Positions 1-64,000 of a stretch of 64,000 bases of DNA are shown one piece after another. Origin of the DNA: Scandinavium goeteborgense (GTDB lineage: Bacteria; Pseudomonadota; Gammaproteobacteria; Enterobacterales; Enterobacteriaceae); the NCBI RefSeq assembly GCF_003935895.2, contig NZ_CP054057.1:1-64000 (forward strand), written 5' to 3'. The first letter of the stretch is position 1, and each line of letters begins with the position of its first letter. Both the position numbers and the translations under genes were made by a program. The notes under the pieces were generated by a model, which worked only from the letters and a program-made list of their open reading frames with translations, ran no database searches and was not told where the DNA came from.

Positions 1-1038
1 ATGAATGATAAAGGATCCGACATGGAGCAGGATAACGATCTGATTAAGAGTTCATTCAGTGAGACGAACAAAGAAACGGGTACTGTTGTTACACTGACAC
101 CAAATTCTGGTAACACAGTGCAACCTGTAGCGCTTATGCGGCTTGGTCTTTTTGTGCCGACATTGAAATCCACAGCCCGTGGAAGGACAGGGCTGATGGC
201 CTCTATGGATGTGACCAGTGAGCTTAGTCAGCTTTCTCTGGTTAAGGCTGAAGGTTATGAAAACATTAAAATTACTGGTGCCCGCCTTGATATGGATAAC
301 GACTTTAAAACTTGGGTCGGAATTATCCATGCTTTTGCCCGCCATAAAACTATTGGTGATAGTGTCAGCTTACCTTTTGTTGAATTTGTTAAACTTTGTG
401 GAATTCCTTCCGCACGATCATCAGCAAAACTTCGTAAGCGTCTCGATTCTTCCCTGACACGTATTGCGACTAATACCATCTCCTTCTCCAACAAGGCTGG
501 TGATTACTACGTGACACACTTAGTTCAATCAGCTAAGTATAGTCCTAAGACAGATCAGGTTACGATCCAGGCAGATCCTAAAATTTTCGAGCTTTATCAA
601 TTCGATAGAAAGGTCTTGTTGCAACTGAGAGCTATCAACGTCTTGTCACGGAAAGAATCAGCACAGGCTCTTTATACCTATATTGAAAGCCTGCCCTCCA
701 GCCCTGCGCCAGTGTCTCTTGCTAGACTACGAGCGCGCTTAAATTTGACCTCGAGACCCATCACCCAAAATGCTACTGTTCGTAAAGCTATGGAGCAGCT
801 GCGTGATATTGGTTATCTCGATTATTCAGAGTTAAAGCGTGGCAGGACAGTCTATTTCATCATTCATGAGCGTCGACCAAAGCTTCATCCTGATGGTCTT
901 CCACTTGGCTTACCGCTTGCTAGTGAAGAAGATATTGAGATTGAGGAGGGTAGTGACTCAGGAGAGGGTGAGCTTGTGCGACTGTCAGCTGAAGAAAAGC
1001 AACTTTTGGATCGCATTCGCCGTGGTGAAGTAAAGTAA
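1..1038 (+). CDS. repA: RepFIB-type replication initiator RepA
   Basis: This 345-residue protein initiates plasmid replication by binding iterons at the origin. It matches the RepA family of RepFIB replicons (Rep_3 superfamily) in the conserved block with [16 protein letters not shown] near residue 95, the stretch [14 protein letters not shown] near 200, and the [14 protein letters not shown] winged-helix region near 220. It is a little longer than the F-plasmid protein (about 325 residues), mainly through an extra N-terminal stretch before [22 protein letters not shown]. The ATG is the first base of the window, so upstream iterons and the promoter cannot be seen and a slightly different start is possible. 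The gene ends with TAA and is followed by iteron-like repeats. Confidence 0.9.
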
Positions 1039-1162
1039 CCACTATAGATAGTTATTTTACTTAGATATGTGCTTACTATCTTTGATTTCCACTTTCTATA
1101 GTGGATGAGTCGCTGGTTCACTTGTTATAGCGGTTATAGAATGATTCTGCTTGCCATAGTGG
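1039..1162. repeat. Iteron-like repeats downstream of repA
   Basis: Four related 9-mers follow the repA stop: CCACTATAG at 1039 (inverted), CTATAGTGG at 1096, TTATAGCGG at 1125 and CCATAGTGG at 1154. The last three are in direct orientation with starts exactly 29 bp apart. RepFIB replicons carry control iterons downstream of repA, so this is probably the start of that array. It is cut short by the IS fragment beginning around 1163. The assignment rests on position and motif only. Confidence 0.5.
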
Positions 1163-1188
1163 TTGTTCAGCAACGCGAGGACATCCCC

Positions 1189-1452
1189 ATGAAGAAGCGT
1201 TTTTCCAACCAACAGATCATCAGTATTCTCCGCGAGGCTGAAGCCGGGGTATCTGCCCGTGAACTCTGCCGCAAGCACGCCATTTCCGATGCCACGTTTT
1301 ACACCTGGCGTAAGAAGTATGGCGGTATGGAAGTGCCTGAGGTTAAGCGCCTGAAGTCGCTTGAAGAAGAGAACACCCGACTCAAGAAGCTGCTCGCCGA
1401 AGCCATGCTCGATAAGGAGGCGCTTCAGGTGGCTCTTGGGCGAAAGTACTGA
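1189..1452 (+). CDS. IS407-group transposase OrfA
   Basis: An 87-residue IS3-family OrfA: N-terminal helix-turn-helix (KRFSNQQIISILREAEAG, then a second helix through DATFYTWRKKYGG) and a C-terminal leucine-zipper-like stretch LEEENTRLKKLLAEAML. It would bind the IS ends and, in the family, be fused to OrfB by frameshifting. The ATG at 1189 is chosen because it opens the conserved MKKRFS start; upstream codons belong to plasmid DNA. Its partner orfB is destroyed, so the element should be immobile. Confidence 0.75.
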   Translation: MKKRFSNQQIISILREAEAGVSARELCRKHAISDATFYTWRKKYGGMEVPEVKRLKSLEEENTRLKKLLAEAMLDKEALQVALGRKY

Positions 1453-1704
1453 CGACAGACCAGAAGCGGGAATGTAAGTATCCCTGTAATCCGTGCCATT
1501 CACTTTTAGAGATCTTCCGACATACTGAGTATGTCACCTGTGGAGATCGCTATGCGTAAGATCCTATTCACCGAGCACCAGATCATCGCCGTTCTCAAGT
1601 CTGTCGAAGCCGGGCGCACCGTCAAAGATGTGTGTGTAGTGGATCGGTAATTCAGGACACCTCGAAATCCTGTTAATGTTAAAACAGTGAACATGAGGTG
1701 ATAC

Positions 1705-2022
1705 ATGATCAAAACTCGTCGGACTAAACGCACATTTTCCCCGGAGTTCAAACTCGAAGCTATCGAACAGGTTGTTAAATACCAGCGAGATGTACGGGAA
1801 GTTGCTCAGGCGCTCGAACTCAACCCTGACCATTTGCGCAAATGGATACGGCTTTATAAGCAGGAACTTCTGGGTATTGAGCCCGTCGGCAATGCTATTA
1901 CTCCTGAACAGCGCGAAATTCAGCAGCTTAAAGCGCAGATAAAACGTCTTGAGATGGAAAAAGAAATACTAAAGCAGGCTGCCGTGCTGATGAGCGAAGC
2001 CCCCGGAAAGTTATCGCGCTAA
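1705..2022 (+). CDS. IS3-family transposase OrfA (1253-bp IS, copy 1)
   Basis: A 105-residue DNA-binding OrfA. It has a helix-turn-helix ([14 protein letters not shown] ... [15 protein letters not shown]) and a leucine-zipper segment ([20 protein letters not shown]). The ATG lies 70 bp inside the left end and the coding sequence ends just before orfB, with the usual IS3-family layout for programmed frameshifting. Confidence 0.88.
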
Positions 2023-2048
2023 TCACACGGCTGAAAGCAAAGTGGCCT

Positions 2049-2870
2049 GTGCAGGTTCTTTGTCATTTATTCGGTATTCACCGTAGCGTTTATTACGCGC
2101 AGGTGAAGCATCCGGTTAATGTACAAAGAATTGCATTACGAAGTCGGGTGAGAGCACTGCATGCTCTCAGTCGTGGTGCTGCAGGGAGTCGGGCAATCAG
2201 CCAGATGTTACGCCAGAGTGGCGTTGATGCAGGCCGGTGGCTGGCGCGACGACTGATGCAGGAATGCGGGCTGACCAGTCACCAGCCTGTTAAACATCGC
2301 TACCGAATAAATGAAGACAACAGTCCGGCATTGCCAAACTTATTGAACCGGCAGTTTAACCCCGCCGCACCAAACCGCGTCTGGTGTGGCGATATCAGCT
2401 TTATTCGCCTGCAGGACAGGTGGTGCTATCTCGCGCTTGTTGTTGATTTATATTCACGCCGGATTATTGGTTCAGCCCTCTCATTAACCGCTGATGCTGA
2501 TTTGGTATGCAGGGCTTTGCGTAATGCCCTGGAAACACGGCCGCGTAATGAACGTCTTCTGTTTCATTCAGATCAAGGAGTTCAATATAAAAGTAATAAA
2601 TACAGAAAGTTACTTTGGCGTTATGGGGTAATGCAAAGTATGAGTCGCAGAGGGAATTGTCTGGATAATTCGCCGATGGAAAGAGTCTTTCGCAGCCTTA
2701 AAAGTGAATGGCTTCCCAAAGGTGGTTATGGTGATTTTAGCCATGCGGTACTCGACATAAACCAGTGGATAAATGGTTATTACAACATGTACCGCCCTCA
2801 TACGAACAATGGTGGATTATCGCCTTACCTGCATGAAGAAAAGTGGAAGCAGGTTATTCCGGTGTCCTGA
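2049..2870 (+). CDS. IS3-family transposase OrfB, DDE integrase (copy 1)
   Basis: Catalytic subunit of 273 residues with an rve integrase domain. The DDE triad is visible: D in [12 protein letters not shown] in [12 protein letters not shown] in [15 protein letters not shown]. The listed start is a GTG; in the family OrfB is normally made as an OrfA-OrfB fusion by a -1 frameshift in the overlap, so an independent start is uncertain. No inactivating change is visible, so this copy may be active. Confidence 0.88.
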
Positions 2871-3034
2871 TTTTGTGATCCACTACAGTGCCGCGAGGCC
2901 GCTATTTCCGAAGCCAGCTACTACAACTGGAAGGCGAAATATGGCGGGATGGAAGCCGCTGATATCCAAAAAATCAAAGACCTTGAGGACGAGAATCGTC
3001 GTCTCAAACAGATGTTTGCCGATCTGAGTCTGGA

Positions 3035-3731
3035 ATGCCGGGCGCTGAAGGACGTTATCGAAAAAAAGCTTTAAAACCAGCGATAAAGCGGGAGCTTGTC
3101 TGCTATCTGACTGCACAATTTTCCATGAGCATCCGCCAGGCATGCAGGACCGTATCGCTGAGCAGGACGGTGTATTTTTATCAGCCCGATACCCGGCGTG
3201 ATGAACCGGTTATCCTGGCGTTGACTGAACTGGCAGAACGCTATCCGCGATACGGATTTAAGAAGCTTTTTCAGGTGCTTCGCAGGCAGGGGCACGTCTG
3301 GAATCACAAGCGGGTACACCGGATTTACTGTCTGTTAAAACTCAATTTTCGTCGTAAGGGTAAACAACGCCTGCCGGTGCGCAATCCGGCCCCGCTGGCA
3401 ACGCCGGAAGCGCTCAATCAGAGCTGGTCGATTGATTTTATGCACGATGCGCTCGTCTGCGGCAGACGCTTTCGAACCTTCAACGTGGTGGATGATTTTA
3501 ACCGTGAAGCTCTGGCGATAGAAATTGACCTGAATATCCCGGCGCAGCGGGTTGTGCGGGTGCTGGACAGGATAGTGGCAAACCGTGGATATCCGCTGAA
3601 AATGCGGATGGATAACGGGCAGGAACTGTTATCACTGGCTCTGGCACAGTGGGCGGAAGAACACGGGGTGATGCTGGAGTTTATCAAACCGGGTAAGCCT
3701 ACACAGAATGCCTTTATTGAACGGTTTAACC
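3035..3731 (+). pseudogene. IS1222-like OrfB, 3' end lost to IS66 element
   Basis: Homologous to the intact 294-residue OrfB at 12468-13352 through NAFIERFNR, then fused to IS66 end sequence and stopped at 3760. It keeps all three catalytic residues (SIDFMHD, MRMDNGQE, FIERFNR) but lacks the C-terminal 60 or so residues. Confidence 0.8.
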
Positions 3732-3828
3732 GTAAGCGTCATCTCAGTACCGTCTGGTGATTTTCTGACGCATTCGACAAAGTGGTGTCCACCAAAAATA
3801 TGATCTGCGCCCCAGATCTTGGACAACC

Positions 3829-4524
3829 CTATGCAGCTTGCCTTAGTCGGTATTCTATCGGACTAAGGCCTCCAAGTTTTTCTTTTATTCTCAGCTTGTT
3901 GTAATAATCAATATAGCTGATGATGTCTCGCTTTAACTCTTCCACGCTTTTGTACTCATTAAGGTAATAGCATTCAGCTTTCAACGTCCCGAAGAAGCTC
4001 TCTATTGCGGCATTATCAAGGCAATTTCCCTTACGTGACATGCTCTGGGTTATACCATTGCTCTTTAACCACCGCTTCCATCGCGGCATCTGATATTGCC
4101 AGCCTTGATCGCTATGCAGGAGTGGTCGTTCATCTTTAGTCAACAGTTTCAGTGCGTCGGTGAGCATGGTATTCACCATCGATGGCAAGGGGCGGGCAGC
4201 AAGGTTGTAAGCGATAATTTCACCATTATAGAGATCCATTATTGGTGATAAATAAAGCTTCCGACCATTAACTTTAAATTCGGTGACATCTGTTACCCAC
4301 TTTTCGTTCGGTCGCTCAGCATCAAACTGTCGTTTCAGGATGTTATCGCAGGCTCTTCCTTCTGACCCTCTGTATGATCGGTATTTTTTTACGCGAATCA
4401 GACTGCTAATCCCCAGCTCTTTCATTAATTTTCTGACAGTTTTACCGTTAAGTAAAACCCCCTCGTTACGGCACGCCAATCTGATCCTTCGGTAACCGTA
4501 TCGACCTTTGTGCTGTGTCCACAT
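3829..4524 (-). pseudogene. IS150-like OrfB, C-terminal part
   Basis: A 231-residue frame beginning MWTQHKGRYGYRRI, carrying the whole rve catalytic domain: D in WVTDVTEFKV, D in LHSDQGWQYQ, E in AAIESFFGTLKAE. The N-terminal part is at 4538-4690 in another frame. The two are separated by a stop and a frameshift inside the scar, so the full transposase cannot be made by normal decoding. Confidence 0.78.
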
Positions 4525-4540
4525 TACGTGGGTAGGATCA
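4513..4540 (-). other. Solo IS3 terminal-repeat scar inside IS150-like orfB
   Basis: On the minus strand the 28 bp from 4540 to 4513 begin TGATCCTACCCACGTAAT and continue GTGGACACAG. From memory of IS3, this is nearly the right terminal inverted repeat. It introduces an in-frame TGA and shifts the frame of orfB. It looks like a footprint left after loss of an IS3 copy or recombination at its end, although the last 10 bases also fit the orfB coding sequence. Confidence 0.55.
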
Positions 4541-4690
4541 GATGTTCAGCACAAGCGCCCGGGCAAACTGATACCGATCCGGGTCAGCAAGACGTCGGAT
4601 ATGATAATAGAATGTGCTCCGCGGCAACTCAGCGGCAATTAACAGCCGGGACAAAGGCCATTCCTGCCTTAGCTCATTAACAACGCTCAC
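4538..4690 (-). pseudogene. IS150-like OrfB, N-terminal part
   Basis: Starts with GTG overlapping the orfA stop and reads SVVNELRQEWPLSRLL, through PRSTFYYHIRRL, to LVLNI and a TGA. This is the helical N-terminal region that precedes the integrase domain in IS150-group OrfB proteins. Confidence 0.7.
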
Positions 4691-5193
4691 TTTTTCTTGT
4701 GTGCTGAGCGTGTTTTCTCCTGAACCAAGGCTTTCAGCTTTTTTAAGTAGGCATTTTCAACCCTTAGCTGTTCAAGCTCCTCTCGCTCGCTATTGGTCAG
4801 CTCTGGCTCTGGTATTGACGGTACGATATTTTTATCGGTCAAGGTGCTGATCTTTCTGTGCTTTATGGTGAAGGCATCATCACCATATTTCCTATATTTT
4901 TCAATCCATCGACATATTGTATTGAAAGCTGGTAACCCATGTTTAACCGCTGTTTCTCGAGCGGAAAAGCCACCATTTACGACCTCCTTCACCACCATAA
5001 GTTTGAAATCAGCAGAATGACGACCCTTCTTACCGCTAAGAATTTCAATCCCATGCTCCCTGTAAACGTATGCCCACTTTCGTACCGAGCTTGGACAAAG
5101 GTTGTACATTTTAGCTACAGCTTTCAGACTCAACTCACCTTCAAGATATTTTTCTGCGACTTCCTGTTTGAATTTCAATGAAAATTTTGCCAT
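4687..5193 (-). CDS. IS150-group transposase OrfA
   Basis: A 168-residue protein with two helix-turn-helix units (KFKQEVAEKYLEGELSLKAV and ADFKLMVVKEVVNGGFSARE) and a C-terminal coiled coil (ELEQLRVENAYLKKLKALVQ). This length and double-HTH layout is typical of the IS150 group. It is translated towards the broken orfB, with the stop overlapping the orfB GTG. Confidence 0.82.
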   Translation of the reverse strand: MAKFSLKFKQEVAEKYLEGELSLKAVAKMYNLCPSSVRKWAYVYREHGIEILSGKKGRHSADFKLMVVKEVVNGGFSARETAVKHGLPAFNTICRWIEKYRKYGDDAFTIKHRKISTLTDKNIVPSIPEPELTNSEREELEQLRVENAYLKKLKALVQEKTRSAHKKK

Positions 5194-5268
5194 GCGCCCT
5201 CGGACTTCAATCTAGTGTCTAACTTTTGGGGCGCAGATCAATTAGTAGTGGGATCCAAAGTGTCAGAT

Positions 5269-5649
5269 ATGCTGAAAAATGTGACTCCCGGCAGGCGTAA
5301 GGGCTGCCCTAATTATTCTCCTGAGTTTAAGCAGCAGCTTGTTGCTGCCTCCTGCGAACCCGGTATCTCCATCTCAAAACTGGCGCTCGAAAATGGCATT
5401 AACGCCAATCTGTTGTTCAAATGGCGCCAACAATGGCGTGAGGGAAAGCTGCTATTACCTTCCTCAGAGAGTCCTCAGCTACTCCCTGTGACTCTCGATG
5501 CCTCCTCCGTACAGCCAGAACTAACCGCTGAGGGCCCGGAGGCTCTCAGTATCAGCTGTGAGGTAACGTTCCGGCACGGGACGCTTCGCCTCAACGGCAC
5601 CGTCAGCGAAAAGCTCCTGACTCTGCTGATACAGGAACTGAAGCGATGA
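5269..5649 (+). CDS. tnpA: IS66-family TnpA (element A)
   Basis: Accessory IS66 protein with an N-terminal helix-turn-helix (YSPEFKQQLVAASCEPGISI ... NLLFKWRQQWREG). The ATG at 5269 is chosen because upstream codons run into the IS150-like element; a GTG at 5260 is an alternative. The last codons overlap tnpB by ATGA, giving translational coupling. Confidence 0.8.
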   Translation: MLKNVTPGRRKGCPNYSPEFKQQLVAASCEPGISISKLALENGINANLLFKWRQQWREGKLLLPSSESPQLLPVTLDASSVQPELTAEGPEALSISCEVTFRHGTLRLNGTVSEKLLTLLIQELKR

Positions 5650-5993
5650 TCCCGTTACCTTCCGGGACCAAAATCTGGCTGGTTGCCGGCATCACCGACA
5701 TGCGCAACGGCTTCAACGGGCTGGCTGCAAAAGTGCAGACGGCGCTGAAAGACGATCCGATGTCCGGCCACGTCTTCATCTTTCGGGGCCGCAGTGGCAG
5801 CCAGGTCAAACTGCTCTGGTCAACCGGTGACGGGCTGTGTCTGCTCACGAAACGGCTGGAGCGTGGGCGCTTCGCCTGGCCGTCGGCCCGCGATGGAAAA
5901 GTGTTCCTGACCCCGGCACAGCTGGCGATGCTGATGGAAGGCATCGACTGGCGGCAGCCAAAGCGGTTGCTGACATCCCTGACCATGCTGTAA
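5646..5993 (+). CDS. tnpB: IS66-family TnpB (element A)
   Basis: A 115-residue IS66 Orf2-type protein with the family core WLVAGITDMRNGFNGLAAKV, FIFRGRSGSQVKLLW and DGLCLLTKRLERGRF. It overlaps tnpA by 4 nt and is required for transposition in the family. It differs from the TnpB of element B (39130-39477) at essentially one residue near the C-terminus. Confidence 0.9.
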   Translation: MIPLPSGTKIWLVAGITDMRNGFNGLAAKVQTALKDDPMSGHVFIFRGRSGSQVKLLWSTGDGLCLLTKRLERGRFAWPSARDGKVFLTPAQLAMLMEGIDWRQPKRLLTSLTML

Positions 5994-6042
5994 ATCTCTT
6001 TATCCTGGTTGTTGCTGAATAAGCCTGGTAAAATACGGGCTT

Positions 6043-7578
6043 ATGAACGACACCTCTTCTGACGATATCCTTCTGCTGAAACAGCGCCTTGCCGAACAGG
6101 AAGCGCTGAACCGTGCCTTGCTGGAAAAACTGGCCGACCGGGAGCGTGAAATAGACCATCTGCAGGCGCAGCTGGATAAACTTCGCCGGATGAACTTCGG
6201 CAGTCGTTCCGAAAAAGTCTCCCGCCGTATCGCACAGATGGAAGCCGACCTGAAGGCGCTTCAGAAGGAAAGCGATGCGCTGACCGGTCGGGTGGATGAC
6301 CCGACAATGCAGCGTCCGCTGCGTCAGACCCGCGCCCGTAAACCGTTCCCCGAATCACTCCCCCGTGATGAAAAAAGGTTGCTGCCGACAGAGGCATGCT
6401 GCCCGGACTGCGGCGGTGCGTTGAGTTATCTGGGTGAGGACAGCGCGGAACAGCTGGAGCTGATGCGCAGTGCCTTCCGGGTTATCCGGACGGTGCGGGA
6501 AAAGCACGCCTGCACAAAATGCGACGCTATCGTGCAGGCACCCGCCCCGTCACGTCCCATCGAGCGGGGTATCGCCGGGTCTGGTCTGCTTGCCCGGGTC
6601 CTGACGTCAAAATATGCAGAGCATACGCCACTGTACCGCCAGTCAGAGATATACGGCCGCCAGGGTGTGGAGTTGCGGCGGTCACTCCTGTCGGGCTGGG
6701 TGGATGCATGCTGCCGGTTGTTGTCCCCGCTGGAAGAGGCCTTGCAGCAATACGTGCTGACCGACGGGAAGCTCCACGCGGATGACACGCCGGTCCCGGT
6801 GCTGTTGCCAGGTAATAAGAAAACGAAGACCGGACGCTTATGGACATATGTTCGCGACGACCGTAACGCCGGGTCAGCGCTGGCCCCGGCAGTCTGGTTC
6901 GCCTACTCACCGGACAGAAAAGGCATCCATCCGCAGACTCATCTGGCCGGCTTCAGCGGTGTGCTGCAGGCCGATGCGTACGCCGGGTTCAACGAGCTCT
7001 ACCGCGAAGGCCATGTACAGGAAGCCGCGTGCTGGGCACATGCCCGACGTAAAATCCATGACGTTCACGTCCGCACTCCGTCTCCGCTGACAGAAGAAGC
7101 CCTGAAACGTATCGGCGAGCTGTATGACATCGAGGCGGATATCAGGGGAGCACCGGCAGAGAAGCGCCGTGCGGAACGTCAGCTGAAAACGAAACCGTTA
7201 CTGACATCACTGGAAAGCTGGCTGCGGGAAAAAATGAAAACCCTGTCGCGACACTCGGAGCTGGCGAAGGCGTTCGCGTATGCCCTGAACCAGTGGTCAG
7301 CCCTGACGTATTACGCAGAAGATGGCTGGGCTGAGGCAGATAACAACATCGCCGAGAATGCGCTGCGGATGGTCAGTCCGGGGCGAAAAAACTTCCTGTT
7401 CTTCGGTTCTGACCATGGTGGTGAGCGGGGAGCACTGCTGTACAGCCTGATCGGGACGTGCAGACTGAACGACGTGGATCCAGAAAGCTACCTTCGCCAT
7501 GTGCTTGACGTTATCGCAGACTGGCCGGTCAATCGGGTGAGTGAACTGCTCCCCTGGCGCGTAGAACTGCCAACTTAA
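6043..7578 (+). CDS. tnpC: IS66-family DDE transposase TnpC (element A)
   Basis: A 511-residue transposase. It has an N-terminal coiled coil (about 5-80), a zinc-finger-like CCPDCGG and CTKCD pair near 120 and 160, and the DDE core with LHADDTPVPVL near 250, LQADAYAGFNELY near 310, and a C-terminal DNNIAENALR near 435. It is full length, so element A may still supply transposase in trans even though its left end is disrupted. Confidence 0.9.
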   Translation: MNDTSSDDILLLKQRLAEQEALNRALLEKLADREREIDHLQAQLDKLRRMNFGSRSEKVSRRIAQMEADLKALQKESDALTGRVDDPTMQRPLRQTRARKPFPESLPRDEKRLLPTEACCPDCGGALSYLGEDSAEQLELMRSAFRVIRTVREKHACTKCDAIVQAPAPSRPIERGIAGSGLLARVLTSKYAEHTPLYRQSEIYGRQGVELRRSLLSGWVDACCRLLSPLEEALQQYVLTDGKLHADDTPVPVLLPGNKKTKTGRLWTYVRDDRNAGSALAPAVWFAYSPDRKGIHPQTHLAGFSGVLQADAYAGFNELYREGHVQEAACWAHARRKIHDVHVRTPSPLTEEALKRIGELYDIEADIRGAPAEKRRAERQLKTKPLLTSLESWLREKMKTLSRHSELAKAFAYALNQWSALTYYAEDGWAEADNNIAENALRMVSPGRKNFLFFGSDHGGERGALLYSLIGTCRLNDVDPESYLRHVLDVIADWPVNRVSELLPWRVELPT

Positions 7579-7670
7579 TAACACATCCCCGTCAATACGG
7601 TTCTAGCTGGACGCTTACGAGAAGACGGAAATCTCAAAAAGTGTGTGGAACTAAAACGGGTGTGCTTACA

Positions 7671-7948
7671 GGAAGCCGTGGAGTTGATGTGTGCTTACAT
7701 AGAGTGGTAATAGGCGAAGATATTTATGAAGTTCTAGCCTATTAAACTTCTGAAGTCATTTTCAGGATGTCATTTGTCAACATTACACCAACACAAAAAT
7801 CATAATGGAGTTAAAAAACGCCATTATTAATAAGGCTTAGGGTAGGTAAAGGTAAATGTTGAAAATTGCTGGAGCCACAGGTGAATACTATCAACCGACT
7901 CCAGAAATAAAAACTATCAATTCTCACGAAAAAGAAAACACAGTGTAG
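7671..7948. other. Intergenic region after the first IS nest
   Basis: After the leftover of the IS407-like orfB (to about 7697) there is about 250 bp of AT-rich sequence with no gene. A weak inverted repeat pairs CTGGAG near 7870 with CTCCAG near 7902 and could end transcription of the minus-strand regulator gene that stops at 7949. Confidence 0.4.
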
Positions 7949-8599
7949 TTAAAACTGAAGAGGGAGTTCTCTATTAATTGAGATGAGAATTCCTTTGTCA
8001 ACAGTAATATATTTACCTATTTTTAGTTCTTGCAGTATTTTAAATGTATGACTACGGGAAATTTTTGTCCTTTCGGTAATGTATGCCGAAATGCTTTCTT
8101 TATGAATCATACCCCGAGAGAACTGATGTATATATCGATACAAAAGGGAACGAATCACAATGTAATGTGTTTCGGCATTCCTCTCACTATAAACTTCAAC
8201 CAATGCAGCTATCATGCGTGACAGTATTTTTGTTGCTATAATGCTTATTTCACCCCCCATACTAACCATTGATTCCCATTGAACAATGCTAATGCTGAAA
8301 ATTTGTGTATCAACATTCGAAAAATAATCAAGTTCTATTGATTCAAAATACTGTTCAACCAAGCCAAGCGGGATGTGCTTGAAAATTCTTGCGAGAATAA
8401 AATCATCAGACCTAACTGAAACAGATACGTTACCCTCAATAATGAAATAAATCCTATCATCAGGAATAATAAACGATTCGCTCATGGGAAGTGAAATTTT
8501 AACGCCTTCGGCGATGATTATGTCAATTAATGGGCTCAAGTCCATTCTTTCAAATGCATCGTTAACAGCAAGCATGCTGTCCTGCCGAGTCCTGTTCAT
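7949..8599 (-). CDS. IprA-like winged-helix transcriptional regulator
   Basis: Probable DNA-binding regulator of 216 residues with a Crp-like layout: an N-terminal beta-rich region (FIIPDDRIYFIIEGNVSVSV) resembling a degenerate cyclic-nucleotide-type fold, a long connecting helix, and a C-terminal winged helix (ISAYITERTKISRSHTFKIL). Family resemblance is to IprA/YaiV-type regulators, which keep the fold but are not known to bind cAMP. The start at 8599 is preferred over upstream ATGs because AGGAG precedes it by about 12 nt. A second, related gene lies at 32200-32820, on the far side of the fimbrial-glycan island. It may control that island; this is inference. Confidence 0.6.
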   Translation of the reverse strand: MNRTRQDSMLAVNDAFERMDLSPLIDIIIAEGVKISLPMSESFIIPDDRIYFIIEGNVSVSVRSDDFILARIFKHIPLGLVEQYFESIELDYFSNVDTQIFSISIVQWESMVSMGGEISIIATKILSRMIAALVEVYSERNAETHYIVIRSLLYRYIHQFSRGMIHKESISAYITERTKISRSHTFKILQELKIGKYITVDKGILISINRELPLQF

Positions 8600-9010
8600 A
8601 GTTTTACAATCTCCTGCGCGACATGAATGTCTATCAATGTTAATAATATGGAGAACATCATTAATCATCAACTGTATCGATTCATAAGATAGTCTATTTC
8701 AGGATTACTGGCAACTAACACAGAGGCAGAAATCACCCGCAATAAAAGAAGCGCTTTTAGTAAAACACATAACTATGTATGAAAAACATGTGATAATAAA
8801 TAGAACTGGGCTCTATGGCGTCCAGTATTATATTTTAAAATTGCTTTGTGAAGCTATATGCATTTTTATCTCAAAATGAGGTATGCGATACTCATGCTGA
8901 GGCGGCGATATGATGTCTCATTACACTATGAATGTGAAGTCTAATAGTGGATGATGAAATAGTGTAAAACTATGGTAAAGTCGCATAATTACACCTAGTG
9001 AGGGTTGCGT
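8600..9010. promoter_or_regulatory. Divergent intergenic region with a 9-bp inverted repeat
   Basis: A 410-bp AT-rich gap between the minus-strand regulator and the plus-strand pentapeptide gene. TTACACTAT at 8921-8929 and ATAGTGTAA at 8959-8967 form a perfect 9-bp inverted repeat spaced by 29 nt, followed by a -10-like ATAATT near 8985. It may be an operator and promoter region; no binding protein can be named. Confidence 0.35.
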
Positions 9011-9508
9011 GTGAGCGTTAGGGATATGCTATATGAGCATGAGAGATGGGTGTTCTCAAAAAATGAAGAGGGTCAACGACTTCATTTAAATGAGAAGGAT
9101 CTAAATGGTATGTATTTTTCCAGTGCAAATATGCGCGGCGGCATCCTTACAAACTGCAATATGCAGAATACAGTTATGCGCTACGCGAATTTCCGTAGCG
9201 CGTTGTTAAATAATACAGACTTCAGCAACGCGGATTTACGTGGTGCTGATTTACGAGGAGCCAATTTAACTGGATGTAACCTGTACCGGACGCAATTGTA
9301 TGGATGTGATTTAAGGGAAGCGAAGTTGCCAGTGAATTCATTTATGATTCATCATGGGAACGATTTCATATTTTATTTCAACGATGTGTCAGTTTTGGTT
9401 AACAAAGATTTCTATACACTAGATGATTGTATGGAAATGCAAACTGTCAATGCTGCTATCAAAACCGTATTAGAGGCGCTAACAAATAATAATAATAGGG
9501 TAGGGTAG
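9011..9508 (+). CDS. Pentapeptide-repeat protein
   Basis: A 165-residue protein with a run of A(D/N)LXX-type pentapeptides from about residue 32 to 102 (for example NADLRGADLRGANLTGCNL). Such runs fold as a right-handed quadrilateral beta helix. The GTG at 9011 is preferred to a TTG at 9005 because GAGGG lies about 6 nt upstream. The C-terminal 60 residues have no repeats and match nothing I recognise. Some pentapeptide proteins protect gyrase and others are secreted effectors; nothing here decides. The gene stands alone between a regulator and an IS cluster. Confidence 0.75.
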   Translation: MSVRDMLYEHERWVFSKNEEGQRLHLNEKDLNGMYFSSANMRGGILTNCNMQNTVMRYANFRSALLNNTDFSNADLRGADLRGANLTGCNLYRTQLYGCDLREAKLPVNSFMIHHGNDFIFYFNDVSVLVNKDFYTLDDCMEMQTVNAAIKTVLEALTNNNNRVG

Positions 9509-9881
9509 TAACACATTGATATAAAAAATTTAATGATCTATTTATGTAATGACTAGATATATTTTTTACTGAAGGCCGAGTTACTTTCTTATGTATATAA
9601 ATAGCCCGATCAACTTCAACATGTTTTTGACATTGTGATTCAAGTAACATTGTAGTCAAATTCAACAAGCGTCAGTCTGTCTAGACATTTCCGGTCCTTA
9701 CGATGATGTATGTTCGAACACCTCCGTACTGACTGAACCGCCCCGGTAATCCTGAAGACTACACTCTTTGAGAGAGGTACCCAGGATGACAAAACATAAC
9801 CGATTTCCCCCTGAAGTGATCTTACCCATCAATAGTGGACACGCTGCTAAGTGAGTAAACTCTCAACCAGAGGTATCTCAC

Positions 9882-10181
9882 ATGACAAAACCAGCATCAA
9901 CCATCAAAAAGCCCCGCAAGCAGCACACACCTGAATTCCGTCAGGAAGCCCTTAAACTGGCTGAGCGTATTGGTGTTGCCGCCGCATCCCGCGAGCTCAG
10001 CCTGTATGAATCGCAGCTCTATAACTGGCGTAGTAAACAGCAGCAACAGCTCGCATCCTCTGACCGTGAAAATGAACTCGCTGCTGAAAATGCCCGTCTC
10101 AAACGCCAGCTGGCGGAACAGGCTGAGGAGCTGGCTATCCTCCAAAAGGCCGCGACATACTTCGCGAAGCGCCTGAAATGA
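9882..10181 (+). CDS. insE: IS3 transposase OrfA
   Basis: A 99-residue OrfA, very close to IS3 InsE: HTH region ([20 protein letters not shown] ... [14 protein letters not shown]) and a C-terminal coiled coil ending [15 protein letters not shown]. It overlaps orfB by 4 nt (ATGA). Confidence 0.88.
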
Positions 10182-11043
10182 AGTATGTCTTTATCGAAAA
10201 ACATCAGGCCGAATTCAGCATCAAAGCGATGTGTCGCGTCCTCCGGGTGGCCCGCAGCGGCTGGTATGTCTGGCGTCAGCGACGTTCTGTGATGAGTTCA
10301 CGTCAGCAGTATCGTCAGTGCTGCGATAGCGCCGTTCGTGATGCCTTCGGGCAGGCGAAGCAGCGCTATGGCGCGCCACGCCTGACAGACGAGTTGCGGG
10401 CGCAGGGCCTGACGTAAATGTCAAAACAGTGGCCGCCAGCCTGCGTCGTCAGGGGCTGCGGGCGAAAGCCTCGTGCCGGTTCAGCCCGGTCAGCTACCGT
10501 GAGCACGGGCTGCCCGTGTCAGAAAATTTACTGAAACAGGATTTTTACGCCAGCGGCCCGAACCAGAAGTGGGCCGGAGACATCACGTATCTGCGCACAG
10601 ACGAAGGCTGGCTGTATCTGGCGGTGGTTATCGACCTGTGGTCGCGTGCTGTTATCGGCTGGTCAATGTCACCCCGCATGACGGCACAGCTTGCCTGCGA
10701 TGCACTACAAATGGCCCTCTGGCGGCGTAAACGCCCGGAGAATGTCATTGTTCACAGTGACCGTGGCGGTCAGTATTGCTCAGCGGATTATCAGGCATTA
10801 CTGAAACGGCATAATCTGCGTGGCAGTATGAGTGCAAAAGGGAACTGTTATGATAATGCCTGCGCGGAAAGCTTTTTCCACTCGCTGAAGGTGGAATGTA
10901 TCCACGGGGAACGCTTTATCAGCCGGGAAATAATGCGAACAACGGTGTTTAATTATATCGAGTGTGATTACAATCGGTGGCGTCGTCACAGTGCGTGTGG
11001 CGGTATCAGCCCGGAACAATTTGAAAACCAGAACCTCGCTTAG
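10178..11043 (+). pseudogene. insF: IS3 transposase OrfB, single-base frameshift
   Basis: Reads [20 protein letters not shown] to ELRAQGLT and then TAA near 10416. The remainder, starting [15 protein letters not shown], continues in another frame to 11043 with an intact DDE core ([31 protein letters not shown]). IS3 has three residues between ELRAQG and NVKTV; here only 8 nt lie there, so one base has been lost near 10412-10417. Confidence 0.88.
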
Positions 11044-11368
11044 GCCTGTGTCCATTTTTGGTGGGGAAGATCAAAGTTCGTCAACGCGCTATTCGTATGG
11101 TTCTGGAAAACCAGAATACCTACAACTCACAATGGGCCGCTATCTGCTCCATTGCCCCTAAAATCGGCTGCACTCCCGAGACATTGCGTATCTGGATCCG
11201 TCAGCATGAGCCCGTTGATGATGAGCAGAATGTGCTGACTGCCAGTGAACGCCAGCGTCTGAAAGAACTGGAACGGGAAGTCCGGGAGTTGCGCCGCAGC
11301 AATGATATTCTGTGTCAGGCTTCAGCGTATTTTACCCAGGCGGAGCTCGACCGCCACTGGAAAAAATA

Positions 11369-12178
<810 letters not shown>

Positions 12179-12220
12179 TCACTCAGGCAAAATACTCTTC
12201 AGGAAAACCGGAGCGGTTCA

Positions 12221-12411
12221 ATTTTGATTTGTTCCGGGGTTATTGGAGAGGCGTTTGATATTTTGCCCTGCCGGTCATCACGCAGCTGTTTTACCCATTT
12301 CATCATCGTAGAAAGGCCAGCGTCCATGGCCTTCGCTGTCTGAGCGGTTGTAATATTTTGAACGACGACCAACTGGGGTGATTCACGTCTGAATTCAGAA
12401 CTAAATTTCAT
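12221..12411 (-). pseudogene. Truncated IS3-family OrfA
   Basis: N-terminal part of an Orf[17 protein letters not shown], then a second HTH ending [20 protein letters not shown] and [12 protein letters not shown], cut off at the right end of the IS3411-like element. It resembles OrfA proteins of the IS3 group but is not one of the other elements in the window. Confidence 0.65.
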
Positions 12412-12467
12412 TCATTTTCAATGATGCACCTGTGTTGTTCTGAGGTGATCATGTAAGCACACCCGTT

Positions 12468-13352
12468 TTAGTTCCACGCACTTTTTGAGATTTCTGGTTT
12501 CTCAGCCATCAGCCGGTACTCTTCCGGTGTCAGGTTATTCAGGGATTCATGGGGCCGCTCACTGTTGTATTCGTTCAGCCAGCGTTCCGTTATTTCCCGT
12601 GCTTCGTTCAGCGTTCTGAACAGATAAAAATCCAGTATTTCGGTCCGGTATGTTCGGTTAAATCGTTCGATAAAGGCGTTCTGCGTCGGCTTACCCGGCT
12701 TGATAAATTCCAGCATCACACCATGCTCTTCAGCCCATTGCGCCAGAGTCAGTGAGATCAGTTCCGGCCCATTATCCATCCGCATCTTTAGCGGATATCC
12801 ACGGTTTGCCACTATCCTGTCCAGCACCCGCACAACCCGCTGCGCCGGGATATTCAGGTCAATTTCTATCGCCAGAGCCTCGCGGTTAAAATCATCCACG
12901 ACGTTGAAAGTCCGAAAACGTCGGCCACATGTCAGCGCGTCGTGCATAAAATCAATCGACCAGCTCTGGTTAAGTGCCTCAGGTGTCGCAAGTGGAGCCG
13001 GATTGCGCACCGGTAGACGTTGCTTTCCTTTACGACGAAAGTTCAGTTTCAGCAGACAGTAAATCCGGTGTACACGCTTGTGGTTCCAGGCGTTACCTTG
13101 CCTGCGAAGCACCTGAAAAAGCTTCTTAAATCCGTATCGCGGATAGCGTTCTGCCAGTTCAGTCAACGCCAGGATCACCGGTTCATCACGTCGTGTCTCC
13201 GGTTGATAACGAAACACCGTCCTGCTCAGCGATAACATCCTGCATGCCTGGCGTATGCTCATCGTAAAATGTACGGTCAGATAGCTGACGAGCTCACGAT
13301 TTATCGCTGGTTTTAAAGCTTTTTTTCGATGACGTCTTTCAGCGCCCGGCAT
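12468..13352 (-). CDS. IS1222-like transposase OrfB
   Basis: A 294-residue integrase-domain transposase: HTH_21-like region near 35-80, then the DDE triad in SWSIDFMHDAL, MRMDNGPELIS and NAFIERFNRTYRTE, and the C-terminal WLNEYNSERPHESLNNLTPEEYR. It overlaps the end of orfA by 40 nt, so it is probably produced by frameshifting. Confidence 0.9.
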   Translation of the reverse strand: MPGAERRHRKKALKPAINRELVSYLTVHFTMSIRQACRMLSLSRTVFRYQPETRRDEPVILALTELAERYPRYGFKKLFQVLRRQGNAWNHKRVHRIYCLLKLNFRRKGKQRLPVRNPAPLATPEALNQSWSIDFMHDALTCGRRFRTFNVVDDFNREALAIEIDLNIPAQRVVRVLDRIVANRGYPLKMRMDNGPELISLTLAQWAEEHGVMLEFIKPGKPTQNAFIERFNRTYRTEILDFYLFRTLNEAREITERWLNEYNSERPHESLNNLTPEEYRLMAEKPEISKSAWN

Positions 13353-13579
13353 TCCAGACTCAGATCGGCAAACATCTGTTTGAGACGACGATTCTCGTCC
13401 TCAAGATCTTTGATTTTTTTGATATCAGCGGCCTCCATCCCGCCATATTTCGCCTTCCAGTTGTAGTAGCTGGCTTCGGAAATTGCGGCCTCGCGGCACA
13501 CATCTTTGACGGTCCTGCCCGCTTCGACTGATTTCAGGACGGCGATGATCTGGTGCTCGGTGAATCGGATCTTACGCAT
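13313..13579 (-). CDS. IS1222-like transposase OrfA
   Basis: An 88-residue OrfA starting MRKIRFTEHQIIAVLKSVEAG, with the second helix ASYYNWKAKYGGMEA and leucine zipper DLEDENRRLKQMFADLSLE. The ATG at 13579 matches the conserved family start; an upstream ATG at 13600 would only add MSPVEIA. Confidence 0.88.
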   Translation of the reverse strand: MRKIRFTEHQIIAVLKSVEAGRTVKDVCREAAISEASYYNWKAKYGGMEAADIKKIKDLEDENRRLKQMFADLSLECRALKDVIEKKL

Positions 13580-13658
13580 CGCGATCTCCACAGGTGACAT
13601 AATCAGTATGTCGGAAGATCTCTAAAAGTGAATGGCACGGATTACAGGGATACTTACA

Positions 13659-13993
13659 ATCATATCTCCTATGTTTTTCAGCAAAACAATAAATATGGTC
13701 TCGGTGAGACTCTGAATATGACAGGTTTATTTCGAGAAATGCGGACAAATTTTTGAGCAGTCTTTTTTAGGCACTAAAAATTTCTAGGCTACCTGGCAAT
13801 ATGGTTGAAAGTGCCCGCTCCAGTATTGGACTTCAATGCTGAGGCGAAGGTGCGTATCATGCACCTGATTCGAGAGTGGGATATAAATATATTTATGGTC
13901 AATAATACTGAGCAGAATAATGTCTGGTAGGCTCTCGTCTTTATGCGGTGATAATCCGATTATATAAGTTATATCTATGGAGTGGTACAAATA
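13659..13993. promoter_or_regulatory. Fimbrial operon leader region
   Basis: A 335-bp AT-rich gap between the IS1222-like element and the major pilin gene; it must hold the fimbrial promoter. Seen here: a short inverted repeat AGGTGC/GCACCT at 13848-13866, a -10-like TATATAAG near 13964, and GGAG at 13979-13982. No long inverted repeats of an invertible fim-type switch are visible. Confidence 0.4.
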
Positions 13994-14554
13994 ATGAAGT
14001 TCGCTAAACTTGCCCTGGTTGTATGTATGAGTGTTGCTGGTATGAATTCTGCGCTGGCAGCAGGTCCTAGTGGCGATGCACCAACAGGTGTTGATCAGGG
14101 ACACGGTCAAATTACTTTCACCGGTTCAATCATCGATGCGCCGTGCTCTATCTCTCCTGAGTCACAGGATCAGACAGTTCCACTGGGCGAAATTTCTTCT
14201 GCAGCCCTCAAAGATGGTGGCACGTCCACTGCAGTACCGTTTACGATTGACCTTGATAACTGCGACACGTCTGGTTTAACGGATAAGACAGTAAGCGTTA
14301 CTTTCACCGGTGCTGCTTCCGATGTTGGAACTAATTTACTTGCGCTGAATGGCGACGCTAAAGGTGCAGGTATCGGTATTAAAGATGTAGCCGGCAATGA
14401 TATTGTGTTAGGTACCGCTACGGACCCACAGAACGTAAATGACAGTAATAACCAGCTGCATTTCTCCGCTTTCTTGCAGGGTGATAATGCTTCAGGTGCA
14501 ATCATTCCTGGTGGCTTTACTTCTGTAGCACAATTTACTTTGGCTTATAATTAA
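13994..14554 (+). CDS. Major fimbrial subunit (type 1/P-like pilin)
   Basis: A 186-residue pilin precursor. Signal peptide MKFAKLALVVCMSVAGMNSALA precedes AGPSG. The mature protein has the chaperone-usher pilin features: GQITFTGSIIDAPCSI with the first cysteine of the disulfide, FTIDLDNC with the second, and a C-terminal beta strand ending QFTLAYN for donor-strand exchange with the chaperone. The ATG at 13994 is preferred over one at 13982 because it starts the signal peptide. It is followed by a weak hairpin and eight co-directional fimbrial genes, which fits the strongly expressed shaft subunit. The organisation recalls the MR/P and P-fimbrial (pi) clade. Confidence 0.88.
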   Translation: MKFAKLALVVCMSVAGMNSALAAGPSGDAPTGVDQGHGQITFTGSIIDAPCSISPESQDQTVPLGEISSAALKDGGTSTAVPFTIDLDNCDTSGLTDKTVSVTFTGAASDVGTNLLALNGDAKGAGIGIKDVAGNDIVLGTATDPQNVNDSNNQLHFSAFLQGDNASGAIIPGGFTSVAQFTLAYN

Positions 14555-14573
14555 TTTTATTGATCTAGAGCTG

Positions 14574-14589
14574 GAGCCAAGGATGGCTC
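14574..14589 (+). terminator. Weak intercistronic hairpin after major pilin
   Basis: GAGCC at 14574-14578 pairs with GGCTC at 14585-14589 around a 6-nt loop, without a T tract. In related fimbrial operons such hairpins raise major-pilin mRNA relative to downstream genes. Only a 5-bp stem, so weak support. Confidence 0.3.
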
Positions 14590-14622
14590 TAATATTCAAA
14601 CACCTTGAGAGGAAAAGGTGCG

Positions 14623-15147
14623 ATGCGTCGGAAAATAATTCCGCTAATTTTGTTACTTGGGTTGTCATCCCTTGCCAACGCTAAAGATTCTGGGCATGGG
14701 ACTGTTAATATGGAAGGCTCAATTATCGACTCGGCATGTGCAGTGGATACGAAGAGTAGATATCAGGTTGTTGATATGCACTCTCAGCCTCTGAGCGAAA
14801 TGATTAGTGATGGCAGAGCATATGACTACCCATTTTCAATACATCTAATTAATTGCTCACTCGTACACGCGGGGCATCAAACAGAAAGCTGGCAAGCCTT
14901 CCAGGTTACATTCGATGGAAAAGTAGATGGAGATAATTTTGGCTTGGATGGTGACGCAGAAGGAATCTCATTGCAGATACATGATGATGGCGGGAATGTC
15001 TCACATCCCGGCATCGCTATGCCTGCCAGGAGTTTAAAACCAGGTGATATGACATTAAATTATACAATGAGTCTGATTAGTAATGACAAAGGTCTAAAAT
15101 CAGGAAGTTTTCATACTACGGTTCGATATAAATTAGACTACTACTGA
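14623..15147 (+). CDS. Minor fimbrial subunit (PapH/MrpB-like position)
   Basis: A 174-residue pilin-domain protein with signal peptide MRRKIIPLILLLGLSSLANA, first cysteine in SIIDSACAVD, second in FSIHLINCSL, and C-terminal strand FHTTVRYKLDYY. Its place between the major pilin and the usher is that of the anchor/terminator subunit (PapH, MrpB). The ATG at 14623 is chosen because AGAGGAAAAGG lies just upstream. Confidence 0.75.
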   Translation: MRRKIIPLILLLGLSSLANAKDSGHGTVNMEGSIIDSACAVDTKSRYQVVDMHSQPLSEMISDGRAYDYPFSIHLINCSLVHAGHQTESWQAFQVTFDGKVDGDNFGLDGDAEGISLQIHDDGGNVSHPGIAMPARSLKPGDMTLNYTMSLISNDKGLKSGSFHTTVRYKLDYY

Positions 15148-15178
15148 TTATAAAAGTTGTTAATTCAAGGTGTGTGAA

Positions 15179-17767
15179 GTGAAAAACAATAACCAAAAAT
15201 CAAGACCATTGCCATTTAGAGAACGCATTGCTTCTGCAACGCTATCGATTGTATTAAGTGGGGTCAGTATTTGCTCACATGCCGAAGAAATTCAATTTAA
15301 TACAGATGTCTTAGATGTCAAAGATAGAAGTAACATAGATATCGGCAGATTCTCTAAGTCTGGCTACATTATGCCTGGCGCTTACGATTTTAGTGTAAGT
15401 GTTAATACACAGACTTTACCCGAAGAGTACACTGTTAATTTCATCGACGATCCTGATTCAAAAAATAGCAGCTACGCATGTCTGACGGCTGAAATCGTTG
15501 ATCAACTAGGCTTAAAAGATAGTGCAAAAGAAAAGTTGATTTGGAAAGATAAAGGGCAATGCCTTGATATCAACAGCCTTCCAGGTCTGACTGCAAAAGG
15601 TGATTTAGGATCTTCAACGCTTATAATAAATATTCCGCAAGCTTATATGGAATATACCGCGCCGGATTGGGATCCTCCATCTCGTTGGGATCATGGGATA
15701 AACGGTTTTTTGTTTGATTATAATGTCAATGCAACGTCTAATTGGCAGCATAGCGATTATAATCAAGATAAAGATTATTCCCTTAGTGGTAATGGCACAA
15801 CTGGGGTAAATTTAGGAAATTGGCGCTTCCGTGCCGATTGGCAGGCGAATTTAGATCATGCAACCGGGTCTGGTGACAATAGTCAAAAAAAGGTAGATAT
15901 CAGTCGAGCCTACGCATATAGACCGATTCCTTCAATAGGCGCTAAACTAACCGTAGGTGATGATTACTTTGACTCTGACGTATTCGATAGCTTCCGTTTT
16001 GTAGGGGCAAGCCTCGATACTGACGATAATATGTTACCTCCCAACTTACGTGGCTATGCACCAGAGATTACCGGTGTCGCGAGAACAAATGCAAAAGTTA
16101 CTGTCAGCCAACAAGGCAGGGTACTCTATGATACACAGGTGGCGGCAGGGCCATTCAAAATTCAAGATATTAGTGATTCCGTATCTGGGAGCTTAGATGT
16201 ACGCGTTGAAGAGCAAGACGGTTCGGTACAAACATATCAAGTTAATACGGCAAGCGTTCCCTATCTAACACGACCAGGGAGTATCCGTTACAAGCTTGCT
16301 GTAGGTAAGCCTCGCGAATATGACTATGGCTCGTCAGACACAGAGAATCAAGACGGTACTGATAATTACAATGACAGCTATGATTATAGTGATTATGGCC
16401 CTTCATTCGGCTCCGGTGAGATTTCTTGGGGTATAAGTAACGGCTGGTCTCTTTATGGAGGCGCTATTGGCGGCAAAGACTATAATTCCCTTTCGCTTGG
16501 GGTTGGTCGTGATATGCTGGCATTGGGTGCTGTGGCTCTTGATTTTACAGGTTCTCGAGCCTTGGTCCCTCAAAGTGATAAAAGCCTCACCGGTGGGTCA
16601 GTGCGCGTAAGCTATTCTAAAAACTTTGATGAGTACGATAGCCAAGTGACTTTTGCAGGCTACCGTTTCTCTCAAAAAGATTTTATGACAATGAGTGAGT
16701 ACCTCGATGCAATCCATGGTGATGATACACAAGAAAATAGCAAACAAAAATACACAATAACGTTCAATAAGCAATTCCGTAAGTCAGGAATGAGCATTTA
16801 TGCTAATTTTAGTCATGAAACTTATTGGAATAGCCCAGTAAATAACTACTACAACGTCTCACTTTCGCGTACGTTTGACGCGTTTGGTTTTCATAACATA
16901 AGTCTTTCTTTGACAGCATTTAAAAACAAATATAACAATACAAATGATAATGGGGCCTACTTGGGCCTTACACTACCCATTGGCGATAACGATAGCGTGA
17001 GTTTTAACTCATCGCTCAGTAACAATGAGCTAAGCAATAGTGCTAGCTATTATAATACTATTGACGATCATAATAGCTATCAGTTAAGTGCCGGGGAGTC
17101 CAGCGACGGACCAACAGCAAGCGGCTATTATACCTATTTAGGAGATGCGGCTGAAGTTGATAGTAATATGAGCTATCAGGCAAATCAGTTCACTTCCGTA
17201 GGTGTGAGTATAAAAGGTGGGTTTACAGCGACATCAAAAGGCGCTGCATTACATCGTACGAACTCAATGGGTGAGGCCAGGTTGATGGTTGATGTTGGAG
17301 ATACCGCTAATGTACCTGTTCAGGGATACGGTGCAACTGTACGTACAAATAGCATGGGTGTAGCGGTGATTTCAGATGTAAATAGTTATTACCGTAGTAA
17401 AGCAAATATCGATATTAATAATCTCGATAACAACGTTGATGTCACAAATTCCGTTGTACAAGCAACACTGACTGAAGGTGCAATTGGTTATCGTAAGTTC
17501 GCCGTGATTACCGGCGAAAAAGCAATGGCAACAATACGGCTTGCAGATGGCTCAGCACCTCCATTTGGGGCATTAATAACAAATAAAGATAAGCAACAAA
17601 CCGGAATCGTTGGCGATGATGGGACTGTTTATTTAAGTGGTATTAATGCCAACGAAGAAATGAATATAGAGTGGGATGGTAAAAAACAATGTTCGATTAT
17701 ACTACCGAGTGCGCTGCCTAAGGATTTAACATTGTCAGGAATCAACCTGCTGCTTCCATGCAAATAA
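15179..17767 (+). CDS. Fimbrial outer-membrane usher
   Basis: An 862-residue PapC/FimD-family usher that forms the outer-membrane pore and assembles subunits. It has a signal peptide ending SHA before EEIQFNTDVLD, then the N-terminal chaperone-binding domain (IDIGRFSKSGYIMPGAYDFSV) and 24-strand barrel region with SYDYSDYGPSFGSGEISWGI. The plug (PPNLRGYAPEITGVARTNAKV) lies inside it, and the C-terminal domains end in a cysteine pair (KKQCSIILP ... LLLPCK). A GTG at 15179 with AAGG upstream is taken as start; an in-frame GTG at 15170 is possible. Length is normal for the family. Confidence 0.9.
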   Translation: MKNNNQKSRPLPFRERIASATLSIVLSGVSICSHAEEIQFNTDVLDVKDRSNIDIGRFSKSGYIMPGAYDFSVSVNTQTLPEEYTVNFIDDPDSKNSSYACLTAEIVDQLGLKDSAKEKLIWKDKGQCLDINSLPGLTAKGDLGSSTLIINIPQAYMEYTAPDWDPPSRWDHGINGFLFDYNVNATSNWQHSDYNQDKDYSLSGNGTTGVNLGNWRFRADWQANLDHATGSGDNSQKKVDISRAYAYRPIPSIGAKLTVGDDYFDSDVFDSFRFVGASLDTDDNMLPPNLRGYAPEITGVARTNAKVTVSQQGRVLYDTQVAAGPFKIQDISDSVSGSLDVRVEEQDGSVQTYQVNTASVPYLTRPGSIRYKLAVGKPREYDYGSSDTENQDGTDNYNDSYDYSDYGPSFGSGEISWGISNGWSLYGGAIGGKDYNSLSLGVGRDMLALGAVALDFTGSRALVPQSDKSLTGGSVRVSYSKNFDEYDSQVTFAGYRFSQKDFMTMSEYLDAIHGDDTQENSKQKYTITFNKQFRKSGMSIYANFSHETYWNSPVNNYYNVSLSRTFDAFGFHNISLSLTAFKNKYNNTNDNGAYLGLTLPIGDNDSVSFNSSLSNNELSNSASYYNTIDDHNSYQLSAGESSDGPTASGYYTYLGDAAEVDSNMSYQANQFTSVGVSIKGGFTATSKGAALHRTNSMGEARLMVDVGDTANVPVQGYGATVRTNSMGVAVISDVNSYYRSKANIDINNLDNNVDVTNSVVQATLTEGAIGYRKFAVITGEKAMATIRLADGSAPPFGALITNKDKQQTGIVGDDGTVYLSGINANEEMNIEWDGKKQCSIILPSALPKDLTLSGINLLLPCK

Positions 17768-17849
17768 TTTATTAAATGAAACCATTATTTATATCGATGA
17801 GCAAATATATATGAGTACGAATAAGTCTTTCACCCTGTTAGGGGGACGC

Positions 17850-18584
17850 ATGAACAAAAAACATTTAGCTATCATTGGTGGTTTAGCTGGAATGCTATAC
17901 ACACAATTCGCCTCAGCAGCTATAGCTCTTGATCGAACTCGTATTATCTACGATGGTGCAAATCGCTCTGTTTCTGTGGCGGTTTCAAATGAGAATAAGG
18001 ACTTGCCATATTTAGCCCAGTCATGGCTGGAAGATGATAAGGGTAATAAAATATCTACTCCGATTGCCGCACTACCCCCAATTCAGCGCATTGATGCCGG
18101 TGGTAAGAGCCAGATTAAGCTTCAGGCGCTTCCTGAGGTGAACTCTCTTCCTCAGGATAGAGAGTCGGTGTATTATTTTAACCTTCGTGAAATTCCACCA
18201 AGGAGTAACAAACCGAATACGTTACAAATTGCACTCCAAACACGTATCAAATTGTTCTATCGCCCGAAAGCAATTGCTGTTAAACAATCAGATGCACCAT
18301 GGCAGGAAAAACTAACATTGTCTTATGCAGGTGGCAAAGCTGTAGCTAAAAATCCAACCGCATATTACGTAACATTAATTGATGTTAAAAAGAATGGTAA
18401 GACAATCGAAGGGTTTCAGCCAATGATGGTTCCACCGAAAGGGGAAGCAACCATTCCAGGAAATAGCAGTGATTTGGGAAATGCACCAGTATTAACATAT
18501 GTTAATGATTTTGGTGGGCGACCAACAATGAAGCTTCAGTGTAATGCCGGGCAATGTCATGTCGTGGAAAGCACTAATAATTAA
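17850..18584 (+). CDS. Periplasmic fimbrial chaperone (PapD-like)
   Basis: A 244-residue chaperone: signal peptide MNKKHLAIIGGLAGMLYTQFASA, then an Ig-like N domain with IALDRTRIIYDGANRSVSVAVSN and the signature YYFNLREIPP near 115, and a second Ig domain. The C-terminus has a cysteine pair (LQCNAGQC) as in PapD-type chaperones. The ATG at 17850 has GGGGG 4 nt upstream; the upstream ATG at 17811 would place extra residues before the signal peptide. It delivers subunits to the usher by donor-strand complementation. Confidence 0.9.
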   Translation: MNKKHLAIIGGLAGMLYTQFASAAIALDRTRIIYDGANRSVSVAVSNENKDLPYLAQSWLEDDKGNKISTPIAALPPIQRIDAGGKSQIKLQALPEVNSLPQDRESVYYFNLREIPPRSNKPNTLQIALQTRIKLFYRPKAIAVKQSDAPWQEKLTLSYAGGKAVAKNPTAYYVTLIDVKKNGKTIEGFQPMMVPPKGEATIPGNSSDLGNAPVLTYVNDFGGRPTMKLQCNAGQCHVVESTNN

Positions 18585-18639
18585 GTTTGTAGGCACTCTT
18601 GAAAGATAGAAATTTGAATATAACTCTCCGGTGAATTAA

Positions 18640-19230
18640 ATGCTAAAAACACTGCTATCTTTCTCTGTTGCTTTCTCCCTCTCATTATCGGCCTACGCTA
18701 ACCCGCCGGCCGATAACTGGGATGTAGATGGTGAGCATGGTGAAATTTATGTCACAGGGCAAATGACTGAAGGTGCTTGCCAACTTGATATGGGATCTGC
18801 GCTACAAGAAATTTCATTAGGTGACGTTTCTACGCAACAATTAAAAAATATTGGCGAGAGGTCAGCTCCAGTGACTTTCCAACTACGCCTGCGCAATTGT
18901 GTTAGGGTGCATTCTTCTCAAACGAATGAGCGCACGGACAGTAAAGCATGGAGTGAAGGCCAGCCAGTAATTTCAGTAACGTTTCTCGCGCCTGCAGATG
19001 CAGATAATCCCCAATTAGTCAAAGTTCAAGGGAAATCTATCTCTGGTGTAGGGTTGCGTATTACTGATGAACTTCACCGAGATATTCAGTTGGGAAGCAG
19101 GAGTCAACCAATATTTTTAACTCCTAGAAATGACACCTTAACATACTATGTTTCTCCTGAAAGAACGCAGGCACCGCTTAACGCAGATGCGTACTCCGCT
19201 ACTGTAAATTTTAGACTCAATTATGACTAG
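18640..19230 (+). CDS. Minor fimbrial subunit (MrpE-like position)
   Basis: A 196-residue pilin-like protein with signal peptide ending AYA, first cysteine in MTEGACQLDM, second in LRLRNCVRV, and C-terminal strand ATVNFRLNYD. It resembles the 14623-15147 product (long insert after the second cysteine). It lies directly after the chaperone, 55 nt downstream, so it is part of the same transcript. Role in the shaft or anchor is unresolved. Confidence 0.75.
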   Translation: MLKTLLSFSVAFSLSLSAYANPPADNWDVDGEHGEIYVTGQMTEGACQLDMGSALQEISLGDVSTQQLKNIGERSAPVTFQLRLRNCVRVHSSQTNERTDSKAWSEGQPVISVTFLAPADADNPQLVKVQGKSISGVGLRITDELHRDIQLGSRSQPIFLTPRNDTLTYYVSPERTQAPLNADAYSATVNFRLNYD

Positions 19231-19238
19231 GCTTAAGC

Positions 19239-19739
19239 ATGAGTGTATTATGCAGATATATAAAACTAATCAGTGTCATTTGTGTTCTTATATCATTTGA
19301 TATTAGTACGGCGGTGGCTGGTTCGACATCGTCTACCGCTTATATAAAAGGTACAGTGAGGGCTTTAACCTGTACTATTGCAGACATAAATGTTGACTTC
19401 GGAAATGTTACTACCACGCAGATAGACGGCAATTCATATAAGATTCAGACGATTCACCCAAATATAACATGCGAGGATCTCGATTCTAACAGTCTGGCGT
19501 TTGCGATTAGTGGTACTACAGCAAGCTTCGGAAGTGGGCTTTTGGCGACTTCTGTCCCTGGTTTAGGTGTGCAGTTTAAATCTAATGAGGGTAATATACC
19601 GTTGAATAGTGGTAAAATTGACTTTGATTACACATCATCAGTACCAGCTATTCAGCTTGTGTTAGCCAAAGACTCCTCTGTTAATTTGTCGGGCCAGGAT
19701 TTTACAGCAGCTGCAACATTAAGTGTCGGCTATAACTGA
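19239..19739 (+). CDS. Minor fimbrial subunit (PapF/MrpF-like), paralogue 1
   Basis: A 166-residue small pilin with signal peptide ending AVA, first cysteine in RALTCTIADINVDFGNV, second in HPNITCEDL, and C-terminal strand AAATLSVGYN. It is 8 nt after the previous gene. It shares the pattern VDFG...ID(G)..Y with the next gene, so the two are tandem paralogues, as adaptor subunits of fimbrial tips often are. Confidence 0.78.
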   Translation: MSVLCRYIKLISVICVLISFDISTAVAGSTSSTAYIKGTVRALTCTIADINVDFGNVTTTQIDGNSYKIQTIHPNITCEDLDSNSLAFAISGTTASFGSGLLATSVPGLGVQFKSNEGNIPLNSGKIDFDYTSSVPAIQLVLAKDSSVNLSGQDFTAAATLSVGYN

Positions 19740-19754
19740 TTAAAGGAGAATACC

Positions 19755-20255
19755 ATGCGCTTCTTACCACTTGTCTCCGGTGTTTGTATTTTTATCTCTA
19801 TCGCATCGACATGTTCTTATGCCGTAGATAACGAAGCTAAGATTAGTATTAAAGGTACTTTAACCGAACCTCCGCCCTGTACCATAAGCGATGGTTCGGC
19901 GATAGATGTCGATTTTGGTAGTAATGTCGGTATTGACCGTATCGATGGTGTTAATTATATGCGACCAGTTAACTATACAATAGTCTGCAATCCTAACCCT
20001 GAAAATCTGGGGCTCGGTTTAACCTTTATTGGTACAGCGTCAAGTTTTAATACTTCCGCAGTTCAAACGGATGTGAGTGGATTGGGGATTGAGCTATTAC
20101 AGGGAGGGGTACCATTTGAAATGAATAAACGAATAACAATAGACTTGAACTCTCCTCCAGTATTGCAAGCTGTCCCAGTTAAAGACCCTTCAACTGGTGA
20201 TTTACCCGAGGGAGCATTCTCAGCGACTGCGACTTTACTGGCAAATTATGAATAA
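19755..20255 (+). CDS. Minor fimbrial subunit (PapF/MrpF-like), paralogue 2
   Basis: A 166-residue pilin with signal peptide ending SYA, PPPCTISDGSAIDVDFGSNV, second cysteine in YTIVCNPNP and C-terminal ATATLLANYE. An AAAGGAG stands before the ATG. Probably a tip-fibrillum adaptor; which paralogue is nearer the tip cannot be told from sequence. Confidence 0.78.
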   Translation: MRFLPLVSGVCIFISIASTCSYAVDNEAKISIKGTLTEPPPCTISDGSAIDVDFGSNVGIDRIDGVNYMRPVNYTIVCNPNPENLGLGLTFIGTASSFNTSAVQTDVSGLGIELLQGGVPFEMNKRITIDLNSPPVLQAVPVKDPSTGDLPEGAFSATATLLANYE

Positions 20256-20267
20256 GAGTATCATTTC

Positions 20268-20831
20268 ATGAAATTAAAATTTTCACTCTTGTCCCTTACT
20301 ACTGGAGCAATGGCTCTCATTTTCAGTAATTTTGCAAGCGCAGCTACAGGCGGGACAGCAATGAACTTTCACGGCACATTAGTGAATGAACCTTGCACAG
20401 TTCAACCCGGTGACGAAAATATTACCTTAAATTTTGGTACAGTTATCGATAAAGGTCTATATCAATATCAAAAGACCAATAGTCAACCCTTTAGCATCCA
20501 CTTGGTTGACTGTGCTATTAGTAGCTGGGCGGGGGACGGTACGGTAACCGTTAAGTTTTCAGGCCCAGCCAGCACTGAACTTCCGGGTTACTTAGCTGTG
20601 ACAGATGAAGCCACCGGTAGCACTGATATGGGGATCGCTATCGGCATCCAAACATCAGATGGGACGCTTTTACCTTTAGATCAAACTACTACCCCGATTC
20701 TATTACGTGACGGTAGTGATGCATTAAACTTTATGGCGTTTGTTGAAGGTGAACCAAGTGCATTGCAAAATGAGTCTATAAAACGTGGCAGCTTTAGTGC
20801 CGTAGCGACATTTTATCTTGAGTATCAATAA
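20268..20831 (+). CDS. Minor fimbrial subunit (MrpG-like position)
   Basis: A 187-residue pilin-domain protein with signal peptide ending ASA, first cysteine in LVNEPCTVQPG, second in HLVDCAIS, and C-terminal strand SAVATFYLEYQ. It starts 12 nt after the preceding gene and is the last typical pilin before the tip protein. Confidence 0.78.
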   Translation: MKLKFSLLSLTTGAMALIFSNFASAATGGTAMNFHGTLVNEPCTVQPGDENITLNFGTVIDKGLYQYQKTNSQPFSIHLVDCAISSWAGDGTVTVKFSGPASTELPGYLAVTDEATGSTDMGIAIGIQTSDGTLLPLDQTTTPILLRDGSDALNFMAFVEGEPSALQNESIKRGSFSAVATFYLEYQ

Positions 20832-20878
20832 AATTAATTAATCGGCTTTATTTTCATGAATAATTTAATGGTGACACT

Positions 20879-21652
20879 TTGAAATTCCCTATTTTTATTA
20901 AGGGAGCTATTTTTTTGCTCCTAACATCGTTGACGAGCTGCGCATTTGCCAGTGTGTCAGGTAGTGCAAAAGATTCGCATGGTGATATAATAAACTGGAC
21001 CTTTTCTGATTCAAGTACCGTTGGGAGAGCGAATGTTAGTGGAAGCTGCACCTATGAATATGCATTCACTTCCCTAACAGGTTCTAGCAACACCAGTTGT
21101 GGTGTGCAGTTATGCGCCCCTAGTCTTAACAATTGTGATTCTGCTAACTCTATATTGGGCTATTATCCCCAAGGGCAAGCAGTAAAACAGGGAACTCGAG
21201 TTACTTTTTCTGGTACAGTTGACTGTAGCGAACCTGGTGTTAATACATTGCGTTGGACATTGACTAGTACGAAAGCCGAATTTGGTCCTACCAATTTTAT
21301 TTGTGGCCAAGGGGGCGTGGGTTCTACAACTTCTTGCCATATAACGGCACCAACAATAAATTACCCCAGCATGTCGACATCAGAATGGGATGGTAATACT
21401 GCCCAAGGAGAGGTACCTTGGTCTTGTAGTTCTACGGCCAGTATTACTTTTTCTGTTAACACGGCACAAGTTACAGCTCTAGGCGCTAAAGAAAGTGTAA
21501 GCTTTCACAATTCTTCCGGGGGAGAAGTGGGCAGCATAACGATCACTGGACATTCAAGTGGAAGTACAATTTTATATTCAAAACTTTCTGGCACTCCTAC
21601 CGCGGATGGTGATTTCCAGACAAACCATGTTATAACTGCAAACTTCAACTGA
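20879..21652 (+). CDS. Probable fimbrial tip adhesin, cysteine-rich
   Basis: A 257-residue exported protein at the end of the operon, where P/MR/P-like operons encode the adhesin. Signal peptide MKFPIFIKGAIFLLLTSL...FA; the mature part has eight cysteines (in SGSCTY, SCGVQLC, NNCDS, VDCSE, FICGQ, SCHIT, WSCSS). Two-domain length fits an N-terminal receptor-binding domain plus a C-terminal pilin-like domain ending HVITANFN. The start must be the TTG at 20879: the frame upstream closes with TAA and has no ATG or GTG. I do not recognise the binding domain, so the receptor is unknown. Confidence 0.65.
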   Translation: MKFPIFIKGAIFLLLTSLTSCAFASVSGSAKDSHGDIINWTFSDSSTVGRANVSGSCTYEYAFTSLTGSSNTSCGVQLCAPSLNNCDSANSILGYYPQGQAVKQGTRVTFSGTVDCSEPGVNTLRWTLTSTKAEFGPTNFICGQGGVGSTTSCHITAPTINYPSMSTSEWDGNTAQGEVPWSCSSTASITFSVNTAQVTALGAKESVSFHNSSGGEVGSITITGHSSGSTILYSKLSGTPTADGDFQTNHVITANFN

Positions 21653-22137
21653 TTTACAGTCATGATAATTCAGGGCAGGGGCGACTGGCAGCGTTTCTGC
21701 CGTGATAACACCCTTGCTCTGAGCATGCTTTAGCTGCTGGATAATTCGGTAGCGGAGTCGCATTTCTGTTCGTTGAAAAGGACGCATCAGGAAAGGTGTC
21801 TTCAAGGCCCGCCATTTGGCCCGGGCCGAAATCTCCGATTACATTCAATTATTCTACAACCGGGCCCGGAACCAGAGCAATCTCGGTGGCGCCAGCCCGA
21901 AGGTAATCCTCCAGTTAAACTGATCAGGATTGAAGTCATACTAATCATGCCTTTAACTTTTGAGTCTATTATTGGAGTTGAACATTCATTTGGATGTTGG
22001 CATCATCGTTCAGTGATTTGGCGATGATATATAAAACCTCTCGCCTTTCTCATGCTTTTGAATTGCTAAAGATGCCCTTTCAGAATCAGGGCTAACGATA
22101 ACTATAAAGTGAAAAATATAATATTGAGTCTGATTTT
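21653..22137. other. Junction between fimbrial and glycan operons with IS debris
   Basis: About 485 bp without an intact gene. It holds an IS3-family orfB tail at 21795-21923 and, just before it, GC-richer sequence that looks like mobile-element debris. The last 120 bp before the glycan operon are AT-rich and could hold its promoter, but no convincing -35/-10 pair was found. Confidence 0.5.
21795..21923 (+). pseudogene. IS3-family OrfB C-terminal fragment
   Basis: Reads GVFKARHLARAEISDYIQLF, then YNRARNQSNLGGASPK, then ILQLN and a stop. This is the typical C-terminal end of an IS3-family integrase domain (DYIE.FYNR...LGG.SP). It marks an insertion or junction between the fimbrial and glycan operons. 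Confidence 0.65.
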
Positions 22138-23895
22138 ATGATTTCCGAATATCCTATCCCCCAAAAAACTCTCACCCAACAGGGGCTATTATTTATAATT
22201 TCAACACTTTTGATGCCCATTCTTTTATTTTTGCTGGTGCTGCCCTATCCGTGGGCTTCGTTACCTGGCGAAGGGTTGTCATTGACACTGAATCTAATCA
22301 CCTGGGTGTGGGTCGGGCTCTGGGCACTTTTTTTATGCTGGTTGCTGGTGAAACGGAAATTCCGGATGGGAAGGTTGGAATGCTCGTTAGTTATCGGCGC
22401 ATTGCTAATGAGTGTTCCATATTTCTGGACGCAGAGCGCATTTAAATCTGCGGCTCTTTATCGCCTTGCAGGTATTTGGGCTCTTCTACTTATCTTTTTG
22501 CTGCTGCGTCAGTTTTCTGTTCGTGGGCGCGTACGCCATCGAATCTATGGCGTCATTGCCATTGCTGGGCTCATACAGACACTGCTGGCATTCTGGCAAA
22601 TTGAGTATCCCACATCTGCAGGTGAATCGCTCGGATACTCTTTTACCGCAGCCAGCGGTCGCCCTATCGGTTCATTGTTACAAGTAAATTTGCTGGGATC
22701 GTTTCTGGCGAGCGCATTGCTGTGTGCATTGTTGCTGGCAATGACTTTGCCCTCCACCGTCAAAAGTCGGTTCTATTGGGTAAGTGTGTTGGTACTCAGC
22801 GCGGGATTGGTAATGACACAATCGCGTTCGGCTTGGCTGGGAGCTACAATGGGCGGGGGCATATTACTACTATACTCACGAATCCATTGGCGCAGCAAAT
22901 CATTTGCTGTCCTTTTGCTATGTAGTGGCGTTGTCGCTGGAAATATCGCTCTTGTTGAACGAATGCCGCTGATCACACCGGCTGCTGTGAAAACGGCCGA
23001 CGCACGTCCATCGGGAACAAATGAGCGACTTATCTGGAATCGCCGTCAATCAGGTAATGAGCGTTTAACCATGTTCGAAGGTGCTCTGGCGATGATCAAG
23101 GAAAAGCCATTGTCAGGATACGGCTTGGCCACATTCGAAGTTGAGTTTCCTCGTGCATTAGAACGCAACAATATAGCTAATCCCTTCACTGTGACGGTTA
23201 AGTACCCCCACAACGAAATACTCTATGTATGGGCGGAAGGTGGCGTGGTTGCTCTTATTGGCCTGACAATGTGGCTATATGGCGTATTGCTACCTTTTCG
23301 TACAAGCTGGAATCGCACTACAGTATTGAAAGGTGCATTGCTCTTGCCTCTGATCGTGCATTTGTTGACGGAATTTCCACTTTATTTATCCGCAGTCCAT
23401 GGCGTTTTGATGATTATCTTACTGTGGTTGGCCTTGCCCGTTGCTAAGCGATCGAAAGCGTCACACCCAGTAATGGGGAAATGTTCAGCATTTATCCTAA
23501 GTGGAATAGCCGTGCTTAGCTTCACGGGTGTGATCTTTTCTACTACAGGATTACAGTCGGCAATAAAAATACGAAGTGCAGAACAGCTTCAAATAATGGA
23601 TCTATCGTCATTGGATGAAGTAAGTAACGTACTGGCACAGCATGATAAGCTTTTATTTGATAAAGCGATTGCATCTTTGATGCTGTTTAACTCATCACGC
23701 GATTCTAGTTGGCTTCTTCGCTTTCAGGAGCAGGCAGGGGAATGGCTGAGCCTGCATAATGATGCCAATCTGACGGTTACCATGATGCAAATTGCCGCGG
23801 CAGAAAAAAATGATAATGAAGTGCAACGCTGGCGCCATCGTGGATGCCTGAGTTACGCAAAAGATCCGCGTTTTAAATGTCAATTCATTCACTAA
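22138..23895 (+). CDS. PglL/Wzy-type O-oligosaccharyltransferase or ligase
   Basis: A 585-residue inner-membrane protein with about a dozen hydrophobic segments and a Wzy_C core. MTQSRSAWLGA is near residue 225, a large periplasmic loop follows, and YPHNEILYVWAEGG contains the conserved histidine near 358. The C-terminal 150 residues form a soluble-looking tail, as in PglL-type pilin glycosyltransferases (PglL_A, Wzy_C, Wzy_C_2 layout). These enzymes move a lipid-linked glycan to serine or threonine of periplasmic proteins; WaaL ligases and Wzy polymerases share the core, so the acceptor is not certain. It is the first gene of the glycan operon, 485 bp after the fimbrial genes. Confidence 0.72.
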   Translation: MISEYPIPQKTLTQQGLLFIISTLLMPILLFLLVLPYPWASLPGEGLSLTLNLITWVWVGLWALFLCWLLVKRKFRMGRLECSLVIGALLMSVPYFWTQSAFKSAALYRLAGIWALLLIFLLLRQFSVRGRVRHRIYGVIAIAGLIQTLLAFWQIEYPTSAGESLGYSFTAASGRPIGSLLQVNLLGSFLASALLCALLLAMTLPSTVKSRFYWVSVLVLSAGLVMTQSRSAWLGATMGGGILLLYSRIHWRSKSFAVLLLCSGVVAGNIALVERMPLITPAAVKTADARPSGTNERLIWNRRQSGNERLTMFEGALAMIKEKPLSGYGLATFEVEFPRALERNNIANPFTVTVKYPHNEILYVWAEGGVVALIGLTMWLYGVLLPFRTSWNRTTVLKGALLLPLIVHLLTEFPLYLSAVHGVLMIILLWLALPVAKRSKASHPVMGKCSAFILSGIAVLSFTGVIFSTTGLQSAIKIRSAEQLQIMDLSSLDEVSNVLAQHDKLLFDKAIASLMLFNSSRDSSWLLRFQEQAGEWLSLHNDANLTVTMMQIAAAEKNDNEVQRWRHRGCLSYAKDPRFKCQFIH

Positions 23896-23907
23896 TATTC
23901 TGATTCT

Positions 23908-24255
23908 ATGAAATGTATGATTAAAAAATCTCGCTTAGAGGCTATGACCGGCGGCTGGTTCGTGGGGGCATTTTCACCTGCTGCCTACGGTACCAGCGAT
24001 GTTGAGGTAGCAGTACAATCTTTCGCTGCGGGATATGTCGGTGCTGTTCATCACCACAAAGTAGCTACTGAAATTACACTTCTGATTTCCGGCCGTGCGC
24101 TCATGGCTGGAGAATTGTTGGTTGCTGGAGACATATTGACGCTTTTACCCGGCGTAGCCTCATCCTTTGAAGCCCTGGAAGATTGTACTACCGTAGTGGT
24201 TAAGCATCCTGGTGCACTGAATGACAAGTATATCGATGGGAATGCGGGATGTTGA
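23908..24255 (+). CDS. Small cupin-domain protein
   Basis: A 115-residue cupin-like protein: GAVHHHKVATEITLLISGRA matches the first metal-binding cupin motif and GELLVAGDILTLLPGVASSF the second. It lacks the length of RmlC-type epimerases. Its stop overlaps the next ATG by 7 nt. In sugar clusters such small cupins act as isomerases or accessory proteins; the reaction is unknown. Confidence 0.65.
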   Translation: MKCMIKKSRLEAMTGGWFVGAFSPAAYGTSDVEVAVQSFAAGYVGAVHHHKVATEITLLISGRALMAGELLVAGDILTLLPGVASSFEALEDCTTVVVKHPGALNDKYIDGNAGC

Positions 24256-25019
24256 ATATTGTAATCCCAATGGCAGGTCGAGGCAGCCGTTTTAGTCAGG
24301 CAGGTTTTACTGATCCCAAGCCATTTATCCCTGTAGAAGGTATTCCGATGATCGAATTGGTTATTAATAATTTGCGACCGGAAATGCCCCATAGATTTAT
24401 ATTTGTCTGCCAACAGGCACATTTAGTGCGCTATGATTTTCAACGTCGGCTTTCTCTTCTTGCTCCGGGAAGCAAAATTATCGCCTTATCAGACGTCACC
24501 GCCGGGGCTGCATGTACTGTGCTTGCTGCGGCAGATTTCATTGATAATGATGAACCTTTGATGATTGCAAATTCTGACCAGTGGGTTGATGTGGATATTA
24601 ACGATTACTTGGCAGAGATGAATGCCAGCGATCTCGATGGTCTAATTATGACCATGAAATCAAGTGATCCGAAATGGTCGTATGCGCAATCTAATGCTGA
24701 AGGATGGGTGCATCGTGTTGTAGAAAAGCAGGTAGTCTCTGATGAGGCCACTGTTGGGATATATAATTTCCGCCGAGGCAGTGATTTTTGTCGTTTGGCC
24801 AGAGCAATGATTACCCGAAACGATCGAAGCCAAGGGGAATTTTACGTCGCTCCTGTTTATACCGATTTGTGCCGTGAAGGGAAATACCGAATCGGTGTTT
24901 ATAATATTGGTAGGGATGGCATGGGTATGCACGGATTAGGAACACCAAAGGACTTATCTGTCTTTTTGGAAAGCTCTGTACTGACGTCAGCTTTGTTGAC
25001 TAGCCGAGGGGCTGCATGA
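24249..25019 (+). CDS. Sugar/polyol-phosphate nucleotidyltransferase
   Basis: A 256-residue NTP_transferase-fold enzyme. The nucleotide-binding loop IPMAGRGSRFSQAGF is at residues 6-20, followed by the lysine in DPKPFIPVEG and a metal-binding NSDQWVDVD near 110-117. Such enzymes make the NDP-activated donor for a glycan. The activated substrate cannot be read from sequence; the HAD phosphatase and GDPD-like gene in the same operon hint at an unusual phosphorylated precursor. Confidence 0.75.
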   Translation: MLNIVIPMAGRGSRFSQAGFTDPKPFIPVEGIPMIELVINNLRPEMPHRFIFVCQQAHLVRYDFQRRLSLLAPGSKIIALSDVTAGAACTVLAAADFIDNDEPLMIANSDQWVDVDINDYLAEMNASDLDGLIMTMKSSDPKWSYAQSNAEGWVHRVVEKQVVSDEATVGIYNFRRGSDFCRLARAMITRNDRSQGEFYVAPVYTDLCREGKYRIGVYNIGRDGMGMHGLGTPKDLSVFLESSVLTSALLTSRGAA

Positions 25020-26725
25020 ATATTATGGCCCTGTCCCATCACCGTTCACTTAATCAACCCGTAGTCAAGCAACCTTTTGATTCTTCAATATTAGATTCTG
25101 GGTACGGGGATTGTGCTCGTGCGATTACTTTTGCGAAGACTTCTATACGGTCACGACGGATGACCGCGCTTGATAGAATTCAGGGTATATCATCTGGAGA
25201 TATACTCTTGTCCTACTTTGATCACACACCACTTTACGCTTTGCTCCTGTGGGATGTTACACATAGTCTTGCTCTCGATGATAAGATATATTTTCATGTA
25301 TCCGATAAAGCAGCAGATTTACTGATTCGAACGTATTATCGAGATTCATTCCGAGAGGAAGTTCTTGAACGCGGATGTGGTGCCGTGCGGGTTTTTGTAA
25401 AAACCGCCCCATTATCCGCTGAACAAGAAAGAGGGCTTAATGAATGGAGTTTTTGCATACCTACTGGTGGAGATATTATTGCACTCAACACCTGTGTCTC
25501 ACGTATTTTAGAGTTGAATGTCCCGCGATATGAAATAATTCTTTGTGGAGACCCAGGTGAAGGATTTAAGTTTAAGGATCAAGTAAGTATTGTTGGCGAA
25601 GATATACCAGCGTCACCAATCCATATCACCCGGAAGAAGAACGTATTGGCCAAAGCAGCTCGATACCCGAATCTGTGTATTCTCCATGATAGGGTTTTAC
25701 TGCCGGAGAATTTCATGCAATCCGTTCAGCGCTTCGGTGATGATTATCCCTTCACTGCCTTTCCATCGTACTGGTTCGCTGACCGGTGGTTTGCCGTTCC
25801 GCGGCGTTACTCCGATTTTTGTGCCGTGAAGCAGGTTGCAGAATGTCTTCGTAGCGATAAAAGACCTGATCGAAATTCGCTGCCAGAATTTGAGTCTATG
25901 GATTTTTTCACACAACATCCTTGCCGCGCGTCCTTTGGTCAGGACTATTTAACTGGTAGTTTATATTTGTGTAAGCGCAGTGTTTGGCAACACTTACCAC
26001 AAAATGAAGCGCTGTATTGGAATGATTATGAAGATGTGGAGCATGGAATACGAGCTGCACTTGCAGGTATCCCATCCAGAATTAATTCTTACACTTTGAC
26101 GCGAAGCCTGACTTATCGAAGCGTTTTTCATATGTTTGGAGTGACCAGAGGGGTCACTGCTGGGGGAGATATTCATTTAGAGCGAGCTCCTATGGAGTGG
26201 TGGGGGGGGCGGCGAAGGCCCTCCTTAAATATCAATGAGCAGGAAGCTATTCGTCGGTTAAAAGCTTTCGCTTTGCGCTATACCGGCAGCGATGTTCTTG
26301 TCCGTCAACTTGAGGGTAAACCATTTACGGGCATTCGGCGCTATCGTCTGATCGCTCAGCTGTTATGGCAAACGCGAGGGGATCTTCAGAACCTGGTAAA
26401 CGACTGGTATCGTGAGGTTTTGTGTGAGTCTCCTATGCCTCTTGATGTCGAATATCTACAGGCAATGCTGGATAGTTCTTATACTATATCGACGAAGAAG
26501 CTTGGTTGGTTAAGACATGATTCATTGACGCGACAGCTTTATAACAACCCATTTAGTTCACCCTTTATCTCTGATTCGCCTGATGAAATGCCACGCAAGA
26601 AATTGCGTTTGTTCTTAGGCAGTTTTATTGGAGCCATATGGTTGAAATATTTCAGTCGACAAGTTGCTTTCAATTCCTCTGTAATTGAACTTTGGCAAAC
26701 CTTACGTGGTCTTCACGAGCATTAA
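25016..26725 (+). CDS. Large glycosyltransferase-like protein (GT-A type)
   Basis: A 569-residue cytoplasmic protein overlapping the previous gene by 4 nt. Around residues 160-340 it looks like a GT-A glycosyltransferase: EIILCGDPGEGF, then KAARYPNLCILHDRVLLPEN with the aspartate-containing metal site, and YWNDYEDVEHGIRAALAG. The N-terminal 150 and C-terminal 200 residues match nothing I recognise. Probably transfers a sugar in assembly of the exported glycan. Confidence 0.6.
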   Translation: MNIMALSHHRSLNQPVVKQPFDSSILDSGYGDCARAITFAKTSIRSRRMTALDRIQGISSGDILLSYFDHTPLYALLLWDVTHSLALDDKIYFHVSDKAADLLIRTYYRDSFREEVLERGCGAVRVFVKTAPLSAEQERGLNEWSFCIPTGGDIIALNTCVSRILELNVPRYEIILCGDPGEGFKFKDQVSIVGEDIPASPIHITRKKNVLAKAARYPNLCILHDRVLLPENFMQSVQRFGDDYPFTAFPSYWFADRWFAVPRRYSDFCAVKQVAECLRSDKRPDRNSLPEFESMDFFTQHPCRASFGQDYLTGSLYLCKRSVWQHLPQNEALYWNDYEDVEHGIRAALAGIPSRINSYTLTRSLTYRSVFHMFGVTRGVTAGGDIHLERAPMEWWGGRRRPSLNINEQEAIRRLKAFALRYTGSDVLVRQLEGKPFTGIRRYRLIAQLLWQTRGDLQNLVNDWYREVLCESPMPLDVEYLQAMLDSSYTISTKKLGWLRHDSLTRQLYNNPFSSPFISDSPDEMPRKKLRLFLGSFIGAIWLKYFSRQVAFNSSVIELWQTLRGLHEH

Positions 26726-26728
26726 TAT

Positions 26729-27211
26729 ATGAAAAATATAAGTGTCATTAGCTCTACAGAGGAGCAAGTTTTGTCATGGACTGCTGGGATTGAGGGGGTT
26801 TTGCCGACCTTTCCAGATTTCAATATGTCTAGCTGTTTGTTAGGTTTTTTGAATGATGACAATATAGTACAAATGCAGTGTGTTCGTAATTTTAAGAATG
26901 CTGATGATTTAGTGGTGATCCTTCATCAAAATAATATACAAGAAAAACCAGAGGTCATATGGGCTGCATTCCAATTTTATCTTAAAAGTGCACTTAAGTC
27001 CAGGCACCGTATTTGGATTGTATTAAGTGGCGGAGCAGATTTTCTTCGGCAGCGGGCCTGGAATAATTGGCTTAATTTTATTCCGGAAAATAAGTTGTCA
27101 ATGTGGCGACTCGAACTCCATATCTTAAGTAGCTCAATTTTTCGTTGTAATGGATTTCTTACCAGAAATCTTCGTCGAGTTGCTCGCTTAATGGTGAAAA
27201 AGAGAAAATGA
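26729..27211 (+). CDS. Unknown protein of glycan operon
   Basis: A 160-residue protein with no recognised domain, no signal peptide and no membrane segment; the C-terminus is basic (RRVARLMVKKRK). It is 3 nt after the preceding gene and overlaps the next by 4 nt, so it is co-translated with the glycan genes. No function is assigned. Confidence 0.6.
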   Translation: MKNISVISSTEEQVLSWTAGIEGVLPTFPDFNMSSCLLGFLNDDNIVQMQCVRNFKNADDLVVILHQNNIQEKPEVIWAAFQFYLKSALKSRHRIWIVLSGGADFLRQRAWNNWLNFIPENKLSMWRLELHILSSSIFRCNGFLTRNLRRVARLMVKKRK

Positions 27212-28221
27212 AAGATTTGAGCATTATCTTTCAGGGGCCCGTTGAAATGAAAAATGGTTCATTCAACCAATTTCTGGATTATTTAGCCCGTACTCGTCGG
27301 ACATTTCCCGCATCAGAAATAATACTGTCGACCTGGGAAATGTTACCCATTGAAAAAGATATGATCCTTAATCATCTGTCTCTTCTGGGAATTCGAATTA
27401 TCCATAGTTCAGATCCTGGCCCACTCATCGGAAAAGATGAAGCTGGAGAGTACCTATGTAATATAAATCGATTGCTGGTCTCCTCACATGCAGGATTGGC
27501 CGCCGCGACACGCCCTTTGGCGTTAAAACTACGAACGGATACTTATATTTCTTCCCGTAAACTGATCAATTTGTTAGAAAAACACGTATTGATTGAGAAT
27601 GAACTGAAAAGAGATTTAGACTACCAAGTATTTTCGAAGAGAGTGATTAATGCCTCTTGGTTTTCCCGAGATGCACGGGGCAGTTTACCTTATCTTTTTC
27701 ATCCTGGTGACATCCTTTTAGCAGGTAAAACAGAAGATGTGAGGTTATTCTTCAGTGCCCCACTGGCAACAAAAGCGTTGTTCAAACCCGTATCCGCACC
27801 TGGATTGTGGAGTGCCTGGCGCTATGTTCCTGAACAATGGTTTTGGGTTCATGCCATTGGTAAGGTGACAAATCGCAAAGTCTATGAGGGCTCCCTTCGG
27901 AGTTCGCCTAAATTGGTTACACTGTCTGAAAAATATTATTTGGCTAATTTTATATCATACTCCCCAAGTAAATTGGGGTTTCACTGGCCAAAATATTGGA
28001 AGCGGTACCCGTTTCGAGGACTGTTCAGTTTGTATACTCAACGACGTTGGCTCAGATTATATAAATACTATCATGGTGGTGGCCCTAACTTTTCCGTAGG
28101 CAAATGGCTCGATTGGGCTGTTACGAAATTATGGCGTACTGGTTATTTGATACGTGCAATGCTACAAAGAAATAAATTAATACGTTGTTTAGCTTTGACA
28201 TTATTCCTACATAGAAAGTAG
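27208..28221 (+). CDS. WavE-like lipopolysaccharide synthesis protein
   Basis: A 337-residue protein beginning LSIIFQGPVEMKNGSF with SEIILSTWE after it, the pattern of the WavE family first described from Vibrio cholerae core-oligosaccharide genes. Also LALKLRTDTYISSRKL and LFHPGDILLAGKTEDV, which fit a GT-A-type glycosyltransferase fold. Likely a second glycosyltransferase of the operon; donor and acceptor unknown. Confidence 0.7.
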   Translation: MKDLSIIFQGPVEMKNGSFNQFLDYLARTRRTFPASEIILSTWEMLPIEKDMILNHLSLLGIRIIHSSDPGPLIGKDEAGEYLCNINRLLVSSHAGLAAATRPLALKLRTDTYISSRKLINLLEKHVLIENELKRDLDYQVFSKRVINASWFSRDARGSLPYLFHPGDILLAGKTEDVRLFFSAPLATKALFKPVSAPGLWSAWRYVPEQWFWVHAIGKVTNRKVYEGSLRSSPKLVTLSEKYYLANFISYSPSKLGFHWPKYWKRYPFRGLFSLYTQRRWLRLYKYYHGGGPNFSVGKWLDWAVTKLWRTGYLIRAMLQRNKLIRCLALTLFLHRK

Positions 28222-28232
28222 CAGAAATCCTA

Positions 28233-29048
28233 ATGAAAAAATTCATTTCTCAACCAAAAAGTACCTCGACATTGTATGAGTTATGGCTTGTGCGCAATCT
28301 TGTTAAGCAACTAATTGTCCGTGATCTGACTGTGCGATACCGCCAGACAATATTAGGGTGGTTATGGGCGGTCGTTAATCCAGCTATAAATCTAGCTATG
28401 TATTTTGTTGTGTTTGGTGTCATGGTACGGTTCAATCCGCCTGAGTATAATGTGCCATATGCATGGGTTCTTCTTTGTGGGTTGGTGCTGTGGATGCTAT
28501 TTTCATCAACAGTTAATAGCGTTGGTGATTCATTGTTAAATAATGTTCATCTGATTAAAAAGATCTATTTCCCTCGCATTGGTTTGGCGCTTGCAGGCCT
28601 TGGGGTTAGTAGTGTTGATTTTATTATTTCTCTTTTGATTTTGTGTGCTTTATTACTGGGTAATGATATTTTATCTATAAGTAAAATTCCTCTTATGCTG
28701 CTCTGTGCTGGAGTAACGGCTTTGACGGCGTGGGGGCTCGGATGTGTTGTCGCGATCCTTCGTTTACGTTTTCGTGATTTTCGTCATATCATACCTTTGT
28801 TCATGCAAGCACTATTTTATGCAACTCCAGTTGTCTGGACTCCGGGGCTATTACCAAGTGGCTTAAAGCAACTTGTTTATCTCAACCCTTTAAGTAGTCT
28901 TATTGGTCTGTTTCGTTATGCCCTACTGGCTGGCCCATTACCATCTGCTTCCATGTTATTAGCAAATATGCTTGGTTGTGCAGTAAGTGTCATTGGTGGC
29001 TATCTATTTTTTATCTACTATGAAGCTAAGGTTACAGACCAAGAATGA
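28233..29048 (+). CDS. ABC-2 polysaccharide export permease
   Basis: A 271-residue inner-membrane protein with six hydrophobic segments, of the Wzm/KpsM/TagG family. The conserved N-terminal amphipathic segment LVKQLIVRDLTVRYRQT followed by LGWLWAVVNP is typical of O-antigen and capsule exporters, as is the LRFRDFRHIIPLFMQALFYATPV block. It pairs with the ATPase whose gene overlaps by 4 nt. It would flip lipid-linked glycan to the periplasm. Confidence 0.88.
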   Translation: MKKFISQPKSTSTLYELWLVRNLVKQLIVRDLTVRYRQTILGWLWAVVNPAINLAMYFVVFGVMVRFNPPEYNVPYAWVLLCGLVLWMLFSSTVNSVGDSLLNNVHLIKKIYFPRIGLALAGLGVSSVDFIISLLILCALLLGNDILSISKIPLMLLCAGVTALTAWGLGCVVAILRLRFRDFRHIIPLFMQALFYATPVVWTPGLLPSGLKQLVYLNPLSSLIGLFRYALLAGPLPSASMLLANMLGCAVSVIGGYLFFIYYEAKVTDQE

Positions 29049-29758
29049 TAAAGTTCGAGAATGTTAGTAAAACATATCCTGGATACAGTCAGGCAGGGAA
29101 AACTTTGCGTACTGCATTTGCATTTCGCAAACCAACTGAATCGTTGCCATTTGTTGCATTGTCATCGGTCAATTTTCATATTCAACCGGGTGAGTCATTG
29201 GGGATAATAGGTCGTAATGGTGCTGGCAAGTCCACACTCTTAAAACTGTTGACCAGAATAACGCGGCCTTCAGCAGGCAGTATTATTGTTAATGGTACTT
29301 TATCCTCGCTACTTGAAGTTGGTGCTGGGTTTCATCACGACTTAAATGGTTTGGAAAATATTTATTTAGCAGGCGCGATATTGGGCATGTCGCAAAGATC
29401 CATTAAACTCAAAATTGATACTATTATCGATTTTTCCGAACTAGGTGATGCTTTATTTCAGCCAGTAAGAACTTATTCTTCTGGAATGTTTTTACGACTC
29501 GCTTTTTCAGTCGGCATTCATCTTGATAGCGATATTCTCATCATTGATGAAGCACTTACGGTAGGTGACAGGGATTTTCAAACTCGCTGTTATAGCAGAA
29601 TAAAGGATTTCATTAAGGCTGGGGGAACTTTGGTGTTAGTTAGCCATGATGAGACGCAACTCCGTCAGATATGTTCGCGCGGCCTTGTTCTTGAGCAAGG
29701 CAGTCTTGTCTACGATGGGGAGTTGTCAGGTGCCCTCGAATACTATTTCTCACTGTAA
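29045..29758 (+). CDS. ABC polysaccharide export ATPase
   Basis: A 237-residue ATPase with Walker A GRNGAGKST (about 57-65), signature YSSGMFLRLAF near 143 (the variant typical of Wzt/KpsT/TagH exporters), Walker B ILIIDEAL near 163 and switch histidine in LVSHDE. It lacks the C-terminal carbohydrate-binding domain of long Wzt proteins, so it is of the short KpsT/short-Wzt type, which does not need a terminal cap for export. Confidence 0.9.
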   Translation: MIKFENVSKTYPGYSQAGKTLRTAFAFRKPTESLPFVALSSVNFHIQPGESLGIIGRNGAGKSTLLKLLTRITRPSAGSIIVNGTLSSLLEVGAGFHHDLNGLENIYLAGAILGMSQRSIKLKIDTIIDFSELGDALFQPVRTYSSGMFLRLAFSVGIHLDSDILIIDEALTVGDRDFQTRCYSRIKDFIKAGGTLVLVSHDETQLRQICSRGLVLEQGSLVYDGELSGALEYYFSL

Positions 29759-29786
29759 CTAACAACATTTTATTAAGGGGGGTTTT

Positions 29787-30428
29787 ATGCAAATTTTGGC
29801 TCATCGAGGAAGCTGGCAAACGCCGAACCAAAGAAATTCTCGTCAAGCATTGAATGCTGCCCTGCAAGCAGGATGGGGGGTGGAAACTGACATCAGAGAT
29901 CATAATGGGACCTTGGTTATAAGCCATGATATGGCAACGAATGATTCAATGCCATTGAGCAGTTTGCTCGAGGATTATCTACGCATAGGTAGCCAAGGTA
30001 CGTTAGCACTGAATATAAAATCCGATGGTTTAGCAAATGAGCTAGAGGCTGTTTTACTCAACGCTGGAATTGAACACTATTTTTGTTTTGATATGTCGGT
30101 CCCTGACACTCTGGCATATATCAATATGAAAATGAAGGTTGCTGCGCGACTCAGCGAGTATGAACCTGAAGGCATTCTGAGTGCTCTATCTTCGTTTCTC
30201 TGGATAGATGGATTTCATAATATTTCTGTAAATGCAGATCAACTTCATCAGTGGCTATACGAAGAAAAAAAGCAGGTGTGTATTGTTTCACCAGAACTTC
30301 ATGGTCGCAGTCCTAAGTTATTGTGGGCAATGTTACGGGATCTCCCTAAAGAATTAAGGTTGCATCCATATTTAATGATTTGTACGGATTTGCCAGCTTT
30401 GGCACAAAAGGAACTATGCTATGAGTAA
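29787..30428 (+). CDS. GDPD-like phosphodiesterase-fold protein
   Basis: A 213-residue protein with the glycerophosphodiester phosphodiesterase signature: AHRGSWQTPNQRNS at the N-terminus (catalytic-type His and Arg), GVETDIRDHNGTLVISHDM near 37-57 (metal-binding Glu, Asp and second His). It is shorter than typical GDPD enzymes and has QRNS where PENS is usual. No signal peptide, so cytoplasmic. It overlaps the HAD gene by 8 nt. GDPD-like genes occur in some surface-glycan clusters; the reaction here is unknown. Confidence 0.72.
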   Translation: MQILAHRGSWQTPNQRNSRQALNAALQAGWGVETDIRDHNGTLVISHDMATNDSMPLSSLLEDYLRIGSQGTLALNIKSDGLANELEAVLLNAGIEHYFCFDMSVPDTLAYINMKMKVAARLSEYEPEGILSALSSFLWIDGFHNISVNADQLHQWLYEEKKQVCIVSPELHGRSPKLLWAMLRDLPKELRLHPYLMICTDLPALAQKELCYE

Positions 30429-31056
30429 AATTCGAGCAGTGATATTTGATATGGATGGTGTCTTGATTGATGCTAAAGAATGGCATTTTTCTGCCATGAA
30501 TCAAGCATTGTCATTGTTTGGTTTGACTATTAGTGAGCACGATCATAAAGAAGAATTCGACGGGTTGCCAACATGGGAAAAACTCAATCGCCTATCCGAA
30601 CGTTATGGTTTGCCTTATTCTCTCCATCATTTTATTAATGAAATGAAACAGATTTATACTAAGCAACTTATTTACCAAAATTGCTGGCCGGTTTTCCATC
30701 ATCAACATGCCCTGTCGCAGCTGGTAAAGGAAGGGTATCGGATTGCTGTTGCATCAAACTCAATTTCTGAGAGCATTGAGACCATGCTTGGTCGAGCCAA
30801 TCTCTTACCGTACTTAGATTTTTATTTATCTAATGAGGACGTTACGCGTGGTAAACCTGATCCGGAAATTTACCTAAAGGCAATGCAGCGCCTTGAACTG
30901 AAACCTTCAGAATGCGTCGTTGTGGAGGACAATCCACATGGGATTGCTGCTGCGAATGCTGCAGGGGCTCATGTTCTTTGTGTGGAAGACCCTTCCGATG
31001 TTACCTTTGATCGAATTAAGAAGTTTATCACCTTCTGTGAGAATACGCACAAATGA
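30421..31056 (+). CDS. HAD-family phosphatase or phosphomutase
   Basis: A 211-residue HAD hydrolase of the beta-phosphoglucomutase type: nucleophile motif IFDMDGVLIDA at 8-18, motif II SNSIS, lysine in GKPDPEIY, and acidic motif VVEDNPHGIAAANAAG. It probably dephosphorylates or isomerises a sugar or polyol phosphate before or after the nucleotidyltransferase step. It overlaps both neighbouring genes. Confidence 0.82.
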   Translation: MSKIRAVIFDMDGVLIDAKEWHFSAMNQALSLFGLTISEHDHKEEFDGLPTWEKLNRLSERYGLPYSLHHFINEMKQIYTKQLIYQNCWPVFHHQHALSQLVKEGYRIAVASNSISESIETMLGRANLLPYLDFYLSNEDVTRGKPDPEIYLKAMQRLELKPSECVVVEDNPHGIAAANAAGAHVLCVEDPSDVTFDRIKKFITFCENTHK

Positions 31057-31478
31057 AACCTATACTTATACTGACTTCATCCCAACCTCCGCAGGAAAAA
31101 TTGTCGGAATGGTATACTATATGGTGCATTCCTAAAACTTTTAAAGTAAGTGAGGCTGACAATGTAGATCAAGTAATTACGTTGCCTGGAAATAATATTT
31201 CTTCATTATGCGTCAGTTTGTTTGCTATTGAATATATTGATTTATCTTTACCAGTGGCATTATGCACGGAAAATTCGTTTGTAAATAAGTTGTCTATGAT
31301 TCGCTCAAAATATGTTAATGCCTACCTGAATAATACTGATTCCGGAGTGATTTGGTTTCCTATGGCTCGACAGCTACGTTTTTGTGGACAAAGTGCTATT
31401 AAATTTTTCAATCCCTCTCAAGGACATGCCACTCTGAACGATTTATGGAATCAAGCTATGTTAGTAGAGCTCCAGTGA
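31053..31478 (+). CDS. Unknown protein, last gene of glycan operon
   Basis: A 141-residue soluble protein overlapping the HAD gene by 4 nt (ATGA). No family recognised and no signal peptide. The overlap shows it belongs to the glycan operon. Confidence 0.6.
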   Translation: MKPILILTSSQPPQEKLSEWYTIWCIPKTFKVSEADNVDQVITLPGNNISSLCVSLFAIEYIDLSLPVALCTENSFVNKLSMIRSKYVNAYLNNTDSGVIWFPMARQLRFCGQSAIKFFNPSQGHATLNDLWNQAMLVELQ

Positions 31479-32199
31479 ATAAACACTCCAGTTCTGGATG
31501 ATAAAAACTGTAAATATGCAAAGATTAGTGATTATTACTATCGTCTAACTTTATACTCTATGTATTTTTTAATGGTAGTTACTTCTATCTGTGAAGTAAC
31601 TAATGATTTTATATATTAATTATAGCGGATAGGATGTTTGCCATCCACATCTTGCGAATCACCACGGTTTTTCCCGTTCTTCAGACCTATTCCAGTTTAT
31701 TAATCGGTATTAGCTATTATAGTCTTAATGTTATAATTTTTTCAGGTTGCCTTTACTTGTAGTTGCCAATGACATCGATCGCTAGAAACGTTTTTTATTT
31801 GCTTATTGAATCGCTTTACCATGTGCTCTGACGTTGTATGCGATAGTAGGGAATGATTATTATTTACAAGGTCTTGATTCTTAATTATAACAAATATTTA
31901 CATTTTGATAGTAGCTACGACTGTGTTAAATACATAATTCCCATGAAAAGAAATACTTTACTTTTATGATTGAATTGAACGTTTCTACGATTTAATTATA
32001 TGGCGAAGATATCTATCGTTTTATTTTGTGGTAATCTCGCAGTGAGTATCATTGAGAGTATATGTGATTCACCGACCAATAACAGATAGGGCATCACAAC
32101 AATCGGAAGGGATACAAAGTCCATTTTTACATTTTATATTTGCGTAATGCATTTGATATAATTGCATTGTTCATATTTAATATAATTAGGTATTTGTCC
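31479..32199. other. AT-rich intergenic region after glycan operon
   Basis: About 720 bp without a credible gene, very AT-rich. It contains the hairpin at 31576-31602 and probably the promoter of the downstream regulator. No repeats, tRNA or CRISPR structure seen. Confidence 0.6.
31576..31602 (+). terminator. Hairpin at end of glycan operon
   Basis: TAGTTACTTC at 31576-31585 and GAAGTAACTA at 31593-31602 form a perfect 10-bp stem with a 7-nt loop, about 100 bp after the last glycan gene. Short T-rich stretches lie on both sides (TTTTTT upstream, TTTTAT downstream), so it may terminate in either direction. Confidence 0.45.
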
Positions 32200-32820
32200 A
32201 TGCTATTTCCATCTGATTCAATTGATCTGCTTTCTAAGGTGCTTATTGCGGATAAGAATATCACTAAAATTCCCGCAAAGAAAAGGTTGCTTTTAAATTC
32301 TAAGCATGAAAATCGAATGTGCATACTTCTGTCTGGTGCAGCTTCGCTATTACGTAAACAGGATGGTCTGTTACTAGGAAATGTTAAAGGCAAGTACATC
32401 TTCGGTCTTAACAGAATATTTTGTAAAGACGAAAGCGATCTTATTATAAGATCAGACTCTGTTTGTGAATTGGTCATAATGGGAATTAGTGAAGGCGAGT
32501 CTATAATTTCCTTGCACGGATTATGGTACTCTGTTTCCGATATTTTATCATTTCATGTTAGATATATGGTCTGTAGAGATGAACGTTTGATTAACAAACG
32601 TTCCCGTGATGTAGTTATGAGTTATATTGAGGAGATTAGAAAAATGCCAGATAACGATAGGGTTAATATTAAAATGTTACAGTATATTCAAGAGCGAAGT
32701 GGTCTCTCACGTAGTAGCATCATGAATATTTTTGCAGAAATGCGTAACGAAAAACTAATCATAACTAGACGGGGAGGCGTGTTGTTGAGCATGGAGAAGA
32801 GTCGTGAGAAATCATTCTAA
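32200..32820 (+). CDS. IprA-like winged-helix regulator, second copy
   Basis: A 206-residue relative of the 7949-8599 product: N-terminal beta-rich region (KKRLLLNSKHENRMCILLSG), middle helices, and C-terminal winged helix (MLQYIQERSGLSRSSIMNIF, then RRGGVLLSM). Both share SRS in the recognition-helix region. The ATG at 32200 gives the usual family length; an upstream TTG at 32140 would add 20 residues. It stands after the glycan operon, so the two regulators bracket the fimbrial-glycan island. Confidence 0.6.
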   Translation: MLFPSDSIDLLSKVLIADKNITKIPAKKRLLLNSKHENRMCILLSGAASLLRKQDGLLLGNVKGKYIFGLNRIFCKDESDLIIRSDSVCELVIMGISEGESIISLHGLWYSVSDILSFHVRYMVCRDERLINKRSRDVVMSYIEEIRKMPDNDRVNIKMLQYIQERSGLSRSSIMNIFAEMRNEKLIITRRGGVLLSMEKSREKSF

Positions 32821-33192
32821 TTTACAACGAATTGTTAGCCTTGTTGAGGTTTTTTGAAATTCATGATTGTTTATGCATTGTAAAAATATTGTGGTTCGAT
32901 CTCAAACTTATAATTAAGGATTTTCATATGTATGATCTACTATTTTTGAACCTATCTTTTTGATGAGTAGTAGTATGTTATAGGTGAAGCCCCATGGCGA
33001 TATTTAAACGTTCTACAGAAGGTAGCGTGTTCTTTATATTGAACTTGTTTAATGTTTTTTTCATAGGCAACTTGGTGCTTCTATAGCTTAATTTTATTTC
33101 TTTATATAGTGTGCGGAATTCACACCGGCCACCGATTTGAAAAGTCTCTGGAAATACCATTGCGAGTACCTAAATAGCTGCGTCTAATACCG
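32821..33192. other. Intergenic region before IS630 remnant
   Basis: About 370 bp of AT-rich sequence without a credible gene between the second regulator and the IS630 fragment. The right part, from about 33150, may include the end of the IS630-like element, but its terminal repeat could not be fixed. Confidence 0.5.
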
Positions 33193-33612
33193 CTACACTT
33201 TTGCCAGACCATGCTTTCTTCCGGGGAACGGGCTGGCGGTTTCCATAAAATGACGAACTTTTCTCAGTAGTTGCCACATTGAACGACACTGATGATTGCG
33301 CGTTATTGTGTCGTGAAGCGCCTGCCACAGTCGCTCTACGTGGTTCACCCACGGCGAGTAAACCGGCTGGTAAATTACGCTGAACTTCGGGTTCTCTTTC
33401 AGCCAGCGCTGCGTTTCCTGGCTTTTGTGAATGATGTAGTTATCCACGATAAGCGTGACGGTTTTTGCCCGTCGGTATGTGGCTTTCAGGTGTTTCAGCA
33501 GGGCGATGAACAGCACCGAACTCTTGCTGTTGCCCCCAACGTAGCTGACTTTTCCGGTACCGCTGTGCAGCGCCCCGGCCAGGTAGTATTTTTCATTCTG
33601 TCCCGGTGTTAC
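33193..33612 (-). pseudogene. IS630-family transposase C-terminal fragment
   Basis: The last 139 or so residues of an IS630-type DDE_3 transposase: TLIVDNYIIHKSQETQRWL with the second acidic residue and YSPWVNHVERLWQALHDT with the third. The N-terminal half, including the first catalytic aspartate, is removed by the IS1222-like fragment starting at 33613. Confidence 0.82.
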
Positions 33613-33815
33613 TGTAAGTATCCCAGCTTTAGTTCCACGCACTTTTTGAGATTTCCGGTTTCTCAGCCATCAGCCGGTATTCTTCCGGCGTCAGGTTATT
33701 CAGGGATTCATGGGGCCGCTCACTGTTGTATTCATTCAGCCAGCGTTCCGTGATTTCCCGTACTTCATTCAGCGTTCTGAACAGATAAAAATCCAGTATT
33801 TCGGTCCGGTACGTT
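33613..33815 (-). mobile_element. IS1222-like end fragment (OrfB C-terminus)
   Basis: Starts with the element end TGTAAGTATCCCAGC at 33613 and covers the last 62 or so codons of orfB (stop at 33629), then is cut by the second 1253-bp IS. Sequence differs slightly from the other two copies. Confidence 0.85.
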
Positions 33816-33885
33816 TGTAGTGGATCGGTAATTCAGGACACCTCGAAATCCTGTTAATGTTAAAACAGTGAACATGAGGTGATAC

Positions 33886-34203
33886 ATGATCAAAACTCGT
33901 CGGACTAAACGCACATTTTCCCCGGAGTTCAAACTCGAAGCTATCGAACAGGTTGTTAAATACCAGCGAGATGTACGGGAAGTTGCTCAGGCGCTCGAAC
34001 TCAACCCTGACCATTTGCGCAAATGGATACGGCTTTATAAGCAGGAACTTCTGGGTATTGAGCCCGTCGGCAATGCTATTACTCCTGAACAGCGCGAAAT
34101 TCAGCAGCTTAAAGCGCAGATAAAACGTCTTGAGATGGAAAAAGAAATACTAAAGCAGGCTGCCGTGCTGATGAGCGAAGCCCCCGGAAAGTTATCGCGC
34201 TAA
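33886..34203 (+). CDS. IS3-family transposase OrfA (1253-bp IS, copy 2)
   Basis: 105 residues, identical in sequence to the OrfA at 1705-2022; HTH plus leucine-zipper protein of the IS. Confidence 0.88.
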
Positions 34204-34229
34204 TCACACGGCTGAAAGCAAAGTGGCCT

Positions 34230-35051
34230 GTGCAGGTTCTTTGTCATTTATTCGGTATTCACCGTAGCGTTTATTACGCGCAGGTGAAGCATCCGGTTAA
34301 TGTACAAAGAATTGCATTACGAAGTCGGGTGAGAGCACTGCATGCTCTCAGTCGTGGTGCTGCAGGGAGTCGGGCAATCAGCCAGATGTTACGCCAGAGT
34401 GGCGTTGATGCAGGCCGGTGGCTGGCGCGACGACTGATGCAGGAATGCGGGCTGACCAGTCACCAGCCTGTTAAACATCGCTACCGAATAAATGAAGACA
34501 ACAGTCCGGCATTGCCAAACTTATTGAACCGGCAGTTTAACCCCGCCGCACCAAACCGCGTCTGGTGTGGCGATATCAGCTTTATTCGCCTGCAGGACAG
34601 GTGGTGCTATCTCGCGCTTGTTGTTGATTTATATTCACGCCGGATTATTGGTTCAGCCCTCTCATTAACCGCTGATGCTGATTTGGTATGCAGGGCTTTG
34701 CGTAATGCCCTGGAAACACGGCCGCGTAATGAACGTCTTCTGTTTCATTCAGATCAAGGAGTTCAATATAAAAGTAATAAATACAGAAAGTTACTTTGGC
34801 GTTATGGGGTAATGCAAAGTATGAGTCGCAGAGGGAATTGTCTGGATAATTCGCCGATGGAAAGAGTCTTTCGCAGCCTTAAAAGTGAATGGCTTCCCAA
34901 AGGTGGTTATGGTGATTTTAGCCATGCGGTACTCGACATAAACCAGTGGATAAATGGTTATTACAACATGTACCGCCCTCATACGAACAATGGTGGATTA
35001 TCGCCTTACCTGCATGAAGAAAAGTGGAAGCAGGTTATTCCGGTGTCCTGA
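34230..35051 (+). CDS. IS3-family transposase OrfB (1253-bp IS, copy 2)
   Basis: 273 residues, identical to the OrfB at 2049-2870, with complete DDE triad. Probably expressed by frameshifting from orfA. Confidence 0.88.
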
Positions 35052-35068
35052 TTTTGTGATCCACTACA

Positions 35069-36366
35069 GATTTACAGCGACTGCTCGTGAACTGGGGCAA
35101 ACTGGAAACGCAAAGTTCAGCGTCAGCGAGGTGAGAGATAATGGTGAACTTGTCCTGCAAGGGGAGCAGGGCAGGAAGGTGATCCAGCCAGCAGCAGTCA
35201 GAGCTGAGCAGCATATTGATTATGGATGGGCTGTGACAGGCTATGGTGCTCAGGGGACCAGCCGGGATTACGTTATTTCTCTTGAAGGTACTGATGCAGG
35301 GAGACGGGGCCTTGCTACGCTCAGAGCATTTTACATCACAGCATCGCGCGCTAAAGAGCATGTCCAGATTTATACGGATGGGCTCAATAAGTGGCTGAAT
35401 GCTGTTAAAACGCCGGACAAGGAACTCAAAACTGCTCATGATGTGCTTAAACCTGAAACACAGCGACAGCAGGCAAAAGCGATCTGGTCCATGGGGCAAC
35501 CGCCGGGCAGAACAGCCATAGGACGTGCCTGACTGAAACATCAGAGCCTGCCTGATGATTCAATGAGAATGAAAGTGATTCCGGCGACCCGTCGACATCC
35601 GGAACCTGCACTGGCGCTGCGATTGTATGATCAGAACGGCAAAAATGCCGGGCTGGCTCTTGTCTCCCTCGTTGCCTCCAGTACAGGCCGTCTGACACAG
35701 GGAGAGACCCGCATGCTTGCGACTGAAGGGGCTCAGGGGGCGATTTTGCAAAGAAGCGAAAGCGGGGATACCCGGATTGTGGGTTCCTTTTCCGAAGCGC
35801 TTGATACCGTACGCCATTATCCTCAGGATGGTGTGGTGTGGCAGACCAGTGAGATAAGGCCATCTTCTTCTTTGCTCAAACTCACCCGGGGGGCAGTACC
35901 TGAGCTTGATGTACGAAGTGTCCTGTCTGCAGTGAATCAGGATATAGCGATTACATTGCCTGACATCCCAGTGAACCGGATCAAGCCTGAGATGGGTATT
36001 CCAGCACTTCCCGACAGTGAACATGAGAATGAAGCAGCAGATAAAATCATTGATATTGCCCGTAATACGGTACAAAAGGCGGTACCCGAAAATGCAGATA
36101 TCCAGGCAGTATTGCTGCATGAAGGTGATGCGGGGTCGTCTGATGCGCAAAATGAACGGGACAGTGTTAAATCAGCCAGCGATCTGATTTCTCCACCGGT
36201 AACGAACGCTGAGCGCGTGTTAGCCGAACGTCAGGAAGTAAGCCAGGTCGCCGGTGAACTGGCGGATCGTGATGCAGCAGATGTTGCCGGTGCGCTCCGG
36301 GAAAATGGTAAGATGTCGGAAATCAACGAACCTGATATCGCAAAAACCATTCAAAAAGAACGCTAA
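35069..36366 (+). pseudogene. traI: traI remnant (relaxase/helicase C-terminus) with nonsense codon
   Basis: C-terminal part of an F-type TraI conjugative relaxase-helicase. From 35071 it reads the end of the RecD-like helicase (WAVTGYGAQGTSRDYVISLE, then FYITASRAKEHVQIYTDG, corresponding to motif VI). It then has the TraI C-terminal domain (HPEPALALRLYDQNGKNAGL, LTQGETRMLATEGAQGAILQ, PQDGVVWQTSE). The relaxase and most of the helicase are missing, removed at the IS junction. In addition the tryptophan expected in GRAW is TGA at 35530-35532; the frame continues unbroken after it. The gene cannot support conjugation. Confidence 0.85.
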
Positions 36367-36393
36367 TTCAAAGCTCAAGGAACACCGTTAATT

Positions 36394-37170
36394 ATGAAAA
36401 AGTCATTAATTGCAGTAGCGGCAACATGCATCGTATTTATGGGAAGTGCTACTGCTGCGCTGACAAAACCGGTATTTACTGCGGAGCAAGAGGCCAGAAT
36501 AGGTGAGATTGCTGCGGACTATCTCGTTGCTCACCCTGAAGTTCTCGTCCAGGTCAGCCAGAAACTAAAGGCCCAGCAGGAGGCAAAACAGCAGGCAATG
36601 TTTGCCGTGAAGGTAATGGAAAATCAGCAGGCTTTGATCAGTGATACGGATACTCCTATCGTGGGGCCGGCCGGAGCGAAAGTAGCTGTGATTGAATTCT
36701 TCGATTATCAGTGCGTTTATTGCAGCCATCTCGCGCCAGAGCTTGAAAAAGTTATGAAGAACAGGCCCGATGTCCGTTATATCTTCAAGGAATGGCCAAT
36801 CTTTGCTTCCCGGTGGGAAAATTCGCAGAAAGCAGCCGAAACTGGTCTGAAAATCTGGAAATCAGGTGGCGCTGATGCTTATATCCGTTATCACAATGGT
36901 ATTTATGCAACAGGTCATTTTGAAGGGGAACTGACTTCGGATGACATCGCTAAAGCCTCAGTAGGGAGCAAAATTGACGCCGGTGACAAAACGGATGTTC
37001 AGGTTATTCTGGACAAAAATAATCAGCTGGCGCAAGCGCTGGGATTAACCGGAACACCAGGTTTGATTGTTATGCCAGTCAGTCAGTCGACACCGGATAA
37101 AATCACTGTTTTGCCTGGGGCTGCGCCTGCACAGAAAATTCTTGAAGCCATCAGTAAAGCTTCGAAATAA
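36394..37170 (+). CDS. DsbA-family periplasmic thiol-disulfide protein (ScsC/BcfH-like)
   Basis: A 258-residue exported protein: signal peptide MKKSLIAVAATCIVFMGSATAA, an N-terminal helical segment (EQEARIGEIAADYLVAHPEV) like the oligomerisation stalk of ScsC and BcfH, then a DsbA-type thioredoxin fold with active site CVYC at about 107-110 and cis-proline loop TGTPG near 227. Such proteins oxidise or isomerise disulfides of exported proteins. It lies 27 nt after the traI remnant. F-like plasmids carry thiol-redox genes near tra; it might also help fold the cysteine-containing pilins here, which is inference. Confidence 0.82.
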   Translation: MKKSLIAVAATCIVFMGSATAALTKPVFTAEQEARIGEIAADYLVAHPEVLVQVSQKLKAQQEAKQQAMFAVKVMENQQALISDTDTPIVGPAGAKVAVIEFFDYQCVYCSHLAPELEKVMKNRPDVRYIFKEWPIFASRWENSQKAAETGLKIWKSGGADAYIRYHNGIYATGHFEGELTSDDIAKASVGSKIDAGDKTDVQVILDKNNQLAQALGLTGTPGLIVMPVSQSTPDKITVLPGAAPAQKILEAISKASK

Positions 37171-37217
37171 GTAAAGTCAGACCCTGAGCCTGACGCCCTC
37201 GCGATGCTCAGTTGTCC

Positions 37218-37261
37218 AACCCCGGAGACAGGAAAAACCAGTGTTTCCTGTCTCCGGGGTT
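37218..37261 (+). terminator. Perfect 18-bp inverted repeat
   Basis: AACCCCGGAGACAGGAAA at 37218-37235 and its exact complement at 37244-37261 flank the 8-nt loop AACCAGTG. It lies 47 bp after the DsbA-like gene. Very stable as RNA hairpin, but followed by GCGACG rather than a T tract, so it could be a terminator or an mRNA-stabilising or processing element. Confidence 0.6.
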
Positions 37262-37371
37262 TGCGACGAACCGGAGTCTTTCCGATGTCCCTTCCCCTGG
37301 CTGTTAATTCAGCTCATTACAAGTTTTGCGTCCATGGGGTGGCTTTCAACTATCGGCAGATGATATCAGCT

Positions 37372-37639
37372 GTAAGCGTATGCCGAGAACCGTATTGACG
37401 AAGATAAGTTATTCAGCGGGCAGGACTACGCGCCATGGCAACAGTTCACCAACCCGGTTTACCGGCCAGTCTGCAATAACGTCAAGCACATGGTGAAGGT
37501 AATGTGTAAGCGTATGCCGAGAACCGTATTGACGAAGATAAGTTATTCAGCGGGCAGGACTGCGCGCCATGGCAACAGTTCACCAACCCGGTTTATCGGC
37601 CAGTCTGCGATAACATCAAGCACATGGTGAAGGTAACGT
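37372..37639. repeat. 134-bp tandem duplication of an IS66 end
   Basis: 37372-37505 and 37506-37639 are direct repeats of the same IS66 terminal region, each starting GTAAGCGTATGCCGAG, with about five base differences. The first is a fragment (end plus the last tnpC codons); the second is the true end of element B. Divergence shows they come from two related IS66 copies rather than a recent slip. Confidence 0.8.
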
Positions 37640-39081
37640 TCCGGATCGATTCCGTTCAGTTTGCACGTCCCGATCAGGCTGTACAGCAACGCTCCCCGCT
37701 CACCACCATGGTCAGAGCCGAATAACAGGTAGTTTTTCCGGCCCAGACTGACCATCCGCAGAGCATTCTCCGCGATGTTGTTATCCGCTTCAGCCCAGCC
37801 GTCATCTGCGTAGTACGTCAACGCTTGCCACTGATTCAGGGCATAGGTGAATGCCTTTGCCAGTTCTGAGTGTCGCGACAGGGTTTTCACCTTTTCACGC
37901 AGCCAGCTCTCCATGGATTTCAGGAGCGGTTTCGTTTTCAACTGGCGTTCGGCAAGCCGCTGTTCTGCTGGCATTCCCCTGATATCCGCTTCGATGCCAT
38001 ACAACTCGCCGATCCGTTTCAGTGCTTCATCTGTGAGCGCTGAGGGAGTGCGAACGTGAACATCATGGATTTTACGCCGGGCATGGGCCCAGCAGGCGGC
38101 TTCCTTTATATGACCTTCCCGGTAGAGTTCGTTGAAGCCTGCATAGGCATCCGCCTGCAGCACACCGCTGAAGCCGGCAAGATGGGTCTGCGGGTGGATG
38201 CCTTTTCTGTCCGGGCTGTACGCGAACCACACCGCCGGGGCCAGCAAAGAACCCGCGTTACGGTTGTCGCGAACGTACGTCCATAAGCGCCCGGTCTTCG
38301 TTTTTTTGTTGCCCGGCAGCAGGACCGGGACCGGCGTATCATCAGCATGAAGTTTGCCATCGGTCAGTACATAATGCTGAAGGGCTTCATCCAGGGGTGA
38401 CAGCAGGCGACAACACGCATCCACCCAACCCGACAGTACAGAACGGCTCAACACCACACCCTGGCGGGCATAGATCTCCGACTGGCGATACAACGGTGTG
38501 TGTTCCGCATACTTTGACGCCAGGACACGGGCCAGCAGTCCCGGTCCGGCGATACCCCGCTCGATGGGCCGTGAGGGAGCCGGCGCCTGAACGATAACGT
38601 CGCACTTCCTGCAGGCATGTTTTTCGCGCACCGTGCGGATAACCCGGAAGGCGCTGCGCATCAGCTCCAGCTGTTCGGCGGTATCCTCACCCAGGTAGCT
38701 CAGCGCCCCCCCACAGTCCGGGCAGCAGTCTTCCGCCGGCAACAGACGTTTTTCGTCACGAGGGAGGGATTCAGGGAAGGGTTTACGTGTACGGGTCTGC
38801 CGCAGAGGGCGCTGCACCGCCGGGTCATCCACCCGACCGGTCAGCGTATCGCTTTCTTTCTGCAGCCGGTTCAGGTCGGCTTCCATCTGTGTGATACGGC
38901 GGGATATTTTTTCGGAGCGGCTGCCGAAGTTCATCCGGCGGAGCTTATCCAGCTGTGCCTGCAGGTGGTCGATTTCGCGTTCCCGGTCTGCCAGCTTTTC
39001 CAGCAGGGCACGGTTCAGCGCTTCCTGTTCGGCAAGAAGACGTTTCAGTTCATCGATGTCATCGGGAAGCGGGCTGTTCAT
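37543..39081 (-). CDS. tnpC: IS66-family transposase TnpC (element B)
   Basis: A 512-residue full-length transposase, close to that of element A: coiled coil at the N-terminus, CCPDCGG and CRKCD finger, LHADDTPVPVL, LQADAYAGFNELY and DNNIAENALR of the DDE core. Confidence 0.9.
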   Translation of the reverse strand: MNSPLPDDIDELKRLLAEQEALNRALLEKLADREREIDHLQAQLDKLRRMNFGSRSEKISRRITQMEADLNRLQKESDTLTGRVDDPAVQRPLRQTRTRKPFPESLPRDEKRLLPAEDCCPDCGGALSYLGEDTAEQLELMRSAFRVIRTVREKHACRKCDVIVQAPAPSRPIERGIAGPGLLARVLASKYAEHTPLYRQSEIYARQGVVLSRSVLSGWVDACCRLLSPLDEALQHYVLTDGKLHADDTPVPVLLPGNKKTKTGRLWTYVRDNRNAGSLLAPAVWFAYSPDRKGIHPQTHLAGFSGVLQADAYAGFNELYREGHIKEAACWAHARRKIHDVHVRTPSALTDEALKRIGELYGIEADIRGMPAEQRLAERQLKTKPLLKSMESWLREKVKTLSRHSELAKAFTYALNQWQALTYYADDGWAEADNNIAENALRMVSLGRKNYLLFGSDHGGERGALLYSLIGTCKLNGIDPERYLHHVLDVIADWPINRVGELLPWRAVLPAE

Positions 39082-39129
39082 GCAAGGTATTTTACCAGGC
39101 TCATTCGCCCACGACCAGGATAAAGAGGG

Positions 39130-39477
39130 TTACAGCATAGTCAGGGATGTCAGCAGTCTTTTAGGCTGCCGCCAGTCGATGCCTTCAAGAAGCATTGCCA
39201 GCTGTGCCGGGGTGAGGAAGACTTTGCCGTCGCGGGCCGACGGCCAGGCGAAGCGCCCGCGCTCCAGCCGTTTCGTCAGCAGGCACAGGCCATCACCGGT
39301 TGACCAGAGGAGCTTCACCTGACTGCCACTTCGGCCGCGGAAGATAAAGACGTGACCCGACATCGGATCATCTTTCAGCGCGGTCTGCACCTTTGCGGCC
39401 AGCCCGTTGAAGCCGTTTCTCATGTCGGTGATGCCGGCGACCAGCCAGATTTTCGTGCCTGACGGTAGCGGGATCAC
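39130..39477 (-). CDS. tnpB: IS66-family TnpB (element B)
   Basis: 115 residues, differing from TnpB of element A essentially by LLEG for LMEG near the C-terminus. It overlaps tnpA by 4 nt. Confidence 0.9.
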   Translation of the reverse strand: MIPLPSGTKIWLVAGITDMRNGFNGLAAKVQTALKDDPMSGHVFIFRGRSGSQVKLLWSTGDGLCLLTKRLERGRFAWPSARDGKVFLTPAQLAMLLEGIDWRQPKRLLTSLTML

Positions 39478-39866
39478 TGTTTAAGCTCCCGTATCAACAT
39501 TGTCAGCAGGCTTTCGCTGACAGCGCCGTTGAGCCGGAGCGTCCCGTGCCGGAAGGTTATTTCACAGGTGACGCTGAGTGTTTCAGGTTCATGCGCTTCC
39601 GATGAAGGCTGAACAACGGGAACAGTATCAGTATTGAGTGTTACAGGGATCAGCACTGGCATGTTGGTATCAGATTGTTGAGACGCGCGAAGCTTTCCCT
39701 CACGCCAGTATTGACGCCATTTGAACAACAGATTGTCGTTAATTCCCTGCTCACGAGCGAGTTGTGCGACTGATACACCGGGTTTGTATGAGAGTTCGAC
39801 CATTTTGATTTTGAACTCAACGGGATAGTTGGGGTGTTTTTTACGAACAGAAGTTAATGAATTCAT
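39474..39866 (-). CDS. tnpA: IS66-family TnpA (element B)
   Basis: 130 residues with HTH region (NYPVEFKIKMVELSYKPGVS ... DNLLFKWRQYWREG) and the conserved C-terminal ITFRHGTLRLNGAVSESLL. It diverges from TnpA of element A in the middle. Confidence 0.85.
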   Translation of the reverse strand: MNSLTSVRKKHPNYPVEFKIKMVELSYKPGVSVAQLAREQGINDNLLFKWRQYWREGKLRASQQSDTNMPVLIPVTLNTDTVPVVQPSSEAHEPETLSVTCEITFRHGTLRLNGAVSESLLTMLIRELKQ

Positions 39867-39947
39867 GGATAGCGTCCACCATATTTGGTGTCCACTATGT
39901 TGTCAGAAATGTCAGGTTCTGCCAGACGGTGCTGGAACGACGCTTAC

Positions 39948-40005
39948 GTTCAGCCTGCTTCAGGGCAAAGACAATCTGCTCTTCGGTGACTCGTGACTTT
40001 TTCAT
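39948..40005 (-). pseudogene. IS407-group OrfA N-terminal fragment
   Basis: ATG at 40005 reads MKKSRVTEEQIVFALKQAE and is then cut by IS66 element B. The pattern is that of an IS3-family OrfA different from the one at 1189-1452. Confidence 0.65.
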
Positions 40006-40092
40006 CGGCACCACCTACGTTCAGGGGAGTCATTATCATGCCGGAATTCGGTTTCTGAATGGAGCAGGATTTTGGGTCAGGGTCACTTGCAA

Positions 40093-40534
40093 AACGTCAG
40101 CTTAAAACGAGACGCTTCTGAAATCCATGGAGAGCTGGCTGCGCGAAAAGATGAAAACCCTGTCGCGACACTCAGAACTGGCGAAGGCGTTCGTCTATGC
40201 CCTGAACCAGTGGTCAGCGCTGACGTACTATGCGGAGGATGGCTGGGTGAAAGCGGATAACAACCTGGCCGAAAAAGCCCTGAGGATAGTCACCTGGGTC
40301 GAAAAAACTTCCTGTTCTTCGGCTCTGACCACGGTGGTGAGAGGGGAGCGCTGCTGTATAGCTTGATCGGAACGTGCAAACTGAACGATGTGGTTCCAGA
40401 AGGCTACTTCCGCTATGTCCTTGACGTTATTGCTGACTGGCCGATAAAGCGGGTCAGCGAACTGTTGCCATGGCGCATCTTACTACCAACTGAGTAGCCC
40501 TCGTTCGTCAATACGATTCTCGCTGTACGCTTAC
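40093..40534 (+). pseudogene. IS66 tnpC 3' fragment and right end
   Basis: Matches the last third of IS66 TnpC (SMESWLREKMKTLSRHSELA, then NQWSALTYYAEDGW) and the IS end to CGCTTAC at 40534. It is frameshifted near 40105 and near 40300 and has no start. A separate, older IS66 copy. Confidence 0.75.
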
Positions 40535-40627
40535 GTTCAAAATATCTTCAGGTAACGAAAACTTATAATGCCCAAGCATATTTAACTGACCATGTATCAG
40601 AGGTGATAATCTTGGTTTTCCGCGCCC

Positions 40628-41407
40628 CTAGTAGTAGTTACCGTGACGGTAATCCCACGTGGTGAAGATGACAGACATCATTGACATGACTTTATCCACG
40701 TCCAGTCCTTTACGGATCAGCGCAGGGCAAGGCGTGATCATACGTGCACCTTTCTGCTCGGGTACCAGCTTGCCGGTCTTGTCCACCATAGCAACCATCA
40801 CACCCTGCTCGTAACGGGTTTTCTCTGAATCATTTGGCTGGATTGATTTCACGTAGTCGTTAGCGGCAATAATCAGGTCAGCTTGCGATTCGATACGTTC
40901 GCCGATGCCTTCGACCAGGCCTCTGTTGCCCTGACCTGAAGGGTTAGCAGAGCTAGCGAAGGAAAATTTTCCATGTTTTTCCCATAATTCTTTCGCCAAG
41001 CTTTCGCCAGGTACACCGAATTTAATCACGAAGCAGCTGGTCTGACGGCGATCCATCATCAGATCTTTAGAACCGTCTCCAGGAATAAGTGCTACAGCTT
41101 CTTGTTTCCATGGCAGGATGCAGCCCAGTAGAACGTCTTTCTCCCAGTGCTGTTGATACAGTGTTTCGATTTCCGGGTTCAGCTGCGCCAGCGTTTTCAG
41201 CTGGTCCAGAGAACCACACAGTACCACGCCCGGCTTGTTGCGGTTACGTTGCTTGGCATCAAATTTGCGCTCAAGGCCTCTGGCATCGGAGGTCATAATG
41301 ATGTAACCCACTTTGGTAGGACAAACAATCATGCCTCCGCTGGCAGATAGAATTTTTACCGCTTCTGGCTGTAAGCCGCCGTTCCACTGGATAGTCTTAT
41401 TGCTCAT
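40628..41407 (-). CDS. YrdC/Sua5-like protein
   Basis: A 259-residue protein of the YrdC/YciO/Sua5 fold: GGMIVCPTKVGYIIMTSDAR, then the KQRNRNKPGVVLC segment matching the KxR...KP nucleotide-binding pattern, and later FSFASSANPSGQGN matching the (S/T)SAN-SG motif. TsaC/Sua5 enzymes make threonylcarbamoyl-AMP for tRNA t6A; stand-alone paralogues have other or unknown roles. The ATG at 41407 opens the conserved region. It lies 218 nt downstream of an ABC importer on the same strand, and its role there is unknown. Confidence 0.7.
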   Translation of the reverse strand: MSNKTIQWNGGLQPEAVKILSASGGMIVCPTKVGYIIMTSDARGLERKFDAKQRNRNKPGVVLCGSLDQLKTLAQLNPEIETLYQQHWEKDVLLGCILPWKQEAVALIPGDGSKDLMMDRRQTSCFVIKFGVPGESLAKELWEKHGKFSFASSANPSGQGNRGLVEGIGERIESQADLIIAANDYVKSIQPNDSEKTRYEQGVMVAMVDKTGKLVPEQKGARMITPCPALIRKGLDVDKVMSMMSVIFTTWDYRHGNYY

Positions 41408-41625
41408 CGTTACACCGTTATCGATTAGAGGATTGAATTTATTGGTCAACACTTCATTCTGATGCAGAATCGTAAGAGGTGACCGATGAGGTATTGCTAT
41501 TGGTTGGTCGTCCAAGCTGGAATTCGCGTATCTTGTGAAATAATGGGTCCATCAAGCAATATAGCTCTAAAGCGAAATTTTTGTTCTGAAACTGTCTCAT
41601 TGCAAAATATTTTTAACTGATGAAA

Positions 41626-42462
41626 TCATTTACCTTGTCTGTAATTAAATGCATAACGCTCGATAATACTAACCCCGGTGTCTAATAACAGAGCAAAGAG
41701 GGTAAGTAACAATGTTCCGGCTATGATTGTGTTAATGTCAAAGCTTCCTTCAGCCTGAAGAATTAAATATCCGACCCCTCGGTAAGAACCTAAATATTCA
41801 CCCACAACTGAACCGACGAAAGCCAAACCGATAGCCATATGCAAGCTTGAGAATACCCATGATGTGGCGGATGGAAGGTAAATACTCATTAGTTGTTGGC
41901 GCTTATTTGCTCCCAGCATACGGGCATTGTCCAGCAGAACAGGGTTAACGTCACGGACCCCTTGCCATACGTTAAAAAAGACAACAAAAAATACCAGGGT
42001 GATAGCGAAAGCCACTTTTGACCAGAGACCAAGTCCAAACCACATAGCGAAGATGGGGGCGAGGATCACGCGCGGTAACGAGTTTAATGCTTTGATATAA
42101 GGTGAGAAAATTGAAGATAACAACGGATTTATCCCCAGAAAAAGTCCCGCCGCCATTCCCATTGCCGTACCAATAATAAATGCCAACATGGTTTCAGTGA
42201 GTGTAATAATGAGGTGAGGATAAATTTGCGCCGGAAAATGTAACGAATAGAGAACATAGTCTCCCCAGGCAATGTCCAAAACCCCCTCGCCTTCAGTAAA
42301 CCATTGCCACAGGGTGATAACCACACGCTGAGGATCACCAAAGAAAAACGCCAGCTGTGGATTCCACGATACCACTTCCCAAACAGTAAGCGCACTGCAG
42401 AATACAAACAATTTACCCAGCACAAGCAAGGCTGGTTTCATTTCGGAATTTTGATTATTCAT
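41626..42462 (-). CDS. ABC importer permease (SsuC/TauC/NitT family)
   Basis: A 278-residue inner-membrane protein with about six hydrophobic segments and the BPD_transp_1 EAA-type loop (DVNPVLLDNARMLGANKRQQ). It pairs with the ATPase gene, which overlaps by 8 nt. Family substrates include sulfonates, nitrate, taurine and pyrimidine thiamine precursors. Confidence 0.85.
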   Translation of the reverse strand: MNNQNSEMKPALLVLGKLFVFCSALTVWEVVSWNPQLAFFFGDPQRVVITLWQWFTEGEGVLDIAWGDYVLYSLHFPAQIYPHLIITLTETMLAFIIGTAMGMAAGLFLGINPLLSSIFSPYIKALNSLPRVILAPIFAMWFGLGLWSKVAFAITLVFFVVFFNVWQGVRDVNPVLLDNARMLGANKRQQLMSIYLPSATSWVFSSLHMAIGLAFVGSVVGEYLGSYRGVGYLILQAEGSFDINTIIAGTLLLTLFALLLDTGVSIIERYAFNYRQGK

Positions 42463-43285
42463 AATGGGATAAACTATGTTGGTAACTTTTCAGCACTTCG
42501 TCACGAAGGACATTCCAGATATTCTTATGTAACCCGACAAATACTGGATCGGTACGAATTTCTGCAACATCACGTGGGCGAGAAAGGGGAACCGAAAATT
42601 CGCCTATTGGGTGTGTGCCTGGCCCGGCCGAAAGGACAATAACCCTATCGGCCAGGGCAATGGCTTCGTCCAGATCGTGCGTTATAAACAGAACCGCACT
42701 ACGCTTTTTTTCCCAGATGGCAAGCAATTCATTTTCCATTAACTGACGGGTTTGAATATCCAGCGAAGAAAAAGGTTCATCCATCAGGATAATGTCAGGA
42801 TCAAGAATCAAGGTTTGCGCCAGGGCCACGCGCTTACGCATGCCCCCGGATAGTTGCGAAGGATAGTAATCTGCAACAACACTTAGCCCCACACGGGTTA
42901 ACCATGACCTGCCCAATGAATCAGATTCAGTCGCTGGCATCCCGCGATACCCCAACCCCAGCACCACATTTTCCAGGACCGTCAGCCAGGGCAGTAATAC
43001 TTCATCCTGAAACATATAGCCTGCGTGTGAATTAATACCGTTCAGCGGTTTATCAAATACCGTAATATGACCAGAAGAAGGAGCGAGCAGGCCAGCGCAA
43101 AGCTTCAACAATGTGGATTTACCACATCCTGTTGGCCCGACTACAGAGACAAACTCTCCGGCTGAAATCTTCAGGTTGGTTTCGGCCAGTACCGTTCTTT
43201 CTGCCTGTGAGCGAGACTGACCATAACGATATGAAACAGCGTGCAGTTGAAGTGCCGTCTCACTGTAAGGGTCATTTCTGTTCAT
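42455..43285 (-). CDS. ABC importer ATPase (SsuB/TauB family)
   Basis: A 276-residue ATPase with Walker A VGPTGCGKST, Q-loop YMFQDEVLLPWLTVLENV, signature LSGGMRKRVALA, Walker B ILMDEPFSSLD and switch histidine FITHDLDEA. The ATG at 43285 is preferred over a TTG at 43300. It overlaps the binding-protein gene by 14 nt, so the three transporter genes form one operon. Confidence 0.9.
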   Translation of the reverse strand: MNRNDPYSETALQLHAVSYRYGQSRSQAERTVLAETNLKISAGEFVSVVGPTGCGKSTLLKLCAGLLAPSSGHITVFDKPLNGINSHAGYMFQDEVLLPWLTVLENVVLGLGYRGMPATESDSLGRSWLTRVGLSVVADYYPSQLSGGMRKRVALAQTLILDPDIILMDEPFSSLDIQTRQLMENELLAIWEKKRSAVLFITHDLDEAIALADRVIVLSAGPGTHPIGEFSVPLSRPRDVAEIRTDPVFVGLHKNIWNVLRDEVLKSYQHSLSHYE

Positions 43286-44297
43286 TGCGCTGTGCCTCAA
43301 TCACGTAACGATTGGTCCATGTTCGTGATAAATCGATACGCTCAGGCTTAATAGACGGATCGAACGTCGAAAGGGCATGTAATGCTGTTTTTGTGGCTAC
43401 CGGTGTAAACAGACCATCCCGGGAGATAGCAGGACGAATATTGGTAAAAGCCATCTTATAAAGGGCCGGATCCCCGAGAAGATAATTTTCGGGTACCACA
43501 GCGGCCACCTCTTCAGGAGATGCGGTGTTCAGCCAGCGTAATGCTTTAACCATCGCTGATGTTAATGCCTGAATCGTTTCTGGATTGTTCTTCATAAATG
43601 ACTCTTTTGCGTACAATGAGCCCGCGGGCATTGGCCCACCAAAAATGGCTTCTGTGCCTGCTATTGTCCGCGTATCAGCGACAATAATAATGTCGTTACT
43701 TTTCTCAAGCAGAGAAATAACCGGTTCCGTATTGGCGATGGCATCAATACGTCCAGAACGTAAGGCGTCCACTGCGCCAGCGGAGGTGCCAACACCAATG
43801 AAGGAAACATCACCGGGTTTCAACCCCGCCTGGGCAAGCACCACGTTTGTCACCATATTGGTGGAGGAGCCCGGTGCGCTTATACCGATTCTTCTACCTT
43901 TCAGATCGCTAATCTGATGATAATCCGGCATTGTTTTTCGTGACACAGCCACCACAATTTGCGGTGCCTGTCCGGTCATAATAAATGCGCTAATATACTG
44001 ATTTTTATTCTGTAAGGTAATTGTATGTTCATAAGCTCCGCTGACTACGTCAGCACTTCCGCCAACAAGTGCTTGTAACGCTTTCCCACCGCCAGCAAAA
44101 TCTGCAATATCAACCTGTAAACCAGCCTCTTTGAAATAGCCTTTTCGCTCTGCAATCGTCAGCGGAAGATTGTATAAAACGCTTTTACCTCCAACTGCTA
44201 TGATGATTCGCGTCTTTTCCAGTGGCAGGGAAGAAGATACAGCGTGAAGACTGTACAGTAATAAACCCGCCATAATTCCTTTTAAAACAAATTTCAT
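43272..44297 (-). CDS. ABC importer substrate-binding protein (NMT1/SsuA-like)
   Basis: A 341-residue periplasmic protein: signal peptide MKFVLKGIMAGLLLYSLHAV, then the NMT1-type fold with YNLPLTIAERKGYFKEAGLQ, DIADFAGGGKALQALVGGSAD and GRRIGISAPGSSTNMV. It determines transporter specificity. The family binds sulfonates, nitrate, aromatic acids or thiamine precursors; sequence alone does not decide. Confidence 0.85.
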   Translation of the reverse strand: MKFVLKGIMAGLLLYSLHAVSSSLPLEKTRIIIAVGGKSVLYNLPLTIAERKGYFKEAGLQVDIADFAGGGKALQALVGGSADVVSGAYEHTITLQNKNQYISAFIMTGQAPQIVVAVSRKTMPDYHQISDLKGRRIGISAPGSSTNMVTNVVLAQAGLKPGDVSFIGVGTSAGAVDALRSGRIDAIANTEPVISLLEKSNDIIIVADTRTIAGTEAIFGGPMPAGSLYAKESFMKNNPETIQALTSAMVKALRWLNTASPEEVAAVVPENYLLGDPALYKMAFTNIRPAISRDGLFTPVATKTALHALSTFDPSIKPERIDLSRTWTNRYVIEAQRNEQK

Positions 44298-44502
44298 AGC
44301 TGATTCCTTTATCAGTATGTAACAATCTTTTTTAAATGGTCAAATATATATTTATCTGCACGAACTTATATTCCACCGACACTAATCGATACACGCTTAA
44401 AATTAAACTCATCGGCAAAAAATCAGCTTTGGATTGGGTCGTCTTTCAACACCGATGGTCATTTAATCATCAAACGGTATGTCTGTAGGTATTTTAATAT
44501 TT

Positions 44503-45054
44503 TTATAACGCCTGCTTTTTTAATGTGATTTTTTTCAATGAGTACCATAAGCATTCTTTATCGCTGTCTTTTAAGTGAGTCTGGGAAAGCTGCTTAATAA
44601 AATTGGTTTTGTCGGTAAATAGCTCACCCTTTGATAATTGGGTACTAATATCGGTAAGAATTTTGGTATTTAACAAGCTGATTTTTGATCTTACCTGTTC
44701 CAGAGAGGCTGGTTGCCAACCTCCTTCCTGCACAGATAGCCAGTCGGCACGGTAGCGATATTGAATCGCCTTGGCAGCATCCATTTGCGCTTGTAAGAAG
44801 GGTTTTACCGACTCGCCATCTAATCTCAATTTTTCTGCCTTAAGCACTGAGCTGGACAGTACTCTGATTTCCTGATGTATATCTTCAATGGCAAGATGAT
44901 TGTTAGCTTTGTAGCCCGAGACGTCCTTCATGTAGGATAAACGCTGGTTAATCAATGAGGCCACTTTGTCATTTTGTGTTAGCGTTGCCACAGCGGTCGA
45001 AGAAAAAAATGATCCAGCCATAAGCAGCAGTGCTCCAGATACTTTGCTTAGCAT
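44503..45054 (-). CDS. Secreted (gamma-class) chorismate mutase
   Basis: A 183-residue exported chorismate mutase, converting chorismate to prephenate outside the cytoplasm. Signal peptide MLSKVSGALLLMAGSFFSSTAVA precedes an AroQ-gamma domain: LINQRLSYMKDVSGYKANNH with the active-site arginine and lysine region, and VKPFLQAQMDAAKAIQYRYR with the glutamine and basic residues. The C-terminal half carries a cysteine (KECLWYS). It resembles the periplasmic AroQ of Yersinia, Salmonella and Erwinia. It is first in a row of minus-strand genes, 205 nt before the transporter. Confidence 0.87.
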   Translation of the reverse strand: MLSKVSGALLLMAGSFFSSTAVATLTQNDKVASLINQRLSYMKDVSGYKANNHLAIEDIHQEIRVLSSSVLKAEKLRLDGESVKPFLQAQMDAAKAIQYRYRADWLSVQEGGWQPASLEQVRSKISLLNTKILTDISTQLSKGELFTDKTNFIKQLSQTHLKDSDKECLWYSLKKITLKKQAL

Positions 45055-45600
45055 TTAAACCCACCTCTTTTTCAATTAGTCGGTTAGCATATGTAATCAT
45101 ACCCTAATTTTCTATCAGATTATTACCCGCCAGAATAATGTAAAGCCTTATTACGGTCTAATAAAAGACATATTTGTTGACTGTACTTCCACCTGAAAAT
45201 ATTGCCATCCTATATGCGCGTCCGTTTATCTATCTTTTTCTTCAATGTATGGTGGTAAAAATCGGTCTCAGTGGCAGCTTGATTGACAAGTGCGTACACC
45301 TCACGCGGGCACTAATACCGAAGAGCAACTGGAAATGTTGTTGGCAGAAAAGGAACGGACAAAGTTCTGGCTCATTGAGCTGGGTAAAACCGGGGGTTAC
45401 AGGAGATCTTGATTGTCTCTGTCGATGACCTGCCGATAGGCAGCGTCTATTTTCAGAAGCAAATCCAGCAGTGTATCATCCATACGGAACGCAACAGCCT
45501 GAAATACGTTAAATGTAAGGACTACAACACTGTAGTTCACCTCGTATACGCACTGTATCTCAGGTATCGACACCGGGTTTGCATTGATCATATCCCAGAT
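45055..45600. other. Patchwork of IS remnants
   Basis: About 545 bp without an intact gene. On the minus strand 45590-45525 reads IPEIQCVYEVNYSV, matching IS3411-like OrfB (compare 11519-11565). Around 45320-45410 the plus strand reads EEQLEMLLAEKERTKFWLIE, an unrecognised coiled-coil-like piece. Around 45410-45485 the minus strand reads LLKIDAAYRQVIDRDNQDLL, also unrecognised. Confidence 0.5.
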
Positions 45601-45601
45601 T

Positions 45602-45895
45602 ATGCGCAACGGCTTCAATGGTCTTGCCGCAAAGGTGCAGACGACGCTCAAAGACGATCCGATGTCCGGCCACGTCTTCATCTTCCGGGGACGCAGCGGC
45701 AGCCAGGTCAAACTGCTCTGGTCAACCGGTGACGGGCTGTGTCTGCTCACGAAACGGCTGGAGCGTGGACGCTTCGCCTGGCCGTCGGCCCGCGATGGCA
45801 AAGTGTTCCTGACCCCGGCGCAGCTGGCGATGCTGATGGAAGGCATCGACTGGCGGCAGCCAAAGCGGTTGCTGACATCCCTGACCATGCTGTAA
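45602..45895 (+). pseudogene. IS66 tnpB, N-terminally truncated (element C)
   Basis: Reads MRNGFNGLAAKVQTTLKDDP to LLTSLTML, lacking the first 18 codons of TnpB. Otherwise nearly identical to the other TnpB proteins. Confidence 0.8.
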
Positions 45896-45944
45896 ATCTC
45901 TTTATCCTGGTTGTTGCTGAATAAGCCTGGTAAAATACGGGCTT

Positions 45945-46684
45945 ATGAACGACACCTCTTCTGATGACATCCTGCAGCTGAAACAGCGCCTGGCCGAACA
46001 GGAAGCGCTGAACCGTGTTCTGCTGGAGAAACTGGCCGATCGTGAACGCGAAATAGACCATCTGCAGGCGCAACTGGACAAGCTGCGCCGGATGAACTTC
46101 GGCAGCCGTTCCGAAAAAGTCTCCCGCCGTATCGCACAGATGGAAGTCGACCTGAAGGCGCTTCAGAAGGAAAGCGACGAGATTACCGGCCGGGTGGATG
46201 ACCCGGAAGTTCAGCGTCCGCTGCGTCAGACCCGCACCCGTAAACCGTTCCCTGAATCACTTCCCCGTGATGAAAAACGGCTGCTGCCGGCAGCGTCATG
46301 CTGCCCGGACTGCGGCGGTTCGCTGAGTTATCTGGGTGAGGACAGCGCGGAACAGCTGGAGCTAATGCGCAGTGCCTTCCGGGTTATCCGGACGGTGCGG
46401 GAAAAGCACGCCTGCACAAAATGCGACGCTATCGTGCAGGCACCCGCCCCGTCACGTCCCATCGAGCGGGGTATCGCCGGGTCTGGTCTGCTTGCCCGGG
46501 TCCTGACGTCAAAATATGCAGAGCATACGCCACTGTACCGCCAGTCAGAGATATACGGCCGCCAGGGTGTGGAGTTGCGGCGGTCACTCCTGTCGGGCTG
46601 GGTGGATGCATGCTGCCGGTTGTTGTCCCCGCTGGAAGAGGCCTTGCAGCAATACGTGCTGACCGACGGGAAGCTCCACGCGGA
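45945..46684 (+). pseudogene. IS66 tnpC 5' half (element C)
   Basis: The first 247 or so codons of TnpC (coiled coil, CCPDCGG finger) to GKLHAD, cut by the IS at 46685 just at the start of the DDE core. Confidence 0.85.
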
Positions 46685-46701
46685 TGTAGTGGATCACAAA
46701 A

Positions 46702-47523
46702 TCAGGACACCGGAATAACCTGCTTCCACTTTTCTTCATGCAGGTAAGGCGATAATCCACCATTGTTCGTATGAGGGCGGTACATGTTGTAATAACCATT
46801 TATCCACTGGTTTATGTCGAGTACCGCATGGCTAAAATCACCATAACCACCTTTGGGAAGCCATTCACTTTTAAGGCTGCGAAAGACTCTTTCCATCGGC
46901 GAATTATCCAGACAATTCCCTCTGCGACTCATACTTTGCATTACCCCATAACGCCAAAGTAACTTTCTGTATTTATTACTTTTATATTGAACTCCTTGAT
47001 CTGAATGAAACAGAAGACGTTCATTACGCGGCCGTGTTTCCAGGGCATTACGCAAAGCCCTGCATACCAAATCAGCATCAGCGGTTAATGAGAGGGCTGA
47101 ACCAATAATCCGGCGTGAATATAAATCAACAACAAGCGCGAGATAGCACCACCTGTCCTGCAGGCGAATAAAGCTGATATCGCCACACCAGACGCGGTTT
47201 GGTGCGGCGGGGTTAAACTGCCGGTTCAATAAGTTTGGCAATGCCGGACTGTTGTCTTCATTTATTCGGTAGCGATGTTTAACAGGCTGGTGACTGGTCA
47301 GCCCGCATTCCTGCATCAGTCGTCGCGCCAGCCACCGGCCTGCATCAACGCCACTCTGGCGTAACATCTGGCTGATTGCCCGACTCCCTGCAGCACCACG
47401 ACTGAGAGCATGCAGTGCTCTCACCCGACTTCGTAATGCAATTCTTTGTACATTAACCGGATGCTTCACCTGCGCGTAATAAACGCTACGGTGAATACCG
47501 AATAAATGACAAAGAACCTGCAC
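46702..47523 (-). CDS. IS3-family transposase OrfB (1253-bp IS, copy 3)
   Basis: 273 residues, identical to the other two OrfB copies; DDE triad complete. Confidence 0.88.
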
Positions 47524-47549
47524 AGGCCACTTTGCTTTCAGCCGTGTGA

Positions 47550-47867
47550 TTAGCGCGATAACTTTCCGGGGGCTTCGCTCATCAGCACGGCAGCCTGCTT
47601 TAGTATTTCTTTTTCCATCTCAAGACGTTTTATCTGCGCTTTAAGCTGCTGAATTTCGCGCTGTTCAGGAGTAATAGCATTGCCGACGGGCTCAATACCC
47701 AGAAGTTCCTGCTTATAAAGCCGTATCCATTTGCGCAAATGGTCAGGGTTGAGTTCGAGCGCCTGAGCAACTTCCCGTACATCTCGCTGGTATTTAACAA
47801 CCTGTTCGATAGCTTCGAGTTTGAACTCCGGGGAAAATGTGCGTTTAGTCCGACGAGTTTTGATCAT
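47550..47867 (-). CDS. IS3-family transposase OrfA (1253-bp IS, copy 3)
   Basis: 105 residues, identical to the other OrfA copies. Confidence 0.88.
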
Positions 47868-47937
47868 GTATCACCTCATGTTCACTGTTTTAACATTAAC
47901 AGGATTTCGAGGTGTCCTGAATTACCGATCCACTACA

Positions 47938-49119
47938 ACCACCAATTCCGGGCTGTATAACTGGACAGAAGAATATCTGACAGAGCGGGCCATCGTGGAA
48001 TCCGGGGACGGTAGTGTCAGTGAAGAGGAACAAAAACAGCTGGCGCAAAATCTGGGCGAATATTTGTCCAGATTTCGCTCTTCAGAGGCAAAATCTGCAA
48101 TCCGACTGCGTCACTTGATTCCGGGAATTTCGGGGTATCAGGCTGATAATGTGAAATTGTTCGCTCAGGTGGGTGAGGACGAGAAAGCGGTGATGACAGC
48201 CAACCGCCGCCTCGGCAGCACTGCATACTGGCGTTATTACTTTGCATTTTCCTCGCCGCAGAACGTTCTTCCGCCAGCGTATTTTGATGATCTTTTCCGT
48301 AAAAGTAGTAATCCCGAAGATTATCTGTCGATGGCCCAGGAGTTGTTAGGCCGGATCAACAGCAATGGTGTGTCCTCACGTACCTGGTTTGAGCATATTC
48401 TGAGCCAGATGACACGGCCAATGATAAACGAGCGTACTACAGAAGAGTGTTCTGGCTTGCTGACCTTCTTCTTTAATTCGGGTGATGAGATAAACGCATG
48501 TTACCGGCGAAGAAATCGCTGGTTTTCCCGGTATGATCTTGATGTAAACACAGTGGCTGATCGTCTTCTGAAAAGGATGCTGGATAATGACCGGGCGAAG
48601 GCGATGGAAACACTGCTTTCACTGACTATGAAAGGAACCGCCAGGGTCTGGATTGCGAATTATATCCGCGATTTGCTGTGGCAGAATGGGCTGGCTGGCA
48701 ACCGGGCCGCCTCAGAGCAGGAACGTGTGCTGACAGATGAAGAGTTGAACCACGTTCGCAGCAACTTTAGTGAGCGCCTGAATAATGGTGAGCTGATATT
48801 GCAGCTTCTGCAGGAAGGTGAGCTGGGAGGATTTGTCTGGGCCTGGCAGGAAATTGCAGGCCAGGAAACACTGATTGCCTGGATTTCACAACACGTTACC
48901 TGTGACGAGGCATTTCTGACGTTATTGCTGAGTCTGCGCTCTCATATTATCTCCAGTGCAACCGGACACTATCTGGTTCTGAATCTAAATGATGTCAGCC
49001 CTCTGTTCGGTGGTGAAAAGGTAATCATTGAAAGGCTTGAGCGGATCCAGGCCGAAGGTCTGTTCCCTGAGCAGACTGACGAAATCAATAAAGCTATCGC
49101 ACTCAGCAAATCATTCTGA
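47938..49119 (+). pseudogene. C-terminal part of a KAP-like P-loop NTPase
   Basis: About 390 codons open from the IS edge to TGA 49119. Upstream codons belong to the IS, so the N-terminal part with any Walker motifs is missing. The remaining sequence (KSAIRLRHLIPGISGYQADN, SAYWRYYFAFSS-like ending TAYWRYYFAF, WFEHILSQM) resembles the C-terminal regions of large KAP-family NTPases, some of which take part in phage exclusion or membrane-associated complexes. The family assignment is tentative. A strong terminator follows at 49157. Confidence 0.5.
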
Positions 49120-49156
49120 TTTTTCCAGCAAAGTCATTTTACCAACAATTCCCAGG

Positions 49157-49182
49157 GAACCTGCCCAGCAGGTTCTTTTTTT
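49157..49182 (+). terminator. Rho-independent terminator after KAP-like gene
   Basis: GAACCTGC (49157-49164), loop CCA, GCAGGTTC (49168-49175), followed by seven T residues. A textbook intrinsic terminator 38 bp after the stop codon. Confidence 0.9.
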
Positions 49183-49261
49183 CAGTTGCAATCATAGTTG
49201 TATACCTGAATAACCTCCTGCTTTACCGCTTTTCGGATCCAGAAAAGAGAAATGTAGAAAA

Positions 49262-49307
49262 GGTAATAAATACCTTGCCTTGGTAATACAAATGAGTAAA
49301 GGTAATA
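49262..49307 (+). repeat. Three phased GGTAATA repeats upstream of 49387 gene
   Basis: GGTAATA occurs at 49262, 49282 and 49301, roughly two helical turns apart, 80-125 bp before the start codon of the next gene. That spacing fits an operator for a dimeric regulator; the next gene product has a helical N-terminus that might bind DNA. Support is from spacing only. Confidence 0.35.
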
Positions 49308-49386
49308 ACTCCTGCTGGCTGTGTTATAAAGACCACCATGTGGGAAAATATTCTTTTTAGATTACAGCGTCAAAGAGGTGTTCATT

Positions 49387-50373
49387 ATGGACAAAAATAT
49401 TTCTTCCGGACAAAACGAATCCCAGGGCACGATGTCAGTTTCGCTCAAGGGCATCCCCGCCGATCAGGGCCTCGCGTTGAAGGAAGTGGCCAAAGCCCGC
49501 GACATTAATCTGTCCGCACTGCTGCGCGAGATGGTGGGTGCCAGCATGGGCAGTATTCTCCACGTCTTCTGCATAAAAAGCCCGCTTGTAGCGTCGCTGG
49601 ACCAGGATATTGCCCAGTATAACGGCAGCTCTGTACTGCCGGCATGGAGTGCTGCTCCGCCGGCCCCCCAGATCGAGGCCGCCTACCGCGATCTACTGGG
49701 CATCCGCACGGAGGATGATCTGACCCGTATTCTGCTTCGTAATGCCCAGTACCTGCGCATGCGGGCCAGCCAGATTCTGCCGCGGGGGCAGCAGTTCTAC
49801 GGGGGGACAGCTTTGTATTTTTCGTTGTTCTGTGAGGTCGCCCGGCTTGATGACCAGACGATTGAAGCGTTCTGGGCCCACATAGCCTGCTTCTGGGGGC
49901 CGTGGTACAGGCCTCAGGATTATTACCAGCAGATTAACCAGCTGCGCAGTGTTTTGGGTCTTGATCCCGCAGAGCGTCTTTATCAGGCCCGGGCCAAAGG
50001 CGTTTACAGCCAGGCAGAGATTTTTGAGGGCGAAAATGGAGCGAAAGGGCTGAGACAGGTCCTGCTGACGCTCCGCACCGAGAACACCCGGGCTCTGCCG
50101 GCTGACGCTATTCAGCTGTTTACCCTGCCTAACTGTAATGGCCACATTCTGACGCCTGATCCGGGCTATGGAGCCCCTATTCTTCTTGCCAACAATGTCC
50201 TCAGTATGGGGTTCCGTTTCCGGGAAGAGTCCTGCTCCCTGCACTGCTACAGCGTGGTGGCCCCTCAGATAGGGGACACCCGGACGCTGACGGAAGTCGC
50301 GGCCGCGCTCGTCAGTCAAGTTGATGACCCCCTCAAGGCCTATGCTTCAACCATTCCTGTCAACATACTGTAA
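49387..50373 (+). CDS. Plasmid protein of unknown function
   Basis: A 328-residue soluble protein with no family I can name. Residues 17-50 (MSVSLKGIPADQGLALKEVA, then INLSALLREMVG) look like a ribbon-helix-helix-type DNA-binding segment. The rest is mixed helical and beta with GQQFYGGTALYFSLFCEVARL and FRFREESCSLHCYSVVAP. The ATG at 49387 is chosen because AGAGGTG lies about 6 nt upstream. A terminator follows at 50414, so it is monocistronic. Confidence 0.65.
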   Translation: MDKNISSGQNESQGTMSVSLKGIPADQGLALKEVAKARDINLSALLREMVGASMGSILHVFCIKSPLVASLDQDIAQYNGSSVLPAWSAAPPAPQIEAAYRDLLGIRTEDDLTRILLRNAQYLRMRASQILPRGQQFYGGTALYFSLFCEVARLDDQTIEAFWAHIACFWGPWYRPQDYYQQINQLRSVLGLDPAERLYQARAKGVYSQAEIFEGENGAKGLRQVLLTLRTENTRALPADAIQLFTLPNCNGHILTPDPGYGAPILLANNVLSMGFRFREESCSLHCYSVVAPQIGDTRTLTEVAAALVSQVDDPLKAYASTIPVNIL

Positions 50374-50413
50374 AACCCATGCCGCTGCGGCGGCCTTTAT
50401 GGATGAAAATCAT

Positions 50414-50435
50414 AAGCCGCTCATGCGGCTTTTTT
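50414..50435 (+). terminator. Rho-independent terminator
   Basis: AAGCCGC (50414-50420), loop TCAT, GCGGCTT (50425-50431), followed by T residues to 50435. It ends the 49387-50373 transcript, and as an AA/TT-flanked hairpin could also serve the minus-strand pair to the right. Confidence 0.85.
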
Positions 50436-50527
50436 AATTGAATTACAATGGAGTCCGACGTTATTTGGATGAGACCAGTCAGGAACTGGTCTCAGAAATT
50501 GATGTGATGGTATTATCAGGAGCTGAT

Positions 50528-50722
50528 CTATCGTACTTTCAGTCGTGGTGCTTTTGTTGTGACAATACGTCCTTTATGACCAAGCGAACCTGTCTGCTTA
50601 AGTTCAGAAACGAGCACGTCCTTCAGGGCATCATGAATTGACTGATTGCGCGACATTTCCTGAGAGGAAAGCGTACGCGGAGTAAGACGCATAACTTTAT
50701 CTTTTGTCGGTTTCGAGTACAT
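50528..50722 (-). CDS. Small basic protein of unknown function
   Basis: A 64-residue basic protein (MYSKPTKDKVMRLTPRTLSS ... RIVTTKAPRLKVR). A strong ribosome-binding site GGAGGAGGT precedes the ATG, and the gene overlaps the end of the upstream gene by 26 nt, which makes it a real, translationally coupled second gene. The two-gene layout recalls toxin-antitoxin or small regulatory pairs, but no family match was recognised. Confidence 0.6.
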   Translation of the reverse strand: MYSKPTKDKVMRLTPRTLSSQEMSRNQSIHDALKDVLVSELKQTGSLGHKGRIVTTKAPRLKVR

Positions 50723-51182
50723 AAAAATTCACCTCCTCCCGAATGTCTTCTCTGTATGTATAGTTTACATCAGCCGCATATTTCTTCAACAGTCGATGAT
50801 AATAGCGTGCCAAAGTCTCTTTATAAGGCGCGGTGAACACGATGGTTGCCCCAGTACGTTCGACAACGTCAAAAATCGCTTCAGCAATTCCCTCGACAAA
50901 AAGCCTTTCAAGCTCTTCCTCGGTGTAATGCATATCAGTGTACTGTTCAAACTTCTCACGACCACTGATTGAATAAAGCGCCTGTATGTCGAAAAAATCC
51001 ACCATTAAGGTGCTATTGCTTAGTTCTGCTACGGTGTAAAAGCTGTCCAGATATGGGGCAAGATCAACACCACTCCTGAATTCAACAACATACTCACTCA
51101 GTAGTCCTTTCGGCTTCTCCACTCTAACCAGATAACGGAGCGGGTTCATATCCGATGGATACTGATTAACCTGTATTCTCAT
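50697..51182 (-). CDS. Protein of unknown function, coupled to small basic protein
   Basis: A 161-residue acidic protein (MRIQVNQYPSDMNPLRYLVR ... REDIREEVNFYVLETDKR). No signal peptide or membrane segment, and no family recognised. The middle has an acidic helical stretch (HYTEEELERLFVEGIAEAIF). First gene of a two-gene minus-strand unit. Confidence 0.62.
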   Translation of the reverse strand: MRIQVNQYPSDMNPLRYLVRVEKPKGLLSEYVVEFRSGVDLAPYLDSFYTVAELSNSTLMVDFFDIQALYSISGREKFEQYTDMHYTEEELERLFVEGIAEAIFDVVERTGATIVFTAPYKETLARYYHRLLKKYAADVNYTYREDIREEVNFYVLETDKR

Positions 51183-51509
51183 AAAAATAAGCTAGTCCAG
51201 CAAGTTATGGTGTGACCAGCAGATTAAAACAATCTATCCAACAATGTCATCACCAGTGGGCTTCGATCATAGAAAGACAATATCCGGAATTGACAGAAAC
51301 CGGATCTGACCGGCGGAAGTGAACATCGATATAAGGTCGAGCTATAGGGTGCCGCCCGCCGTGACGGAAAAGTGAAGAAATAACCACTACTGGCATAAGG
51401 TACCGTTGATATGTTCCGCGCTGATGGCAAATTGCAGAGCCGGAGTAAGAATTTTGTTGGCGGTGACGTTACCCGCTGAGCGAGAGCCATCACTTAAGGC
51501 CCAGGCTCA
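51183..51509. other. Gap with no recognisable gene
   Basis: About 327 bp between two minus-strand genes. Frames in both strands are open only as short, uncharacteristic stretches. No repeat or IS end identified. Confidence 0.5.
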
Positions 51510-52121
51510 TCATTCACTGGGACTCAGGGAGCAGGGCTCACGCGTATTCAGAAAATATTGATCTGCATCTTCTTGTTCTGTTCTCCAGCCACTGCTTTCC
51601 AGTAGCGCCAGGAAGCCTGATACGTTGCCGGTGATGCGCGCCCTGACAGGCGCACATTGTGTTCCCGCCTCGTTAAATGCCGCATCAAGCGACGATTTCA
51701 GCACGTAAACGCCATTGACTTCGGGATTCAGCGTCAGACGTCGGCGCCCCTGCCACTGTTCATCCGACAGCATCTGGTATACCCAGTGATATTCCCGCGC
51801 CGTGTCCAGTGCATGACTGAGCCGGTAAAGATCGGGTTGTTCTTCCAGGGTGCCCGTGGTCGTATCCCAGAGAAAATTGAGCTTCAACGGCAGTTTTGCC
51901 CGCACGCCCAGCGTCCTGCCCTGTTTGAGCAGCCAGTCGATATCACGGGTGGCTTCACGGGGGAAGCGGCGGGTACGTTTTGCTTCTGCCAGCCAGCGGG
52001 TAATAAACAGGGTTTGCTGTGCCTCTGACGCCACAGCGCCGTCCTGAAGTGCTGTGTGGAGGGCGATAAGCGCACACCATGCCATGTGGGCAGTTCTGGC
52101 TGCCAGTGTGGTTTCTGTCAT
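51510..52121 (-). CDS. DUF2913 family protein
   Basis: A 203-residue protein matching the enterobacterial DUF2913 family: TETTLAARTAHMAWCALIAL, FITRWLAEAKRTRRFPREAT, DIDWLLKQGRTLGVRAKLPL. No function is known for the family. The ATG at 52121 opens the conserved region; the frame is open further upstream but without family similarity. Members are common on plasmids and in islands. Confidence 0.82.
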   Translation of the reverse strand: MTETTLAARTAHMAWCALIALHTALQDGAVASEAQQTLFITRWLAEAKRTRRFPREATRDIDWLLKQGRTLGVRAKLPLKLNFLWDTTTGTLEEQPDLYRLSHALDTAREYHWVYQMLSDEQWQGRRRLTLNPEVNGVYVLKSSLDAAFNEAGTQCAPVRARITGNVSGFLALLESSGWRTEQEDADQYFLNTREPCSLSPSE

Positions 52122-52757
52122 TGTCTGTCCGGTTGCGGCTCCTGAGAAGGAGAGTGTATCAGTCCTGATGCGGAGCTTTGAATCCTGCGCGTTCCCATTA
52201 CTCTTGTTATCCTGCTTCCTTCTCCACACGGCTGTAGAGCCCGTTGATGGAGACAATAAGATAGGCGGCAATATCTTTGACGCGTTCAACAGAATGCGGG
52301 CGATCATTCATACGGTGAATGGCCCGTGCTTTCAGCTCTACAGATGCGGTTTTGATCTCGGGTGTTGCACTTCAGGATAGCCAGGTGATTATTGTCTTAT
52401 TTCAGCATCGGAAATGATATTTAAAATTATTTAAATATGCCAACTAAGTCCACTAACGGACCTTGAAATTCTATTTAACGTTTTTCCACACTAATCCTGA
52501 AGCTATTCTGATTGTATGAGATTTCTTAATTTATGTGAGGACGTTTTTAGTTAATTTGAATTCAGGGTTTACTCTTCCTGCTCAGCCCAGCTATACCGGT
52601 AAAGTGTAGTCACACTTAACATTCACTGGTGCTGGCTAACATTACTCATTCCGTTTTATCCGCTTTACCCTGCGACGAATCAGACGTTAAAATTAGAAGG
52701 CCCATTTTCTATGGTGACACTGTGCCCGGCTAAGGGATTAATTCATTCAGGAGATTA
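52122..52757. other. Leader region upstream of T6SS locus
   Basis: About 636 bp, becoming AT-rich towards tssB; it should hold the T6SS promoter. A possible 34-codon frame on the minus strand at 52207-52311 (MNDRPHSVERVKDIAAYLIV ... VEKEAG) precedes the DUF2913 gene and could be a small leader protein; there is no clear ribosome-binding site. No sigma-54 promoter was recognised. Confidence 0.4.
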
Positions 52758-53261
52758 ATGTATATGTCTGAATCATTTCAGAACGAGATACCGCGCGCGC
52801 GCGTAAATATAAAATTAGACCTGTTTACGAACGGTGCTCAGAAGAAAGTTGAGCTCCCTTTGAAAATGCTGAGCGTCGGCGACTTCAGCAATGGCAAGGC
52901 TCAGGGGCCATTGTCCGAGCGCGAAAAAATCAACGTCACAAAAAACAATTTCAACAGCGTCCTGACTGAACTTAATCCCGAAGTTAACCTCACCGTAAAG
53001 AACACTCTCGCCAACGACGGCTCTGAAGAAAATGTGACGCTGTCCTTTCAGGATATGAAAGATTTTGAACCTGAGGCGGTGGCGCGTCAAATTCCCCAGC
53101 TTCGGGCCATGCTGTCCATGCGTAATCTGTTACGTGATTTGAAATCCAACCTTCTTGATAACGTGACATTCAGGAAAGAACTGGAAACCATATTAAAAGA
53201 CCCCGCGCTGTCCGATGAACTGCGCAGTGAGCTGAATGCGCTTGCCCCGACCCAGGCTTAA
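52758..53261 (+). CDS. tssB: T6SS sheath small subunit TssB
   Basis: A 167-residue VipA/ImpB protein: PRARVNIKLDLFTNGAQKKV, MLSVGDFSNGKAQGPLSERE and QIPQLRAMLSMRNLLRDLKS are family hallmarks. With TssC it forms the contractile cytoplasmic sheath. AGGAG lies just upstream of the ATG at 52758. First gene of the T6SS locus in the window. Confidence 0.95.
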   Translation: MYMSESFQNEIPRARVNIKLDLFTNGAQKKVELPLKMLSVGDFSNGKAQGPLSEREKINVTKNNFNSVLTELNPEVNLTVKNTLANDGSEENVTLSFQDMKDFEPEAVARQIPQLRAMLSMRNLLRDLKSNLLDNVTFRKELETILKDPALSDELRSELNALAPTQA

Positions 53262-53298
53262 TGACCGGGACTTCTTTTAACGGAATAAAAACGAGTAA

Positions 53299-54849
53299 AT
53301 GCTAATGTCAGTTAATAATGAATCCCGGAATATGGCGGGCGGCGCCACTGTCGAAAAAAAACTTTCGCAGGGTGGGGTATATGCCTCACTGTTCGACAAA
53401 ATTAATCTGCAGCCGGTTGCCGAAATGGGCAATCTGAACGGGTTTGATGATAATACGGTGATGGCCGAAACGTCGACCAATGCCCGAGTGACTGCGGCCG
53501 TTCAGGTGTTTATGCAGTGCCTGCAGAAATCCGGCCAGAAAGTGGAAAAACTGGATAAGACCCTGCTGGACAGCCACATCGCAGAGCTGGATTTCCAGAT
53601 AAGCCGCCAGCTGGATGAAATCATGCACAATGATGAATTTCAGAAGGTGGAATCCGTCTGGCGGGGCCTGAAATCGCTGGTCGATAAAACCGATTTCCGC
53701 CAGAACGTGAAGCTGGAATTACTCGACCTGTCGAAAGAGGAGCTGCGTCAGGACTTCGAGGATTGCCCGGAAATTATCCAGAGTGGGCTGTACAAGCAGA
53801 CCTATATCGCGGAATACGACACCCCGGGTGGTGAGCCGATTGCGGCCGTGATTTCAGCGTACGAATTTGATGCGTCAGCCCAGGACGTGGCGCTGATGCG
53901 TAACATCTCCAAAGTGTCTGCCGCGGCCCATATGCCGTTTATCGGTTCCGCTGGCCCGAAATTCTTCCTTAAAGATTCGATGGAAGAGGTGGCAGCCATT
54001 AAAGATATCGGCAACTACTTCGACCGTGCCGAATACATCAAATGGAAATCCTTCCGTGAAACGGATGATTCCCGCTATATCGGTCTGGTGATGCCGCGCG
54101 TGCTCGGCCGTCTGCCGTATGGCCCGGACACCGTGCCGGTGCGCAGCTTCAACTATGTGGAACAAGTGAAGGGCCCGGATCACGACAAATACCTGTGGAC
54201 CAACGCCTCGTTCGCGTTTGCCGCCAACATGGTGAAGAGCTTCATCAGCAACGGCTGGTGCGTGCAAATTCGTGGCCCGCAGGCCGGGGGTGCAGTGAAA
54301 GACCTGCCTATTCATCTGTACGACCTGGGTACCGGTAATCAGGTAAAAATTCCGTCCGAAGTCATGATCCCGGAAACCCGCGAATTTGAATTCGCCAACC
54401 TCGGCTTCATCCCGCTGTCCTACTACAAAAACCGCGATTACTCCTGCTTCTTCTCGGCGAACTCCACCCAGAAACCGGCACTGTATGACACCGCCGATGC
54501 GACCGCTAACAGCCGTATTAACGCCCGTCTGCCGTACATCTTCCTGCTGTCGCGTATTGCCCACTACCTGAAGCTTATCCAGCGTGAAAACATCGGTACC
54601 ACTAAAGACCGTCGTCTGCTGGAGCTGGAGCTCAACACCTGGGTGCGTGGTCTGGTGACGGAAATGACCGATCCGGGCGACGAGCTGCAGGCCTCACACC
54701 CGCTGCGCGATGCGAAAGTGCTGGTCGAGGACATCGAAGACAACCCGGGTTTCTTCCGCGTAAAACTGTTCGCCGTGCCGCATTTCCAGGTGGAAGGCAT
54801 GGATGTGAATCTGTCACTGGTTTCCCAGATGCCGAAAGCGAAAGCGTAA
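53299..54849 (+). CDS. tssC: T6SS sheath large subunit TssC
   Basis: A 516-residue VipB/ImpC protein: EFQKVESVWRGLKSLVDKTD near 110, GLVMPRVLGRLPYGPDT near 255, and the C-terminal LFAVPHFQVEGMDVNLSLVS. Start at 53299, with an alternative ATG two codons later. Full length; partners TssB encoded 37 nt upstream. Confidence 0.95.
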   Translation: MLMSVNNESRNMAGGATVEKKLSQGGVYASLFDKINLQPVAEMGNLNGFDDNTVMAETSTNARVTAAVQVFMQCLQKSGQKVEKLDKTLLDSHIAELDFQISRQLDEIMHNDEFQKVESVWRGLKSLVDKTDFRQNVKLELLDLSKEELRQDFEDCPEIIQSGLYKQTYIAEYDTPGGEPIAAVISAYEFDASAQDVALMRNISKVSAAAHMPFIGSAGPKFFLKDSMEEVAAIKDIGNYFDRAEYIKWKSFRETDDSRYIGLVMPRVLGRLPYGPDTVPVRSFNYVEQVKGPDHDKYLWTNASFAFAANMVKSFISNGWCVQIRGPQAGGAVKDLPIHLYDLGTGNQVKIPSEVMIPETREFEFANLGFIPLSYYKNRDYSCFFSANSTQKPALYDTADATANSRINARLPYIFLLSRIAHYLKLIQRENIGTTKDRRLLELELNTWVRGLVTEMTDPGDELQASHPLRDAKVLVEDIEDNPGFFRVKLFAVPHFQVEGMDVNLSLVSQMPKAKA

Positions 54850-54867
54850 GGCGAGGGATAATCAGGG

Positions 54868-56205
54868 ATGAAAATTTATCGCCCACTTTGGGAGGACGGG
54901 GCCGCACTGGCCCCGCAACAGTTTCAGCAGCAGGGCCGGTGGAGTGAACACGTTGCCGACACGGTGGCCCGGATGGGAATTGCGCATCCCTGGGGCGTAG
55001 TGGCCGCGGAGTTTGATGACGCGGCGCTCGCGCTGTCCCGACTGAATGCGACCCGACTGGTGCTGCGTTTTCAGGATGGCACGATTGTGGATACGGATCT
55101 GGCGGACACGCTGCCGCCGGTCTGTGACCTGTCTTCTGCCGCCGGCATGGAGGCCACCGAGGTGGTCGCCGCGCTGCCGCTGTTGAGTGCGAACGGCGGC
55201 AATCTGGATAACGGGCATGACAGCGAACGCCCGCGCCGCTGGAAAGCCGAGCGGGTGGTGGTGCAGGAGCTCGCCGGGCACGAAAGCGGGGAGCTGGCCA
55301 TTCTGCGCCACGCTATCACGTTGCGCTTATCCAGCCAGGAAAACACGTCATACCTGACCTGTCCGGTGGCCCGCCTGGTGCGTAATGCCCAGGGGCAGTG
55401 GAGCCGTGACCCGGCGTTTGTCCCGCCCATGCTGTCGCTTTCTGCCAGTCCGTTACTGGTCACCGAGCTGGGTGACCTTCTGGTGCGTCTGCAGGCCCGT
55501 CGTCGACGCCTGATGGCCATGCGCCGTGAGAGCAATGAGCGGATGGCCGATTTCGCGGTGGCTGACGTGTCGCTGTTCTGGCTGCTCAATGCCCTGAACA
55601 GTGCCGAACCGGTCCTGGTGGAGTTGTTGCAGACGCCATCGCGCCATCCGGAACTGCTGTACCGGGAACTGACCCGCCTGGCCGGCAGCCTGCTGACCTT
55701 CTCGCTGGAGCACGATGCCGGTGATATTCCGGCGTATCAGCACGATACCCCTGAGCAGGTGTTCCCGCCGTTACTGACGCTGCTGGACAAACTCCTTGAA
55801 GCGAGCCTGCCGTCACGGGTGGTGAGCATCCAGCTTGAGCATCACGACCAGATCTGGAAAGGCTCCCTGCACGATGCGCGTCTGCGCGAAGGGGCTGATT
55901 TCTACCTGTCCGTGCGCGCTTCCATGCCCAATCACGAGCTCCAGACGAAATTCCCGCTGTTGTGCAAGGCCGGCAGCTTCGACGATGTCTCGGATGTGGT
56001 GAATGTGGCCCTGAGTGGCATGGTGATCAAACCGCTCACCCAAGTGCCGGCGGCTATCCCGCTGCGTCTGGAAAACCAGTATTTCTCTCTGGATCTGTCG
56101 ACGGATGCCGCCCGGGCGATGCTTGAGGCGGGGAGCTGTACCTTCTACACCCCGGGCTCACTCGGTGATGTGAAACTTGAACTCTTTGCGGTGCTGCGCT
56201 CATGA
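54868..56205 (+). CDS. tssK: T6SS baseplate protein TssK
   Basis: A 445-residue TssK (ImpJ/VasE): N-terminal YRPLWEDGAALAPQQFQQQG and C-terminal FYTPGSLGDVKLELFAVLRS are typical. It links the baseplate wedge to the membrane complex. It overlaps tssL by ATGA. Confidence 0.93.
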   Translation: MKIYRPLWEDGAALAPQQFQQQGRWSEHVADTVARMGIAHPWGVVAAEFDDAALALSRLNATRLVLRFQDGTIVDTDLADTLPPVCDLSSAAGMEATEVVAALPLLSANGGNLDNGHDSERPRRWKAERVVVQELAGHESGELAILRHAITLRLSSQENTSYLTCPVARLVRNAQGQWSRDPAFVPPMLSLSASPLLVTELGDLLVRLQARRRRLMAMRRESNERMADFAVADVSLFWLLNALNSAEPVLVELLQTPSRHPELLYRELTRLAGSLLTFSLEHDAGDIPAYQHDTPEQVFPPLLTLLDKLLEASLPSRVVSIQLEHHDQIWKGSLHDARLREGADFYLSVRASMPNHELQTKFPLLCKAGSFDDVSDVVNVALSGMVIKPLTQVPAAIPLRLENQYFSLDLSTDAARAMLEAGSCTFYTPGSLGDVKLELFAVLRS

Positions 56206-56855
56206 ATAAATCCGAACTCAGCCAGATAGACCGCATTTTCTACCCGGGCTGGCTGATGGCCAGCCAGCTGCGAGGTGGGCAGGAAGTCCGGGACGGGGAA
56301 GGGCTCTATCGCCGGGCCTGCCGTCTGGTGCAGGAGGCGAAGGCTGCGCTTACGGAGGCAGGTTACAGCGACATCAGCCGTGACCATATGGTGTACGCCC
56401 TGTGTGCCCTGCTTGATGAAAGTGTGATGAACCGCGGAACCACCGATGACGGTTACCTGACGTGGCGCCGTGATCCGTTACAGGCTCACTTCTTTGGCAC
56501 CCTCAATGCCGGTGAGGAGCTGTGGGAACGGATCCGCAACCTGCTGAAAGAAACCGCCCCTGACGCCGCCGTCCTGACCTGCATGTACCGGACCCTGCAA
56601 CTGGGGTTCGTCGGTCAGTATCGTGCCCAGGATGATGAGCGCCGGGATGATATCGTTCGCGCGCTCGCGGAACGGGTGCCGGCCTTCTCGCTGGCACAGG
56701 ACGCCCCCATTGTTGCCCGGGCATCACGCCTGCGCAGCGGTCGTCGCTGGTACTGGCTGACCTGGGTTGTGGCCGCTGTCGCCCTGGTGGCGCTCTGGTT
56801 CTTCCTTTCGTCTTCGCTTACCGGGCTGGTAAGCCAGACTGTCAGGCCGGGGTAA
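56202..56855 (+). CDS. tssL: T6SS membrane protein TssL (DotU-like)
   Basis: A 217-residue DotU/IcmH-type protein: cytoplasmic hook domain with MVYALCALLDESVMNRGTTD, FFGTLNAGEELWERIRNLL and YRTLQLGFVGQYR, then one C-terminal membrane segment (WVVAAVALVALWFFLSSSL) near 190-208. Short form without a peptidoglycan-binding domain; the next gene supplies an OmpA domain separately. Confidence 0.93.
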   Translation: MNKSELSQIDRIFYPGWLMASQLRGGQEVRDGEGLYRRACRLVQEAKAALTEAGYSDISRDHMVYALCALLDESVMNRGTTDDGYLTWRRDPLQAHFFGTLNAGEELWERIRNLLKETAPDAAVLTCMYRTLQLGFVGQYRAQDDERRDDIVRALAERVPAFSLAQDAPIVARASRLRSGRRWYWLTWVVAAVALVALWFFLSSSLTGLVSQTVRPG

Positions 56856-56858
56856 GCG

Positions 56859-58586
56859 ATGCGGGATGCGTACCGAAGTCTGTTAACTGCCCTGGGTGCC
56901 GTGCTGGCGCTGTGGCTCATTCTGGGATTCTGGCCACTGTCGACAGGCAGCCGTGTGGCACTCAGCCTGCTGGTTGTTCTGGTGTCCGGGGTGATGTTCT
57001 GGCGTCAGCGTCGGGCTTCGCAGGCGCGGGCGACCGCTGTCCGGGAAATTGTGGATGAAAACCTGCCGCCGGAAGATTTTCAGGGAGCGGTTACCCTCGT
57101 CTGTGGCGACAACGCCCCGCTGTTTGTCTCTGGTTCCCGTCACCGGGAAACCCGGCAGGGCTGGTATTTGTGGGTGAAGGATGCGGAACAACTGCCACTC
57201 CTGGCACTGCACCTGAGCCTGATGCGCCCGGCCCTGGTGTCGCAAATCTCCGTCATGCTGGCGGTGGTGCCTGAGCTGCACACATCCGGTGATGATTTTA
57301 CCCAGTCTTTGCGGGGCTGGCAGCGAGCTGTCGTCCAGTGCCGTGCAGCATTTGGCACGATCCCCCCGCTGTGGACCGTTACCTGGGTATCGCCCCCAGT
57401 GGCCTGCGCGGAGGCAGAGCCCGTCTGGTTTACCACGGTAAACCAGCGGAGTGGTATTCAGGTGTGTCAGCCCGGTCAGGGCAATGTGTCACTGACGGAG
57501 TGGACCCGGGAGACTGGCTCAGACGGGTGTCTTTCGCGCCTGAGCCAGGGCCTGTGGCTGGACAGTCTGCTTGCCTGGCAGAGTAGCGCGGTGAATGACC
57601 TGCTGTCGGTACGACAGGGCGAGCTGCCGGTGATGAAGCCCTGCGTGCAGGGCATGTGCATGGTGCCGGTGAGCGGTATCGCGAGCAATCTCTGGCAACA
57701 GCACATCACTGCCGTGACGGCGCTGCCACCGGATGCCGTTGTCACCACCGGGCCATTGCCGTTACCTGAACTGCTGCTACCGGCGTTACCGCGCCGACGG
57801 GGTGTCAGCCGCAGAATGGTGTTCTGGCGCTATGCCGGATTACTGGGGGGGATTTTCCTGGCACTGGCGATGCTGGCGTCCTGGATGAACAACCAGCGCC
57901 TCATTCGTAATGTTGGCGATCACCTTGCGTTGTATCACCAGCTGACGGGTAAGCCTGTTGCCCCGAAACTGCGGGCCCAGCAGCGTCTCAGGGCCGATGG
58001 CGCATTGCTGGACGACTGGCAGCGTCGCGGGGAGCCACTGCGTTATCGCCTGGGTCTGTATCAGGGACTGCGTCTGGCTCCGCCGGTCGAAGCGGCTGTG
58101 AATGACTGGGCACCGCCGCCGCCACCGCCGCCGGTTATCAAAAAAATCATTCAGGGTCCCAAAACCGTGCGCCTCGACAGCATGTCGCTGTTCGATTCCG
58201 GCAAGTCTGTGCTCAAAACCGGGTCCACGAAAATGCTGGTCAATTCGCTGGTCGGTATCAAGGCGAAGCCGGGCTGGCTGATTGTGGTGGCCGGCCACAC
58301 CGACAATACCGGCAATCCACAACTCAACCAGACGCTCTCTCAGCAACGTGCCGAAGCGGTGCGGGACTGGATGCGCGATACCGGTGATGTGCCGGAAAGC
58401 TGTTTTGCGGTGCAGGGTTACGGCGCAAGCCGACCGGTCGCAACCAATGACACGCCGGAAGGCCGCGCGCTCAACCGCCGTGTCGAAATCAGTCTGGTTC
58501 CGCAGGCCGATGCCTGTCGGATCCCAGGCAATACCAACACGTCATCGCAGGATGATGGCGTGACTGAAAATGAAATGGAGAACTAA
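56859..58586 (+). CDS. T6SS OmpA-domain membrane protein
   Basis: A 575-residue inner-membrane protein with two hydrophobic hairpin segments at the N-terminus (about 10-50), another near 325-345, a proline run (PPPPPPP near 425) and a C-terminal OmpA domain (440-550). The domain contains FDSGKSVLKTG, VAGHTDNTGNPQLNQTLSQQ and NRRVEISLV, which bind peptidoglycan. It lies 3 nt after tssL. In several enterobacterial T6SS loci this protein anchors the TssJLM complex to the cell wall in place of an extended TssL. Confidence 0.88.
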   Translation: MRDAYRSLLTALGAVLALWLILGFWPLSTGSRVALSLLVVLVSGVMFWRQRRASQARATAVREIVDENLPPEDFQGAVTLVCGDNAPLFVSGSRHRETRQGWYLWVKDAEQLPLLALHLSLMRPALVSQISVMLAVVPELHTSGDDFTQSLRGWQRAVVQCRAAFGTIPPLWTVTWVSPPVACAEAEPVWFTTVNQRSGIQVCQPGQGNVSLTEWTRETGSDGCLSRLSQGLWLDSLLAWQSSAVNDLLSVRQGELPVMKPCVQGMCMVPVSGIASNLWQQHITAVTALPPDAVVTTGPLPLPELLLPALPRRRGVSRRMVFWRYAGLLGGIFLALAMLASWMNNQRLIRNVGDHLALYHQLTGKPVAPKLRAQQRLRADGALLDDWQRRGEPLRYRLGLYQGLRLAPPVEAAVNDWAPPPPPPPVIKKIIQGPKTVRLDSMSLFDSGKSVLKTGSTKMLVNSLVGIKAKPGWLIVVAGHTDNTGNPQLNQTLSQQRAEAVRDWMRDTGDVPESCFAVQGYGASRPVATNDTPEGRALNRRVEISLVPQADACRIPGNTNTSSQDDGVTENEMEN

Positions 58587-58589
58587 CAC

Positions 58590-59081
58590 ATGGCAATTCC
58601 TGTTTATCTGTGGCTGAAAGACGACGGCGGTGCGGACATCAAAGGTTCCGTAGACGTTCAGGATCGTGAAGGCAGCATCGAAGTGGTCGCTCAGGAACAC
58701 AACCTGTACATCCCGACCGATAACAACACCGGCAAACTGACCGGCACGCGTATTCATACGCCGTTCCTGTTCACCAAGGAAATCGATTCCTCGAGCCCGT
58801 ACCTGTACAAGGCAGTGACCACCGGCCAGACCCTGAAGTCTGCTGAATTCAAGTGGTACAAAATCAACGATGCGGGCCAGGAAGTGGAGTACTTCAACAC
58901 CAAACTGGAAAACGTCAAGCTGGTGAAAGTCGCGCCGAAAATGCACGACATCAAAGATCCGGGCTACGAGAAACATAACCACCTCGAAACCATCGAGCTG
59001 CGTTACGAAAAAATCACCTGGACCTACAAAGACGGCAACATCATTCATTCCGATTCCTGGAACGAACGCGCCACCGCGTAA
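58590..59081 (+). CDS. hcp: T6SS tube protein Hcp
   Basis: A 163-residue Hcp (TssD): MAIPVYLWLKDDGGADIKGS, SIEVVAQEHNLYIPT, and the C-terminal ELRYEKITWTYKDGNIIHSD with DSWNERATA. It forms the inner tube expelled by sheath contraction. GGAG stands before the ATG. A strong terminator follows directly, allowing hcp to be the most abundant transcript. Confidence 0.96.
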   Translation: MAIPVYLWLKDDGGADIKGSVDVQDREGSIEVVAQEHNLYIPTDNNTGKLTGTRIHTPFLFTKEIDSSSPYLYKAVTTGQTLKSAEFKWYKINDAGQEVEYFNTKLENVKLVKVAPKMHDIKDPGYEKHNHLETIELRYEKITWTYKDGNIIHSDSWNERATA

Positions 59082-59088
59082 GTCTGCC

Positions 59089-59117
59089 AGCGGACAGTCC
59101 CCTCTGTCCGCTTTTTT
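59089..59117 (+). terminator. Rho-independent terminator after hcp
   Basis: AGCGGACAG (59089-59097), loop TCCCCT, CTGTCCGCT (59104-59112) and a run of T residues to 59117. It begins 8 bp after the hcp stop. It should stop most transcription before clpV. Confidence 0.92.
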
Positions 59118-59118
59118 G

Positions 59119-59162
59119 TTTCTTTGCTGAAAGCCTGCGGATGCGGACCTTCAGCAAAGAAA
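59119..59162 (+). repeat. 13-bp inverted repeat between hcp and clpV
   Basis: TTTCTTTGCTGAA (59119-59131) and TTCAGCAAAGAAA (59150-59162) are perfect complements with an 18-nt spacer. It stands right after the hcp terminator; it could be a second terminator for the opposite direction or an mRNA-processing hairpin. Confidence 0.6.
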
Positions 59163-59224
59163 CCCACAAACTGCCCGCCTGACCGTATGCGCTTTGGTCT
59201 CCTGAACCACAGGAAACAGCGAGG

Positions 59225-59236
59225 GGCGGTAGCGTG
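59225..59236 (+). promoter_or_regulatory. ops element (RfaH recruitment site) upstream of clpV
   Basis: GGCGGTAGCGTG at 59225-59236 matches the ops core GGCGGTAGCGT exactly. The preceding AG plus GG also agrees with the JUMPStart 3' end (AGGGGCGGTAGCGTG). ops pauses RNA polymerase and loads the antiterminator RfaH, normally at the head of long LPS, capsule, haemolysin and conjugation operons. Here it lies 28 bp before the clpV ATG and 108 bp after the hcp terminator. RfaH control of the downstream T6SS genes is inference. Confidence 0.75.
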
Positions 59237-59263
59237 TCCAGGAACCGACAAAGAGAGAACTTC

Positions 59264-61909
59264 ATGGAAAACCCAGCCATCCTGCTGCGACGTCTGAACC
59301 CTTACTGTGCCCGTGCGATGGAAGGGGCGGCTTCGCTCTGCCAGACCCGCGCCCATGCGGAAATTCTGCCGGAGCACTGGCTCCTGAAACTGCTGGAACA
59401 GGGCGAAGGCGACCTGACGGTGCTGGCGCGTCGCTATGAATGGGATATGGACGGCTTGTGGCAGGATTTACTCGGCTGGCTGGACAACCTGCCGCGCTCG
59501 GTGCGCGGGCGACCGGCTCTGTCCGACAACATTCAGACCCTGATGCAGCAAGCCTGGATGATTGCTTCCCTGAACGGTGAGGAACATATCCGGAGTGTCC
59601 ATCTGCTGATGGCGCTGGTCGATAAACCGAAACTGGTCCGCTGTGACGGTCTGTGGCCGCTACTGACGCTCGGCCAGAGCCAGCTGGAGCGTCTGCGTCC
59701 GCTGATTGATGCGCAGTCCGACGAGCGTCCGGACCTTCAGCAGGCCGCTGAACTTGCCCAGCAGGGCGGCGATGTCGAAATGGTCGGCCGTCCGGTCGGG
59801 GCGGAGGTAAAAGACGGTGAGCTGAACCCGGCGCTGCAAAACGCGCTCGATAAATTCACCCTTGATGTCACCGCCAAAGCGAAAGAGGGCAAAATCGACC
59901 CTGTATTCGGGCGCGATACTGAAATTCGCCAGATGGTCGATATCCTCTCTCGTCGCCGTAAAAACAACCCGATTCTGGTCGGAGAGCCGGGCGTGGGCAA
60001 AACTGCCCTGGTGGAAGGTCTGGCGCTGCGCATTGCCGAGGGCAATGTGCCGGAATCGCTGAAAACCGTCAGCCTGCGCACCCTTGACCTCGGCCTGTTG
60101 CAGGCGGGCGCGGGCGTGAAGGGCGAATTTGAACAGCGGCTGAAAAACGTCATCGATGCCGTACAGCAGTCACCCAATCCGGTGCTGCTGTTCATCGACG
60201 AAGCCCACACCATCATCGGCGCGGGTAATCAGGCGGGTGGGGCGGATGCGGCCAACCTGCTGAAACCGGCGCTGGCGCGCGGGGAACTGCGCACCATCGC
60301 CGCGACCACCTGGAGCGAGTACAAACAGTACTTTGAACGCGATGCCGCACTCGAACGCCGCTTCCAGATGGTGAAAGTCGACGAGCCGGACGACGAGACT
60401 GCCTGCCTGATGCTCAGGGGCCTCAAATCCCGCTATGCGGAACACCATAACGTTCACATTACCGATGCGGCCGTTCGCGCCGCCGTGACACTGTCGCGCC
60501 GTTATCTGACCGGTCGACAGCTGCCGGATAAAGCCGTCGACCTGCTTGATACCGCAGCTGCCCGTGTGCGTATGAGTCTCGATACCGTGCCGGAGCCGTT
60601 AACGCGGATGCGCGCCCAAATCACGGCCCTGGAAATCGAGAAGCAGGCGCTGCTGGAAGATATCGCCGTCGGCAACAGTAGCCAGGGTGAGCGTCTGGCG
60701 GCGATTGAACAGGAAGAAATCACCCTGTTTGTCGAACTGGACGAGCGCGAGACGCAGTACGGCCAGGAGTTGTCGTTAACGGAGCAACTGCTGGAGACCC
60801 GCAAGGATATCTCCCGTCAGAGTGAGACCCGTGACCTGCAACAGCAACTAGATGGCATGCAGCAGAACAGCCCGCTGCTGTCTGTTGATGTTGATACCCG
60901 CACCATCGCCAATGTGATTGCCGACTGGACCGGGGTACCGATTTCCTCGCTGATGAAGGACGAGCAGACCGAACTGCTGAACCTGGAAGGGGAAATCGGC
61001 AAGCGCGTGGTAGGCCAGGACGTGGCGCTCAACGCCATCGCTCAGCGTCTGCGTGCGGCCAAAACCGGGCTCACCTCCGAGAACGGGCCGCAGGGCGTGT
61101 TCCTGCTGGTCGGCCCGAGCGGCACCGGGAAAACCGAGACCGCGCTGACCCTCGCGGATGTACTGTACGGCGGCGAAAAATCCCTCATCACCATCAACCT
61201 GTCGGAGTACCAGGAGCCGCATACCGTTTCCCAGCTGAAAGGCTCGCCTCCGGGCTACGTCGGTTACGGTCAGGGCGGTATTCTGACCGAGGCGGTGCGC
61301 AAGCGCCCGTACAGTGTGGTGCTGCTCGATGAAGTGGAAAAAGCCCACCGTGACGTGATGAACCTGTTTTATCAAGTGTTCGACCGCGGCTTCATGCGCG
61401 ACGGCGAAGGGCGTGAAATCGACTTCCGCAACACCGTGATTCTGATGACTTCCAACCTCGGCAGCGACCACCTGATGCAACTGCTGGACGAACAGCCGGA
61501 GGCCACCGAAGGCGACCTGCACGAACTGCTGCGCCCGATATTGCGTGACCACTTCCAGCCCGCGCTGCTGGCCCGCTTCCAGACAGTAATCTATCGCCCG
61601 CTGGCGGAAACCGCGATGCGCACCATCGTACAGATGAAACTGGAGCAGGTGAGCCAACGTCTGCACCGCCACTATGGCCTGAAAACGCACATCGGTGAAA
61701 GCCTGTATGAGGCCCTGACCGCCGCCTGTCTGCTGCCGGACACCGGGGCGCGCAACGTCGACAGTCTGCTCAACCAGCAAATCCTGCCGGTGCTGAGTCA
61801 GCAACTGCTGACTCATATGGCCGCGAAACAGAAACCCCACTCACTTACCCTGGGATGGGATGAAGAAGACGGGATTGGACTTGAATTTTCAGGCGCGGCT
61901 GAAAGCTAA
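59264..61909 (+). CDS. clpV: T6SS sheath-recycling ATPase ClpV
   Basis: An 881-residue AAA+ protein (TssH): N-domain near 1-160, first ATPase module with Walker A GEPGVGKT near 240 and Walker B LLFIDEAHTIIG, a middle coiled coil near 420-530, and second module with GPSGTGKTETA near 617 and VVLLDEVEKAH. It disassembles contracted TssBC sheaths. The ATG at 59264 (MENPAILLRRL) is chosen: AGAGAG is upstream and the conserved N-domain starts there. Confidence 0.95.
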   Translation: MENPAILLRRLNPYCARAMEGAASLCQTRAHAEILPEHWLLKLLEQGEGDLTVLARRYEWDMDGLWQDLLGWLDNLPRSVRGRPALSDNIQTLMQQAWMIASLNGEEHIRSVHLLMALVDKPKLVRCDGLWPLLTLGQSQLERLRPLIDAQSDERPDLQQAAELAQQGGDVEMVGRPVGAEVKDGELNPALQNALDKFTLDVTAKAKEGKIDPVFGRDTEIRQMVDILSRRRKNNPILVGEPGVGKTALVEGLALRIAEGNVPESLKTVSLRTLDLGLLQAGAGVKGEFEQRLKNVIDAVQQSPNPVLLFIDEAHTIIGAGNQAGGADAANLLKPALARGELRTIAATTWSEYKQYFERDAALERRFQMVKVDEPDDETACLMLRGLKSRYAEHHNVHITDAAVRAAVTLSRRYLTGRQLPDKAVDLLDTAAARVRMSLDTVPEPLTRMRAQITALEIEKQALLEDIAVGNSSQGERLAAIEQEEITLFVELDERETQYGQELSLTEQLLETRKDISRQSETRDLQQQLDGMQQNSPLLSVDVDTRTIANVIADWTGVPISSLMKDEQTELLNLEGEIGKRVVGQDVALNAIAQRLRAAKTGLTSENGPQGVFLLVGPSGTGKTETALTLADVLYGGEKSLITINLSEYQEPHTVSQLKGSPPGYVGYGQGGILTEAVRKRPYSVVLLDEVEKAHRDVMNLFYQVFDRGFMRDGEGREIDFRNTVILMTSNLGSDHLMQLLDEQPEATEGDLHELLRPILRDHFQPALLARFQTVIYRPLAETAMRTIVQMKLEQVSQRLHRHYGLKTHIGESLYEALTAACLLPDTGARNVDSLLNQQILPVLSQQLLTHMAAKQKPHSLTLGWDEEDGIGLEFSGAAES

Positions 61910-61923
61910 TCCGGAGGCAGGGA

Positions 61924-62493
61924 ATGACCATTCATGATGCCGGGAAGAAAAAGAAGAACGACAAAAAGCAGGACGATAATTCCGTCAGAAAACTGACCAG
62001 CGGGGAAATCGCCTTAGCCAGAAAGGTATTCGGTAACAGGATCGATTACGAGAAGGTGAAAATTCATCATGGTAGCTATCTGCCGTTTAATGCGCAGGAT
62101 GCGAATACGGCAATGACGCCTAATGGTGAAATCTACTTCATCAATCAGTACCGGGATGATTTTTCACAATCACTGTATTCGCTTCAGCATATGTTTATTC
62201 ATGAAATGAGCCATGTCTGGCAGCGTGAAAAAGGGATGAATGTTATTGGACGAGGTCTTGTGAGCTGGCTTGTCAGTTATCGCTATACACTTGATGGCCG
62301 CCTGCTGAGTGACTATCCGATGGAGCAGCAGGCACAGATTATTGCCGATAATTTTGTTTTACAGACATTTGGCTATGAAATCTGGTGGCACCTTGAAAAT
62401 AAAAAGTACCCCGACATTACGCTTGATGGCGACATTTCTGAGGCTGCAATACGTGAAGGGTATAAAAATTCTCTGAGAGGTTTTCCATGGTGA
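61924..62493 (+). CDS. Putative T6SS metallopeptidase effector (zincin)
   Basis: A 189-residue protein with a lysine-rich N-terminus and a HEMSHVWQ motif near 93-100, the HExxH zinc site of zincin metallopeptidases; a third ligand may lie in MEQQAQIIADNF near 133-144. It resembles small Vgr-related proteins found beside vgrG in enterobacterial T6SS loci. It has no signal peptide, so export would be by the T6SS. The following lipoprotein gene overlaps by 7 nt, the usual effector-immunity arrangement. Target unknown; a structural peptidase role is possible. Confidence 0.65.
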   Translation: MTIHDAGKKKKNDKKQDDNSVRKLTSGEIALARKVFGNRIDYEKVKIHHGSYLPFNAQDANTAMTPNGEIYFINQYRDDFSQSLYSLQHMFIHEMSHVWQREKGMNVIGRGLVSWLVSYRYTLDGRLLSDYPMEQQAQIIADNFVLQTFGYEIWWHLENKKYPDITLDGDISEAAIREGYKNSLRGFPW

Positions 62494-62954
62494 GCGTGAA
62501 CCATTTTCGAAAAATTATCTTTATCGTTTCATTAGGCATGTCGTCGGTAGCCCTGACGGGCTGCCCGGGCCCTGGCGACAGAATGAGCCTGGATGAAACT
62601 GCGCAGGTGAGCAAGAAAGGTAATGATGTTTGCATGAGTATTCATGATGCTCGAGATTATCAGCCTGCAGACATGGGTATCAATCTTCGGGGTACGCCGC
62701 CTAAAGAGAAAGAATTTAACTTCTCGCCAGATCTTAAGATTGTTAATGGTGCATTGTGCATTCCACCGTCTTACTACCATTTCATGGATGGTAATAAATA
62801 CATTGTTGAATTTGTGCTTCATTCAGCCAACAGCAAAGATGAATCCCGGAATTTTGTTGTCGGAATAGGTGTTAATAATACCCAGGTATATAACTTTCCT
62901 TTGAACGATCGCGAAATTTCGAGGCCTTATGGCTCAATTGAAGTTTCTGAATAG
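62487..62954 (+). CDS. Putative T6SS immunity lipoprotein
   Basis: A 155-residue lipoprotein precursor: membrane segment FRKIIFIVSLGMSSVALTGC with lipobox cysteine at residue 26. The mature protein is beta-rich (ICIPPSYYHFM-like region, YIVEFVLHSANS) with two further cysteines. Its position, overlapping the zincin gene, and periplasmic location suggest that it neutralises that effector; unproven. Confidence 0.65.
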   Translation: MVSVNHFRKIIFIVSLGMSSVALTGCPGPGDRMSLDETAQVSKKGNDVCMSIHDARDYQPADMGINLRGTPPKEKEFNFSPDLKIVNGALCIPPSYYHFMDGNKYIVEFVLHSANSKDESRNFVVGIGVNNTQVYNFPLNDREISRPYGSIEVSE

Positions 62955-62971
62955 TGCCCCGGTATAACGCC

Positions 62972-63181
62972 ATGAAGGTTTTTATTTTTTTAACTTTAGT
63001 GGTGGCGGGAGTGCTGTTTCTTCCTGATACGTGTTTTTACACATTCGTTAAGCGCTTTATCCCCATTAGTGGCGACGGCGAATACGGCATGAATAATTTT
63101 GAAATGACCGTTTTGCTGATGAAAACCCTCGCCTGCACCCTCGGGGCAGGAGCCGTAATCACGCTTTTTCGTACTCGCTGA
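62972..63181 (+). CDS. Small two-helix membrane protein
   Basis: A 69-residue protein with two hydrophobic segments (MKVFIFLTLVVAGVLFLP and VLLMKTLACTLGAGAVITLF) separated by a charged loop. The ATG at 62972 opens the first segment. Family unknown; it lies between the effector-immunity pair and vgrG and may be a second immunity or accessory protein. Confidence 0.5.
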   Translation: MKVFIFLTLVVAGVLFLPDTCFYTFVKRFIPISGDGEYGMNNFEMTVLLMKTLACTLGAGAVITLFRTR

Positions 63182-63258
63182 GTACCCCTGATTAAACCTG
63201 TTACTTGCCCGTCGGCAAGAAAGTCATGGACTGCAGGTTATCCCATGGAGTCAAAATC

Positions 63259-64000
63259 ATGAGTCTGACAGATACGCTTAAGAACACCCTGTCTGCGCTA
63301 ACTGAAGGCGGGCTGAACCGCTACCGCCTGGATATTCCGTCCTGCACAGCTTCACTGGATGTGGAAGAGTTTAACGGTAAGGAGTTCATGAGTGAGCTTT
63401 ACCACTACGACATCATCTTTACCAGCAGCGATCAGAATATCAGTTCAGCGCAACTGTTGACCAAACCTGCCACGCTGACCATGGGAACCGGGCCTCTGAT
63501 GGGGCTGACCGGGCAGAAAGTGGTGCATGGTGTGGTGACGCATTTTAAGCGTATCAGTGGCTCACGTGACCAGGCAACGTACCAGATAATTATTGAGCCG
63601 TTCCTTTCTCTGCTGCGCAAGCAATTCCGTACCCACCGTTTTTTTGTCAATAAGTCGGTACCGGAAGTCGTCGCCGAAGTATTGCAGGAGCATGGCCTGA
63701 AAGGCTGGGAATATGAGTTCACCCTCAAAGCCGACTATCCGAAGCGTGAGCAGATTAATCAGTATAAGGAAAATGACCTTGCGTTCATTGAGCGTCTGCT
63801 GGTCGAAGTAGGGATATTCTACTTCTTTACCCTGCAACCCGACACCCAGACCGAAGTGGTGCATTTCGCAGACAAGCAGAGTGCATGGACGTTTGGTAAG
63901 TCTCTGCCACTCAGTAGTCCATCGGGAATGAGTGACAATGCAGCGGACTCGGTATGGGGGGTTAACGCCCGACAGAACGTGGTTGAGCGCTCTGTCACCG
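63259..64000 (+). CDS. vgrG: T6SS spike protein VgrG, 5' part
   Basis: The first 247 codons of VgrG (TssI), running off the window. ATG at 63259 with GGAG upstream; it reads MSLTDTLKNTLSALTEGGLN, ELYHYDIIFTSSDQNIS, FEPFLSLL-type segment EPFLSLLRKQFRTHRFF, and YKENDLAFIERLLVEVGIFY, the gp27-like N-terminal region. C-terminal effector domains, if any, are outside the window. Confidence 0.93.
   Translation, partial: MSLTDTLKNTLSALTEGGLNRYRLDIPSCTASLDVEEFNGKEFMSELYHYDIIFTSSDQNISSAQLLTKPATLTMGTGPLMGLTGQKVVHGVVTHFKRISGSRDQATYQIIIEPFLSLLRKQFRTHRFFVNKSVPEVVAEVLQEHGLKGWEYEFTLKADYPKREQINQYKENDLAFIERLLVEVGIFYFFTLQPDTQTEVVHFADKQSAWTFGKSLPLSSPSGMSDNAADSVWGVNARQNVVERSVT

Follow-up and report, generated by a model that had tools for sequence, protein, structure and literature searches.

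A predicted PglL-like O-oligosaccharyltransferase gene adjoining a chaperone-usher fimbrial operon in Scandinavium goeteborgense, and the linkage of related ligases to such fimbriae in Enterobacteriaceae

In Scandinavium goeteborgense, positions 13994-21652 carry a complete chaperone-usher operon of the PapC type. A second operon, of eleven genes (22138-31478), begins 485 bp further on with the gene of a predicted PglL-like O-oligosaccharyltransferase, and related ligases are recurrently located beside chaperone-usher fimbriae in the host's family. We consider it probable (about 0.6) that the predicted enzyme moves a lipid-linked glycan, made and carried over the inner membrane by the products of the ten downstream genes, to at least one subunit, or to the tip adhesin, of the upstream fimbria. 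Which genes are present, how often ligase and fimbria are linked in other genomes, and the signature of the ligase in residues and predicted fold are what the analysis shows directly. The window, which is the whole stretch of DNA analysed (64,000 nucleotides), belongs to contig C1 (142,760 b) of a two-contig assembly of 4.71 Mb, and this contig is consistent with a plasmid. Gene positions and Pfam matches (Table 1) agree with a preliminary description in the order and spacing of the two operons, in the Wzy_C membrane transferase as first gene of the second one, and in its nucleotidyltransferase, glycosyltransferase and HAD genes. The second operon had been described as mostly overlapping, and six of its 10 junctions are overlaps of 4-8 bp, the other four being gaps of 3-28 bp. 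Neither terminator-like sites nor promoter-like sites on the + strand were found in the 485-bp gap; the sole terminator-like match lies inside the ligase gene, and one such match is what chance would give.

Table 1. Predicted genes of the fimbrial operon and of the downstream ligase and glycan operon, in window coordinates.
Coordinates	Strand	Length (aa)	Predicted product	Evidence
13994..14554	+	186	Fimbrial subunit, first upstream	Pfam Fimbrial, 65.7 bits
14605..15147	+	180	Fimbrial subunit-like	No Pfam match; 143 bits with iterated subunit profile
15170..17767	+		Outer-membrane usher, PapC type	PapC_N, Usher, PapC_C
17811..18584	+		Periplasmic chaperone	PapD_N, PapD_C
18640..19230	+		Fimbrial subunit	Pfam Fimbrial
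19239..19739	+		Fimbrial subunit	Pfam Fimbrial
19755..20255	+		Fimbrial subunit	Pfam Fimbrial
20268..20831	+		Fimbrial subunit	Pfam Fimbrial
20879..21652	+	257	Last fimbrial gene	No Pfam match; orphan, sole homologue found is itself
22138..23895	+	585	PglL-like O-oligosaccharyltransferase	Wzy_C, Wzy_C_2; PglL-specific residues; AF2 model
23908..24255	+	115	Cupin-like by eye	Counterparts in L032, L048, L068
24249..25019	+		Sugar-phosphate nucleotidyltransferase	NTP_transferase; 4evw, E 1.1e-16
25016..26725	+	569	Glycosyltransferase, unnamed family, GT-A fold	AF2 model, pLDDT 81.6; Foldseek matches
26729..27211	+	160	No family assigned	Counterparts in L032, L048
27208..28221	+		WavE-family glycosyltransferase	Pfam WavE, 104.7 bits
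28233..29048	+		Wzm-like exporter permease	ABC2_membrane
29045..29758	+	237	Wzt-like exporter ATPase, short	ABC_tran
29787..30428	+		Glycerophosphodiester phosphodiesterase-like (weak)	PDB matches, E 0.41 and 0.66, residues 2-51
30421..31056	+		HAD hydrolase, beta-phosphoglucomutase-like	HAD_2; TIGR02009, 134.8 bits (below cut-off 153)
31053..31478	+	141	Last operon gene	Counterparts in L032, L068

The fimbrial operon shows a PapC-like usher (718 bits to PapC and at most 296 to the other ushers listed), a PapD-like chaperone and adjoining subunits, five of which match Pfam Fimbrial; the profile that recovers the product of 14605 was seeded with that product itself and 17 other subunits. By its position, the product of 13994 is probably the major pilin. 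The 257-aa product is a candidate tip adhesin by position only, and a Pantoea gene at the equivalent place (L033:12741-13649) carries MrpH_N/MrpH_C.

The ligase scores 78.6 bits for Wzy_C (PF04932; cut-off 31.7) and, in its C-terminal part, 36.2 bits for Wzy_C_2 (PF11846; cut-off 28.5). PglL_A (PF15864) gives no match at E 0.01 or E 1, and the protein is therefore named PglL-like rather than classical PglL; among six relatives, PglL_A is above the cut-off in two (L037 and L040), below it in three and absent in one. The AF2 model (pLDDT 88.5) has the WaaL structure 7tpg as its best solved match. The residues reported as PglL-specific, Q178, N180, H400, E404 and P406 of Neisseria meningitidis PglL (PMC3643930), have equivalents in Q182, N184, H408, E412 and P414 of the window's ligase; all five are present in 58/58 usher-linked ligases and in 12/12 PglL-type ligases of other families, and together in 0/26 WaaL-like proteins, which show Q, N, H, E and P singly in 1, 0, 1, 2 and 1 cases. 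G316 and G318, also given as conserved in PglL and not in WaaL (PMC3643930), have equivalents in the window's ligase too, and are non-discriminating here, being present in 26/26 WaaL-like proteins. At the position equivalent to R224, 11 usher-linked ligases out of 58 have another residue. In the tree, 65 enterobacterial ligases, 57 of them with an usher, form one branch (SH-aLRT 98), separate from the WaaL-like proteins and from the PglL of other families. A WaaL O-antigen ligase identity was considered for this product and rejected on its length, its Wzy_C_2 domain and PglL residues, and its separate branch. The host chromosome shows a second Wzy_C gene, a 423-aa frame consistent with the host's own WaaL.

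In a survey of 392 genomes from the GTDB family of the host, 65 ligase loci were collected from 56 genomes. Flanks of 7.5 kb or more are available on either side of 58 loci; 50 of these have an usher within 7.5 kb, versus 1/30 WaaL-like control loci that the survey also supplied (Fisher p 6.7e-15, the loci not being independent); counting truncated loci too, an usher is found at 54/65. The conserved linkage that the preliminary description had proposed to look for is thus strong for ligase and fimbria. Eight of 13 plasmid relatives were inspected, and fimbrial genes lie within 7 kb in seven and about 11 kb away in the eighth. In 24/73 loci no more than 300 bp separate the open frame of the ligase from the stop codon of a same-strand fimbrial subunit gene, including 16/73 in which the frame overlaps the subunit gene or lies within 30 bp of it. 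Distances between ligases correlate with those between ushers (Mantel rho 0.64, 0/5000 permutations; 46 dereplicated loci, host relatedness not controlled). On the usher tree the ligase label needs 20 changes, at least 13 of them forced by well-supported branches, so the ligase has been repeatedly gained or lost while the pairing persists. Linkage, residues and operon-like overlap together indicate that PglL-like O-oligosaccharyltransferases accompany chaperone-usher fimbriae, in most cases with no glycan operon, and, since relatives of the ligase recurrently adjoin the genes of the fibre, it is likely that the fimbriae themselves are sugar-coated. Such a fimbria can do without the ligase, since closely alike operons exist without it: L163 and L070 show identical gene order and major pilins 95% identical, and the ligase is absent from L163.

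A general O-oligosaccharyltransferase, with many periplasmic or outer-membrane targets and placed at the fimbrial site by shared regulation or transfer rather than by its main substrate, would fit six ligase loci (L051, L067, L071, L075, L089 and L106) whose flanks exceed 8.9 kb on either side and show no usher and no plasmid-borne fimbriae close by; in the four loci with tested neighbours, these are non-fimbrial. It would also fit a 2025 review that describes PglL enzymes as broad and as seldom genetically linked to what they modify (PMC12645811), and the lack of a special acceptor region in the subunits. No acceptor motif or site was found in the fimbrial subunits, and no Ser/Thr or low-complexity enrichment in those of ligase-linked operons against 20 unlinked operons: the Ser+Thr fraction of the major pilin is 0.174 in the linked and 0.189 in the unlinked set (p 0.04, in the wrong direction), and the other five comparisons (p 0.05-0.42) are all lower in the linked set. 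The 50/58 linkage, the operon-like overlap and the repeated pairing on the usher tree are instead the pattern of dedicated enzymes such as TfpO, TfpM and PglS, and we regard a general enzyme as unlikely, while leaving it some weight.

In the glycan operon, the 115-aa product has no Pfam or NCBIfam match at E 0.01; Auxin_BP, its sole match, reaches E 0.1 and falls short of that model's cut-off. With the threshold raised to E 1, Pfam yields a chance-level match for the 160-aa product and nothing for the 141-aa product. At E 0.01 no Pfam family matches the 569-aa product, and its AF2 model matches GlfT2 (Foldseek E 6.3e-7), K4CP and WrtF. The exporter first described as ABC-2 is retained as an ABC2_membrane permease with a partner ATPase, corrected to a Wzm/Wzt-like pair; the nearest NCBIfam models of the ATPase, teichoic-acid and galactan export ATPases, are below their cut-offs, so no exporter subtype is named. 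The GDPD-like label stands on how the sequence reads and on PDB matches of very low significance, with no meaningful Pfam match even at E 1. No initiating transferase was found in this operon, and families of such transferases are present on the host chromosome. In the glycosylation proposed here, a chromosomal initiating transferase would start the glycan on undecaprenyl phosphate; judging from their families, the nucleotidyltransferase, the GT-A enzyme and the WavE enzyme would build it, and the HAD and GDPD-like enzymes would supply or trim a phosphorylated precursor. The Wzm/Wzt-like pair would then flip the glycan, the ligase would place it on Ser/Thr of subunits that are bound to the chaperone or await export in the periplasm, and the usher would export the decorated subunits.

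A glycan operon of the window's type is rare beside the ligase, with three other ligase loci. The arrangement of fimbria, ligase and glycan operon recurs in L032 (Lelliottia, 197-kb contig), where the ligase is 42% and the 569-aa enzyme 51% identical to those of the window, and in L068 (G685), which has no counterparts of the 569-aa enzyme and the 160-aa product. The flanking of the block by two directly repeated 211-nt IS-type sequences (12444-12654 and 33605-33815, 21 kb apart) could suggest two unrelated surface modules joined by chance between insertion sequences on a plasmid, but the like arrangement in Lelliottia (42-51% identity of the compared proteins) and G685, and the family-wide pairing of ligase and fimbria, largely refute this and make it highly improbable. 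The glycan module is also found in L143-L150 with no ligase or usher in the fetched stretch, accompanied by Wzm/Wzt in L146 and L150, and in L146 it lies in an O-antigen-like locus with a gene reading like an initiating sugar transferase. The possible self-contained fimbrial glycosylation system first suggested would therefore be a special case, since the ligase mostly occurs without the glycan operon and the module also occurs alone. The product could instead go to lipid A-core, as a plasmid-encoded O-antigen or capsule joined by this ligase or the host WaaL, or released, with a change of serotype and an incidental fimbrial linkage; ABC-type O-antigens are usually exported by Wzm/Wzt. The PglL residues and Wzy_C_2 of the ligase, its separation from WaaL-like proteins, the presence of ligases of its type beside fimbriae at loci that gave no such glycan operon, and the other Wzy_C gene of the host argue against this explanation, which we hold to be quite improbable.

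Beyond the window, it is possible, at a little under even odds, that enterobacterial chaperone-usher fimbriae recurrently own a dedicated O-oligosaccharyltransferase subfamily, that sugar-coated fimbriae are widespread and unrecognised, and that the plasmid, with fibre, glycan factory, flippase and attaching enzyme together, forms a complete mobile kit that could provide a new host with a ready-made glycosylated fimbria. Glycosylated type IV pilins were hinted at by linked O-oligosaccharyltransferases (PMC3643930), and this clue now points to chaperone-usher fimbriae, common enterobacterial adhesins. A glycan on FimA of the Escherichia coli type 1 fimbria has been claimed, with no enzyme given in the available part of that source (PMC11839208); if fimbrial glycosylation is true, the ligase gene would be a defined target for deletion, the nearly identical operons of L163 and L070 would be a natural pair without and with the ligase, receptor binding and phage and antibody recognition of such fimbriae would deserve rechecking, and O-oligosaccharyltransferases with new acceptor preferences would be available for glycoconjugate work.

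The fimbria shows the same usher, chaperone and subunit set as P/MR-P-type (PapC-like) fimbriae, for which we know of no linked ligase. The glycan operon is related to Wzm/Wzt O-antigen or capsule loci with a WavE, NTP-transferase, HAD and GDPD-like module, of which L143-L150 differ from the window as noted above. With WaaL the ligase shares the Wzy_C domain, an R and an H (R309 and H358, in 26/26 WaaL-like proteins) and the fold, whereas the control WaaL-like frames are about 400-480 aa and are without the PglL residues. The PglL of Neisseria, Vibrio, Acinetobacter and Burkholderia share with it the Wzy_C and Wzy_C_2 layout, the five residues and the WaaL-like fold; the window's ligase differs from classical PglL in having no PglL_A match, and ligase genes here adjoin chaperone-usher operons. 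In Table 1 of PMC3643930 the neighbours called pilin are type IV pilins (21/31), and no type IV pilin family was found among the 20 products of both operons, so the neighbour typical of TfpO, TfpM and PglS is absent. If our reading is right, the likeness to TfpO/PilO, TfpM and PglS is a ligase gene adjoining the gene of the pilus that it modifies, each organelle having its own enzyme. In the available part of the review (PMC12645811), TfpO and TfpM are without Wzy_C_2, and the substrates of these dedicated enzymes are type IV pilins or the pilin-like ComP, unlike the unrelated usher-assembled fimbria found here; since the known dedicated pairs involve type IV pilins, the pairing with a chaperone-usher fimbria would be new.

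The contig whose first 64 kb form the window has 142,760 bases, in an assembly of two contigs and 4.71 Mb. Gene positions and domain searches bear out the layout given in the preliminary description: a chaperone-usher fimbrial operon followed, after 485 bp, by an eleven-gene operon led by the ligase gene. The fimbrial operon contains genes for two subunits, an usher, a chaperone, four further subunits and a final product of 257 aa, for which a homologue search found none. The usher is PapC-like (718 bits against PapC, at most 296 against FimD-type chains). In the glycan operon, six of the ten junctions overlap by 4-8 bp. Its first product, of 585 aa, shows the Wzy_C and Wzy_C_2 domains, and the others include a nucleotidyltransferase, a WavE glycosyltransferase, a Wzm/Wzt-like pair, a HAD enzyme and a 569-aa product; the GDPD-like label of one more product is weak, and a family search of three small products gave nothing meaningful. 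Among the other features of the window, the two copies of the direct repeat lie 21 kb apart and flank the fimbria-ligase-glycan block, which may have moved as one unit. The inverted repeat overlaps an IS3-type transposase gene, and the Rfam isrN matches look like IS sequence and not like separate small RNA genes, since they fall within its two copies. A gene for a winged-helix product lies directly downstream of the glycan operon here, and regulator genes are annotated close to several related plasmid loci.

Coordinates of the features in the window and in the Lelliottia locus L032
Feature	Stretch	Coordinates	Remark
Inverted repeat, 845 nt	Window	2888-3732 and 12655-13499	90% identity
Rfam isrN matches	Window	3073-3215 and 13172-13314	
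Direct repeat, 211 nt	Window	12444-12654 and 33605-33815	IS-type, 92% identity
Chaperone-usher operon	Window	13994-21652	
Glycan operon	Window	22138-31478	Ligase gene first
569-aa product	Window	25016-26725	
HTH_46 product	Window	32140-32820	Winged helix
Type VI secretion genes	Window	53562-58000	tssK, tssC, tssL, OmpA-like; 86.5% match to Enterobacter plasmids
Tandem ligases	L032	5424-7058 and 7164-8900	
Lipoprotein-like/FKBP pair	L032	16425-18366	Behind glycan operon

The window ligase is, by sequence, PglL-like. Its predicted model (pLDDT 88.5) has the WaaL structure 7tpg as sole fold match under E 0.001, and PglL_A was searched for in it and was undetected (two of six relatives score above the cut-off). 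Schulz et al. (2013; PMC3643930) give a set of residues conserved in PglL but not in WaaL, and the window ligase shows all five matching positions: Q182, N184, H408, E412 and P414. All 58 usher-linked ligases have the five residues together, as do all 12 PglL-type ligases from other families, and none of 26 WaaL-like controls does (four of the 30 controls gave no ligase frame with the ligase profile). They are also found in eight of nine ligases without an usher, one of the nine being a truncated frame. The two glycines of the published set are non-discriminating among the sequences compared, and 11 of the 58 usher-linked ligases have another residue at the R224-equivalent position. A quick tree joins 65 ligases of enterobacteria, 57 of them beside an usher, in a single branch (SH-aLRT 98). 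The WaaL-like proteins and the PglL sequences of other families fall outside this branch, as do L058 and L061. The family label is not new, because NCBI already names one relative (P0123) "PglL family O-oligosaccharyltransferase".

The linkage of ligase and fimbria was surveyed in 392 genomes from the GTDB family to which the host belongs, with a profile of ten ligases collected by similarity: seven from a plasmid search, the two of Lelliottia and that of the window, all with surroundings already inspected before the survey; the split Hafnia ligase (L034) was omitted from the profile. Of the 13 records that the plasmid search (tblastn of the ligase) yielded, eight were inspected, and seven of these show fimbrial genes no more than 7 kb away. 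The gap between the ligase gene and a fimbrial subunit gene is four bases in Klebsiella aerogenes NCTC10006, and in Pantoea agglomerans CFBP13593 the ligase gene comes immediately after the fimbrial genes. Some match to the profile was given by 104 of the 392 genomes. Besides the window, 64 strong matches were taken with their surroundings, about 20 kb each or less where a contig ended. The resulting 65 loci come from 56 genomes and include broken or split ligases (L084, L106 and L110), as well as L111 and L112, which were counted as ligases and may be another class (464-469-aa frames, about 110 bits). Two fragment rows in the strong range (G070:C1 and the second of G750) were not counted as loci, and L062, found beside an usher by another search, was excluded. 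As WaaL-like controls, 30 loci were taken from the 62 weak rows, which score 61 bits or less.

The stretch contains an usher at 54 of the 65 loci, with a median ligase-usher gap of 3.0 kb (n=54) and both genes on the same strand in 45 of 54. The preliminary description would have been contradicted by a lack of conserved linkage between the two operons; the ligase-fimbria part of that linkage is strongly conserved, and the glycan operon accompanies few of the ligases scanned. Among loci with at least 7.5 kb on both sides, 50 of 58 show an usher, every one within 7.5 kb, versus one of the 30 controls. None of the 12 stretches around PglL-type ligases from other families of the order contains an usher; this control is weak, as two stretches are short and such fimbriae are perhaps rarer there. 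In 24 of 73 loci (survey, plasmid and Lelliottia) the ligase frame begins no more than 300 bp from the stop codon of a same-strand fimbrial subunit gene, and in 16 of 73 it overlaps such a gene or begins within 30 bp of its stop.

The exceptions to the linkage are real. The survey has 11 loci with no usher in the stretch. Six have ample flanks, and the neighbours are non-fimbrial in the four tested. Of the others, L048, L092 and L109 are cut short by the end of their contigs, the edge of the L058 stretch carries fimbrial genes, and the usher nearest to L060, on the same plasmid as L039, is about 12 kb away. The ligases of L067, L071 and L075 belong to one genus and have no usher within the stretch; the gene upstream of the L067 ligase encodes a nucleoside hydrolase. 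All three are close relatives of the L053 ligase, which has an usher. These loci may have lost their fimbrial operon, or the ligase may have changed place.

Simple co-descent of ligase and fimbria was weighed against repeated gain and loss. Distances among the ligases of 46 loci are correlated with those among their ushers (rho 0.64, with kinship of the hosts uncorrected). In an usher tree of 88 rows, the ligase label switches 20 times, and well-supported branches force at least 13 of these switches (all trees are quick or FastTree runs, with no bootstrap); linked ushers spread over more than one usher lineage. The tree includes 28 unlinked ushers, eight of which lie in 3-kb stretches and were called unlinked by comparing match positions. 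The pairing of the L052 ligase with another usher type is uncertain, its 53-kb contig also holding a PapC-type operon (L177). A second operon in genome G031 (L163) corresponds in every gene to the ligase-bearing L070 of genome G545, with major pilins 95% identical, except that no ligase gene stands between its last subunit gene and the ensuing lipoprotein-like gene. Therefore the ligase comes and goes while its pairing with fimbriae persists, and the linkage, judged from these sequences, is more than co-descent. In L163, a small lipoprotein-like gene and a gene encoding an FKBP-type prolyl isomerase whose N-terminal part is long directly follow the fimbrial operon. The same pair adjoins the ligase in L039, L054, L056, L069, L070, L076 and L110 and is also present in L032, which suggests an additional accessory pair.

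The glycan operon shows a different distribution. Among the scanned ligase loci it is found in the window, L032, L048 (at a contig end) and L068, which keeps the gene order without the 569-aa and 160-aa genes. L032 contains the full set of fimbrial operon (truncated within the usher where the fetched stretch ends), two ligases and glycan operon; its ligases, in tandem between the two operons, are differing PglL-like proteins on separate tree branches. A search of plasmids for close DNA relatives of the ligase-glycan stretch found none, and in E. coli genomes the 20 matches listed of 566 are IS-type. The 569-aa product, without a family in the Pfam search, is by predicted fold a GT-A glycosyltransferase (pLDDT 81.6; top fold matches GlfT2, chondroitin polymerase and WrtF). 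A protein search gave 123 matches, one a near-identical fragment, and the 120 listed are named hypothetical or uncharacterised protein at source. Its family is present in ten of the 392 genomes. Two of these are the genomes of the window and L048; the remaining eight show a related module, with neither ligase nor usher in the stretch, and two of these modules include Wzm/Wzt. In L146 the translations read as O-antigen-like genes and an initiating sugar transferase adjoining the module. Because the module occurs elsewhere without ligase or usher, and in L146 beside O-antigen-like genes, it is a general polysaccharide module, likely recruited here, and the idea of a fimbria-specific glycan operon was dropped. 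No initiating transferase was recognised in the window operon; the two PF00953 and two PF02397 genes of the host chromosome could serve the window glycan. Naming the sugar from the likenesses to 4evw, a teichoic acid exporter and beta-phosphoglucomutase was rejected, these being too distant.

The preliminary description had proposed a possible self-contained fimbrial glycosylation system. This reading is partly supported and became considerably more likely with the linkage survey; a self-contained system is a special case, since the ligase mostly accompanies fimbriae without this glycan operon. The analysis shows the gene content, the linkage, and the residue signature and predicted fold of the ligase, and we infer that a glycan would be synthesized, flipped and transferred to an acceptor. 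Neither the Ser/Thr content of the subunits nor their richest 12-residue S/T/A/P/G window is enriched in linked versus unlinked fimbrial operons, and this comparison gave no acceptor-marking composition. A search of the open-licence literature found no paper describing chaperone-usher operons with a linked PglL-like ligase. For FimA of E. coli, a glycan has been claimed, with no enzyme known (PMC11839208). For type IV pilins, dedicated O-oligosaccharyltransferases encoded beside the pilus gene are known (PMC3643930; PMC12645811); by the same logic, and given the ligase-usher linkage, the fimbria is the likely acceptor of the glycan that the ligase would transfer.
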